DNA of 64,000 nucleotides from Sipunculus nudus. Its lineage: Eukaryota; Annelida; Sipuncula; Golfingiida; Sipunculidae. This document shows, piece by piece, positions 1-64,000 of the stretch. The DNA lies in NCBI GenBank assembly GCA_026874595.1, contig CM049311.1:62953453-63017452 (forward strand), in the 5' to 3' direction. Within the stretch, counting starts at the first letter, position 1, and every line of letters starts with the position of its first letter. The translations under genes and the position numbers were made by a program. The notes beneath the pieces are model-generated. The model did not search any database and was not told the DNA's origin. It was given only the letters and a program-made list of their open reading frames with translations.

Positions 1-1063
1 TACATTTGGATGATGTAACACAGGGAAAGGTCTATGAATATTGAATCTGGTATTGAGGCGGCCAGTATATTTTGAAAGAACAAGAAAATGAAACTAAACT
101 GAAATCTGATTGGTCACTTGTACCTGTCACTGAATTCTGATTGGTTATCTTTACTCACTTAGCTATCAGGCAGAGAGGTAGTGTAAACTATGATGCATGA
201 TATATTGTGGTGTCTATAGGGAGATTTATTTAATTCACTGTTGTTGTACTTTTTATATCTTTGGCAAAATAAATATATTTTTTTAAAGTACTGTAAAATA
301 TGTTATGTATATAATTATTGTGTTTTGTTCCATCTGAATGTTTTTTGTCTCATTTTCATGAACTCAAAATGATTGTGGTTGTTAGATTCCTTCACTTTCA
401 ATATGCATGTCTTGCCTGATTCTCTTGATTTCAAAGTCTGTTGTGCTGCACAGTGGTTATAGCTGTCATTCATTTTTAAATTTATAAGTTTTATCATTTC
501 TGCATGGATTCTAGTGATGATTTGAAGAGTAATTCAGATGTGTTACAATATATTATGTTTTTACGTTAAGTGAAATGCACAGCCAATAAGTGTTCAATGT
601 GTGAACACCCTTTTTAGAAAAATTCCATTAAGTATCTGTCTAAAGATTAAAGTATGGTCCAGGCAGTGGTGAAACTTTTTCAAGACATATTTACCAAAAT
701 AATGTACATTTATTGTATTATTATAAAATATATGCAAAAGGAAATTATTCTAAGCTCGCCATATTGTCGGCCTACTGTATTTCTTGCCACAAGTGTACAT
801 AAACCTGCATGACTACCTCAACGAAATGCTGTCTTCTGTAGTGGCATTCTGTCCCATGTTTCTTGAAATAAATGGCCTATTCCATTCATCCAATATCCAC
901 TGGTTTGTAGTTATAATTTAACAAATTTGGCAGTGTGCAAATCTTGGGTTAATGCTGTAATTTTAGTTTAAACATGGATTTATATCTCATGGTATTTTTG
1001 TGCCTTTGTCATCAGATTACCAGGTGGTCTAGTTTACCTATTAGTTCTTTTCTTTCATTTTGT
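1..1063. other. Intronic or upstream AT-rich DNA, no feature seen
   Basis: No exon with splice sites and no recognisable repeat terminus was found. If the MAP3K gene extends upstream, this is intron. Confidence 0.5.
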
Positions 1064-1713
1064 TATGCCCCCGCCACAAAGTGGCCGGGGCATAAAGTTT
1101 TACCCATGTCCGTCATTCCGTCATTCTGTCATTCCGTCATTCCGAAATCAAACAGTTGTACGGACTTTTCTTCGCAATGCCTGCAGATATTGGCCTGATT
1201 TTTTGTGTGTGGGCAGATAATGACCAGTTACAGATCGAGTTTGCGTTTCTTCCCGGTTGACCTACTTTTGACTGATTTACGGCTCTAAAACTTAGAAAAT
1301 TTCATGAAAAATAGAAATTTTCATGACAATTATACACATGTACGGACTTTTTTTTCGCAATGCCTGCAGATATTGGCCTGATTTTTGGTGTGTGGGCAGA
1401 TAATGACCAGTTACAGATTGAGTTCGCGTTTCGTTCCGGTTGACCTACTTTTGACCGTTTTACGGCTCCTAAACATAGAAAAATTCATGAAAAATAGAAA
1501 TTTTCATGACAAATACACATGTACGGACTTTTTTTCGCAATGCCTGCAGATATTGGCCTGATTTTTGGTGTGTGGGCAGATAATGACCAGTTACAGATCG
1601 AGTTCGCGTTTCGTCCTGGTTGACCTATTTTTGACCGTTTTACGGCTCCTAAACTTAGAAAAATTCATGAAAAATAGAAATTTTCATGACAAATACACAT
1701 GTACAGCCATTTT

Positions 1714-4313
1714 TGGCCCTCAGCGCATAGGCTGATAGGCTATTGTCGTAACTGAAGCTGTCCGTCTGTCCGTCCGTCCATCTGTCTGTCCGGTGTCTGT
1801 CCCTGCGTCCGTTCCGCGTCTGTTAACTTTTACCTTGTGAGCGGGATATCTCTAAAAGGATTCACCGTTGGAATTTTATTTCATCAGTTAAGATGTATAT
1901 CGATAAAATCTCGGTCAAGGTCGAAGATGGGTGACCTTGACCCATTTTTTAGCTCAGCTGACTATAAGTCATCTGAGCTATAGTCGTTGTCCATTGTCCG
2001 TCGTCCATCCGTCTGTCCGTCCGTCCGTCAGTCCGTCCGTAGATGTGGCACGTTTTGAAACCGTAAGACCTAGGAATCCAAAATTCAGCATAATGTTAGA
2101 TGTCCCTAAGATCTCCTACCAAGCTGAAAACTGGGTCTTTGCGACTTCGTTCCTTTGAGAAATTAAGGAAAAACCTCAATTTTTTATTAAAATCCTATTT
2201 TCACACTTCAGGACTGCCTAATATCAAAACCACTCATCTGTTTTTCCTCATATTAACCATAAATATTCTTCTATATAGTTCCTATGTACATGCCAGAAAT
2301 TAAGTCTGTTAAGTATAAATTCTTAAAGTTATGGGCCCAAACATAATGGACTTTGTAAAAATTCAGGAAAAATATTTACTCACTTAACATGAAAAATTTT
2401 GAAACTAGAGTCTATTTTCCCAAGTATATAACTATGTTTAATTAAGATTCAATTGTTTACCCAAAATTAGTTCTGAATTTTGTAAATTTTTTAAGTAATT
2501 AGCATAAAAATAAAATCAGTACCTTAAATTTTGCCCAACTTTGTCCATGGCACGTTTTTTTCCTGTAAGTACCATTGATTTAATTTTCACAGCATGTAAA
2601 CATAAATATTTAATTTGTTTAAATCTGAAATTTGGAAGTAAAAGCTTGAAAATTAAGCTAGTTATTGATTTTTTTCTTGAGGCTCTATTGTAGTCATTTG
2701 CTTTGATTACAGATTACAGATGCAGGGTCCCACTCCAGGTCACTGGAAGTCAGCTATGCCAGGGTTTCTGATTTGTTACAGTCACTGGGGGAGATCCCCT
2801 GCTGTGACAGGTGTACAGTTATTCTCATATCACCACCCCAATCAGCCCCCCCCCCCCCGCCCCCCCCTCCCCCCAACCAAACCCAGCAAGTGTTATGCAG
2901 TATTGTTATTGTTTTCACTGTATATCCTTAATTGTAATGCTGTTTCCACTCTAATATGCAAAAACTTTCCTTGAAAAAGTAATTCAAGGTGTAATCCAGA
3001 AGATGCAATGTTGTGTAATGTAGCATTTTTAAAGAAATCATTTTTCTTTTAAATGATTTTACCAATCATAATGGGACCCATCAGTATGCTTAAATTATGA
3101 TAAAATATGAAGCACATTATGGATAAATAAAGACACAATTAAAAATTGTGAAATCTAAATCAAGTATTTTTTTTTAGATATTTATTGTTTTTCAGATTTA
3201 AAAGATATATTTTTGTGGTAAAAAATAAATAAACATTTGTATGCATGATGTGGTGTTATCTGACAAGATTGAGATTTATGATGATGCAATTGAGAATTAT
3301 GAATCAACTTTTATATTCAGATATATATGTTATATTGAAAATGTATAGAAATATAAACTTAAATTAAAAAAAAAATTGATGTGATAAAAAAATGAGGATT
3401 TATTACAAACATTCGTTCATTATTTTCCTGCATCAGCAGAATTTGAGATCAGGCTTTGTTTGCCATGTTTTATGTTGTTAATTAGTTATATTTCAGCTGT
3501 ATACATTTCATAAAAAAAACATATATTTAATAATTTATATATACAAAAAAAATATTCGATTGAACAAATGTGTAAACTACTGAAATGTCAACAGTTAATC
3601 GAAAAGCCAACTAATGATCATGGTAATTGTACAGAGCATTTGTTCACAAACTGCTCACATGCTTCAGTTTCAACATTAGGAAACACATGGTCAGGTCACA
3701 AAATATTATTTGCAACAATTTCTTGCTCATCAATACAAACCAATCATATAAACCAACCATGGCCTTTATTACCTCTTCCTCTTACACTTTATCTCAATTT
3801 GATATTATTTTAGATTTTTACCTTCAAGGTTAATGTCAGCTGAGCACAGTGACCCATAGGTCCCTTGTCTACAATTTACAGCTGAATATAGAAAAACACA
3901 CAGAAGTTTATATCTCAGGAACCATTGTGTGGATTTTCACAAAACTTACTATGATCATTGGGACTGATGGTCTGTATGTGCTGCACAATTTTGGTGGTGC
4001 CACCTGCAATTTCTGATTTTTTAATGAAATTTTATCGGATTTTTTTCAATTTTGGCCTTTTGTGCTGGATATCTCCAAAGGTATTCAACACAGGAACTTC
4101 ATTTCTTCAGTGCTATTGCATTATATTTACAAAATCTTAGTCAAGTTCAAAGATGGGTGATCTTGACCTACTTTTCAAGGATACAGAGCTTAGTATAGAA
4201 AAAAACTTAGGAGCTCATTTCTCAGGAAGCATTTGGTGGATTGTTTTGAAACATGGCATATACCTCTCCAATTTAAATTTATAAATGATTATCAACTTTT
4301 GCTAATATTCTAG
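1714..4313 (+). mobile_element. Family C Helentron/pearl-like element (copy C1), nested in A1
   Basis: Begins GGCCCTCAGC with hairpin to GGCTGATAGGC, then repeated GTCC motifs. It ends in AATATTCTAG at 4310-4313, and family A sequence resumes directly after. Internal text (GAGCGGGATATCTCTAAAAG and so on) matches copy C2 at 36894-37924. Its own core is interrupted by a family B element at 1950-3867. Confidence 0.75.
1950..3867 (+). mobile_element. Family B Helentron/pearl-like element (copy B1), nested in C1
   Basis: Starts TAGCTCAGCTGACTATAAG, an imperfect hairpin with CATCTGAGCTATAG, then TCC/GTCCGTCC repeats. The end holds GTCAGCTGAGC (inverse of the 5' arm), the palindrome TGACCCATAGGTC and CTTG at 3864-3867. 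Family C sequence is contiguous across the insertion, without a target duplication, as expected for T|T insertion. Same subfamily as B5 at 40149-42051. Contains a C-run at about 2848-2873. Confidence 0.8.
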
Positions 4314-4698
4314 TTTTGCAATGCAATGCTTACAGATACTGGCCTAATGTTTGGTCTGTGGGCGCATAATGACCACTTACAGATCGAGTTCGCGTTTCGT
4401 CCCAGTTAACCTATTTTTCACCATATGACAGATCCTGAACATAGAAAATTTCATGAAAGACAGAAATTTTCATGATAAATGCACATATATGGACTTTTTT
4501 CACAATGCCTGCATATACTGGCCTGATTTTGGTGTGTTGCTTGATAATGACCCTTTACAGATCGAGTTTGCATTTTGCCCTTGTTGACCTACTTTTGACC
4601 ATACAAACACCTCCTGAACTTAAAAAATTTTACAAAATTTAACAAATGTTTCTAATTTGCCCCAGGCGGGACCATTCGTGTCGTTCCGACACATCTAG

Positions 4699-5342
4699 TT
4701 TTATATATATTTTGGATATATTCAAGGCCCGGTGATTTTGTTTTATTTCATTTGTTATGTGTCCTTTTTCTGCTTATGATCATTGTCTTTGCTTGTGTAG
4801 ATTAGATATAGTCTGTACCTTAACACCTTAACATTTAAGTTCTACCAGTTTTGCCAAAAATTAAAATTTATTTACTTAAATATTAATTAGATAAAAATTG
4901 CAAAGTATCTTTTCCACCTCTGTTTGTTCTTGTCTTGTTTAGTGGCAGACTAGAATCCTGTAAAGGAATACCACCTAAACATGTTTGAATATTCATTTGT
5001 GATATATACTGTATTTCCTTGAAAAGTCAAGTACCCGTAAGGGATGTCCTTAAGTTTCAGTATTCATCACCATATATGGAAAATTTGTTAAAAAAAGTCA
5101 GTGTTTTAAAGAAGAAAACAGAATCCTGTCATAGAATGTAGACTGAATTGAAGGGGTGGCAGTCAAGTTTGCCTTGTAACAGATATTGATTGGTTGTTGG
5201 TGCCATAAACAGAAATGCCAAGTCTCATGCATTGGGCATGAGACTCACACGTTTACCCCTCCTCTCATGCCAGGGGACATAAATATCACCCATTATTTAC
5301 CTGGACTGGTCATCCAAAACTTTTAAGTTAAAACTGAACATC
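4699..5342. other. Intronic AT-rich DNA, nothing recognised
   Basis: Unique-looking intron between elements A1 and the MITE at 5343; no exon or repeat terminus seen. Confidence 0.5.
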
Positions 5343-7431
5343 TTAGGCCAAAATAAAAAAAAAGGTATGGTTCTCAGGCACTTTTTTTCAGAAAACAATG
5401 CGGGCGGGCGCTTTTTATGCCCCCGCCACAAAGTGGCCGGGGCATATAGTTTAACCCATGTCCGTCATTCCGTCCTTCCGTCATTCCGAAATGAAACAGT
5501 TGTACGGACTTTTTTTCGCAATGCCTGCAGATATTGGCCTGATTTTTGGTGTGTGGGCAGATATAGACCAGTTACAGATCGAGTTTGCGTTTCGTCCCGG
5601 TTGACCTACTTTTGACCGTTTTACGGCTCCTAAACTTAGAAAATTTCATGAAAAATAGAAATATTCATGACAGATACACATGTACGGACTTTTTTTCGCA
5701 ATGCCTGCAGATATTGGCCTGATTTTTGGTGTGTGAGCAGATATAGACCAGTTACAGATCGAGTTCACGTTTCGTCCTGGTTGACCTACTTTTGACCGTT
5801 TTACGGCTCCTAAACTTAGAAAATTTCATGAAAAATAGAAATATTCATGACAGATACACATGTACGGACTTTTTTTCGCAATGCCTGCAGATATTGGCCT
5901 GATTTTTGGTGTGTGAGCAGATATAGACCAGGTACAGATCGAGTTCGCGTTTCGTCCTGGTTGACCTACTTTTGACCGTTTTACGGCTCCTAAACTTATA
6001 AAATTTCATGAAAAAAATAGAAATATTCATGACAGATACACATGTACGGACTTTTTTTCGCAATGCCTGCAGATATTGGCCTGATTTTTGGTGTGTGAGC
6101 AGATATAGACCAGTTACAGATCGAGTTCGCGTTTTGTCCTGGTTGACCTACTTTTGACCGTTTTACGGCTCCTAAACTTAGAAAATTTCATGAAAAAAAT
6201 AGAAATATTCATGACAGATACACATGTACGGACTTTTTTTCGCAATGCCTGCAGATATTGGCCTGATTTTTGGTGTGTGAGCAGATATAGACCAGTTACA
6301 GATCGAGTTCGCATTTCGTCCTGGTTGACCTACTTTTGACCGTTTTACGGCTCCTGAACATAGAAAATTTCATGATAAATAGAAATATTCATGACAGATA
6401 CACATGTACGGACTTTTTTTCGCAATGCCTGCAGATATTGGCCTAATTTTTGGTGTGTGGGCAGATATAGACCAGTTACAGATCAAATTCGCGTTTCGTC
6501 CCGGTTGACTTACTTTTGACCGTTTTACGGCTCCTGAACATAGAAAATTTCATGAAAAATATGAAATTTCATGACAAATACACATGTACAGACGTTTTTT
6601 CGCAATGCCTGCAGATATTGGCCTGAATTTTGGTGTGTCGGCAGATATTGACCAGTTACAGATGGAGTTCACGTTTTGTCCCAGTTGACCTATTTTTGAC
6701 CGTTTGACGGTGCTCTAACATAGAAAATTTCATAAAAAAGGTGCACATGTATGGACTTTTTTTCGCAGTGCCTGCAGATATGGGCCTGATTTTTGGTGTG
6801 TAGGCAGATAATGACCAGTTACAGATCGAGTTATTGTTTTGTCTCAGTTGACCTACTTTTGACCATTTGACTGCTCCTGAACATAGAAAGATTCATGAAA
6901 AATATAAATTTTCATAACAAATGCATATGTACTGACTTTTTTTCCTCAATGCCTGCATATACTGGCATGATTTTTGGTGTGTTGCTTGATAATGACCCGT
7001 TACAAATCAAGTTTGCATTTTGCCCTTGTTGACCTACTTTTGACCATACGACACCTCCTGAACTTAAAAAATTTTCCAAATTTTACAAATGTTTCTAATT
7101 TGCCCAAGGCGGGGGCATTCGTGTCGTTCCCACACATCTAGTTTTAATTTTAAATTTTTTGGTATGTTTCCATAAAAATGTCAAATGATAAGGGAAAAGC
7201 ATGAAAATAACAGTTTTATTCTGCTAAATAAGTAAAAGCACTACAAAACAAAGGAAATTGTAATTTGTATGGTTTTATCTTCTTGAAAGAAATGTTGGAG
7301 CGGCAGCAGCTCAAAATTGGAAAGTTTTTATTGAAAACCAAAATAAAAATTTTTGATGCGGGGGTTTAAAATTGATGTGGGTGGTGCCTGAGAACCATAC
7401 CTTTAATTTTTTTTGGCCTTATCTTTCAAAA
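5343..7431. mobile_element. Inverted-repeat MITE (family E) carrying nested A2
   Basis: Left end 5343-5383 (AGGCCAAAAT, poly-A, GGTATGGTTCTCAGGCAC) is the inverse of the right end 7388-7431 (GTGCCTGAGAACCATACC, poly-T, GGCCTTA). Without the nested element the MITE is about 360 bp. A second, partial copy starts at 63261. Confidence 0.75.
5416..7141 (+). mobile_element. Family A Helentron/pearl-like element (copy A2)
   Basis: Complete copy: 5' hairpin ATGCCCCCGCCAC / GTGGCCGGGGCAT, then about eight units of 180 bp, from 5502 to about 6930. It ends with the inverted arm GGCGGGGGCAT, a hairpin GTGTCG/CACAC (one mismatch) and CTAG at 7138-7141. Inserted in a T-run of the family E MITE. The six central units are very similar, which points to recent array expansion. 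Confidence 0.88.
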
Positions 7432-9361
7432 CTGGAAGTGGAACAAAGTTGTGCCGAATGTGGTGAATCGACACCTTTGATAAGGTGTGGCATCTTGCCT
7501 GGAGGCTCATAATTTGGGATACCCGCGCTGTCTTGGTTGCCTGTAAATAGTTGATCCCTCAAACTAAAACAGTGGTTCATGATTGCCACGATCACCAGTT
7601 TAAAATCTCACACATTGTGATTCTGCCAGCTTGGCATCTCTGCATAAATATGATGAAATGATGAAATACAGTCAGTTGAAGGATGCCATCCAATGCTGTC
7701 ACTTCATGAATAGGTATCCAGGAAAGATTTGAAATGTATAGGTTTTAATGAATATCATTATCTATTGACAGAGTACTCACATTGTTCTATCACTGTCACA
7801 AACAGAACAACATAAGAGTGGTTTAAAGTCATCTTAGTACACCAGTGGGCACCCTTTAATGGAATAGACTGTGATGATAAAGTACATGCTTTGCAGTGGC
7901 AGTTTCTTTGACGTTTTCTTTACTTTTCATCAGTCTTCTTCTTGTCATTTTTATTATTTCTAAGTTGTTTTCTTTAACTTGGCATGGTTTGTTATTAAGA
8001 AGCCTATAAGCTTTCTGTGCAGTTGTCTGGCAGATCCTCACAATGCCTCATAGTTTGATGTCACTCACAGGTTACTTACTTTGGCCCATACTAATGAAAT
8101 CTGAATGGTTGATCTATTATTTTGATAATTTTTGGCAACTGCTTAAAGCTTACATTTACAAGAATTGCGTCTCCCAGAACAACCAGACCAACTCAGGATT
8201 TCTCAGCATCCTTGTATTCCTAGAAAGTCCTGGAAAATGGCCACTTCAAAATCCAGGCATGGAAAGTCCTGGAAACAAAGAGGTGTTTTCAGTATGTCCT
8301 CGGGAATTAAGTGAAAATACCCTGGAAAACTGGTTAGGCCAAGGTTTAACATACAAATTAAGTCACATTCAGCGAACCAGAAAAGTTAATATGTTGTTGA
8401 ATGGATCTGCCAACTCAAGTGTTGTCATTCTTTCAAATTTTCAATCATGCGTATTCATAAAAAGACCAGAACCTTTGTTTTAAACCTCCATAAATGTTTC
8501 TGATTTAGTTCCATCTAATAATCCTGTCTATTTTGGCTCAGTTGTTTAAGAAGGGCTACCATCTACAATGATCTATTATTACTGGCTTAAGTTGATTGAT
8601 ATACCACAGCATCATGTTAATTATTTTGTAAAGTCCTTGATTTCTCCTGGAAAAAGGCTTTTTAAGCCTTGAAGTGAATGAACCATAGAACTATTAACAA
8701 AGTTTACTTTCTGCCTAAACCCACCATGTATGTAAAAGGTTTTTTTTATATAAGTGTGCATATAGGGAAATCATCATGCATGTTAATTTCAGGTAGGCCG
8801 TATCAGCCCAGTAAATATTCTGAGTCACTTTAGGCTTCTTTTCCACCACTCCATTTAAGTTGAAATTTTAATTCAACAAGGGATCATTGAAAACCTGATG
8901 TCTCAGTGACAATTATCAAAAGTCCTTATCTGGACATCAAGACTTTCTCTAATCTCAGTCTTGATATAACAAATGTAACATGTACTCTGTTCCCAGAATA
9001 TTCTGTTTTAATCTGATATGTGCACATGTACTTTTCTAGTTAGTTAAACATTATTATTAAGAAATTATTTTCTAGGGTTTAATGGGAACATTTGATTAAT
9101 ATTTAAGTATTGGCAGTTTTTTGTAAGATTTTAAGTAAAAACATGTGTAATAAAAAAAAGGCAAAGTAAAAACTTGTAATTTGTCTTTTTTTCAGAATCA
9201 CAATATTTTGATCATAAATAATAAAGGATAGAATAGATATAGATAGCTGCATTTAAATTGAAATTTTTCCTTAAAAATATACTAAAATACAGTTTATGAT
9301 CTGAGAAGAATTAACTTCTGCTTTAAAAGAAATCTTAAAAATCTCATTTTCTGAATTTTAG
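7432..9361. other. Intron upstream of the first detected exon
   Basis: No exon seen. A 146-residue open frame at 8043-8483 shows no recognisable domain, and its neighbourhood contains imperfect GAAAGTCCTGGAAA repeats, so I treat it as chance or repeat-derived. Confidence 0.5.
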
Positions 9362-9420
9362 TGCACCAAGACGTAAAAAGAAACCAAAGGCAACTCAAGA
9401 TTATGGTCGAAGTGTTTCAG
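9362..9420 (+). CDS. MAP3K5: MAP3K exon 1 of window: basic tail and start of 14-3-3 motif
   Basis: Acceptor AG at 9360-9361 after a T-rich tract; donor GTGAAC from 9421. The exon carries one base completing a codon, then 19 codons and one spare base. The peptide starts APRRKKKPKATQDYGRSVS. It corresponds to the basic stretch after the ASK1 kinase domain that leads into the 14-3-3 site. The final Ser (residue 19) would be the phosphoserine of RSVSVP; the Val after it is split across the junction. The preceding exon, which must end with two codon bases, was not found in 1-9361. Confidence 0.85.
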
Positions 9421-12400
9421 GTGAACCTCTTTTCCTACTTGTATATGCTTATTTTAAAGCATTTAAATGCTTATGATTTTGCACTTAATACTTGTTTTAT
9501 CAGAGTAGCTGATGTATGATCAGCCCACTTACCAGTGTATATAGATCTCTGTGGATACAGATAAGAGTATATGGATTTCCATAAGGGCGAGCGTGATAAA
9601 ATCGCTCCTATGCTAATATCACTGGGTTGTTTCCACATGCGCATAAGCAAGAGTGAGAGCAAACGCAAATGGGATTTTCTGAATTGCGCCAGGTAGTGAG
9701 TCCGAAACCTGTTGCACAGTATTCACATGGGAATTCATTAAAATGACGTAATGAAAGGGGACATCCCTGTGTTAACTGCACATACCTAAAGCTAAACCAG
9801 CATGCAGAAAAAAAATATGATTTTCAATATTGGTGATGTGGATAGATTGGTAGAATAGATAAATGAAAGGCAATACATATACTGTTTATTCGATATCACT
9901 TTTCTTCATCACAGTGACATTTAATTGAATGGAAATGGGGGACGGGGAGGGAAAGTAACTTAAAAAATCTCGAGCGACATATATTCTCTATTATAGATAA
10001 ATACAGATTTGAACATGCCTATCACTATAGAATACTCACTTTTTAAGTTTACAAAACTCACCAAATGAAACTTAATTTCTGTAATATAATCGTGTAGAAA
10101 AGACTAGAAATAGCGGGTCCCATCACATATTTGGAAACACACCACATGAACGGCTCACGACGCATATTCAGATTCACTCGAGTTTGCGCTTATGGAAACA
10201 TAGCTGTATGTCATAGCATGATCAACACACTTTAGTTTTGCAGCATACAAGGTTTACATATCTAAAGATATGACAACACCACATACAATGTATTGCATAA
10301 TTTCGTGTTTCCAGATCAGTGTGTTACACATTTCAAATTATAAAAAATACCTAGTCATGACTCATAAAAACTGATTGATAATTAGTTATGTAAATAAGAT
10401 TACTTGATGCCTAAAAACTGAATACAAAAAAGGTCCTTGACTCAATATAGCACTTTTGATTAAAAATGTTCAGCAATCAGCAGTGTGTATTCATCTTAAA
10501 GATTGCATGCTGGTTTTTTAGCTCAGCTGACTTTCAGTCATGCTGGGCTATAGCGATGGGTCTTTGTCCGGCGTCCTTCCGTCTGTCCGTCCGGCCGGCC
10601 GTCCGTCCGTCTGTTAGCAGGGCACAAATCGTAACTGTAGGGGCTAGGGCCATGAACCCTATGCAGTCTTAGAGGTTATAAAAAGATCTCCTTGCAAACC
10701 TGAAATTAGGTCACTGCGACCTATATTCTCGAAGTTACGGGGTATGTTTGCACCCCCCAGAAATAACTCTTTGAGACAAAATTTTCATCCCAAACCTTCC
10801 ATCTTTCACATACAGCTCACCTACCAACAGGGGAAGAACCATAATTTTTTTTAGCTCAAAAGGTCAAAGGTCAAGGTCACAGGAGCCTCTTCTTTGAAAA
10901 GCCTGTGGATGCATTTAAAGCCAACCCTTTCATCCCAATTCTTTGATCTTTCACATATAGCTCACCTACTAAGTTGGAGAAGAATCCTGTAGATTTTGAG
11001 GTCACAAGGTCAAAGGTCAGGGTCACAGGATCCACTTCTTTGAAAAGGTAGTGGACACATTTCAAGCTAGACTTTTCATTCCAAACCTTCCAGCACTGAT
11101 ATCGCTTCTCTGCCAACAGGGGAAAATACCTGTTGATTTTGAGGTCAAAGGTCAAGTTCACAGCACCCACTTCTTGTGTGGAATCATTTTCAGGCAAACT
11201 TTTCAATTTGTACCTTCCATATGGCTTACCTACCAATAAGGGAAGAAGCCTATTGATGTTGAGGTCAAAAAGTCAAAGGTCAAGGTCACAATATTTAATT
11301 GTTCTAAATGCTTGTGAGCATATTTCAAGTGTAACTGTTCAACCCAAACCTTCAGTCTTTCACATATGCCACATCTATGCATCACTCAGTTTGACTCAAA
11401 CTTCATATTTATGGGTCTTTTTGCTTGAATAAATAACTTATTGATTTTGGGGTCAGCTGGTCAGCAGGTTAAAGGTTGCAGGTCAAAGTTATTCACCCAT
11501 TGGTTGCCAAGTATTTACACCAGATTTAAGTGGTCAGTAGTTACCCATCATTTAGAAAGAATCCAGTTGATATATGGGCAAAAGGCCAAGGTCATAGGTC
11601 AGGGATGTTCACAATTACTTATTTTATAGACCATCTCTATTTTTAGCTCAGCTGACTGAAAGTCATCTGAGCTATAGCGATCACTCTTTGTCCGTCGTCC
11701 GTCTGTCCGTCTGTCCGTCTGTCCGTCCGTTAACCAGGCACAAATCGTAACCGCTGGACCTAGAACCTTGTAACTTGGGATTCTGAGAGGTCCATAAAAA
11801 ATCTCCTTGGAAACCAGAAATTAGGTCTCTGTTACCCATATCCTTCGAGCTATGGGGCCCCAAAGTACCCCCCAGAAAAGTCAAAAATTTCATACAAAAA
11901 CTTCAATATCTCATTAACTACTTGACTGATGGTCATGATTTTTGGCATACATATTGATCATGAGATGTTACATCACTTCCTGCAGACTGGTGGCGCCACC
12001 TGTATTTTTCGATTTTTTACGAATTTTTTTCTCTATTTTTGAGACCTTTAAAAATGTGAACATCTGTTAACAAGGCACAAATCATAAAGACTGGACTTAG
12101 AATCTTAATTCTTGACACACTGAGAGGTCCATGAAAAATCTCCTTGGAAACCAGAAATTAGGTCTCTGTTACCCATATCCTTTGAGCTATCGGGCCCCAA
12201 AGTACCCCCCAGAATAGTAAAAAATTTCATACAAAAACTTCAATATCTCAATAACTACATCACTGATGGTCTTCATTTTTGGCATACATATTGATCATGA
12301 GATGTTCGATCAGTTCCTGCAGACTGGTGGCGCCACCTGTACTGTTTGATTTTTTACGATTTTTTCCTCTATTTTTGAGACCTTTGAGGATGCTGTCATC

Positions 12401-15400
12401 TGTTAGCGTGGCACAAATCGTAACGACTGGACCTAGAATCTTCATTTTCAACACACTGAGAGACCTATGAAAAGTCTCCATGGAAACCAGAAATTAGGTC
12501 TCTGTTACCCATATCCTTCGAGCTATGGGGCCCAAAATTACCCCCCCAGAATAGTCAAAAATTTCATACAAAAACTTCAATATCTCATTAACTACATCAC
12601 TGATGGTCATGATTTTCGACATACATATTGATCATGAGATGTTTCATCAGTTTGTGCAGACTGGTGGCGCCACCTGTATTTTTCAATGTTCACGAATTGT
12701 TTTCTCCATTTTTGAGACCTTTAAGGATGTAGTTATCTGTCAACAGGGTACAAATCGTAACGACTGGACCTAGAATCTTCGTTCTTGACACACAGGGAGA
12801 CCCATGATAAGTCTCCTTGGAAACCTGAAATTTGGTCTCTGTTACCCATATCCTTCAAGCTATGTGGCCTCAAAGTACCCCCCAGAAAAGTAAAAAATTT
12901 CATACAAAAACTTCAATATCTCATTAACTACATGACTGATGGTCATGATTTTTGGCATACATATTGATCATGAGATGTTACATCACTTCCTGCAGACTGG
13001 TGGCGCCACCTGTATTTTTCGAATTTTTACGAATTTTTTTCTCTATTTTTGAGACCTTTAAAAATGTGAACATCTGTTAACAAGGCACAAATCATAAAGA
13101 CTGGACTTAGAATCTTAATTCTTGACACACTGAGAGGTCCATGAAAAATCTCTTAGGAAACCAGAAATTAGGTCTCTGTTACCCATATCCTTTGAGCTAT
13201 CGGGCCCCAAAGTACCCCCCAGAATAGTAAAAAATTTCATACAAAAACTTCAATATCTCAATTACTACATCACTGATGGTCTTCATTTTTGGCATACATA
13301 TTGATCATGAGATGTTTGATCAGTTCCTGCAGACTGGTGGCGCCACCTGTACTGTTTGATTTTTTACGATTTTTTCCTCTATTTTTGAGACCTTTGAGGA
13401 TGCTGTCATCTGTTAGCGTGGCACAAATCGTAACGACTGGACCTAGAATCTTCATTTTCGACACACTGAGAGACCTATGAAAAGTCTCCATGGAAACCAG
13501 AAATTAGGTCTCTGTTACCCATATCCTTCGAGCTATGGGGCCCAAAATTACCCCCCAGAATAGTCAAAAATTTCATACAAAAACTTCAATATCTCATTAA
13601 CTACATCACTGATGGTCATGATTTTCGACATACATATTGATCATGAGATGTTTCATCAGTTTGTGCAGACTGGTGGCGCCACCTGTATTTTTCAATGTTC
13701 ACGAATTGTTTTCTCCATTTTTGAGACCTTTAAGGATGTAGTTATCTGTCAACAGGGTACAAATCGTAACGACTGGACCTAGAATCTTCGTTCTTGACAC
13801 ACAGGGAGACCCATGATAAGTCTCCATGGAAACCTGAAATTTGGTCTCTGTTACCCATATCCTTTGAGCTATCTGGCCCCAAAGTACCCCCCAGAATAGT
13901 AAAAAATTTCATACAAAAACTTCAATATCTCAATAACTACATCACTGATGGTCTTCATTTTTGGCATACATATTGATCATGAGATGTTCGATCAGTTCCT
14001 GCAGACTGGTGGCGCCACCTGTACTGTTTGATTTTTTACGATTTTTTCCTCTATTTTTTAGACCTTTGAGGATGCTGTCATCTGTTAGCGTGGCACAAAT
14101 CGTAACGACTGGACCTAGAATCTTCATTTTCGACAGACTGAGAGACCTATGCAAAATCTCCATGGAAACCAGAAATTAGGTCTCTGTTACCCATATCCTT
14201 GGAGCTATGGGGCCCAAAATTACCCCCCAGAATAGTCAAAAATTTCATACAAAAACTTCAATATCTCATTAACTACATCACTGATGGTCATGATTTTCAA
14301 CATACATATTGATCATGAGATGTTTCATCAGTTTGTGTAGACTGGAGGCGCAACCTGTATTTTTCAATGTTCACGAATTGTTTTCTCCATTTTTGAGACC
14401 TTTAAGGATGTAGTTATCTGTCAACAGGGTACAAATCGTAACGACTGGGCCTAGAATCTTCGTTCTTGACACACAGGGAGACCCATGATAAGTCTCCATG
14501 GAAACCTGAAATTTGGTCTCTGTTACCCATATCCTTTGAGCTATGGCACTCCAAAGTACAGCTCAGAATAATGGAAAATTTGATACAAAAGCTAAAGTAT
14601 CTGAACAACTAATGCAGAGATAACCATAATTGTTTGCATGGATATTGATCATGGAGTGTTTCATAAGTTTCTGCAGACTGGTGGCACCACCTGTATTTGT
14701 ATCCGCCAAAACAGAGTTTTGCGGATACTATGTTTTCAGCTGCACGCCGCCGCCGCCGCGGCCACGTAGGTGTCCGGAGAACTCCTCCGTAACCACTGGG
14801 CGGAATTTTCCGAAACCCGGGATTATGTTCGGGTCACATGTGAACTGCTGCGCCCCGATTTTTTTTTTACCTCTGACCTTTCCTTTGCGCTCTGTGTCCG
14901 TTTGTGCGTCTGTTTCCACACATAAACCCACATATCTCGGGAACTGTTTGACCGATCAGGAAAATTTTTTTGCACAAATGTAGCCCTTGGAGAGCTTTAT
15001 AACATACACCAAAAATGGTGGCACCACCTGCAACCATGTTTGCACAGTGTCCATCTGTTCGTCTGCCTTGGGTTAAAATCACTCATATCTCTGCAGTGAC
15101 TTGACTAATTCACCTGAAATTGGGCATGCGTAAACATCCTGGATAGCTTTTCTGATTTTATGACAGGTGGCGCAACCTACATTCACGTTTACGCTGCAGA
15201 CATCCAAGCTCATATCTCGGGAACCGTTTGACCGATCAGGAAAATTCTTTTGCACAAATGTAGCCCTTGGAGAGCTTTATAACATACACCAAAAATGGTG
15301 GCGCCACCTGCAACCATGTTTGCACAGTGTCCATCTGTTCGTCTGCCTTGGGTTAAAATCACTCATATCTCTGCAGTGACTTGACTAATTCACCTGAAAT

Positions 15401-18400
15401 TGGGCATGCGTATACATCCTGGATAGCTTTTCTGATTTTATGACAGGTGGCACCACCTACATTCACGTTTATGCTGCAGACATCCAAGCTCATATCTCGG
15501 GAACCGTTTGACCGATCAGGAAAATTCTTTTGCACAAATGTAGCCCTTGGAGAGCTTTATAACATACACCAAAAATGGTGGCGCTACCTGCAACCATGTT
15601 TGCACAGTGTCCATCTGTTTGTCTGCCTTGGGTTAAAATCACTCATATCTCTGCAGTGACTTGACTAATTCACCTGAAATTTGGCATGCGTATACATCCT
15701 GGATAGCTTTTCTGATTTTTATGACAGGTGGCGCCACCTACTTTCACGTTTACGCTGCAGACATCCAAGCTCATATCTCAGGAACCGTTTGACCGATCAG
15801 GAAAATTTTTTTGCACAAATGTAGCCCTTGGAGAGCTTTATAACATACACCGAAAATGGTGGCACCACCTGCAACCATGTTTGCACAGTGTCCATCTGTT
15901 CGTCTGCCTTGGGTTAAAATCACTCATATCTCTGCAGTGGTTTGACTAATTCACCTGAAATTCGGCATGCTTATTCATCCTGGATAGCTTTTCTGATTTT
16001 ATGACAGGTGGCGCCACCTACAATCAAGTTTACGCTGCAGACATCCAAGCTCATATCTAGGGAACCGTTTGACCGATTGGGCCAAAATTTTGCATGTGTA
16101 TAAATCTCACATAGCTCTTTATCATATGCAAAACTGGTGGCGCCACCTGCAGCCATGTTTGCACAGCTCCCATCTGTTTGTCTGCCATGGGATAAAATCA
16201 CTCATATCTCGGCAGTGGTTTGACATATCTGCCTAAAATTTTGCAAGTTTATACATCCCCGACAGCTCTCATGATTTTATGACAGGTGGCGCCACCTGCA
16301 TTCTAGTTTATGCAGCAGATATCCAAGCTCATATCTTTGGAACCGTTTGACCGATTGGGCCAAAGTTTTGCATGTGTATAGAGCTTTCTGGATTTTTTCG
16401 TAGGTAGCGCAACCTACATACACAATTTGGCTGCAGACATCCATGCTAATATGCAACACTTCACCCGTTCCACTCTGATTTAGGCGGATACAAGTAGTCG
16501 CTTGTCGACTACCCGTATTCTAGTTGTTCGTTTTTTTTTACGAAATTTTTCTGTATTTTTGAGACCTTTAAAGATATGACCATCTGTTAACAGGGCACAA
16601 ATCATAAAAACTGGACCAAGAATCTTCATTCTTGACTCACAGGGAGACCCATGAAAAGTCTCCATGGAAACTTGAAATTAGGTCTCTGTTACCCATATTC
16701 TTTAAGCTGTATGGGTCCAAAATCCCCCCCCCCCCCCCAGAATAATGGAAAATTTTATACAAAAACTGCAGTATTTCAATAACTACAACACTGATTGTCA
16801 TGATTTTCGGCATACATATTGATCATGAGCTGTTCCATCAGTTTCTGCAGACTGGGTGTGCCACCTCTATTTTTTTTTCAAATTTTTACGAATTTTTTTT
16901 TTTTTTGAGACCTTTAAAGATGTGGTTATCTGTCAACAGGGTACAAATCGCAACAACTGGACCTAGAATCTTCATTCTTGTCATGCAAGGAGGCCCATGA
17001 AAGGTGCCTGTGGAAACTTGAAATTAGGTCTCTGTTACCCATATCCTTCAAGCTATAGGACTCCGAAGTATCCCTCAGAATAATGGACAATTTGATACAA
17101 AAACTGAAGTATCTGAACAACTAATGCAGAGATCACCATGATTTTTTGCATGGATATTGACCATTAAGTGTTTTTATTAGTTTCTGCAGACTGGTGGAGC
17201 CACCTGTATTTTTGTATCCGCCAAAATGAAGTTTTGCGGATACTATGTTTTTGACAGAGTTTTGACAGGCGCCACCTGTCATAAAATCAAGAAAGCTGTC
17301 CACGATGTATAAACCTGCAAAATTTTAGGCAGTTATGTCGAACCACTACAGAGAAATGAGTGATTTTAGGCCACGGCAGACTAACAGACAGACCCTGTGC
17401 AAACATTGTTACAGGTGGCGCCACCATTTTTTGTGTATGTTACAGAGCTATCAAAGGGCTACATTTGTATAAATTTTATTTCCTGATCGGTCAAACGGTT
17501 CCCGAGATATAAGCTTGGATGTCTGCAGCGTAAACTTGATTGTAGGTGGCGCCACCTGTCATAAAATCAAGAAAGCTATCCTGGATGTATACACATGACG
17601 AATTTCAGGTGAATTAGTCAATTAACTGCAGAGATATGAGTGATTTTAACCCAAGGCAGATGAACAGATGGACACTGTGCAAACATGGTTACAGGTGGCG
17701 CCACCATTTTTTGTGTATGTTATAAGCAATCCAAGGGCTACATTTGTATCAATTTGATTTCCTGATCGGTCAAACGGTTCCCGAGATATGAGGGTTTATG
17801 AGTGGAAACAGACCCACAAATGGACACTGGATAGAGAGAAAAGGTCAGAGGTCAATGCAAATTGGTTAGGCACCAGTTCACATGTGACCCGATAATAGGT
17901 GTAAGTTTGGGAAAAATCGGTCCATTAGTCTCCGAGGAGCTCTCTGGAAACGAACGCTGTCAAAAAAATTGTGCATGTGTTTAGATCTCACATAGGTCTT
18001 TATCATACACAAAACTGGAGGGGTTACCTGCAAAGATTTTTGCACAGTGTTTGTCTGTTTGTCTGCCATGGGCAAAAATCGCTCATATACATGTAGTGGT
18101 TTGACTTTTCTGCCTAAAATTTTGCAGGTGTATACAACTTGGACAGCTTTCTGGATTTGTGGTAGGTGACACAACCTACATACACATTTAGGCTGAAGAC
18201 ATCCATGCTAATATGCAACATACCTCACTCTATTTCCCCTTGCCACTCAATCCATGCCTCACTATCCGATTTTGGCAGATACATGTAGTCACTTGTCGGT
18301 TACCTGTATTCTATTTTTAAAATTTAACACATTTTTCTCTATTTTGAGATATATAAATACAGACTAAATCTTGGCCTGTTGGTTAATCTGTTTGATGCTT

Positions 18401-21400
18401 CAGTTGAATGGGTATATACTACCATTCTGATGATAAAATTTCCTTTTGCGAATCTCTTCCCAGTCAGCTGAGCGTCATGACCCATGGGTCACTTGTTCTT
18501 GTATATATAACCATCCCACTCCAGCTGGTACATCTCCCTGTGTGGCTGTAATTGTGAGTGACACTGGTGACATATGACTCCCTTTTGTATCAGCCTATTA
18601 AGTGATAAGGCTCAGTGATAAGTACCTCGTTACTTCATAACAAAAACACTGTTGTCAGAATGCTTCAGCCAGGCATTAAGACTATGAGAGTATAGTATTA
18701 AGGTTTAGCTTCTGATTTATAAGATGATGGGAACATTTTGCAGTTTATTTTATGGAATCCTAGCAATAAACTTAGTTTCCTAGATATCTGAATATTTTAA
18801 TATATATCACCACATATAAAAGCAAGTGTTTGTTCTCATAATATGTGGATGTGTACCTTGATTTAGGATGGCTTTTTGTTTTATTTCAAGACTCTTAGTC
18901 ATGCTTTCTGCATTTCTTTTCTTTCAGGTTTGGCAGTTTACCTACCCTGCTGACCCCATTGAAAAGCCGAGTGATAATAAAAATATTGGACTTACACTTT
19001 TTACAATTGCATATCTATAAATCTGATACGAGGGCCTGGACATGCCTTTTGAATTATTTTGGGCATTTATTACTGGATAATTTGCCCCAAGTTTGGTCTC
19101 TTATTGGAGAATGTGGGATATCAAATGTCATACTTGTCAGAAATCCATTATGTCTGCCAGTTAGCCACCTTAGAAATTCTTTCTTCAGGGCAGTTTCAGT
19201 AATTTTTCTTTAATGTTTGGTCCGATTTAAAGAATGTATGTTGTCTGATTTCAGACTTGTCAGAAGTCCAATATGGCCGCCAGGCAACCATCTTTTAATT
19301 CCTTTTGATCATATTATCTCAAGAACAGTTAAAGTGAATGCAGTTGGATGTATATTTATGTAATCTTGTAAAGGATTGGGTCAAATATTTCTGAATAAAT
19401 ATTACCATCATTTATAAAAGTGCAGTACAGTTGGCTTGTATTGAATAAAAATTCATACAGAAGCACATGTTTCTCAATAATTCTTGCATGAAACTCCTTG
19501 ATTTTTGCTATATATTTTGATCTTATATTTGCCCTTTGTGGTGTTCCTTTTGAAACTGACAGGTTTCAAGCAAACTGTTGGAATAGTTCCTGATAGCTTA
19601 ACAATCATGCATTTTCCTCAGACCATCAATTCACTGTGTTTTAACCAGACATAGGTGATATATATTTCTGTTGTCATAGAAAATGTTCAACAAATTGGCA
19701 AATTGGTTCTTCAAAATTTGACTGGAAGTTTTGAATCTCAGTCCATGATGTCACAGGTCATGCTTGGCAGCTGAGCGTCATGACCCATGGGTCACTTGTC
19801 TTCATGACAGTCTTGTCAGAGTATTAGTTTGCAATCATATATTTAGAACTTTACTATAACCAAGTAGGAGGGCCCCTTTCCTCTTAGCTTTTCATATTCT
19901 TATATAAATGAAAAACATTACAATAGAATATTTCTACATCCACCTTCGTGCTGCCCTCACTTTTCCCTTCTCCGAACCCCATCCCAAAGTCAGCCTCAGT
20001 AAGCAAGAACAAGATGAATCAGATATATTCATACTTTAATATTTTGTATAACTATTCGTCCATAGGTACCTATGTACATGCCAGAAATTATGTCAATATT
20101 GTGTAATATGTAGACATAGTGGGCATCACAATAATGTACCTTGTCAAGACTAAAGAGATTTTGTGTCATACAGTCACATATTCATAAATCACTTCATCAG
20201 CATAGTTAATCATAACATCATATCTGTCAAATTGAACGCTTGCAGACTACCATACACTTTAGATCCTTCAACAAATAGCCTTATCATCATTCTACTACTG
20301 CTTATTACTGCTGTCATTGCATTCATATTTGCTCAAATATATCACAATTTTCAACCCCTCCTAAATAAATAAAAAATAAACCACTTTATTTGACTCTATT
20401 AATCCATCAGTCAGGTAATTTCATTTATCATTTACTCACATATTACATTACATTCCTTTATAATAGCCTAACATGTACATGATATTCATAAGCTTTATCG
20501 ACTCGATATAGTATCACAGTGGAGAAACATTTATAGTCCAATCACGATCAGCTGAGCGCCGTGACCCATGGGTCCCTTGTTTTTTCAGTTCCCTACGCCA
20601 GGGCAGATTCCCCAGCTCCATACCATAGAGACCCTCTCCGGAGTGCAGGTGCACTTCATTTGAAAATTCCACCCAGTAACACGTATGTATTTCATTCACT
20701 GCAGTACAGTGTTCCCAGAAGTCTTTGCTTATGTGTAAGAGTTAATGGCTGTTAATAACATTACAAAGTGGGCATATTGACAAATAGAAAATTACTTGGC
20801 ATGATGAAATTGGCTTGTTTTTGCTTTTTTTTTTGGCTTTGAGTACTAAAAATTTATGTGTATAGACATATAGTCTGTCTCAAATCGACAGCAAACAGTG
20901 CAAAAATGTTACATTCTGATATAATAAATATGAATAAGCATTTACAAGAAAAGAAAATGTGAAGACTTTTTTTCCATTTAAACTGAAAAAATTGGTCAAA
21001 ATAATCATTTTGTGAAAAAAATAAAATGAAGTGAGTTAAAATGATATTTAAACTATATATGAATGTAACTGAATAAAATTTACACAAAAAAATGTAACTG
21101 GGTTGAAATTAATCATATGTTAATAAAGTGAATAGAAATAAATTATGCATACATTAAGTTGTGGCAAAGATTTATTTCATCCTCAGAAAGCTGAAGGGCC
21201 AACTTTAAAAATTGTATTAAATTAATGGGATTTTCAGTGGGTTATTTTTCATAATTACAGTGATAGCCAGAGCAGGTATGTCTGAATCAACTTCTGTTGT
21301 ATACCAGCTTGTGCATTGTTTAGCAGAAGCAGGCCTGTCACCAACTACTGCAGAGATTTCTGGCTGTGTAAATATTTCTCAAGTGCAAAATTAGATGTTG

Positions 21401-24400
21401 CTTCCCATAAAAGCTATAGTTACAGTAACATAAACATTGATGTTCAAATGCTGATTATCCAAAACATTTACAGATCCACATGAAAATTTCTTTTATGATA
21501 TTAGTCTGTTGCACCAAAGGGTGTCCATCAGTATTAGGGAGTTTGTTTTACAATTTCAGTTGATATTTGCAAAAAAAAAAGATAAAATACCTATATTTTA
21601 CTTAGCAATCAAGTACTTGGGCAGTTATTTAGAAAGAATGGAAACAGTTTCTCTGCAAAGAATTTGATTAAAATAATATAAGGGGAAAATAGTTAAATTT
21701 TGCTTAGACATGTGGACAGAAGTGGCAGCATCAAGGACTGACTAAGGGGAGCTGTACTGCAACGGCCATCCATCTTGTTGCATTGATATAATTGTAAACA
21801 TTCTGTACCATTAGGCCATGTGTGATGAATTTACACAACAGAACACATAAGAATAAGTAACCTTCAGGTGCCTGTTATGGACACTTGGGATATATCATAT
21901 ATGCTGAATTAAATAAAAGCTACAAGAATAAAAAGACAGCAGATTTAGGAAGACAAAGTATAAATTCTGATGAGACTGACATCATTACTGATATTAGACT
22001 ATAAATGCCCTACCTTTTACTTCTAATAAGTTTAAATCTGTTTTATTCTCAATCACTAGAATGTTCATCCTGTTTTAACTTTGTCACATATTGAACAGGA
22101 ATATGAGTATTTTATTATATTAATCTCCCAACAACTGATGGGCACCCCTTGACTGGACAAACAATACCCTCTCCTTCCCTACCGTTCATGCTTTTTAATG
22201 TTTGGTGACAGGCCTGGAAGATATCCATATCAGTATTTGTTCAAATTAAACCTCAGTTATGTGAAACATGTCACTGCAGTGGTATATTTCTGTTTGCTAC
22301 AAAATGATACTGTATCCCCCCTTAAATACAAAGATTGAAATGCCAAAGAACATTATACCCAAATTCAATTAGCTATACCACATTTAAGTGTTCACTATCA
22401 ATTTCAGATACTAATAGAATGATATTGGTATCTTTTTATAAATTTTGTATCTAAATATGCCAGTATTATTGAAAAACAAGCCATGAAAGTGACATGTTAA
22501 TCAGTTGTTGCTCTCCTTCTAAAATGAAGAGCTTTGTTTATTTTAAATAAATTATGTATCTGTGGTGCAGTAATATGCTTTGTTATTTTTTGGCATTCAG
22601 TAAGAGTGCTTTAACTGTATATTTCATTTCTGCTAGCGTTGATTTGAAAGTTGGATTCATTTGTCCCACCATCAGTGGATGTACAGCCACATTTTCACAC
22701 TGGATTTTCTTTTCACAACTTTTATGTTGCTTTATTTTGAAGCATTTGCATAATAACTATCAAAGAGTATTCAGTGTCTTCTGGACAGTTATAACATCAT
22801 TAAATTTGATATTTGAAAAAGAGTTTCTTCCAGAAATTGAATTCAGAAGAAATATCAGAATGAGGTTAAACAGGTTTTATCAACTGCTTAGTTATGTTTG
22901 AATGTTGGATGTTTGTCTTTTGAATAACATATTCTTGGAGTATATTTTGGTCTTATAAATTGATATTCTTGAAACATACTAGTATAAACAAATCTTCTTT
23001 AAACATATTTTAGTCTTATTAATAAATATCCTTGAAACATTTCTTATCCTTTGAATAAATATTCTTTGAATAGATATTTTTTTTAAACATATTTTAGTCT
23101 AATAAATAAATATTCTTGAAATGTATGATATACATTTTGGAAATAATAATATACCTACCCCTGCATTTGGCACTAACATTGATGTGTATTAAATGTAGAG
23201 GAGTGCCGAGGATCAGTAAATCTGACCTTACATAATCATGAACCACTGTGGAAAACATCTCATAACAGAATATATCTTCCAGTTTTGCCAAATGCTATTA
23301 TATTTGCCAAACAAAAAGATGTGAGACAGCCATAGGCAAAAAATACAAAGGAATCACTTGTGGAATAGATAGAAGGAAAATAACTAATATCTTTTGCAAG
23401 GTGTGACAGGTGTACACCTTAAGAATTATGTGTATAAAAACATTTGTGGTAACACCAATACTGTGTTTACTTTAACAGCATTAATTTCATACTGTCCCAG
23501 TACTCAAAATTTGCAGATAAGTGGTACAGGGACAAAAAAAGAGTTATGACAAAATCATCAATCATCAATGTAGAGTCCCAGCAATCTATTCTGTTAATCC
23601 TTTATCCATATAGCTCACCAATTTGAGGTGTAGCATAAATTACTGATTGGCCAGTTTTGTTGAATCATGTGAGATGCACCAGTTAATAATATAGGTTAAT
23701 TCATGCATTAGGTTTTTAATGACAAATTCAATAGTTGTTATTAAAAAAAAATTACTAAATATACAGAAACTAACTTAGTCAAATTATTGTTTTTATTCAT
23801 TTAAATTTCACAGTCATTTTGAGACACCACAAAATGTTGTATTTGTTTGAATAATTTTATTGATACAATGGAATGCAATAAGAATACAGGGATCAGGATA
23901 CAAGTACAGTGTATCAAAGGGATTAGGCATAAAGAAAATCATGTATAACTTTAACTTGTATTAAAAAGTGTTATATATTAATTGTTAGCAATAACTTAAA
24001 TGCATTAACTAGACACTTACTAAATATGCACTAAGGGATGTCCCAATACATTTATTTTGCCTTTATGTCATCATAGTTGAGTTTAAATCTTGGGTCAATG
24101 GATGTGTTAATGCATACAGACTGCAACAAAATCTCCAAAGTGTTCTGTAGAGTTGACAATCTCTGTGATAATCACCTGAACAAGTAGTGGTCTGTCAGTG
24201 TTAAATAAACTGGAGTTGACTGTCCAAGGGTGACATCTATGGCACAATGCCATTATGAAAATACCTAACTAAAAAATGCGGAGGCCCAGATTAAGATAAT
24301 TGAAAGTTACATATTAAGAAATGCTGACAGCTTCCTCTGCGCCCCTCTACTACCTCCAATACCAAGTCTGTTCTGCTCCCCACTATCAGTTTTTACCACA

Positions 24401-27400
24401 TTACCCTCTTTAGTTGGACCCAACTCTTTCTGTTATCCTGATTGATTTAACTTTAGCTAATTTCCCTTCCCTACAGGCTATTCAGTTGGCCAGAAGATGA
24501 AAATAAGCTTTTGTACAATCCATTCTTTCTGTCTATGCATACGGTTTACTTGCTCTATACCTATAATAAAATGTATGTATTCTTTGAAACTTGAATAAAA
24601 AACTAAACTTAAACATTCAAATTAATCAGAGAGTTTATTATATACTGGTGTTAAGGTACAGAATATTCATCATGCAAAGTGGAGCTTAATTTACACATAT
24701 ATTAAAGACTACCAGACCTAACAGGAATAGTGCTGACAATATCAGATAATTACAGATACTACAAGAGGCAAAAACTAAGGCTCAAGTGTGCTTATCATGT
24801 GTAGATCTAGTGAGCCTCTTCAGATACTGCTGGAGATAACAGTGTTAACAATTTTGTTATAACAAATATAAACAATATAATCATTTTGTATATGTTACTG
24901 TAATCAGGAATGTTTTTACAGCATAGAGTTTTCATTGATTGTATGTGTAATTGGATTACTGATAGAAGTCTATACAGCAGTGTGTTTCTGTAATCAAATA
25001 GTACTTCATAAGCTCTGAAACTTCCTGCTATTGAATAAAGTATGGTACAAACATTATAATTTTAAAAAAAAACAGTTCACAGCATTAAATTGTCCACTTT
25101 GCAGGCAAACCTAATGACGGGGAAAAAGCAGTTCTCATTTTATGTTTGTTTCTTTATAAAAAAAATAAAAAAATAAGATTCCCTGAAATATTTCTTGTTT
25201 TACAATATTTAATAAACTTTGCAAAAGTAGTTGACAATGTTTCATTTAGTACAGTTTGCTAGTGTACTAGCATTGCATGTATAGAGCTGTCGCTATTGTG
25301 CTGAGCTCAGCATTTGCATGTTAATGACATATTTTTTATCTCTACTTCATTTTCACCATTTATACACGATAAGTAATAGTGAATTAACACTCAGGTGTGG
25401 CGTGTAGTGTTAGTCTAATGTGGTTTTTGTATTCATGCAGTGGTTCACCCGATATTTCCCCCGATAGGGGGCGCTCCCATAGCCTTGCTGTTCCCTCACC
25501 AGAGTGGCTCGATCGAGGGCAGCGGTCCAGGTAAAGGTTTGGGCGGCTAACAAACTTGGCACCTGTCTGTTTCTCTGTCCTCTAATGTTTCCCTTACATT
25601 CTCATTTCACAATCATTTAAAAGTTAACAATTTCACTGATGATAGTGCTGCCACTTCCATTTTTTTCCTCAGGAGAAAAAGCTTAAATTTATACATGTAC
25701 ATTTTGTACTCTTCAGAAGGTGATTTTACAAAATATCTTCAAATTGAGGATTTTTTAATATAGATTCTTCACATTACTCTTCTGACTTAGATATTTAAGT
25801 TTAAGTCAGTCAGATGGGTTTAAATTTAAGTCAGACTGATGGATATACATTTAAATCAGACATATGGATTTAAGTTTAAGTCAGACTGAGAGATTTAAGC
25901 TTAAGTCAGACTGAGAGATTTAAGCTTAAGTCAGACTGAGAGATTTAAGTTTGAGTCAGACTGAGAGATTTAAGTTTAAGCCAGATTGGAAAGATCTTTA
26001 TAAGTTGACTCCACTTAAAATGCACCACTGTTTATATCAGTGCTCACATCATTCATAATGCTTACCCAGAGCAGTACACTTCTGTGTAGTCACATGTTTT
26101 AACGTTTAAAGAAATTAATATTTCTTGTTTTCTTTCCAAAAAAGTTGACTGTTTTTCAGCAGAGGTTATATTTTTTCTTAAAATCCTGAGTGGCAGCCCT
26201 GAGCTTGACTAATTAATCACATGAGCTAATCTGTCGGGAGAGGGAGCTTTGTGGTTTATATTCTCTTTGTGCACATGATTGGTGTATGTGATTATAATCT
26301 CTGATGCTCATCTTGTCTTTAGATTAGCCACTTAGAGTGTTATCTAGATGTGTTTGTATGTTTTAAGTAGGCTTAGTCTGCCAAGCAGCAGTGATACCCC
26401 TGATCAAATAGCCTCTATTAACCTCTTTACAATGTTGCACACTCGCAGGACTTAAAAGAGTATTTTTGCTCAAGCTCACTTGGTATGATAGTCCATTCTA
26501 AAGCAGCACCTACAAATCTAAACCATAACAGTCATCACTGAATTCAGATCTTTCCTTTTTGTGACATGAATTAGTAACTCTTTACACTGAGATAGCTTAG
26601 CTTTTTGTCTGTCATATATATACAAGTAGGGCAAGTTTTGTAACCACTCATGATCTCATGAAAGCTTGGTATTGCATTAATAATGCAAAGCAGCCCTAGC
26701 AACAATATATGGCAAAGAAAGCCTTTGAAAGCTGTGAGTAAGTGAAATGAATTTGAACTAATGTAATGCCAAATGTAAAGAAAAAATTAATGTAATAAGT
26801 AACTTCAACAGGTACAAACGTAAAACTTTGCATTTAGATAACTGTGGACAAGTTCTCTAATTTCAGACAGTTTAAGCATTTGCTGTGCTTGTCAGTTCAG
26901 CATGTCATGAACCATTTTTACAGCAGAATCCAAGGGCTCACAGGTTCTTTAATACTGTGACCTCGAAAATTTCAGAGAGGCTCATTTAGTGGTGTAAATT
27001 GAAAATCAGTGACTCTTGAACAAATAAATGTGTAATTTTGTATGAACAAATAGCACTGAAAACACTGTCATTATGATAAAGATCAGTGCTCATCAGTTTT
27101 AAATACCAAAAACTTTTATCTTTTCTTTTTCTAAGTCTAGAAACAATTACTTGGATAAAGTTTAATGTCAATGAAAAAATCAGATTTGATGATATATGAA
27201 AGTTGTGATAATGGCAGAATATTTGTGGTGGAAGTTTTAGGACAAAATATTCCATGTGACAGAGAAAGTGATTACAATTTTTCAGCATTAAACTTCTCTG
27301 GATTGTTTTGTTGCTTTTAGATGGCTTTGTAGATATGTTGTGATTGTTACCTTTAAAGGTCTTGCCATGTTTGTTTTGTTCTGGAATGTAAGCATTTTTA

Positions 27401-30400
27401 TTGTTAGCATGCTTTGCACTATTGTTATTGTTCACTAATTTCACTTGTGTTGCATTGTTTACACTTTGTAAAATAATATATTGCTAAAGATCTTGTCAAA
27501 AGATTAGTTAACCAAAGAAAAAAGAAAATAATTATAACAGTTTCCTTTTTGAGGGGCTGTCAATAGATACTAGTGTTTGTCAATAGATATGAGGCATTGA
27601 GAATGAAAAAATACCACTACTGTGTTTAAGGCCCTAGCAACTCCCCGTGTGGGCATCTCCAGTGTCCACATAACCAACAAGCTGACCAAAATCTGTTGAC
27701 TTCATGAGTGTAAAACTTAGATTGTTGAGAAATGATAAAATTTAAACACTTATTAAGATTATATCTGGTACACTTAGTGATCGGACCACAAAATATCCTT
27801 AAAAATCCATTAAAAAACAAACAGTATAGTCCTGCTTACACAATGGCAGACAAACAAGCAAACATGTGATTAAAATTAACCTTGCAGATATATTTTTGAT
27901 TTGATAATGTTACGGTTTGCTTATGTCACAACAGGTATTGTCTTTCTGGACAGTTTCAGTTAACAACCTTCATTGTTACAAACTTTACCTTTCTTTTGTC
28001 TTATTTTTGTGATAGCTGAAAACTGCACGAACAATGGGTAACCAATAGCTAAGTTGATAAGTGATTGATCTATATACATTGTTTAAAGTAATGCCAGATC
28101 TACAATATTGTAAACTTATTTGTGTTCCTGTGTGTTTGGACCAGATTTGGCAGGGGCAACATAAAACACACATACACACACACACATGCACACACACACA
28201 CACACACACACACATCATTGATATGATATCAACATTTAACAAATTTGCAGAGGTCATTTCTTCCAAAAAAAAATTAAGGAAATCTAACACAAAATCAAGG
28301 TATAATGACATTGTATGATTTTTGTCTATCCTGCACCATATGCCTGTTTTCCATTTTTATATTTGTTTATAAGGTATGTCATTTTACTTACCTTATCATA
28401 ATTTTACAAACTTTTAGCACTGATATTTATTGTGAATTATTAACACTTTCTTAGTTTTCCTTAGTCCTAAGTATCTATGATAATTTAGAAAATATTTTTC
28501 ATATCTAAATTCTGTTTGAATAATGCTTACAGCATGTATTAAAATATTATTTTTCTCAATGTTACTTTTTGCATAAACTAAATACTAGGTATTGGCACAA
28601 ACTTTCCCTTTAATCTGAAATATATCTTCCCTTATTTCTTACAGCATAATATGCTGTCTGTAAAACCAAGTTTAATTAGGTAATTTTTTTCTCCATCACA
28701 AGTTTGGAATCTACATCCAGTATTGGTACAAGTGGATCTGAAATACTCACTAGTCCCGAGTTTCCATCATCCCATGGGTCGATGTCACCCACCCCACCCA
28801 CGGCGATCACAGTCAGCACGCCAGGGACAGAAAAAACGGAGGACTGCTTTTATATGTTACGGAAAGATTCTGAACGCAGAGCCACTCTGGTTCAAGTCCT
28901 AGTCAGCAGTGAGAATGTGGTAAGTTAGGGATATCAAGAATTGATATTTTTATAACTGTTCATTAAAGACAAGATAATGCATATTGGTTTTTGAGAGAGG
29001 TTGATTTTAATAATAAGTATCAAGTGTGGCTTTTTTTTGTATGTTGTTGTTTTAAGAGAAAGTAATGTAGTTGAAATGTGGTCAGATATTTAAGAATTAA
29101 AAAATTAGATGGTCAGATTTACATATCTTTTGCACTTATTATTAATTCATATTGCCTTAATCTTTTAAGATTATCTGTTGAGAAAATCACTTTATAAGAA
29201 AAAGTGAATCTCATTTACATGTGGAAGTAAAAGACTTGAGGCATGTACCGTATTATAAGACGGGATGATCAGTTTGACCTGACTTGATCTGATTTAACTA
29301 AAGTGTTGTTATTTATCTACAGATCTGTGATAGATGGTTGGAACTCCTCCACAGAGAAGCCAACATCACCAACCCCAAACTCAACAAGGTTAGTTGTTTA
29401 ACTAGCAAATGGATAGGACCAGGTTTAGCAATGGTTGGACCTGTCATTCTTTAGAGCTTCAGATCTCCTGTACAGCCCTGGTATTGATCTAGTTATCAGA
29501 TTTCTAGTAATTTTGTTAAATGTGCTTTATACTAAGACAAATTGGATATGATTCTGTAAATGTATAACTTTACATATACCCTTTTATAATTTTCTACATT
29601 TATAATATGTACAACATAATGTACAGAATGTAATTAGAGTAGTTATGATACTGATCATCTCTGCATTTAAGCAGTTTTTATGCCCCCACCACAAAGTGGC
29701 CGGGGCATATAGTTTTACCCATGTCCGTCCTTCCGTCATTCCGAAATCAAACAGTTGTACGGGTTTTTTTTCACAATGCCTGCAGATATTACACTGATTT
29801 TTTGTGTGTGGGCAGATGTAGATCAGTTACAAATCGAGTTCACGTTTCGTCCCGGTTGACCTACTTTTGAACATTTTACGGCTCCTAAACTTAGAAAATT
29901 TCATGAAAAAAAGAAATTTTCATGACAAATACACATGTACGGACGTTTTTTTGCAATGCCTGCAGATATTGGCCTAATTTTTTGGTGTGTAGGCAGATAT
30001 AGATCAGTTACAGATCGAGTTTGGGTTTTGTCCTGGTTGACCTACTTTTGCTGTTTTACGGCTCCTTAACTTAGAAAATTTCATGAAAAATATAAATTTC
30101 CATGACAAATGCACATGTACAGACTTTTTTTCGCAATGCCTGCAGATATTGGCCTGATTTTTGGTGTGTGGGCAGATATAGACCAGTTACAGATTGAGTT
30201 CGCATTTTGTCCCAGTTGACCTACTTTTGACCGTTTTACGGCTCCTGAACATAGAAAATTTCATGAAAAATATAAATTTCCATGACAAATACACATGAAA
30301 GGACTTTTTTTCGCAATGCCTGCAGATATTGGCCTGATTTTTGGTGTGTGGGCAGATAATGATGAGTTACAGATTGAGTTCACGTTTTGTCCCAGTTGAC

Positions 30401-31739
30401 CTACTTTTGAGCGTTTGACGGTGCTCTAGCTTAGAAAATTTCATGAAAAAGTGCACATGTACAGACTTTTTTTCGCAGTGCCTGCAGATACGGGCCTGAT
30501 TTTGGGTGTGTAGGCAGATAATGACCAGTTACAGTTTGAGTTCTTTTTTTGTCCCAGTTGACCTACTTTTGACCATTTGACTGCTCCTGAACATAGAAAG
30601 TTTCATGAAAAATAGAAATTTTCATAACAAATGCATAAGTACGGACATTTTTTCCTCAATTCCTGCAGATACCACCCTGATTTTTTTATGTGTGGGCAGA
30701 TAATGCCAGTTACAGATCAAGTTCGCGTTTCATCCCAGTTGACCTACTTTTGATTGTTTTACAGCTCCTAAACATAGAAAATTTCATGAAAGACAGAAAT
30801 TTTTATGGAAAATGCACATGTATGGACTTTTTTTCACAGTGCCTGCAGATACTGGCCTGATTTTTGGTGTGTTGCTTGATAATGACCCATTACAGATCAA
30901 GTTTGCATTTTGCCCTGGTTGACCTACTTTTGACCATACGACACCTCCTGAACTTAAAATTTTGTTCAAAATTTAACAAATATTTCTAATTTGCCCCAGG
31001 CGGGGGCATTCGTGTCGTTCCGACACATCTAGTCTCTAATTAATGTTTGGTTAGACTTTTTCAGAATTGAATTTCATTCAGTACCATACAGCGGCACAGG
31101 TTCACTTAAAATTGTAGGATAAACATTCATAGACCAAATTCAGTAAAATAGTTGTATGACTTAAAAAGTCATTTCTCAAATCTGCCTTTCATATCTAATA
31201 GAATCTACCAAAATGACATCAACTTATTCTTTTTTTGGCCATATCTGGTAGATTTTTCTTAGTTACCTCATTCTGCTAAGCTTTATCAACTGCTGTTTGT
31301 TAAAGGTTCATGTGATGCACTCTTGTCAACAAGCCAAGCCTGCAAGTCTTATTCAAATCCTTATCGTGGTTGTCTTTTTACATGGGGCAGCTTAAAATTT
31401 GCAATATTTGCGGGGGCTGAGAGAGTGCAAAGTTGAAACACTGTGAAATTGAAACCACACAGATTTGAAACCGCACGGTTATGAATGCCAACTAGCTTAG
31501 TATGAGCGATGGTTTCAGAGGCTACGATTGGCGATGATTGTTGTGATTTGTATACTACCAATTAAGATTGCATTGAAATGCAGGTATGGCATAATTATAA
31601 GTTTGATTCAATGACCGTGCAATTAAAATTTCTCCCCCCTAACAAATTGAATGGTCAAGTGGTCACAGCTTGGTTTCTTAATTATACACTTACAGGTGAG
31701 GTTGGGCTCTAGCCTGATCTAAGCTTATTTTTTCAATAA

Positions 31740-31783
<44 letters not shown>

Positions 31784-33392
31784 GGATGTGCCCACGCCGG
31801 GCGGCGCCGGGCGGGTGCGCCCGGCAGTCTATCCTGCCGCCCAGCACTTGACTAAACAGTGTCAATGCCCGCCCGGCAGTAATTTTTTTAAATTGTCTAA
31901 GCCATGAACAAAAATACACCTGTTTAAGCTTATCTCGCGGTGTTTTACCGGTATTCCAATTAGTAACCCCTGTCGAATACATCTGAGCGCATGTCTTTCA
32001 CACTAGATGACATCCAGTGGTGCCCAAAATGAATATTTAATAGAAGGTACTCTTTCAAAATGTGCCGTATTAAGTGAATGTTGATGAATAAAATTTGGTA
32101 CGAAAGAAGTAAACGTAGCTGCTATGGTATCGCCACCTTGTATCTGTATAAAAGACTAATGCTGATATCAGCTTCTATGAAATCACATGACGCGCCAAAT
32201 GATGTTTGATTGAATATAATTGATGATCGATGTAAATATTCGAATACATTTGTTAGGTCACAGTTCCAAATGAGGCCAAACTGCCGTAGAAAAGTGGAAT
32301 ATGATGTTTTTTATCAGGTTTTAAGCGCGAAAAACTGAATACGGTCCTTTCTTATACCCATATTATATGGAAGTATTCAACAAATCCTGGACGAAAGAAT
32401 CTGAACTGACAGATGAGTTCACGGTGTTTTAACTTTTACAATCAAATTTGCTCTTAGTGGCGGCATCGCTGTCGGCATATTGGAAATTAATAATACTTTT
32501 TAGTATTACTAATGATTTATTCATGCTGAAATATCACGAATCATGTCTATAAAAATGAAAGTTTAACTTTAAATATCCCGTGCCCCCCCCCCTTTCACGT
32601 GCACGGCCCGCCCGCCCGGCACTCAAATTATTCTGAGCACATCCCTGATATATATATATATATAAATATATATATATTTATATATATATATACAGTTCAA
32701 CCTGTCTGAACGACCACCTGTGAAATGGGGGCACCAGGCTATTACGACCACTAGATATCAGTCCCTTTTGAAATTCCGTTATATTATCTGTAGATAAAAC
32801 CTGTGAAATACGACCACCTGGCTATTATGGATTACAGGCAGTTTTTCCTAACCAAAGTGACATATTACTAATTAATTAACCTGCCTAATGTGGGCACTCT
32901 TTGTGCTTCTTAGTGACCAGTGCTGACGGGTCAGTTAATTGACCATGCGTAAAGTTGCGGTCACTTGCACCATTCTCTGTTTGTTTTACTGGTATGCGTG
33001 TGTTTACGGAGCACTGACTGGTGATTATTGGGCAATGTGACTGGCTCACAGGACCTATTAATCCACATGAATGGAGGTACTCTGAAGTTAATCTTTGATC
33101 TTTGCCTCTGTGATCTGTCATTGATCTACTCAGTGCATTTTATCAAATTACACAGATAAGTACATGTACATTTGTGTGCAATTTCAAAATACATGTAATA
33201 CCAAGATCCTTTCCTTCTGCAAATATGTTTTTATTAATAGTCATAAAGATGGTCTTATATGTATATTTCCATCATACATGTCAGCTAGATTTGTACTGTT
33301 CCTACATGTTCAGAATCTGTCAAATACAACCACCTGTCTAGATTACGACCACTTTGCCTAGTCCCTTGGGTGGTCACATTAGACAGGTTCGA

Positions 33393-33447
<55 letters not shown>

Positions 33448-36400
33448 TAATTTTATATAAAATATCTTACCAGTATGTATTGTTCCATACAGTGGTTAAC
33501 TTGGTCTCTCTTATTTTCTTGCAGAATCACCTTCTGCGTATCATGTCAGGGATGCGAGAATTCATCCACGACCAGCAAAACCGCCATGCTATACCAGACG
33601 CTATTTGTAAGTAACTTACTTGGTTCATGGTGGAAATAACAGAGTACAATCATCAAAGTGACAAGTAAATATTACTTCTACTGAACGTAAAAAAAAAAAA
33701 AATAGCATTTTTGTATGTGGACACTATTCTCACCATAAGGGCCTTTGCCTCTCCTCTGTCCCTCTGGTCATCTGGGCTTCAGGCCTTCTTGCTCTCTGTT
33801 AACAGCTCAGTTCATAACCATATAAAGCCTTCTTACTTTAAATCCAAAAAAAATCTGAGGACAGCTGTAATATCAGCTCAAAATGTTACAGTTATATTGA
33901 TCATGTGAATGGTATATATGTATGTTGGTTTCACCCCTTGTAAAAACCTAATTGAACTAAAAATACTCCTCTGTGGAACTTTCAATTTCACTTATCACAA
34001 ATATTGACTATTTCATTTGTTTGCCTCCACAAAGTTATGTCTGCTACCTTATATCTTGGGTGCTTTGAGCACCAGATTTCATATTTTGATCCTTTGGCTG
34101 ATCAATATATCATTAAAACTGAAGGAGATCCCACTAAGTTTTGTTTCTTCTTCCCACTTCAGTCAGAATCAGTCAGAAAGAATAAATATTTAGTTTTATC
34201 TAAAGGTAAGCTTTTCCTCAAAGTAAGTAGAACTAAATTGGTACCAGTTGAAATGAATTATTTCAAAGAGCAGGTTTATGGAATTTGTTGTTTGCAGTAT
34301 TTATGTCTCCCCACGGCCAGGGGAGACATGTTGTGTTCAGTGGCATCATCTGTCGTCGTCCAGGTCATCTGAAGAACATCTTGTGAATGCAATAACTTTT
34401 GAAAATTGCATAGTTTATTCCCCAAAATTTGAAACACACATTGTTTTTACCGAAATCAGGGACGAGTTCAAAAACTGATGACCTTAATTGACTTTCATCT
34501 TCAAGGTCGAATCTGCCAAAAGGTGAAATATTTGTGAACCCCATAACTTTTGAAGTATTTCACATTTATTTTTTCCTCATATTTGGTACACAAGTTGTTT
34601 CAATGAAGTTCTTGGACAAGTTCGAAAACTAGTGATATTGACCATATCTTCAAGGTCAAATAGGCTGAATTATAGTTATTGTCTTGTGAACACAACGTGT
34701 AGTATTGCATATTTTCCCCCCAGATTTGACACATAAATTGTTTCCACTGAGTTCTCAGAATAGCATGGGTACTGCCGACCTTGACCTTCATCTTCAAGGT
34801 CTGATCTGCACAATGCTAGGATTATTGTGATCCCGATAACTTTGGAAGTACTGAAGAATTTTTCTTCAAATTTGACACACCAGTCCTTTCTGCCCGAAGA
34901 TTTCGAAAAATTGTGACCTTGACCTTGATCTTTAAGGTCAAATCTGCTGATATCTAGAATCATTGTTTTGGGATAGTGCATATTTTTACCCCTAATGTTT
35001 TGGGATGGCCCATGGGGGGAGGGAGACATATATCTGTTTTTGCAGCCCACAAAAACAAAGCCATCCTAATTTATTTCTGTGTTTGCTTATAATATGTTGT
35101 TTGATATCAAATATTGATGATGTGACTTGAATGAGTATGGTACAGGTGGTACCACTTGTGTTTACCTATTTTTTCTTGAGCCAAAAATAATTTTCACTTT
35201 TTCTGAACGCTGGACTACAGTTGAAATAGTATTTTCTGTTTCACTGTGATATTTCATTATTGCCCACTATCATTCACAGTTTTTCACTGATTGAATGTAT
35301 AACCCTTGGGTCATTTGTTGAGAACGACAGACTTTAACTGCCAGTGTGATACTTAGCAGGGCACAAATGGTAACCATTAGAACTGGGATATTCAAAACCC
35401 AATATGCAGACAGGTTAATATTATTTTACTGTCACCTATATGTATACATGTGCTATATTGCTGGTATTTGTATCAGATTCATATGTTTTGTAACATAATT
35501 TAGATAATTAGGGCCCTGCTTGACAAGCCTAGCCCTATAGTGATCACCATGTCAGTCCGTCCTTCCGTCAGTGACACTTTCTTTCGTGCGCAATAATTCA
35601 ACAACAACATACTGCAGCTTTCCCAAATTCACAGGGATGATTGGTACCTATGAGGGCTCGAGACCTTTCGTATAACAGACATGTCGGAATTCCAATATGG
35701 CTGCCACAGCCTGATCACTGATTTCTTTTGTGCTCGATAGCTCAACAACAACCTTCTACAGCTTTCCCAAATTAACAGGGATGATTGGTACTGATGAGGG
35801 CTCAAGACCAATTGAATTACAGATCTGTTGGAATACGTATATGGCTGCCACAGCCCGATCGCTGATTTTCTTTGGTGTGCGATAACTCAACAACAACCCA
35901 CTGTAGCTTTCCCAATTTCACAGGGATCATTGGTGCCTATAAGGGCTCCATACCTATTGAATTACAGACTTGCTGAAAATCAAATATGGCTAACAGACTA
36001 CTTTCAGTGATTTTCTATTGCACACATTATTTCAGACATATCTTCTCTAATATCATTTGATCGAGTACGATTTTTTCCCTCATGCATAATGATGAAAACC
36101 TGTTTCTGTTTGTGATATTTTTTAAATTTTACTTAATTTTTCACCCATATGTAAACTAGTCCAGCACTAGCAAAAACGCGGGGCCCTCTGAGGACCATTG
36201 TCCGACCACATCTAGTTTGATACTCTTTTCATTCAAGATTTCTGTGTTTGTTTCAAATTTGTACTGGCAGCAGTGCAACACTTGGATATCCATTTATTGT
36301 TGAAATCTTGTGTGTTATATTGTTTCTTCACTTATTTCCAGCTGCATTGCGTGAGAGCTTGGAATTTGACATCACTGCATTGAATGAAATCCAGATGGCC

Positions 36401-39400
36401 ATTCACGTTTTCCATGAAGCGGTATGTTTATAATTTCTGTATCACACAAGTTTCAAGAAGTCTGTTGTATGAGTAAAAATAATATAACTATAATATAAAT
36501 TTTTGTTGAATGTGAATGTTGTCCTTTATTTGTTAGTGTAAATCCCCATGTAATGTTCTTTGTACAGGTTTCAAGTGATATCTTCTGTAAATACAGGTAC
36601 ACACTACACTTAAGGAGCAGCAGGTACAAATCAAACCTCACTGGATGTTTGCCCTGGACAACTTGGTTCAAACAGCCTCACATGCAGTTATTACAGCTAT
36701 AACTCCAGGTAAGTCACCAGAAAATAAATACAGTCTGACCTCTTTCATTTGCCAATCTTGGAACAGGGGAAAAATTATGGGGGTAAGTGAGGATGGCAAT
36801 TGATCGAGGGGTCCAAAAAGGGATGGGCAGGGTAGCTAAACTGGGCCATGCATTTCTAAGGCTGGTCTTTATCTATATTAAAAAACAACTTTTTAGCCCT
36901 CAGCCCTTAGGCTGATGGGCTATTGTCGTCACCCAAGCTGTCCATCCGTCCGTCCGTCCGGCGTCCGTTAACTTTTACCTTGTGAGCGGGATATCTTGAA
37001 AAGGATTCACCGTCAGAATTTTATTTCCTCGGTAAAGATGTATATCGACAAAATCTCGGTCAAATTCGAAGATGGGTGACCTTGACCTATTTTTCTACAT
37101 TTTAGAGCTGATTATAGAAAAACACTTAGATGCTTATTACTCAGGAACCATTTGGTGGATTTTCACAAAACTTACTATGATTATTGGGACTGATAATCTG
37201 TACCTGCTAAACAAGTCTGGTGGTGCCACCTACAATTTTTGATTTTTAATGAATTTTTTTGGACTTTTCAACTTTGGGCTTGTGAGCGGGATATCTCTAA
37301 AAGGTTTCACCGTGGGAATTTTATTTTTTCGGTGAAGATGTATATTGACAAAATCTCGGTAAAGTTCGAAGATGGGTGACCTTGACCTGCTTTTCAAGGT
37401 CACAGAGCTGATTATAGAAAAAACATTTAGAAGCTTATTTCTCAGGAACCATGGGGTGGATTTTTACAATACTTACTATGATCATAGGGACTGATGGTCT
37501 GTAACTGCTGCACAAGTTTAGGGGCGCCACCTGCAATTTCTGATTTTTTATGAATTTTTCTTGGATTTTTCAATTTTGGCCTTGTGAGCAGGATATCTCT
37601 AAAAGGATTCACAATAGGAATTTTATTTCTTTGGTGAAGATGCATATCAACAAAATCTCAGTCAAGTTCGAAGATGGGTGACCTTGACCTGCTTTTCAAG
37701 GTCACAGAGCTTATAATAGAATAAAACTTAGAAGCTTATTTTCAGGAAGCATTTGATGGATTGTTATGAGTCATGGTACATACCTCTCCATTTTAAATTT
37801 ATAACTGAGACATGTACAGATATACATCCATGTGAGAACAGATATTTAGTATTTTTCACTGTTACCACCTCTAAACACTGTTCTTTTGGCTGAGGGCTTT
37901 TGTCAGCTTCTGCTGATATTCTAGTTTTACATTTATATAACTTCATTCACTTAAAAGGGAAAATTCACAAATAACTACAGAACAATACAGTGTGTACAAT
38001 TTATTAACAGAAGTGTACAAGTATAATATACAGTACAGTGCCATTTTTCCAAAAGCGTAGGGACAAGCTTTGTTTTTGTGAAAACGAACATTTGGAAATG
38101 TGGACAAGGGTCTCTTGGCAAGATGTACAACGGTAAATGATTTACTTAATGCCATTTTATCCGTGGAACACAATGACAACCGGGATATATATAAGATATT
38201 GGATTTTTGCTGAGCATAATGGCAAAGATCAGTTTAACCTGTTTCAAGATAAGTGTGTGCTCTTTTTTTCATTAAATTCACTGGAGGGAAAGATCAAATG
38301 ACATCGCCAAGGAACACGGTGTTTCTTTTTGATCTACCTAATTGAAAACTAGGAAATTTTAAAAAAATTGGATTTATTGCAGAGGATAATTGGCAAAGAT
38401 CTGTCTAACCAGCTTTTAGGATACATGCATGCCTTTTTTTACATCAAATTCACCAGAGGGAAAGGTCAAATGACATTGCCATTGGTGAAACTCTTTAATA
38501 GTTTTAATAGTTAATGGTTAGTTTCTTTAATAGCCAACAGCCGGCACCTGTGAGGCACACTCAAAACAAATGTAAGGCAATGGAATATAACATGTTTTGA
38601 CTGATCACCGAGCCTACCAATTAAAATTGATATTTAAAAATTTTTTTTATCCAAAGTTGGTTTAATCTTAATGAATACCCTAACCATTTTAACATTGGTT
38701 TTTCACACTGAATCACTTATCTGAGCTGGAATCCACTAGTCCTAGTATCTATTCCTGCTTTGTACAGCACATATATCTTATATTGCGGTATCAATTATAT
38801 GAGCTTACTGACCTGTGGATACCTTACTCACAGTACTAGGAGCTAACATCCCACAAGGTCGCAGGGAGGATGAGATGCAGTCTACGTCCGGTGCTTCTAC
38901 ATATGAATCTGGGTCTAATCGTGAGCGTGTCCAGTATGAACGTCTGGATAACAGTCAGCTGTACAGTCAGGTCAAAGAACTCGAGGAGGAAAATAAAAAG
39001 TAAGTACCAGGCTCCGGACAAAAGATACAAATTAAGTCTTAGTTCTAGTAAAAGTGGATTTATCAGGTTTTGCTTTGCTGTTATAAGTGCATGGTTTTGG
39101 TTTTAGTGGACAAATTACAAATGAAAGTTTAAAATAAAAATGATGTTGAAAATGTCTTAACAGTAAGAGATACAAATCTCTGATTTAAGGCTGAGTAAAG
39201 CTTTAATTAAATTTTCTTAAGTTAATTTAATTCAGGAATTTAAAATGTCAGCTCTAGTGCTTTTGAAAGCAGAACTTGCTCCAAAATCTAAAAAGTATAT
39301 TAATCGGTAATGTTATACTGCTTACACCACTAAAACAATAAATCATAGAGAACTGACAATGTTCCCATTGTCTCTCCCTGCATTGCCATTTACTTGTAAT

Positions 39401-42400
39401 TATTAAGAGGATGGTATAAGTTGAACCATAACCTGCTCATGGTTTTTGCAGTTTTGGCAAAATCAGTTTTCAATTTTTCCAAAACTAGGGTCAGGGATCC
39501 GAAAAATGTTCTGATTGGTTGTTCACACAGGGCAGCCTATTTTGTCATAGACGCACTTCTGGGTTAGTCCACCAAACTGATGGTAGGGTTGCTGGGATGT
39601 CTTGGATTGTATCCATAATCAGTTGATGGATGCATTACTATTTTTGTGTTTATTTAAGTTTAGTAGACTGGTATTTTTATCAATATGGTAGATATATGAA
39701 TAACTAAATTTTTCTTTCTTAAAGGTTACTGACCAGTCTGGTTGAAGTTAACAAGGCATACAATGAGTGTCTGCAAACTCTGGTTGAACAGCGAAAAGCC
39801 AGCATACAGCATATCAGGTATGTCAATTTGTAATGAGTAAGGCTAGCTTTCAGAAGAAATGTCACTACAGATCATGGATTAAATATTGAGATTTTAATAA
39901 CCATTGTTTAAACAGCATTAGATAAAGAACAGCATTATTTTGATGATTTAGACATGATTCAATTCCATTTAAAGCTAGAATTCCATATATGCGTATGCAG
40001 TATGTATATGTATGTGGTATATATGCATCAAAACCCTGCTATAACATAATGGTATTGTTTTGACATGGAACCATATATAGTCGAACTTCATAGTGGGCAC
40101 CTCCATAAAGTCAGCACCTGTGCAAAGGGCAGTTTTTGATAGTATTTTTAGCTCAGCTGACTATAAGTCATCTGAGCTATAGTCGTGGTCCTTTGTCCGT
40201 CGTTGGGCTGTCCTTCCGTTAACAGGGCACGTTTTAAAACCGTTGGACCTGCGATTCCAAAATTTTGCATACCATTAGATGTCCCCAAAATCTCCTACCA
40301 TACAGAAAATTGGGTCATTAGGACTTCGTTCCTTTGAGATATTACGGAAAAACTTCCGTTTTTCATAAAAAAGCCATTGTTACCTTTCCAGGCTGCCTAA
40401 TATCAAAACCACTTATCTGTTTTTGATCATATTTAGTATTCATATTCTTCCATACATTTTCTATAAACATACAAAAAATTAGGTCAGTGTTGGGTCTTAT
40501 TTTGAAGTTATGGGCCAAAATATAACGCAATTTTTAAAAAATCAGGAAATATATTTACTCACCTAACATGAGAATTGCTTAAGCTAGAGACTTTTTTTCA
40601 GGAATATAACTTTATTTAATCAAGATTCAATTGTTTACCCAAAATTAGATCTGAATTTTGCAAATTTTTCAAGTTATTAGCATAAATAAAAAATTGATAC
40701 CTTAAATTTTGTCCAACTTTGGCAATGGCACGTTTTTTCCCTGTAAGTACTGTTGATTTAATTTTCACAGCATATATACATAAGGATTTAATCTTAAAAA
40801 ACCAGAAATTTCAAAGGAATTGATTGAAAAGGGTAGCTTTTATTCAATTTTTCATACACCATGTTAAGTGTTGTTTACATCTAGTTCAGCCTTCATTTGC
40901 ATTAGGTAACCCACCCCCACCCCAGGCAGCTTGCCTTGGCTCAGCTTGGCCACTACCAGCAGGCTTCCCCTCTGCCCTGCACTCTCTCCCCCCCCCCCCC
41001 CCCCCCTCAAGATGGTGCATAAACAAGATGATTATTGTTAATATGTTATTATTTTCTGTATTTGATTCATTCTTATTCTTGGCTATGCTACATTTTAAAT
41101 TTTGTATAGTACCACCAGGGTTACAATGATTAAAGTGCCCATTTAATTGTGTCCACAAAGTGGTGTATTGCTATGAAAGTGTGGATGTTCATCAGATAAG
41201 TAATTCCTTACTTCAGAAGAGTAAAAACTTCACCACATGTGAAATTGACTATTAATTCCAGTAATAAATTAAAGCTGAGATAGTAATTAGTACAGTGATA
41301 TTGTTTGTCCCTCATTCAACCAACAGTGTGTATACTTTATTTGAAAAGATGTTTTATTTTACAATGTGCAAAACTTTTTAATAGTGATTCAAGGAATAAT
41401 CTTTTAGATGCCATGTTGTGGCATTATTTTCTTTTAAATTCTGTTTAAACATTTGTGATTTAAAAATAATAACATATATATATATGTGTATGCATAATAT
41501 GACCCAATATGAGCTACACTCTGGATATAAATAATGATTGCAAAAATTCTAATATTTTAACTTATATTTCAGTTTTTTTTTACTCTTGATGTATAATGAT
41601 TGCAACTTTTGCAACAATTCTAATATTTTAACTTGTATTTTCAGTTTTTTTTTATTTATAAAACTTGTAAATAAAAAAAAATGATTCAGATAAAACCTTT
41701 TAATGGAAAAAGTGGATATGCTAAAAAAAAAGGCTTATATATATACTTAAATGCATTATTCCCTAGAAAGTGAAATAAAGGTATCAGTCCATTCTGTCCA
41801 CTTGCCTGTCCATCTGTAAATTTTCATATGCATCACAGTATCTCAAAACTTTTACTGTTTTTCTTCATGATAGTCTTTTCAGAGTATTAGTTTGCAATCA
41901 TATATTTAGAACTTTACTATAACAAAGTAGGAGGGCCCCTTTCTTCTTAGCTTCTCATATTCTTATATAAATGAAAAACATTACAATAGAATATTTTGCA
42001 TTTGCAAAATTTTCAAACTTCATCTGAGCTCCGTGACCCATGGGTCCCTTGTTCTGTATTTATTATAGTGTGCTCATCACCTCTAAAAGTGGGCATCTTT
42101 TATATGTGATAGTCTAGTGTAGTCCCAAGGGTGCCTGCATTATAGAAGTGTCACTCATTTACTGTGTTTCAATATGTCAGCTAGTGGTCAATGTAAGATG
42201 TTTTTACAGAGCTCTGTGTGGGCCTGATCTATCAGCGGGGGCAGTGCCTGAAACATCCAATATACGGGGGCCCGCATCCACTTTGAAAATGGAACAGAGG
42301 CTCCTAAAGTGGCTACGGGAAGTTGGAGCTGATGAGGAGTGTATAGAAAAGGTATGATATGATCATGTGATTAGAATGTTAGGAATCAGACTCATCAAAA

Positions 42401-45400
42401 TCAGTAATTGGCCAAACCTTCCTATTTAGGCTATTTTATTTTTAAATCAATTTCTCTTTTGAAAATCTCAATTGGAGTTCTTTGACAACATTTCTAGTAA
42501 ATTTTTGACACTTCAGTCAGAGCCACTTGCATGCCTGTACATTCTTCAATCTTGGAACACAATGCACCGTTTCCCTTATTGTCCACATATCACACAAACA
42601 TCAGAAAAAAAAGCTTTATCTTTAAAGGGGCCTAATCACCTATCTGACCTTTATGAAATAAAGGTAATCCCTTGGAGCTTTTAAAAAAAATAGGCAAGAA
42701 AACATGGATATCAGTGTGCACAGACTGTTTGTTTTGTTTATATCAACGTGTTTATAATATGTGGGGGCCCACCAAAATAATCAAAACAAATTTAACAAGT
42801 GCATCTGACAGCAAGTCAGATAAGCCAGAGCTTTGCATATGGCGTTTTGCAACAAACAGCCATTCGTCCTCCGCATATATGCAACATACCATCTTAGGTT
42901 ACATGTTTTTCCCGTTTGTCAACATTGCTGTGTTTACAAACATGTTGTTGATAAACAAGTTCATACACGCTTCACAAAGGCGTTATAAGAACTTTTTACA
43001 AGCAAAATTACCCTTAGATCATTAATATACTGTGGTTGGCTTAATATTCACGTTGGTTTAAAATTCACTATATTCACGGTCGGGGCAATACCGTGAAATT
43101 AAAACCACACAGATTTAAACCCTTGCTGTCATGGGTGGCATTAGTGGAAAATTCAAACCCTTGCAATCTAGGCATTAGTGGAAAATAAATAAAATCCAAA
43201 TGATGATCATGTTGATCGCAGCATGCAACATGACCACTTGCTTGTATTCTCCCCGCTTGTAACACTTTGTCGGCTGTCGGTCGATCTTATCGTTCTGGAA
43301 CAACTCTGCTCTTTCTTCACATTCACCCTCGCGGGGATCAGGCAGACCTTCCGTGCGGGGTCGCTTCAGGGATGGCCCCTTCAGTAACCAACTTGTAATA
43401 TCCATGAAACGATGTTTCATTAACATTATTCGAACTTGATATGATCAAGGTAATGTGTAGGGCCCTATTAATATTGATATGTAATGGCCAAGCTATGAAA
43501 CCAGTGCCCCTTTGAAGCGGCATCGCCAGGTCCCGGCATTGACGGTCGTTGTAATTTGAGCAAAACATGAGCATCAATTTGTGCTCATTCCAAGTAAAAA
43601 ATACCCTCAACAAAGGGAGCTTGTTTAAACAAGACGAGGACAGTTTTCCTGTGATGACTAACACAGTTTCTTGACCAAAGCATTATTATTTATCACACCT
43701 GCACTGACAGGTGAACTGTGGGGAGGGCCTTCTGGTAATTAACTCTGACCCGAGCCGGGAAACCCCCGTTAATTAGCTTACGAAAAACAGTCATGGGCCG
43801 TGAGCGTGGTTAATGAGGCGATAAGCAGATAATAATAACTTTGTGTAATAGAGAATTGATAACTATTTTGTCATTTATTTCAAATTATTACTATATGCCC
43901 CATTGCGAAAATTAAACCCTGTGAAATAATGAAAAATTGCCTGAACGCGAAAATTGAGCCCCGTTAATTCAAAGCCAACCACAGTATTCACAGAGAAAGC
44001 CAGAAATATCATTTATCCTTTATCAAAAGGTAGATGAGTAAGCACCTTTTATTTGAAATATAATAGCATATGTTTATCAAACAAGGCCAGACCATTTTAA
44101 GGAATGACCCAAAAATTGAGTCTAATTACTTGACATTGATTGATGTCAACATCTTTTAATTAAAACAGCGACAGTGTCAGTGATTTTTGTCAAATCACAG
44201 AAACACAAATGATGAGTCCAGTAATCATATAGAATTAAAACCAAAAAGTTACCTCAGCTGATATTGAACCTTTCAGCAAAATTGACAATCTCTTTGAAAA
44301 GCTGATTAGCTAATTGTCAATACAATAATAACAATGTTCAGTTTCTTTCTGTTCACAGCTGTTCATAAAAAAATAATAAATATTGTGGTTTAAGCTCTGT
44401 GTGAATTCTTTTCCTGTAAACATTGTGATAACTAAAAATAACATTTTCTTACAGTTTGCAGCTGAGCAATATCGATACACTGATGTGATGGAGCTCATGA
44501 CGAGAGATGATCTCAGGAGGTTAGGGTTAAGGTAGGTCATGTGACTTTACATATATTTGAATTCTCATGTACTCCTCTGACATGCACATTCCTAAGTGCA
44601 ACCCAGCATGGGTTAACCCAAGCCAGCATGGGTTAAAATCAGGTAACCTCAGCCAGCATGGGTTAACATTAGGTAACCTCAGCTGACATGGGTTAACATC
44701 AGTTAACCTCAGCCAACAATGGTTAACATCAGATAAACTCAGCCAGCATGGGTTAACATCAGGTAACCTCAGCCATCAATGGTTAACATCAGGTAAACTC
44801 AGCCAGCATGGGTTAACATCAGGTAACCTCAGCCATCAATGGCTAACATCAGGTAAACTAAGCCATCAATGGCTAACATCAGGTAAACTCAGCCAGCATG
44901 GGTTAACATCAGGAAACCTCGGCAAGCATGGGTTAACATCAGGTAACCTCAGCCAGCATGGGTTAACATCAGGTAAACTCAGCCAGCATGGGTTAACATC
45001 AGGAAACCTCAGCCATCAATGGTTAACATCAGGTAACCTCAGCCAGCATGGGTTAACATCAGATAAACTCAGCCAGCATGGGTTAACATCAGATAACCTC
45101 AGCCATCAATGGTTAACATCAGGTTACCTCAGCCAGCATGGGTTAACATCAGGTAACCTCAGCCAGCATGTGTTAACATCAGGTAACCTCAGCCAGCATG
45201 GGTTAACATCAGGTAACCTCAGCCAGCATGGGTTAACATCAGGTAACCTCAGCCAGCATGGGTTAACATCAGGTTACCTCAGCCATCAATGGTTAACATC
45301 AGGTAACCTCAGCCAGCATGGGTTAACATCAGGTAACCTCAGCCAGCATGGGTTAACATCAGGTAACCTCAGCCATCAATGGTTAATATCAGGTAACCTC

Positions 45401-47955
45401 AGCCAGCATGGGTTAACATCAGGTAACCTCAGCCATCAATGGTTAACATCAGGTAAACTCAGCCAGCATGGGTTAACATCAGGTAAACTCAGCCAGCATG
45501 GGTTAACAACAGGAAACCTCCGCCATCAATGGTTAACATCAGGTAACCTCAGCCAGCATGGGTTAACATCAGGTAACCTCAGCCAGCATGGGTTAACATC
45601 AGGTGACCTCAGCCAGCATGTGTTAACATCAGGTAACCTCAGCCAGCATGTGTTAACATCAGGTTACCTCAGCCAGCATGGGTTAACATCAGGTAACCTC
45701 AGCCAGCATAGGTTAACATCAGGTAACCTCAGCCAGCATGGGTTAACATCAGATAACCTCAGCCAGCATGGGTTAACATCAGGTTACCTCAGCCAGCATG
45801 GGTTAACATCAGGTAACCTCAGCCAGCATGGGTTAACATCTGGTAACCTCAGCCAGCATGGGTTAACATCAGGTAACCTCAGCCAGCATGGGTTAACATC
45901 AGGTTACCTCAGCCAGCATAGGTTAACATCAGGTTACCTCAGCCATCAATGGTTAACATCAGGTAACCTCAGCCAGCATGGGTTAACATCAGATAACCTC
46001 AGCCAGCATGGGTTAACATCAGGTTACCTCAGCCAGCATGGGTTAACATCAGGTAACCTCAGCCAGCATGGGTTAACATCTGGTAACCTCAGCCAGCATG
46101 GGTTAACATCAGGTAACCTCAGCCAGCATGGGTTAACATCAGGTTACCTCAGCCAGCATAGGTTAACATCAGGTTACCTCAGCCATCAATGGTTAACATC
46201 AGGTAACCTCAGCCAGCATGGGTTAACATCAGGTAACCTCAGCCAGCATGGGTTAACATCAGGTAACCTCAGCCAGCATGGGTTAACATCAGGTAACCTC
46301 AGCCAGCATGGGTTAACATCAGGTAACCTCAGCCAGCATGGGTTAACATCAGGTAACCTCAGCCAGCATGGGTTAACATCAGGTAACCTCAGCCAGCAAG
46401 GGTTAACATCAAGTAACCTCAGCCAGCATGGGTTAACATCAGGTAACCTCAGCCAGCATGGGTTAACATCTGGTAACCTCAGCCAGCATGGGTTAACATC
46501 AGGTAACCTCAGCCATCAATGGTTAACATCAGGTAACCTCAGCCAGCATGGGTTAACATCAGGAAACCTCAGCCAGCATGGGTTAACATCAGGTAACCTC
46601 AGCCATCAATGGTTAACATCAGGTAACCTCCGCCAGCATGGGTTAACATCAGGTAACCTCAGCCAGTATGGGTTAACATCAGGTTACCTCAGCCATCAAT
46701 GGTTAACATCAGGTAACCTCAGCCAGCATGGGTTAACATCAGGTAACCTCAGCCAGCATGTGTTAACATCAGGTAAACTCAGCCAGCATGTGTTAACATC
46801 AGGAAACCTCAGCCAGCATGGGTTAACATCAGGTAACCTCAGCCAGCATGGGTTAACATCAGGTAACCTCAGCCAGCAAGGGTTAACATCAGGTATCCTC
46901 AGCCAGCATGGGTTAACATCAGGTTACCTCAGCCATCATGAGTTAACATCAGGTAACCTCAGCCAGCATGGGTTAACATCAGGTTACCTCGGCCATCAAT
47001 GGTTAACATCAGGTAACCTCAGCCAGCATGGGTTAACATCAGGTAACCTCAGCCAGCATGGGTTAACATCAGGTAACCTCAGCCAGCATGGGTTAACATC
47101 AGGTATCCTCAGCCAGCATGGGTTAACATCAGGTTACCTCAGCCAGCATGGGTTAACATCAGGTAACCTCAGCCAGCATGGGTTAACATCAGGTAACCTC
47201 AGCCAGCATGGGTTAACATCAGGTAACCTCAGCCAGCATGGGTTAACATCAGGTAACCTCAGCCAGCATGGGTTAACATCAGGTTACCTCAGCCATCAAT
47301 GGTTAACATCAGGTAACTTCATCCATCACAGTATGTATATGTTTTATGTATTTTACTTGTAGAAGCAGAGGAAATGGAAGCACCTCTGATTTACATATAA
47401 AGCTATATCTATGATATGTCTGCCATCACCTCCACAGTAATAATGCATTATGTGTATACTAATGGCATGTTTTTACAATGTTGGGGGCAACCCCCACTTT
47501 TTTTTGCTATCTTTCACCACAAGTTCAGAAATGTTTGAATATTCTGTAAATTTTACTTCTTATCCCAGCTTAAGGGAGGAAAGAGAGAGAGAATAAGATA
47601 GCTGAAGGATGGGAAAAGATACTGTACAGAAAATAGAGCCTTTGGAAATCCAAATTTGATTGTGAAAAGCCTGTATGGGAACCTTGTACAAAGGAAAGTT
47701 CTGTGTTGTTCATGCATATATTTTTGCATCATACTTCTTCACTCACTAATTGACTCACTGGTTTTGTAAATAAAGCTTGAAACCAGGTTTAAGATGAATT
47801 TCACTCATGTATATCAAGGGATTTATAATTTATTATTTGGTCTCTTTTTCAGGGGAGGAGTCCAGTGTCGTATTTGGGAGTCTATCATGCAGTATCGCAC
47901 ACGGCAAGTTCAGCGAAGTCAGGGCAGCCCAAAGCTCAGGAAAGCTGAGAGATAG
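9362..47955 (+). CDS. MAP3K5: ASK-family MAP3K (MAP3K5/15-like), C-terminal part, 13 exons
   Basis: Spliced coding region: 9362-9420, 20589-20682, 25441-25530, 28703-28919, 29323-29388, 33525-33606, 36342-36421, 36597-36708, 38834-38999, 39725-39817, 42210-42351, 44455-44531, 47853-47955. Total 1381 nt; after one carried-in base this is 459 codons plus a TAG stop, with every junction in phase. ASK kinases are stress-activated Ser/Thr kinases that phosphorylate MKK3/6 and MKK4/7 upstream of p38 and JNK. Only the part after the kinase domain is present. Residues counted from the first full codon: RSVSVP at 16-21 (RSxSxP 14-3-3 motif, matching the region of human ASK1 Ser966/967), LRKDSERRATL near 133-143, HWMFALD at 244-250, a coiled coil about 308-350, and a SAM domain about 380-448. 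From the RSxSxP motif to the stop there are about 440 residues, close to the roughly 410 in human ASK1. Invertebrates usually have one ASK gene, so the choice between MAP3K5, 6 and 15 is not meaningful; the symbol marks the family. Confidence 0.9.
9421..10518. other. MAP3K intron, unique-looking part
   Basis: Starts at the exon 1 donor. No coding or repeat feature recognised before the family B element at 10519. Confidence 0.5.
10519..11643 (+). mobile_element. Family B element (copy B2), 5' portion with nuclear-receptor-like repeats
   Basis: Starts TAGCTCAGCTGACTTTCAG, then GTCCTTCCGTCTGTCCGTCC. The core has units of about 125-150 bp, several with AGGTCA-A-AGGTCA (10861-10873, 11007-11019, 11142-11154). 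It is interrupted at 11644 by another family B element. Its 3' end may be the family B terminus at 19798, but I cannot prove that pairing. Confidence 0.65.
11930..14640 (+). repeat. Higher-order tandem repeat, 3 x 336 bp
   Basis: Units start with GATGGTC at about 11930, 12265, 12603, 12938, 13275, 13612, 13947 and 14285. By diagnostic bases (CATGATTTTTGGC, CTTCATTTTTGGC, CATGATTTTCGAC) the order is a-b-c, a-b-c, b-c. Units about 1.01 kb apart are nearly identical, whereas adjacent units differ more. Confidence 0.85.
14698..16523 (+). mobile_element. Family D Helentron/pearl-like element (copy D1), nested in B3
   Basis: Starts TGTATCCGCCAAAAC, hairpin with GTTTTGCGGATAC, then a CCG-rich stretch and TGTCCGTTTGTGCGTCTG. 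The core has about four to five units of 280 bp with GGTGGCGCCACCTGCAACC and CTCATATCTCGGGAACCGTT. The end holds GGCGGATAC, hairpin GTAGTCG/CGACTAC and CTAG at 16520-16523. Family B core resumes directly after. Confidence 0.88.
17213..18314 (+). mobile_element. Family D element (copy D2), rearranged with internal inversion
   Basis: Both termini are in plus orientation (TGTATCCGCC start; GCAGATAC, hairpin and mutated CTAT end). From about 17264 to 17965, however, the interior is the reverse complement of the family core, including the region that normally lies near the 5' end. Plus orientation returns near 17970. Confidence 0.8.
18496..19798 (+). other. Mixed intron and probable 3' tail of a family B element
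   Basis: Contains ATATGGC/CCAGGCAACC-type text near 19070-19290 resembling the family G core (35509-36215). It ends with a family B terminus (CAGCTGAGC, TGACCCATGGGTCA, CTTG at 19795-19798). Probably the 3' part of B2, separated from its start by B3. Confidence 0.4.
19799..20580 (+). mobile_element. 3' part of a family B element (B4), ending at the exon 2 acceptor
   Basis: Bases 19800-19950 closely match 41868-41990 inside B5, and the segment ends with CAGCTGAGC, the palindrome TGACCCATGGGTC and CTTG at 20576-20579. Exon 2 starts nine bases later. The 5' part was not identified. Confidence 0.65.
20589..20682 (+). CDS. MAP3K5: MAP3K exon 2 of window, acceptor abuts a mobile-element end
   Basis: Acceptor TTTTTTCAG ending at 20588, donor GTATGT at 20683. 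The exon has two bases that complete Val-20, 30 codons beginning PYARADSPAPYHRDP, and two spare bases. Phase agrees with exons on both sides. It supplies the Val-Pro that finishes the RSVSVP motif. The sequence just upstream, with the palindrome TGACCCATGGGTC, is the 3' end of a family B element, so most of the branch-point zone is transposon-derived. Skipping this exon would shift the frame. Confidence 0.85.
20683..25440. other. MAP3K intron between exons 2 and 3
   Basis: AT-rich intron of 4.8 kb. I see no family A-G termini and no convincing exon. Isolated open frames (for example 22554-22901) are AT-driven. Confidence 0.5.
25441..25530 (+). CDS. MAP3K5: MAP3K exon 3 of window, symmetric 90-nt exon
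   Basis: Bounded by TTCATGCAG at 25440 and donor GTAAAG at 25531. It is much richer in G+C than its surroundings. Its frame fits between exons 2 and 4 and reads open for 29 codons, including RSHSLAVPSPEW near its centre, with a split Thr before and a split Ser after. Because 90 is a multiple of three and both phases match, transcripts with or without it keep the frame. No family hit is known to me for this Ser/Pro-rich segment; in ASK1 the same region is a low-complexity linker. Confidence 0.78.
25793..25990 (+). repeat. 25-bp tandem repeat (TTTAAGTTTAAGTCAGACTG)
   Basis: About seven units of a motif like AGATTTAAGCTTAAGTCAG + ACTGAG. The 3' four units are nearly identical; the 5' units are longer and more diverged. 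Confidence 0.85.
28166..28214 (+). repeat. CA microsatellite
   Basis: (CA)n with one ATG interruption near 28186. Confidence 0.95.
28703..28919 (+). CDS. MAP3K5: MAP3K exon 4 of window: Ser/Pro linker and LRKDSERRATL block
   Basis: Acceptor after CATCACAAG (AG at 28701-28702), donor GTAAGT at 28920. One base completes a Ser, followed by 72 codons. The first half is Ser/Thr/Pro rich. The second half contains the block FYMLRKDSERRATL, nearly identical to the FFMLRKDSERRATL block of vertebrate ASK kinases. This is the strongest single identifier of the gene. The exon ends on a codon boundary. Confidence 0.95.
29323..29388 (+). CDS. MAP3K5: MAP3K exon 5 of window
   Basis: Acceptor TTATCTACAG, donor GTTAGT. 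Twenty-two codons in phase 0, beginning ICDRWLELLHREANI. It continues the helical regulatory segment that follows the LRKDSERRATL block in ASK proteins. Confidence 0.93.
29679..31032 (+). mobile_element. Family A Helentron/pearl-like element (copy A3)
   Basis: ATGCCCCCACCAC hairpin start, GTCCGTCCTTCC tract, seven diverged 180-bp units, inverted arm GGCGGGGGCAT, hairpin GTGTCGTTCCGACAC and CTAG at 31029-31032. It lies 290 bp after exon 5, in intron 5. Confidence 0.88.
31350..31660. mobile_element. Probable fragment of family H inverted-repeat element
   Basis: Contains GTGAAATTGAAACCACACAG and TTGAAACCGCACGG, close to GTGAAATTAAAACCACACAG at 43094 in the intact element 43030-43984. Borders are unclear. 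Confidence 0.45.
31741..31780. repeat. TA microsatellite
   Basis: (TA)n immediately left of the hAT-like element; further tracts flank it at 32648-32692 and 33393-33440. Confidence 0.95.
31781..32647. mobile_element. hAT-like non-autonomous element
   Basis: Ends CAGGGATGTGCCCA and TGAGCACATCCCTG are inverted repeats, and inside them CGCCGGGCGG and CCGCCCGGC are a second inverted pair. The CAGGG start is typical of hAT TIRs. Both flanks are TATATATA, so an 8-bp duplication is possible but cannot be separated from the microsatellite. No transposase is encoded. Confidence 0.75.
32693..33396. mobile_element. Tc1/mariner-superfamily (pogo/Tigger-like) MITE
   Basis: Left end CAGTTCAACCTGTCTGAACG and right end AGACAGGTTCGAATT are inverted repeats. 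Repeated ACGACCACCTG/ATTACGACCAC motifs lie next to both ends. It sits between TA tracts, consistent with TA-target insertion. No transposase frame is present. Confidence 0.65.
33525..33606 (+). CDS. MAP3K5: MAP3K exon 6 of window
   Basis: Acceptor TTTTCTTGCAG, donor GTAAGT at 33607. Twenty-seven codons plus one base, beginning NHLLRIMSGMREFIHDQQ. This matches the 'LIASLREFV' helix of ASK1 in character and position. The intron before it carries a family A element, a hAT-like element and a pogo-like element. Confidence 0.93.
34302..35069 (+). mobile_element. Family F Helentron/pearl-like element
   Basis: 5' hairpin ATGTCTCCCC/GGGGAGACAT, then TCTGTCGTCGTCC. The core has units of about 150 bp with TTCAAGGTC and ATAACTTTTGAAG. 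Near the end come the inverted arm GGGAGACATA, hairpin GTTTTTG/CAAAAAC (35036-35056) and a probable CTAA end. Confidence 0.7.
35509..36215 (+). mobile_element. Family G Helentron/pearl-like element
   Basis: 5' hairpin TAGGGC..GCTTG/CAAGC..GCCCTA, then GTCAGTCCGTCCTTCCGTC. Three core units of about 150 bp contain CAACAACAACATACTGCAGC and ATATGGCTGCCACAGCC. The end has GGGGCCCT, hairpin GGACCATTGTCC and CTAG at 36212-36215. Confidence 0.75.
36342..36421 (+). CDS. MAP3K5: MAP3K exon 7 of window
   Basis: Acceptor CTTATTTCCAG, donor GTATGT at 36422. Two bases complete a Ser, followed by 26 codons ending FHEA. The peptide has ELDFD/ELEFD-like and HVFHEAV-like helices typical of the ASK regulatory segment. 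The next intron is only 175 bp, the shortest in the gene. Confidence 0.94.
36597..36708 (+). CDS. MAP3K5: MAP3K exon 8 of window: HWMFALD block
   Basis: Acceptor AAATACAG, donor GTAAGT at 36709. Thirty-seven codons plus one base. It contains IKPHWMFALDNL followed by a helix ending VITAITP; the human ASK1 counterpart reads IKPHWMFALDS and TAITILVP. The match fixes both the family and the reading frame. Confidence 0.96.
36894..37924 (+). mobile_element. Family C Helentron/pearl-like element (copy C2)
   Basis: 5' hairpin GCCCTCAGCC-CTTA-GGCTGATGGGC, GTCCATCCGTCCGTCCGTCC tract, three core units of about 300 bp (GTGAGCGGGATATCT; GGTGCCACCTACAATTT). The end has inverted arm GGCTGAGGGC, hairpin TCAGC/GCTGA and CTAG at 37921-37924. 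It lies in intron 8. Confidence 0.88.
37925..38833. other. Remainder of intron 8
   Basis: Contains two related segments around 38200-38330 and 38370-38480 (GCAAAGATC, AAATGACAT/ATTGCCA), probably a diverged direct duplication. No exon seen. Confidence 0.5.
38834..38999 (+). CDS. MAP3K5: MAP3K exon 9 of window: linker and start of coiled coil
   Basis: Acceptor TACTCACAG, donor GTAAGT at 39000. Two bases, 54 codons, two bases. The first part is a polar, Ser/Gly/Glu-rich linker; the end, LYSQVKELEEENK, begins a heptad pattern that continues in the next exon. In ASK kinases the C-terminal coiled coil supports constitutive oligomerisation. Confidence 0.9.
39725..39817 (+). CDS. MAP3K5: MAP3K exon 10 of window: coiled coil
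   Basis: Acceptor TTTCTTAAAG, donor GTATGT at 39818. One base, 30 codons, two bases. The peptide LLTSLVEVNKAYNECLQTL continues leucine-spaced heptads from exon 9 and ends in a basic helix (EQRKASIQHI). Confidence 0.92.
40077..42153. mobile_element. Small inverted-repeat element (family J) split by nested B5
   Basis: ATAGTCGAACTTCATAGTGG with GGCACC on the left and GGTGCCTGCATTATAGAAG on the right form imperfect inverted ends around about 170 bp of sequence when B5 is removed. The right end stops about 55 bp before exon 11. Confidence 0.4.
40149..42051 (+). mobile_element. Family B Helentron/pearl-like element (copy B5)
   Basis: TAGCTCAGCTGACTATAAG start and hairpin, GTCCGTCG tract, interior very like B1 (ATATCAAAACCACTTATCTG; CAATTGTTTACCCAAAATTA), end CATCTGAGCTC, palindrome TGACCCATGGGTC and CTTG at 42048-42051. 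A C-run lies at about 40987-41006. Confidence 0.85.
42210..42351 (+). CDS. MAP3K5: MAP3K exon 11 of window: start of SAM domain
   Basis: Acceptor TTTTTACAG, donor GTATGA at 42352. One base plus 47 codons. After a short linker it encodes MEQRLLKWLREVGADEECI, the first helices of the C-terminal SAM domain; ASK1 has a similar TDWLRVNGADEDTI. The acceptor lies about 55 bp after a mobile-element end. Confidence 0.94.
43030..43984. mobile_element. TA-flanked inverted-repeat DNA element (family H)
   Basis: Termini CTGTGGTTGGCTT and AAAGCCAACCACAG are inverted repeats, each flanked by TA. Internal inverted-looking text (GTGAAATTAAAACC; AAATTAAACCCTGTGAAATA) continues the symmetry. About 955 bp, no transposase; the middle is GC-richer than the intron around it. 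Confidence 0.75.
44455..44531 (+). CDS. MAP3K5: MAP3K exon 12 of window: SAM domain middle
   Basis: Acceptor TTTCTTACAG, donor GTAGGT at 44532. Twenty-five codons plus two bases: FAAEQYRYTDVMELMTRDD then LRRLGL. It matches the ASK1 SAM segment 'EDYTLLDVLYYVTRDDLKCLRL' in order and spacing. Confidence 0.95.
44596..47320 (+). repeat. 30-bp minisatellite, about 90 units, filling the last MAP3K intron
   Basis: Unit CAGCATGGGTTAACATCAGG + TAACCTCAGC, with a common variant in which CATCAATGG replaces CAGCATGGG. It occupies about 82% of the 3.3-kb intron 12. Because 30 is a multiple of three, one frame stays open for 730 codons, but no splice or start context supports translation. Block 45721-45960 is duplicated exactly at 45961-46200. 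Confidence 0.97.
47853..47955 (+). CDS. MAP3K5: MAP3K last coding exon: end of SAM domain and stop
   Basis: Acceptor TCTCTTTTTCAG. One base, then GGVQCRIWESIMQYRTRQ, the last SAM helix (ASK1: GGMLCTLWKAI), followed by a short basic tail ending KLRKAER and TAG at 47953-47955. Confidence 0.95.
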
Positions 47956-48302
47956 TTGTATTATAGCTAGTGTTACTGTTGAACAGATCTATGTTCAACT
48001 GTAATATGTGTACATATCTTTGTACAGAGAAGCACTTGGTGCTATTATGTTTATAACTTTACCGCAGTGTTTGGTATTTCAAAGCTTTACCAATGCTCAT
48101 ATTCTGCCATGTACACTTTTGTCCATATACTCCAGAGGTCCTGTTGCATGCCACAAATCAGTTGTAGTGTTCTGTTCTATTTGGCAGTTTGCATGAAAAA
48201 CATGGCATCATGCACAGCTACAGGTTTTGTAAGAAAGTATCATTGCATATGAACCATTCAGGTTCAATCACATCTTAATAGATTTGTTTACCTGTTTAAA
48301 AT

Positions 48303-48308
48303 AATAAA
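48303..48308 (+). terminator. AATAAA poly(A) signal candidate
   Basis: First canonical AATAAA after the MAP3K stop, 348 bases downstream. A second is at 48660-48665. Confidence 0.45.
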
Positions 48309-48444
48309 GAGTTAGCGAAATTGACCCAATGAGACAATTTATATTTTTCCAAGTTGCATCCCAGATGTGGGGTGTAGAAGCCCTTTACAGCCTTATCATT
48401 TGGGTTGAATGTACAAACACACATTTGTGATCATTTTAGAATGT

Positions 48445-48567
48445 AAAATCATGTGACTTTATAAAATCATGTGACTTCATAAAATCATGTGACTTTATGA
48501 AATCATGTGACTTTATATAATCATGTGACTTCATAAAATCATGTGACTTTATGAAATCATGTGACTT
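48445..48567 (+). repeat. 18-bp tandem repeat with seven TCATGTGAC boxes
   Basis: Seven units of about 18 bp, each with TCATGTGACTT and an AT-rich spacer (TATAAAA, CATAAAA or TATGAAA). An eighth, altered box (CCATGTGACTGG) follows at about 48581. TCATGTGAC is the M-box/E-box form bound by MITF/TFE-type bHLH-Zip factors. The array lies in the 3' UTR or just beyond. Confidence 0.85.
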
Positions 48568-48801
48568 TGCATGCAAATTACCATGTGACTGGCTTGCAGC
48601 ACTATCATTTATTCTGACTGTGATTACAAGTTATATCTGTTAGAGTTAAGAAAATGTACAATAAAAGCAATTGTTGATACACATTTATATGATATATTTA
48701 TATGTACGAAGATACTGTAGAGCCAGTCAGTCGGTGATATGAGTTAGGAAACCTAATTGTTAACCATTCTAAGTATTATGGTCACAGAAGGTGACTATTT
48801 A

Positions 48802-48807
<6 letters not shown>

Positions 48808-48862
<55 letters not shown>
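48808..48862. repeat. TA microsatellite
   Basis: Uninterrupted (TA)n downstream of the MAP3K stop. Confidence 0.95.
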
Positions 48863-48865
<3 letters not shown>

Positions 48866-50030
48866 GTAACTTCATTTATTTGCCACCCATTTATACACCA
48901 AAATCAATATGATAAAGTAAGGAGTGTCCCCTCCCCTCATTTACCTTGTTTACTAGCCAGGCTGGGTGCCAGACTTGGTGCCAAGACTACTGCCAAGTGA
49001 TGTTCTGCCTATATTTGCCATTCCTGCTTAGTTTTTAGGTCAAATTTCTACCATGTAGTCCCTATAATTCATTACAGTGTAGAAATATTGGTTCATTTTG
49101 TTAAGTACAGCTTCCTGTGCCTGTTTTAGAAACAAGTCCTACTTTTAATTTCTAAACTCAAATATTTGACACACATCTTTATTTTAATTCTCCACAATCA
49201 TACTGTTATAGATATCTGTAAGATTCATACAGATTTTAAAAAGAAATTATTCCATCATCACTTATTTGGTTATTGTTTACGCTCCTGGCACAAAGCAAAG
49301 AATTGCAATCAGACCTATGAAATTGATTAATTACATAATGCTTCCAGCTCCAAATTTTAAATCTGTGACACCTGCTTTCTTTGGTTTGATTCAGACAAAC
49401 AAGAGTGGGTGTCTCATGTTTAAAATTTTGAGTTGGATGCACAATATGATACCACAGTTCTTAGCTCTGTGCCAGCCCAGGTGGTGAGACCCAGAGAATC
49501 TTGCTATCCAAAGCAGCAGTTACAGCGAGGGAGCTCTTCCAAGACTGCATTGTGTAATGGCTGCATGAGGAGTGTAGTCTTTGCTGAAAGTCTGCTCAAG
49601 TTTAGTTCTCCGTGAGATTGTTCATCTAGTGAAGTTACTGGAGCACACAGCCAAACGGTGCCTTATTTGTCACTACATCAGTGAACAGAGGCTATTTTGA
49701 GACAGAATTAATGCCAGAAAATATCAGAACAGTCTCACACATCTTTATAGAAACTTCATTACCAGTAATACTGTAACACCAAGCCTCCGTTCCATGTTTT
49801 ATTTCCCAATCAGCCTATTTTGTGTGGGGTATATACTTGTATGTATATATGTATCCCTCATTAGCTATGTATGTGGATTACTTTTCTGGTATTTTCACAC
49901 CAATGTAAATACCATTTTTAGGGATATTAAAGATGGGGCAGGCAGGCCTTACTCCAGCCTCTTATTCAACCATTTATTTATCTTACAGTATTAATCACTT
50001 GACACCAATAAATGTTATATTTCTGTAGCC

Positions 50031-53000
50031 TATATGTGATAACCCAAGAGATGGTAACCACAAAGTAATGATTAGATCATACTGATTTAGTGATTGTAGT
50101 TTCAGGAAAGTAACAACACTTGGTGCATTTTGTATTAATGTCTTCCCTTTCACAACTTACTCACCTCCAGATCATATTGAGTGCTGTTATATTTAGGTTA
50201 CTGTTATATATTTTGAGTTTTATTCTGTATTTAAATTCCTTAGGTTTTCCAGCTGTTTTGTTGTTACATGCTGCACATATCAAGTAATCATCTATTTTGT
50301 TGTTGACTGGAGATAGTAATGATAAATAGTTGGTTTATTTGAAAACAAGTGAGCTCATAATCAGTCACCTTGAAAAAGAGTACCATTTGGACCAGTCATC
50401 CATAACAAGAGCAATAATTTTGGTAGATTTAGTAGTGGTTTTATTCACACATCTGGCACAGTTTATCTGTACATGTGTTATATGTACAGTTGTAGCATCA
50501 CGCTCTGCCAGGTAAATATCCAATAAATAAAAAATTCAGGATTGCTTTTACACATACAACAGGATAGAACCCCCCCCCCCCAAAAAAAAAAATAAAAATT
50601 TAAGGACAAAGCATCGGTTCCATCAGAATACAGTGTTTAAATTTAGTCTTAGTTAAATTATTACCAGATGAATCCCAGAACTGGTCAAACCTTCATGTCA
50701 GTCCTTCATTTTTACTATATGTTAAAGTATAACACAAACTAGAAGCACACAGTATTATAGAATTAATAAAAATCTTTAGAGCTGCCAACTCATGCATCAC
50801 ATTGTATTTCTTATATTGTATTACATTCACCACACAACTTTAAGCTGTGCATCATCTTATGGCATATGAAACATATTCAGTTTTGTGCATGTAGAGTACA
50901 ATCCAGGGGTATAGAGAAGGTCTTGTTTTCTCGAATAGCTGAAATTGCCGATGTTCAGCTGCAAATTACCAGTTGATCCTTCATGAAATGAAAATACTGA
51001 CCCATGGTTTTATAGCTTCCTAACCTAAATGTTTTAGAATCAGCATTTCATGAATTCTGGCCAGAAATGTCTTTCACATGAAATATTTGCCTGTTGATTA
51101 CTGGAAGCTGGGTTCTGTTTATAATTCAGACTGATGCTGCAGGTTGTTTGTCCTTGTATATTAGGTCTGCTCCTCATTTCTTGGGAAAATAAGGGAAAAT
51201 AAACAGTGGCCTAAAAAAAATGGCCATAGCCACTTTCAAGAAAGAGGGATCTATGTATATTGTGAGTTAATATGAAACATGCTTCATTTGTATATATCAT
51301 TTGATTTCATGTAATTAAGGTACCCTGGGTTCACAAATATTCACAAGGGTTACTATTTATATTCCTGAGGCTGCTGTAATGAAAATATATCAGGATATAT
51401 TATTCACAATATCATGAGTTTGATTTTATCAAGCATGGGCTTGAGTGCATTGCATACTGTTTGTTATATATTTCACAAATAAAGAGTTTTATATATCTTT
51501 GATTTTATACCCTCCTTTTGATACCCATCTGTATATAACATTACTTCTTGAGCAGTGTTTTTTTTTCAGGGCAATTTCCTTACATGCTGAGGTGCTTTTT
51601 TTCCTCGTTTTTTTTTACCCCTTAAATCATTTCTCCCTTTTATATGAAAACTGTTATAACTTTGCTAGGGCTTTGATGAATCTATACAAAATCATTCATG
51701 ACTACTTGCCAATAGATTATTTGCCTAAGTTCAATAAGCAAATGATGCGTAAATATAATAAGGGCAGAGGTCACCAGGCTACCTAGTTGTGTTGCAACAA
51801 GAAATTTGCCTGTCATATGATGCATTTTGATAAAATTCAAAAGAAATAATAACCAATAAAACATCTGGTCTTGTTCCAATTCCTAAGTAAAATCCGCGCA
51901 TATTTAATGAGGTCAGAGGTCCCCCAGACTTTGGCGGTGCCGTGACAGCTTACCAAAAATTTTATGGAATTTCCTGAAAATAGTACACATTTACAAATTA
52001 AGTTTCTCACCGACGATAAACTGTTGGCAAACCCCAAGCATATTTAATGAGATCACAAGACAATATACACACTTGCAGTGGTTTTGTTCTTTTTGTTAAA
52101 CCCAGCAGGTCTTGTGATCTATAAATAATTTTGTTGGTTTACAATTTTGTTTAAAGTTGACCATTCATACAAGGTCAAACTCGGCCGATGTTTATAAAAG
52201 CAAATACCTGTTTGGGTACGGGGGCAGATCCTGAATTTGGGGAAGAGATCCGGTTACCATTTGCACCCGGAAATGAAAAATACAAAATTGTTTAACAAAT
52301 GTCAGTTTGAAAAATAAAACTTGCCAAACAATACCAAAATCATGATTCTGGTACAACTAAACCAAAATTTATATTTATGTTAACAATTTGTTTGAAAGGA
52401 TCAAGTGATGGCATAATTTAGTTGCATTGACACACAGGTGACTGTGTGTGTCGGTGTTTGTGGATCAATGATAGAATAGGTTTTGACCACATCCATGCAG
52501 CAGCTTTTATTTTCTCTAGATTATTGTGAAGGTCCGCTGTATGAATGTGGTAATCCAGGTGTGAAATTCAAAGGAATAAATAATTCATTCTCCACAACAA
52601 AACATTTCATCAAATGTTCCATGTTAGTGGTGACGGTGTAGGATTTATGGGTAAATTTGTTTTTCTATTTAGTTTCTTTGGTAGAAAAAGTTTAACTTTC
52701 CAGGTAAATTTATAATTCTCAAAGGGGCCCAATCACCTATAAAGCATGTTGAGTTAACACAAAAAATAGTTTCTTCATTTTAAAATAAATATGTTCCTGC
52801 AAAAACATTGGCTTGAAATGGCTTGAAACCGTTTGCTTACTCCTGTAAATAAGTGTTCAAAACAGTGAACCGGGCGCGATGGCAGGTGTCAACATAAACA
52901 CAGTGTGTGAGACAGTGTGCACGGCGGAGCCACAACACGTGTCAATCAGGAGATTCCCTGACTGACTTGGCCAAAAAAATATAATACATGTTCCTGCTGG

Positions 53001-53617
53001 CTGAAACACCGCATGTTGCCCCTAATAATCGGATCTCCGGTCACACTGCCTTGTTATGGTAAAAAGACATACGTGGACTGTGTTTACCAACATGCACGGT
53101 CATAACAAGGTGTTAAACAGCCGTATGCGAGTAAATGAGACTGTGTGCTGGGATGATTTATTGGGAAACCTTTGTAAAACAAAACTGAACTAATAGTGTG
53201 AAAGAATAGGCATAATATTTATTCTGATTATATCCTTTTAAGGCCCTATAACAGCTGCAGCACTGCAGATTTGTGGATGCTTCAGTTGATGGTTCAGTCC
53301 TTTTAAGGTTAAAGGAACAATTACTGGGAAGAAGTTATGTATATTAGCAAAACAGTTAAAAATGATATGAATATATGATTAGAAGTTAACTTCTATTTGA
53401 TGAATTATGAAATAACAGACAAAGCAACCTTGCTGTATATGCAATGAAAAAGAAACCATTTTTATTTAGCACATGCAAAAATTAATACATTATTTAGTGA
53501 CACGATAAATATTTTTTTAATTACAGTACAACATTGCTAGTAATTACCAATTAGTCCTATATTTTTTATTAAAGTATGAGATGTTTCGTTGAAAATATGT
53601 CAATGGCTCTAAGGTAA
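50031..53617. other. Intergenic DNA, nothing firmly recognised
   Basis: AT-rich. A GC-richer patch at 52850-53130 follows AAAGGGGCCCAATCACCTAT at about 52733; the same phrase (AAAGGGGCCTAATCACCTAT) occurs at about 42625, so an unclassified repeat family may lie here. A C-run is at 50571-50580. Confidence 0.45.
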
Positions 53618-53926
53618 CTATGCAGAGATGTTAGGAACTTGTGCAAAAGAAATGACCAAAGTTTTCCAGAACAAAGAGGAAGGGTTGTTCATGTTTGCGA
53701 AAATAAGGTCCATCAGTAAAGTGCAGAATTGTTTGGAACTGCTGAAGCGGAGAAAGCCCAAAGTTATCAAGAACCAAGAGGAAGGGCTGTCCAGATGTGC
53801 TGATATAAGGTCTAGGTGTGCAGATATAAGTTCCAGGTATTCCAAATTTAAAGCACTGCTGTGCCGATAGATGTTCCAGGTGTGGCGATATAGGGTCCGT
53901 CTTAGAGGAGAAATGGAGATTATTAC
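53618..53926 (-). other. Possible terminal exon of minus-strand locus
   Basis: Minus-strand acceptor TTTACCTTCATCAG before 53926. In phase 0 it is open for 102 codons to a TAG at 53618-53620 and joins in phase to the 54196-54231 candidate. A second frame is also open over the same bases, with a repeated QPFL(L/F)VL(D/E)NFG motif, so the true frame is uncertain. The segment contains an internal duplication (CCCTTCCTCTTGGTTCT versus CCCTTCCTCTTTGTTCT). Function unknown. Confidence 0.35.
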
Positions 53927-54195
53927 CTGATGAAGGTAAAAAAATATTAATTAAATACCCACACAATAAGAAATATGTTTACCTTCAAACATTGTCAACA
54001 GGAATATACATGTAACATTCGTATTTCCAGAAATAAACTGATGACAAATATAATTTCATGGACAATATATATATCTATTCAAAATTACTCTGACCTGTGA
54101 AAAATCACTAAATGACTTTTTAAGGATGAATAAATTCTTTGCCATAGATTGTTTTATCATTTGCTAAGACAAGACATAGCTAACAGAAAACTTAC

Positions 54196-54231
54196 CTCGC
54201 ACACTGAATTCCAAAGATTCATTTTAACTAC
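54196..54231 (-). other. Possible 36-nt exon of minus-strand locus
   Basis: Minus-strand borders TCTCTTAG and GAG|GTAAGT. Only one frame is open (VVKMNLWNSVCE), and its phase fits the neighbouring candidates on both sides. Confidence 0.35.
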
Positions 54232-54406
54232 CTAAGAGAAGTCAAAACAGAAAATTTTAATAAATTTCAACACTATATATAAAATATCAATATTTCACAT
54301 TTTAGGGTAAATGTATTGCCTTGGTTGAATAGATGAAAAATACTTAGCTTGATATCACACAATGAAAATTGATTCTGGATTAATAACAATAAAATATGTA
54401 CTCTAC

Positions 54407-54438
54407 CTGCTCATGGTCGTCATCCTCCTTACACGAAG
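54407..54438 (-). other. Possible 32-nt exon of minus-strand locus
   Basis: Minus-strand borders TTTCAG and CAG|GTAGAG. Two bases then SCKEDDDHEQ, ending on a codon boundary that fits the 36-nt candidate downstream. Confidence 0.3.
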
Positions 54439-54908
54439 CTGAAATGGTTAACAACGGTTAATGGTATATTAAGAGGGTAGGCTTTGGTTGAATAAATAAC
54501 AATTCAATAAAGGGGAAATGTTTATGCTGATGAAAAAAATCTCGCCATTCTCAAAAGATGAAAATATAAAATTGTACATCACCAAAATGCCAGAATTAAA
54601 AAATATTCAATAATTTTGTCAAAATTTTGAATGATAACAAAAAATATACTGGTCATTATTACATTTTATTAAAACATTCAAAGCTAAAATATTCAGTCGT
54701 GAAACAAGATGTAGTAGAATTGCAATCATTTTTCATTATCAAATACTTTATTGTGCAGCAATAATAAAATTAAGTACAGTTCAGTATTAAAATACTAGCC
54801 TCAATAACCACACTTTATAAAAATAATCACCTGTCACCATAAGGTCAGACTGACGCATTATTTTCACTATATATTATCATTGTAAATAAAGGTCAATTGC
54901 ATGCATAC

Positions 54909-55111
54909 CTGACCACATATTGACAGTTCCGGCACATTGGCCTGAGAGACCAAACTGAACTCTGTTTACAAATGTGGAGAAAGTGGCGCCTCATGTGACT
55001 CGTTTGAGAACTATGGGCCTAGTTCTGTCTCAGTCTGAAGATGGCAGCACCTCCTGGAGCAAACTGTGGAAAAGGCACACCTCTCACAGCATCTTGTGTC
55101 AATTTTTTTCT
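54909..55111 (-). pseudogene. Exon-like segment with stops in all frames, minus strand
   Basis: Splice-like borders (ATCTGCAG before 55111; CAG|GTATGC at 54909) enclose coding-like text in more than one frame: LTQDAVRGVPFPQFAPGG to a TAG, then SHMRRHFLHICKQSS further on in the same frame, and CERCAFSTVCSRRCCHLQT in another. The Cys/His spacing recalls a broken zinc finger, but this is weak. Every frame contains a stop, so it is decayed or not coding. Confidence 0.35.
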
Positions 55112-55284
55112 CTGCAGATAAAAATATTTTCTTCGCATGATTAAAAAGCTAAAATCCTATATTATCCAATAATAGAAGCCACATATTGATGGCCCTCCTA
55201 TTAGTTTGAGGGTGACACCCTTCAGCCCGGCCCTGTCATATTACATTTAGTCCGGTGGACCCTACACAAAATGGGCCAAGTGCT

Positions 55285-55888
55285 CTAATTGTCGCTCACA
55301 CCATAAGCATCTGGTTCTTCCAGAACAGCAGATGCATCATCTGTAGTGTCGGTGATGTTACCATTCACGATGCTGGTATCCGTGCCCTTCTTCATGTGCA
55401 TCAGAGATGTTAACATCAACACTGGCTCTGGTGTTTTCAGCAGTGAGCACCATCACATAGCTCATCGCCACACCAATGATGTCTTGGATCACACCAATGA
55501 TGTCTTGGATTATTGTCTCTGGCATCATAACACTGTATCTGACCTGCTTGATTAAAGACTTGAAATCAAAGTTTGTGGCGCTGTTGCTGACCTTGTGGCC
55601 CAGGTTAACCTCTTCCACACCAACACAGAAGGTTTCATCGATGTCCTTTTCTTTTGGATGTTCTGCAAAGGTGACACTTTTGCTTTTTTGGCACATTTGG
55701 GCTGAACTTCATCAACATCACGGGTGATGCTTGCCATTTCCTTTTTAGCCAATACCTGGCAGATTCAATCTGAGTAGGTGGCACTAGTATTGTCCTGGGG
55801 AGTCTTCACATAGGAACAAGATATTTCTGAATTTGTGCCACCAACAGCATTCAGTCTACTGGGTCTCTTGGCGGGGCTATTGTTGTAC
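55285..55888 (-). pseudogene. Decayed coding segment, minus strand, one stop and two frameshifts
   Basis: Reading from 55888 after AACAG: YNNSPAKRPSRLNAVGG and onward, then one TGA at 55765-55767. The same frame then continues (AKKEMASITRDVDEVQPKC). After a shift near an A-run it goes on as SVTFAEHPKEKDIDETF through 55358, and after a second shift as MKKGTDTSIVNGNITD to a TAG at 55285-55287. A short tandem duplication (IIQDIIGV/IQDIIGV) is present. The AG+G junction phase matches the exon at 56301-56387. I do not recognise the protein; assembly errors could also explain the breaks. Confidence 0.5.
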
Positions 55889-56300
55889 CTGTTCATTTAA
55901 AAATAATTTTTGTTTTATCAATATGTAGAATGCAGTACTATGGCCATACCTCTCAAGCAATCAAACCTCATTCATGGCATGTCATCCTTATTCTTGACAT
56001 TATTATTCTGACTTATGTATATTAAAAGCAAGTGGTAAAACAAAATACTTGAGTGAGTGTTAAAAAAAATTATCTGTAGTATACTGGACAAATATGGGTC
56101 ACTGTAATCTCTCCACTATACAATTTGTAGCGTCATTTTGTATTTTTCCCCCAATATTTTCCTCATAACTTTTACAGGTATTGAAATGCATGTTGTTATC
56201 TTATTGGGGAACTAAAATTACAAGATCTCAGTTTGTTAAGATTCCAGTGTGGACAAACAGTTTTTGTGAAAATACAAAAGGCAATTACAACAGGTCTCAC

Positions 56301-56387
56301 CTGTGTGGTCTACCCCTGATAACATCAAACATCAAATCTGAACAAGCCAACTCGTCACAGCTTACTATGCGTTCATCAGATGGTGGT
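56301..56387 (-). other. Likely exon of unidentified minus-strand gene
   Basis: Acceptor CTGATATTACAG and donor CAG|GTGAGA on the minus strand are good consensus sites. The exon carries one base, 28 codons (PPSDERIVSCDELACSDLMF and so on) and two bases, and joins in phase to the segment starting at 55888. The protein family is unknown to me. Confidence 0.5.
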
Positions 56388-56961
56388 CTGTAATATCAGA
56401 AAGTGTATATTTTTTACACATAATCCTTGCTATTCATAACTAATAAACTTTTCGTTTAGAAATATTAATAGTGATAGAATAATTACAAACTGCTGCCTGC
56501 TGTAATTTGTTTAAAAATCTATAGAAACACAAGAAAATGTGAGCCAGTGTACATATTGTTGCAAGAGGATTCCATATAAAAATATCGAAAAATTATAAAA
56601 AAAATTAATGCAATCAAAATCTTTCATTCAAAATCTTACTTAATATTAACAATTAAAGGGTTAAATTAAAGTAAAAGTAATGATACATAAGCATACATGA
56701 GCTTTACTGAAGATAACTGTCAGACTGTAGAACAAGCAAACATATTCAAATGTTTAAAAAAAATAAACAGATTGATTGAATTTAGCAATATCAGGTTCAG
56801 GTCGACAGATATTGTACGTTCACTGGAAGAAATTTTGCATGAAAAGATATTAAAAAAGGCAAAGTGTTAAAGCAGAATTCAAAGAATCGGAGAAACCAAA
56901 CCTGAAACATTTGGTGATGCAGAGACTAAAAAAAACAGTACTACACTCTGTGAGAGAGACC

Positions 56962-59585
56962 GGCATACAGAGGTTAAAGTACAGGAGACATGCAGAGGTT
57001 GAAGTACAGGAGACATGCAGAGGTTGAAGTACAGGAGACATGCAGAGGTTGAAGTACAGGAGACATGCAGAGGTTGAAGTACAGGAGACATGCAGAGGTT
57101 AAAGTACAGGAGACATGCAGAGGTTAAAGTACAGGAGACATGCAGAGGTTGAAGTACAGGAGACATGCAGAGGTTGAAGTACAGGAGACATGCAGAGGTT
57201 AAAGTACAGGAGACATGCAGAGGTTGAAGTACAGGAGACATGCAGAGGTTGAAGTACAGGAGACATGCAGAGGTCGAAGTACAGGAGACATGCAGAGGTT
57301 AAAGTACAGGAGACGGCAGAGGTTAATACAGGAGACACGCAGAGGTTAAAGTACAGGAGACATGCAGAGGTTGAAGTACAGGAGACATGCAGAGGTTAAA
57401 GTACAGGAGACGGCAGAGGTTAATACAGGAGACACGCAGAGGTTAAAGTACAGGAGACATGCAGAGGTTGAAGTACAGGAGACATGCAGAGGTTAAAGTA
57501 CAGGAGACATGCAGAGGTTAAAGTACAGGAGACATGCAGAGGTTGAAGTACAGGAGACGGCAGAGGTTAATACAGGAGACACGCAGAGGTTAAAGTACAG
57601 GAGACATGCAGAGGTTAAAGTACAGGAGACATGCAGAGGTTAATACATGAAACGACAGAGGTTGAAGTACAGGAGACATGTAGAGGTTAAAGTACAGGAG
57701 ACGGCAGAGGTTAATACATGAAACGACAGAGGATGAAGTACAGGAGACATGCAGAGGTTAAAGTAAAGGAGACACGCAGAGGTTAAAGTACAGGAGACAT
57801 GCAGAGGTTAATACATGAAACGACAGAGGTTGAAGTACAGGAGACATGCAGAGGTTAAAGTACAGGAGACGGCAGAGGTTAATACAGGAGACACGCAGAG
57901 GTTAAAGTACAGGAGACATGCAGAGGTTGAAGTACAGGAGACATGCAGAGGTTAAAGTACAGGAGACATGCAGAGGTTAAAGTACAGGAGACATGCAGAG
58001 GTTGAAGTACAGGAGACGGCAGAGGTTAATACAGGAGACACGCAGAGGTTAAAGTACAGGAGACATGCAGAGGTTAAAGTACAGGAGACATGCAGAGGTT
58101 AATACATGAAACGACAGAGGTTGAAGTACAGGAGACATGTAGAGGTTAAAGTACAGGAGACGGCAGAGGTTAGTACAGGAGACATGCAGAGGTTGAAGTA
58201 CAGGAGACGGCAGAGGTTAATACAGGAGACACGCAGAGGTTAAAGTACAGGAGACATGCAGAGGTTAAAGTACAGGAGACATGCAGAGGTTAATACATGA
58301 AACGACAGAGGTTGAAGTACAGGAGACATGTAGAGGTTAAAGTACAGGAGACGGCAGAGGTTAATACATGAAACGACAGAGGTTGAAGTACAGGAGACAT
58401 GCAGAGGTTAAAGTACAGGAGACGGCAGAGGTTAATACAGAAGACACGCAGAGGTTAAAGTACAGGAGACATGCAGAGGTTAATACATGAAACGACAGAG
58501 GTTGAAGTACAGGAGACATGTAGAGGTTAAAGTACAGAGACGGCAGAGGTTAATACAGAAGACACGCAGAGGTTAAAGTACAGAAGACATGCAGAGGTTA
58601 AAGTACAGGAGACATGCAGAGGTTGAAGTACAAGAGACATGCAGAGGTTAAAGTACAGGAGACATGCAGAGGTTGAAGTACAGGAGACGGCAGAGGTTAA
58701 TACAGGAGACACGCAGAGGTTAAAGTACAGGAGACATGCAGAGGTTGAAGTACAGGAGACATGCAGAGGTTTAAGTACAGGAGACGGCAGAGGTTAATAC
58801 AGGAGGCACGCAGAGGTTAAAGTACAGGAGACATGCAGAGGTTAATACATGAAACGACAGAGGTTGAAGTACAGGAGACATGTAGAGGTTAAAGTACAGG
58901 AGACGGCAGAGGTTAATACAGGAGCCACGCAGAGGTTAAAGTACAGGAGACATGCAGAGGTTAATACATGAAACGACAGAGGTTGAAGTACAGGAGACAT
59001 GTAGAGGTTAAAGTACAGGAGACGGCAGAGGTTAATACAGAAGACACGCAGAGGTTAAAGTACAGGAGACATGCAGAGGTTAAAGTACAGGAGACATGCA
59101 GAGGTTAAAACAGGAGACACGCAGAGGTTAAAGTACAGGAGACATGCAGAGGTTAATACATGAAACGACAGAGGTTAAAGTACAGGAGACATGTAGAGGT
59201 TAAAGTACAGGAGACGGCAGAGGTTAATACAGAAGACACGCAGAGGTTAAAGTACAGGAGACATGCAGAGGTTAAATTACAGGAGACATGCAGAGGTTAA
59301 AGTACAGGAGACATGCAGAGGTAATACATGAAACGACAGAGGTTAAAGTACAGGAGACATGTAGAGGTTAAAGTACAGGAGACGGCAGAGGTTAATACAG
59401 AAGACACGCAGAGGTTTAGTACGGGAGACATACAGCGGTTAAAATACAGGAGACATACAGAGGTTAAATTACAGGAGACATGCAGAGGTTAAAATACACT
59501 GGAGGCACGCAGAGGTTGAAGTACTTGAGACATGCAGAGGTTAAAGTACAGGAGACACGCAAAGGTTAAAGTACAGGAGACATAC
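56962..59585 (-). repeat. Minisatellite with mixed 22-25 bp units
   Basis: Main unit AGAGGTTGAAGTACAGGAGA + CATGC (25 bp), with shorter variants ending ACGGC (24 bp), ACACGC without GTA (23 bp) and AATACATGAAACGAC (22 bp). Variants recur in blocks, which shows higher-order duplication. The first 340 bases are nearly pure 25-bp units; the 3' end near 59400-59585 is decayed. Confidence 0.97.
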
Positions 59586-59960
59586 AGAAGAAAATAAATG
59601 GCCGTAGCGGCAAGTAATTTTTTTTATAAATGAGCAATTACCTTCATGTACCTTCATGCATATTTCAATCATTATTAGGGTTTAGGAGGTGCTGATGGAT
59701 TCAAATTTACAAATGAACAAAAAGAACAAAACAACACGCGAAGAAATGGTAAATGCAAAAATATTATAATTACAAAGATTTTGAGAAATATGGACTTTAT
59801 GTGTGTATGTATCAAATGAATGTTTTTAAACACTCCTCTCCCAGGAAAATGATTCTCTGTTCTGATTTAAAGAATTTATTTGGGAACTTTATTTATGGCC
59901 CAATGAGATAGCTACACTGATCTACACAGAGTATTACACAGAATTTGAAAGAGAACATAC

Positions 59961-60033
59961 CACAGCCCCAGCGAAGTAATCACATAAAACATCAAAGGAT
60001 CCCTCGTAAAGTCGTGCAGAGGTTGGCACTGTC
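59961..60033 (-). other. Possible exon of minus-strand locus
   Basis: Minus-strand AG at 60034-60035 and donor GTG|GTATGT. One base then 24 codons (TVPTSARLYEGSFDVLCDYF and so on). The acceptor lacks a strong pyrimidine tract. Product unknown. Confidence 0.35.
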
Positions 60034-60713
60034 CTACTTCATTATTAATTTGTATAAACACAGAGGAGCACTAGAAACACTAGTGTCACAGTGATGATGA
60101 ATATCTGATAGAATGATGTCATGCATGTGTATGCTATGATATAAATGTCAGCTAACAAGTTTACAATTTGCTTTAACCCGCCATTGCTGTATTTTAAAGA
60201 GAATTATGTTATTGATAAGCTAATAAGTTGGCAGTGATCTTTTAAACACCAGTGATGTTATATACTTAAAAGAAAATTGCCATTTTGTGTTTTCATTAAT
60301 AAAACCATGTTCAATTAACAAAAGTGTTCATAAATTGATTACTGACAAATATTTGACAGACTGACATCACAAACATGTACTCCATGGTCAAACAATGAGA
60401 GGTAATAAATTCAACTTTTGTTCTGCCATGACATTTTTCAAATTGTAAGCACGGAAATAACAGATAAAAGCAACAGCAGTCTGCTTTCTGTACATGATAA
60501 ACATAGCCCTGAGCCAGACCAACAAGCGCTCCCTGAACCTGGTGGCTCCCTGAATAACATACAAGATAAGTTCAGTTTTCTATGACATAAAGTGACCCAT
60601 GGGAAGTTTATTTAAATAATGGCCAACTTTAATTAGCATCATCATTACCATCAAATAAACAGAGATGTCTCATCCAGCCCTCGAAACTACATATAACGAA
60701 CTACACAGTGAAG
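60034..60713. other. AT-rich DNA, nothing firmly recognised
   Basis: No repeat termini or convincing exon. Confidence 0.45.
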
Positions 60714-60923
60714 CAGAAGCGGATCCGGGGGGGGTCCAGTGGGTCCGGACCCTCCCTTTTTCACCCGAAGCAACCTTTTTTAAGGGGTTTTAGACGTAGT
60801 TTTGCGGCCTGGACCCCCCCCCCCCCCCTTTTCCAGACGTGATGACCTTTTTTTTAAGGATTTTTATTAGTCCTCCTGGGTTGAACCCCGCCCCCCTTTT
60901 CCTAATTCCTGGATCCGCCCCTG
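60714..60923. mobile_element. Short hAT-like MITE
   Basis: Ends CAGAAGCGGATCCGG and CTGGATCCGCCCCTG are inverted repeats of the widespread CAGGGGCGGATCC type. GTGAAG flanks both sides, a probable remnant of an 8-bp target duplication. The interior is rich in C and G runs (GACCCCCC, GGGGGGTCC). Confidence 0.8.
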
Positions 60924-61102
60924 GTGAAGGGACAGAACCTGAGTGCAGACGAACTTAATGAAATGTCATGACATCGACCTGGACAGCGTGAAAAAGAAGT
61001 CTGCGCAGTGTTCTAATGCACCTGGTAATATAGGCCGAATAAGTGAATGCCCACATGGGGAGGCTTGTATTGCTTGGAATGCAGATTTATTGTTGGTGTA
61101 AT

Positions 61103-62641
61103 TGTATCCGCCAAAACAGAGTTTTGCGGATACTATGTTTTCAGCTGGCCGCCGCCGCCGCCGCGTAGGTGTCCGGAGAACTCTCAGTAACCACTGGGCG
61201 GAATTTTCCGAAACCCGGGATTATGTTCGGGTCACATGTGAACTGCTGCGCCCCGATTTTGTTTTGACCTCTGACCTTTCCTTTGCGCTCTGCGTCCGTT
61301 TGTGCGTCTGTTTCCATACATAAACCCACATACCTCGGGAACCGTTTGATCGATCAGGAAAATTTTTTTTGCACAAATGTAGCCCTCGGAGAGCTTTATA
61401 ACATACACCAAAAATGGTGGCGCCACCTGCAACCATGTTTGCACAGTGTTCATCTGTTCGTCTGCCTTGGGTTAAAATCACTCATATCTCTGCAGTGACT
61501 TGACTAATTCACCTGAAATTGGGCATGCGTAAACATCCTGGATAGCTTTTCTGATTTTATGACAGGTGGCGCCACCTACATTCACGTTTACGCTGCAGAC
61601 ATCCAAGCTCATATCTCGGGAACCGTTTGACCGATCAGGAAAATTCTTTTGCACAAATGTAGCCCTTGGAGAGCTTTATAACATACACCAAAAATGGTGG
61701 CGCCACCTGCAACCATGTTTGCACAGTGTCCATCTGTTCGTCTGCCTTGGGTTAAAATCACTCATATCTCTGCAGTGACTAGACTGATTCACCTGAAATT
61801 CGGCATGCGTACACATCCTGGATAGCTTTTCTGATTTTATGACAGGTGGCGCCACCTACATTCACGTTTACGCTGCAGACATCAAAGCTCGTATCTCGGG
61901 AACCGTTTGACCGATCAGGAAAATTCTTTTGCACAAATGTAGCCCTTGGAGAGCTTTATAACATACACCGAAAATGGTGGCACCACCTGCAACCATGTTT
62001 GCACAGTGTCCATCTGTTCGTCTGCCTTGGGTTAAAATCACTCATATCTCTGCAGTGGTTTGACTAATTCACCTGAAATTCGGCATGCTTATACATCCTG
62101 GATAGCTTTTCTGATTTTATGACAGGTGGCGCCACCTACAATCAAGTTTACGCTGCAGACATCCAAGCTCATATCTAGGGAACCGTTTGACCGATTGGGC
62201 CAAAATTTTGCATGTGTATAAAGCTCACATAGCTCTTTATCATACGCAAAACTGGTGGCGCCACCTGCAGCCATGTTTGCACAGCTCCCATCTGTTTGTC
62301 TGCCATGGGATAAAATCACTCATATCTCGGCAGTGGTTTGACATATCTGCCTAAAATTTTGCAAGTTTATACATCCCCGACAGCTCTCTTGATTTTATGA
62401 CAGGTGGCGCCACCTGCATTCTAGTTTATGCAGCAGATATCCAAGCTCATATCTTGGGAACCATTTGACCGATTGGGCCAAAGTTTTGCATGTGTATAGA
62501 GCTTTCTGGATTTTTTGGTAGGTAGCGCAACCTACATACACAATTTGGCTGCAGACATCCATGCTAATATGCAACACATCATCCGTTCCACTCTGATTTA
62601 GGCGGATACAAGTAGTCGCTTGTCGACTACCCGTATTCTAG
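61103..62641 (+). mobile_element. Family D Helentron/pearl-like element (copy D3)
   Basis: Complete: TGTATCCGCCAAAAC hairpin, CCG run, TGCGTCCGTTTGTGCGTCTG, core units of about 280 bp, GGCGGATAC, hairpin GTAGTCG/CGACTAC, CTAG at 62638-62641. Very close to D1 in sequence but with one core unit fewer. Confidence 0.9.
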
Positions 62642-63260
62642 TTCAAATTTGAATGGCTTATGTGTACATGAATGGACATATTGCCAGAACTGCGGAAGTC
62701 TTGGGTTAGACGCTACGGCGCATTATATGTTCCCCTTTTCTGCACTTTGAATCACATGATAAAAAATGTTCTCAAATTAAACCGTGAAAACTTACAACAC
62801 GTACTGCTTGTAACAAGTTGTTAAATGATAGAGCCAAGGACACTTTCAGGAAACTTCGTTTTATTCCAAAACATTAACATTTTTATTTGGTAATATTTTA
62901 TTTGGCCATTTTGGTGTTTTAACGTTTACAATTATTAAAGGGGTTACAAGGATTATACGATTAAATACTTGCTGCGTGACACATGAGCCGGACAGACGAA
63001 ATTTTGGACCATAATTAGGACCCCTACACGAGTTAAATACAAGCATATTTAAAGTTATAATGTGTGAATGTTTTCAGTCGATATAATTAACTTAAAGTGG
63101 AATATTCCTTTTTGATATTGGTACATAACTTTTTAGTAAAATTGTTCATTGCACATTTGACCAAAACCCTTTGCCTCTAGAACCCTAAATGATTGCTCTT
63201 GAAATGCACTTTCTTGGTTTGCAAACAATTATTTTATCTAATTGATATTATTCATCTACA
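62642..63260. other. Intergenic DNA, nothing recognised
   Basis: No coding, RNA or repeat terminus seen. Confidence 0.45.
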
Positions 63261-63480
63261 TTAGGGACAAAAAAACAAAGTATGCTTCTCAGGCACTTTT
63301 TTCAGAAATCAGTGGGCCGGGGCTTGCGCTTTTTTTTTTTTTTTTTTTTTTTTGTTAAAGCACTTCATTACAAAGGAAATCTTATCAAAATTGTATAATT
63401 TTATCTTCTTGAAAGAAACGTCCGAGCGGCTGTAGCTAAAAAAATTGGTAAGTTTCTATTGAAAGTCTAAATATTTTTTT
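63261..63480 (+). mobile_element. Partial copy of the family E MITE
   Basis: TATGCTTCTCAGGCACTTTT corresponds to the left end at 5366, and CTTCTTGAAAGAAACGTCCG to the interior at 7280. No right terminus was found, so it is truncated or diverged. A 20-plus T run is at about 63331-63354. Confidence 0.6.
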
Positions 63481-64000
63481 TATTATTTTTTTTTCTTTTT
63501 CGTTAGTTATGGTAAAGTACCAGTAGCAAATGTGATTTTCTTTTTCTTATCAAGCGGTGACCAGTTAGATGTAAATGAAAAACAAACATGGAACATACTG
63601 ATTGAATATATTTACTTTTCATTTAGAGTTTTTTTTCTTTCTGGAAACAAAGTATATTGATCTTGAATATTGAACTTGTGTAAGAGAAACCTTGAATGCT
63701 TGATATAATGTTCAAAGGCTTTCAGAATTCATCTGACGTTTGGGCCGATAACCAATAAGAAACGATCACCACTTATTATATTTGCACCACAATGATACTT
63801 TGTATCTCTGTGGTGCCATAGGTTTCAGCAAAGTAATTATCTTGAGTGCCGAATAGCCGAATAGGGTGCAGTCATACCAACAGACAATTTATCATGAAAA
63901 TTACCGCTAAATCCGCCCTATACTGTACTAAATAATATATCGTATTCCACTCCCAATTGCTCTCGCTTGAACATAGAGCGAGAACAAAGTGAGAATGGAA
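63481..64000. other. Window end, nothing recognised
   Basis: AT-rich without visible genes or repeat termini. Confidence 0.45.

What the first reader, a model, noticed from the sequence alone, without database searches (positions are those of the whole stretch)
1064..62641. Six unrelated-end element families share one hidden architecture
Families A, B, C, D, F and G have different terminal sequences, yet each follows the same order. First comes a 5' terminal hairpin made of arm x and its inverse x'. Then come a GTCC/GTCCGTC tract, a tandem-unit core (in most), and a second copy of x' near the 3' end. A separate short hairpin follows, then a CTAG, CTTG or CTAA end, with T's outside. Arm x can therefore pair with x' at either end. 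This matches what is known of Helentron-derived HINE and bivalve pearl elements; the parallel triple use of one arm across at least six families in one locus suggests a common mobilising machinery that tolerates fully different ends.
Basis: partly seen in the sequence, partly recalled or inferred. Interest (0 to 1): 0.8.

Follow-up and report, generated by a model that had tools for sequence, protein, structure and literature searches.

The report
Bivalve-type HINE transposons, known architecture
The stretch holds several families of small parasitic DNA elements (HINEs, thought to be moved by rolling-circle Helentron transposons) that largely share one layout despite different end sequences, but this layout is already described in oysters and fruit flies; the less expected part is that neighbouring elements of different families tend to point the same way.

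Summary
Families A-D (and, less surely, E and F) use one ~12-nt arm at the 5' end, in an adjacent inverted copy, and again 20-40 nt before the 3' end, then a short palindrome and CTAG or CTTG. Arms match only their own family's 3' end. Exceptions: D1 lost its 3' copy, D's adjacent copy is weak, A, C and F have almost no GTCC tract, E's CTAA end is unverified. Borders: four nested empty sites, one paralogous empty site, aligned 3' flanks of 30 A, 20 C and 20 D copies; B rests on one nested site. Insertion is in T runs; no duplication beyond possibly two T's. Exact 3' ends: 1,726 A, 4,722 B, 904 C, 1,180 D; reversed controls 0. This is published HINE anatomy (11 oyster elements, PMC7492417; DINE-1). 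Helentrons exist in this genome, but their ends were not found, so "one machinery for all ends" stays untested. Unexpected: on contig C1, different families share strand within ~100 kb.

The parts
1064..4698 (+). HINE family A, copy A1, split by D1
   Evidence: 5' hairpin, 3' end CGTGTCGTTCCGACACATCTAG; 3' arm copy degraded, 9/13
1715..4313 (+). HINE family D, copy D1, inserted in a T run of A1's 180-bp array; 3' arm copy lost
   Evidence: nested empty site against other A units; 3' copy 5/12
1951..3867 (+). HINE family B, copy B1, inserted in a T run of D1
   Evidence: nested empty site against D2; arms 11/12 and 11/12
5416..7141 (+). HINE family A, copy A2 with 180-bp tandem core
   Evidence: 11/12 and 11/12
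29679..31032 (+). HINE family A, copy A3 with 180-bp tandem core
   Evidence: (10/12 and 10/12)
10520..11643 (+). HINE family B, 5' part of copy B2; its 3' end not assigned (candidate ends at 19799 and 20579)
   Evidence: imperfect 5' hairpin and GTCC tract; candidate ends
11645..18495 (+). HINE family B, copy B3 with 336-bp array, holding C1 and C2
14699..16523 (+). HINE family C, copy C1, in a T run of the B3 array
   Evidence: empty site against the previous array unit
17214..18313 (+). HINE family C, copy C2, in the homologous T run of another B3 unit; end reads CTA then T's
40150..42051 (+). HINE family B, copy B4, no tandem core listed
36895..37924 (+). HINE family D, copy D2 with 302-bp tandem core
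   Evidence: 3' copy 11/12; adjacent IR only 8/12, P 0.09
34303..35069 (+). putative HINE family E; 3' border not verified
   Evidence: arms 10/12 and 10/12; hit; CTAA end not tested genome-wide
35510..36215 (+). HINE family F with 144-bp tandem core; copy number not obtained
   Evidence: arms 9/12 and 10/12; one A copy elsewhere is followed by a relative of F, 94.6% identical over 92 bp
61104..62641 (+). HINE family C, copy C3 with 280-bp tandem core

Best explanation
These are non-autonomous Helentron-type rolling-circle elements (HINEs, the group of DINE-1 and bivalve pearl). Shown here for A-D: one arm used three times (with the stated exceptions in D), 3' palindrome, CTAG/CTTG borders, insertion in T runs without duplication beyond possibly two T's, about 900 to 4,700 exact 3' ends per family, no listed Rep match inside the window, and Rep-bearing Helentrons elsewhere in the same genome. 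Inferred from the literature: a Helentron Rep nicks at the 5' end, peels off one strand, stops at the 3' palindrome/end and pastes the single strand into a T run; the arm hairpin at either end would be the recognition structure. Not known: whether one Helentron serves all families or each has its own helper. The shared layout would then reflect a shared mechanism, with arms that differ between families but stay matched within each.
For: Anatomy with controls. Nested empty sites, 4. Paralogous empty site: A element of 1,708 bp in a Helentron; 98%-identical empty copy L068; 100 joined flank columns align without gaps, 6 mismatches. Aligned 3' flanks, first-listed copies on C1: A 30 of 1,726, then T 29/30 and T 28/30, then no consensus; C 20 of 904 and D 20 of 1,180, T 20/20 and 20/20, then T 19/20 and 18/20. 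Six of six A 5' ends with 20 nt of flank follow a T run (8 hairpins seen). Exact-end counts, reversed control 0 each: A 855+871, B 3' 2,408+2,314, B 5' hairpin 10,908+11,279, C 494+410, D 586+594. (GTCC)4 11,441+11,589 against 32+26. At least 143 PF14214 matches, 150 of 195 candidates scored; long open frames that I read as Rep-helicase-endonuclease. Published parallels: PMC7492417 (passages, sections 7 and part of 10), PMC4067079 (passages; 20, 59), PMC2374699 (passages; 24).
Against: No autonomous partner with matching ends found; the Helentrons' own ends were not defined. D1 lacks the 3' copy and D's adjacent IR is weak. A, C and F lack a proper GTCC tract. A duplication of TT cannot be excluded: D1 and B1 sites show two T's more than their unfilled relatives. 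3' CTAG is a canonical Helitron (CTRR) trait; PMC7992393 (passages) reports oyster elements mixing Helitron and Helentron traits. E's border and the copy numbers of E and F are unverified.
Confidence: 0.93

Rival explanations
1. One promiscuous Helentron moves all the families, reading the hairpin-plus-palindrome shape rather than the end sequence.
For: Same layout and T-run target in A-D; families nest in one another and abut (15 D-end to B-start junctions); neighbours of different families share strand; most of the 30 Rep loci held are related, about 79-99% alike at DNA level.
Against: Arms match only within a family, as expected for sequence-specific recognition; PMC4067079 reports partners with shared ends.
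Confidence: 0.2
2. Each family has its own Helentron helper with the same arms; the layout is shared by descent of the mechanism only.
For: Families defined by subTIR identity and matched pairs in PMC4067079 (passages); the 30 Rep loci fall into 16 groups by shared 15-mers at my threshold, and a few do not align with the main group.
Against: No matched pair found here; most Rep loci belong to one related group; PMC7492417 could not link 10 oyster autonomous Helentrons to its HINEs.
Confidence: 0.6
3. The elements are MITE-like and moved by a TIR transposase, with a TT target duplication.
For: Short, abundant, no listed Rep match in the window, inverted repeats; two of five empty sites have two extra T's.
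Against: The second arm copy is internal and followed by a palindrome; three of five empty sites show no clear TT gain.
Confidence: 0.03
4. The hairpins and third copies are chance patterns in low-complexity DNA.
For: D's adjacent inverted copy is not significant.
Against: 0 hits in 10 and in 5 sets of shuffled sequence; hundreds to thousands of exact ends genome-wide for A-D.
Confidence: 0.01

Closest known systems
Cg_HINE elements of Crassostrea gigas (PMC7492417)
   Same: 5' subTIR of 11-12 bp, adjacent complementary IR, GTCY/GTCC microsatellite in several, satellite-like tandem core, 3' subTIR, 3' palindrome, oligo-T target, no TSD reported, some elements unrelated in all modules
   Different: Sequences could not be compared; A, C and F here have other or very short microsatellites; empty sites are shown here from nesting
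DINE-1 of Drosophila (PMC2374699) and HINE/Helentron (PMC4067079)
   Same: subTIRs, partial IR beside the 5' subTIR (DINE-1; absent in mite HINEs), GTCY microsatellite, central repeats, 3' stem-loop, TT target with the same TT ambiguity discussed in PMC2374699
   Different: One to three types per fly species; here at least four families with tested borders in one 64-kb window; 3' ends CTAG/CTTG
Pearl, DTC84 and MgE elements of bivalves (named in PMC7492417)
   Same: Bivalve elements of comparable architecture; pearl with tandem cores
   Different: Sequences not compared here
Helitron2 with asymmetric terminal inverted repeats (PMC5148889, passages)
   Same: Asymmetric inverted repeats; hairpins at both ends in FoHeli1 and 2
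   Different: Fusarium elements end ATTTT or CTCCTGT; autonomous and non-autonomous copies are described
Canonical Helitron
   Same: 3' CTAG fits CTRR in A, C, D, F; 3' palindrome
   Different: Inserts in T runs, not between A and T; three-fold arm

Membership tests
HINE (non-autonomous Helentron) | 5' and 3' subterminal inverted repeats | tested here: met
   11 of 12 copies tested; D1 fails
HINE (non-autonomous Helentron) | IR beside the 5' subTIR (DINE-1 and oyster type) | tested here: met
   10 of 12 copies P<0.01; D1 and D2 not significant
HINE (non-autonomous Helentron) | GTCY-type microsatellite in the 5' part | tested here: inconclusive
   B and D yes (5-11 per 60 nt), E 4, A, C and F 1-2
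HINE (non-autonomous Helentron) | 3' palindrome after the 3' subTIR | tested here: met
   for A, B, C; for C and E; D and F read directly
HINE (non-autonomous Helentron) | Insertion in T runs (TT) | tested here: met
   for A-D (B one site); E and F not tested
HINE (non-autonomous Helentron) | No target site duplication | tested here: inconclusive
   nothing beyond T's in five sites; two extra T's in two of them
HINE (non-autonomous Helentron) | Non-coding | tested here: inconclusive
   no window match among the 143 PF14214 matches listed; no other ORF scan of the elements
HINE (non-autonomous Helentron) | Autonomous Helentron with the same ends | tested here: inconclusive
   Helentrons present but their ends were not found
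Canonical Helitron | Insertion between A and T | tested here: not met
   T runs on both sides in the empty sites; T after the 3' end in 29/30 A, 20/20 C and 20/20 D copies and before all six A 5' ends read
TIR-type MITE | Target site duplication | tested here: inconclusive
   none beyond a possible TT
Cg_HINE of oyster | Sequence identity of arms or cores | not testable with these tools

The most novel reading that the evidence does not exclude
Unrelated HINE families share a regional insertion polarity: within about 100 kb, copies of different families tend to lie on the same strand, and in the window all 14 lie on the strand of an ASK-like gene. T runs in the unmasked window are nearly symmetric, so the polarity may be imposed at integration by one shared route, for example pasting single-stranded DNA into the strand exposed by transcription or on one arm of a replication fork. 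Selection against one orientation in introns, unistrand piRNA clusters, or unrecognised segmental duplication would also fit.
Probability: 0.3. Interest if true: 0.65.

Novelty: new member of a known kind. Interest (0 to 1): 0.35.

Why it matters
The layout itself confirms, in this genome, that Helentron-type elements keep a three-fold use of one arm while the arm sequence differs between families. The dense nesting gives natural empty sites that fix the borders. If the strand coherence between unrelated families holds genome-wide and follows transcription or replication, it would make the target choice of rolling-circle transposons directly testable.

Tried and rejected
Autonomous partner: 30 Rep loci (of 143 listed matches) and L069-L082 were scanned for ten end sequences of A-F with up to 4 mismatches (E's 3' and F's 5' ends were not included). 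Two places matched: an A element next to one Rep frame in L066, which proved to be an insertion with an empty copy in L068, and a 4-mismatch match to the C end in L082, on the other strand, not followed. Ends of the Helentrons were sought by comparing copies: two copies are 99.4% identical over 5.7 kb past the frame, two others match up to about 2 kb past it, and the 5' side looks spliced to me; no end was defined.

Composite D-B elements: 3 of 20 D copies on C1 are followed at once by a B start, which looked frequent. Genome-wide there are 15 such junctions (its D part is shorter than the pattern that gave 1,180 D ends, so the rate is at most about 1.3%). Spacers are 2, 3, 5 or 6 T's and one irregular, so I read them as separate insertions; this is inference.

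Transcription as the cause of the strand coherence: a kinase motif pattern gave 127 matches against 46 in the control, 10 of them on C1, several being copies of one repeat. Around C1:9135114 (-) the listed HINEs within 70 kb are 3 on the same and 2 on the opposite strand, the nearest (C, 1.4 kb) opposite; around C1:84280669 (+) 2 of 2 within 71 kb are on the same strand. Too few to decide.

Strand coherence, results against: without the first 3 Mb of C1 cross-family agreement falls to 10/13 (2-10 kb), 15/19 (10-30 kb), 28/43 (30-60 kb) and 29/44 (60-100 kb), with 85, 28, 49 and 43 of 2,000 shuffles reaching it; then 63/116 (100-200 kb), 87/209 (200-400 kb, a reverse excess) and 313/592 (400 kb-1 Mb). 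In one search agreement stays at 57-63% beyond 100 kb, which I put down to the one-sided regions that the B lists cover. Each list is only the first 100 places on C1. Pairs are not independent; segmental duplication was not excluded.

Viral contigs: 0 matches to the A end. PDB search with one short exon: 0 matches.

Full report
What is there. The window lies in a 1.43-Gb assembly, contig 6, 62.95-63.02 Mb. That it is a bivalve is my inference from the elements. ASK-like exons lie on the + strand: one hits Pfam HisK-N-like (E 8.8e-4, 19.9 bits, below the cut-off of 27.8); two others (42211-42351, 44455-44532) had no Pfam match and are assigned from recall. Between and around them lie nested repeats, among them families A, B, C, D and the less certain E and F (14 copies annotated).

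Architecture. Searches place the parts; one search tests 12 of the 14 copies (A1 and B2 left out). The first 12 nt were compared with the 45 nt that follow and with the last 80 nt. The 3' copy is significant in 11 of 12 copies and specific to the family; the adjacent inverted copy is significant in 10 of 12. D1 has lost the 3' copy. Whole-order scans give hits only in real sequence (3 against 0 in ten Markov sequences; 11 against 0 in five sets). Tandem cores are listed in A (180 bp), B3 (336 bp), C1 and C3 (280 bp), D2 (302 bp) and F (144 bp); none in B1, B4 and C2.

Borders. Because elements nest, the window holds its own empty sites: D1 in A1, B1 in D1, C1 and C2 in B3. In all four the joined flanks align to an unfilled relative at a T run. 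T numbers differ: D1 and B1 sites have two T's more than the relative, so a TT duplication cannot be excluded; nothing else is duplicated. The cleanest case lies elsewhere: an A element of 1,708 bp sits in reverse upstream of a Rep frame (L066 with L083), and the 98%-identical copy L068 is empty; 100 joined columns align with no gap and 6 mismatches. The aligned 3' flanks of the first 30 of 1,726 A copies and the first 20 of 904 C and 20 of 1,180 D copies are conserved up to CTAG, then T, T in most, then no consensus. All six A 5' ends with enough flank follow a T run.

Copy number. Exact 3' ends: A 1,726, B 4,722, C 904, D 1,180; B 5' hairpins 22,187; reversed-pattern controls 0 in all five. 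(GTCC)4 occurs 23,030 times against 58 (overlapping matches in one tract count separately). F could not be counted; E was not tried.

Nesting. Of 70 3' flanks (150 nt for 30 A, about 40 nt for 20 C and 20 D), 15 match HINEs of the window at E up to 0.001 (8 A, 1 C, 6 D); two of the 15 are weak (about 80% over 41-42 bp) and three D cases are B starts right after the D end. C1 and C2 sit in the homologous T run of different B3 units, and two A copies (L024, L038) sit within 4 bp of the same B position. Fifteen D ends are followed within 8 nt of the first T by a B start.

Machinery. The genome holds at least 143 matches to the Helitron Rep domain. The two Helentrons read in detail have open frames that I read as Rep, helicase and an endonuclease-like C-terminus (no domain search was run on them beyond PF14214). 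The search with that C-terminus gave 151 matches, 150 of 829 candidates scored; many weak ones are probably other elements. Most of the 30 Rep loci held are 79-99% alike. I could not define the Helentrons' own ends, so partner identity is open, as it is in oyster (PMC7492417, section 10).

Known or new. PMC7492417 (passages, section 7, part 1 of section 10) lists 5' subTIR, IR complementary to it, microsatellite (GTCY, GTCC, GTCK in several), central repeats, 3' subTIR and palindrome in 11 elements, with oligo-T targets and no TSD, and a group unrelated in all modules. PMC2374699 (passages) gives the same list for DINE-1 and discusses the TT ambiguity, and PMC4067079 (passages) ties it to Helentrons. 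PMC5148889 (passages) gives asymmetric inverted repeats and hairpins at both ends for Helitron2. The finding is therefore a new set of members of a known kind. Preferential insertion near other Helitrons is in print for plants (PMC12477314, passage).

Strand coherence. All 14 annotated copies in the window are on +. In 500 listed places on C1 (the first 100 each for A, B 5', B 3', C and D), pairs of different families agree in strand in 6 of 7 cases below 3 kb, 53 of 56 at 3-20 kb, 175 of 216 at 20-100 kb and 299 of 478 at 100-300 kb; 0 of 300 label rotations reach the 3-20 kb or 3-100 kb figure, 3 of 300 the 100-300 kb figure. The first 3 Mb of C1 form a strongly one-sided region; without it agreement is 25 of 32 at 2-30 kb and 57 of 87 at 30-100 kb, then 54%, 42% and 53% in the bins up to 1 Mb. 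In the unmasked window runs of at least 3, 4 or 5 T's make 51-52% of T plus A runs, and runs of at least 6 or 7 make 46-49%, so target supply there does not explain it; downstream of 30 A copies T and A runs are 408 and 397, though 21 of 30 loci have more T than A. Nested copies may follow the T-rich strand of their host element. Paper searches for Helitron with orientation, strand-bias or lagging-strand terms (listings only, 12 of 31 and 12 of 19 papers shown) showed no title or abstract start on this; that is not proof of absence. The cause is unknown; the gene-based test was too small and mixed.

Noticed in passing
C1 of G000, places; window 1064-62641: HINEs of different families tend to lie on the same strand within ~100 kb; all 14 annotated window copies are on +, the strand of the ASK-like exons.
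   Followed up: partly
L106, L112, L122; 15 places: B elements start 2-6 T's (once with an irregular spacer) after the 3' end of D elements.
   Followed up: partly
L066 with L083, empty copy L068: A HINE inserted in reverse upstream of a Helentron Rep frame.
   Followed up: yes
window 44614-47325 and 56964-59588: Long tandem arrays of 30-bp and about 25-bp units, not assigned to any HINE found.
   Followed up: no
window 36341-36424, 42211-42351, 44455-44532: Exons of an ASK-like (MAP3K5/15) gene on +; one Pfam hit below cut-off, the others named from recall.
   Followed up: partly
window 18474-18495, 19770-19799, 20546-20579: Three B-type 3' ends in 2.1 kb, of which only one was paired with a 5' end.
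   Followed up: no
G000 C11:50385293, C7:31578448 and relatives: Helentron frames of up to more than 2,200 aa; two copies are 99.4% identical over 5.7 kb past the frame, which suggests recent activity or segmental duplication.
   Followed up: partly
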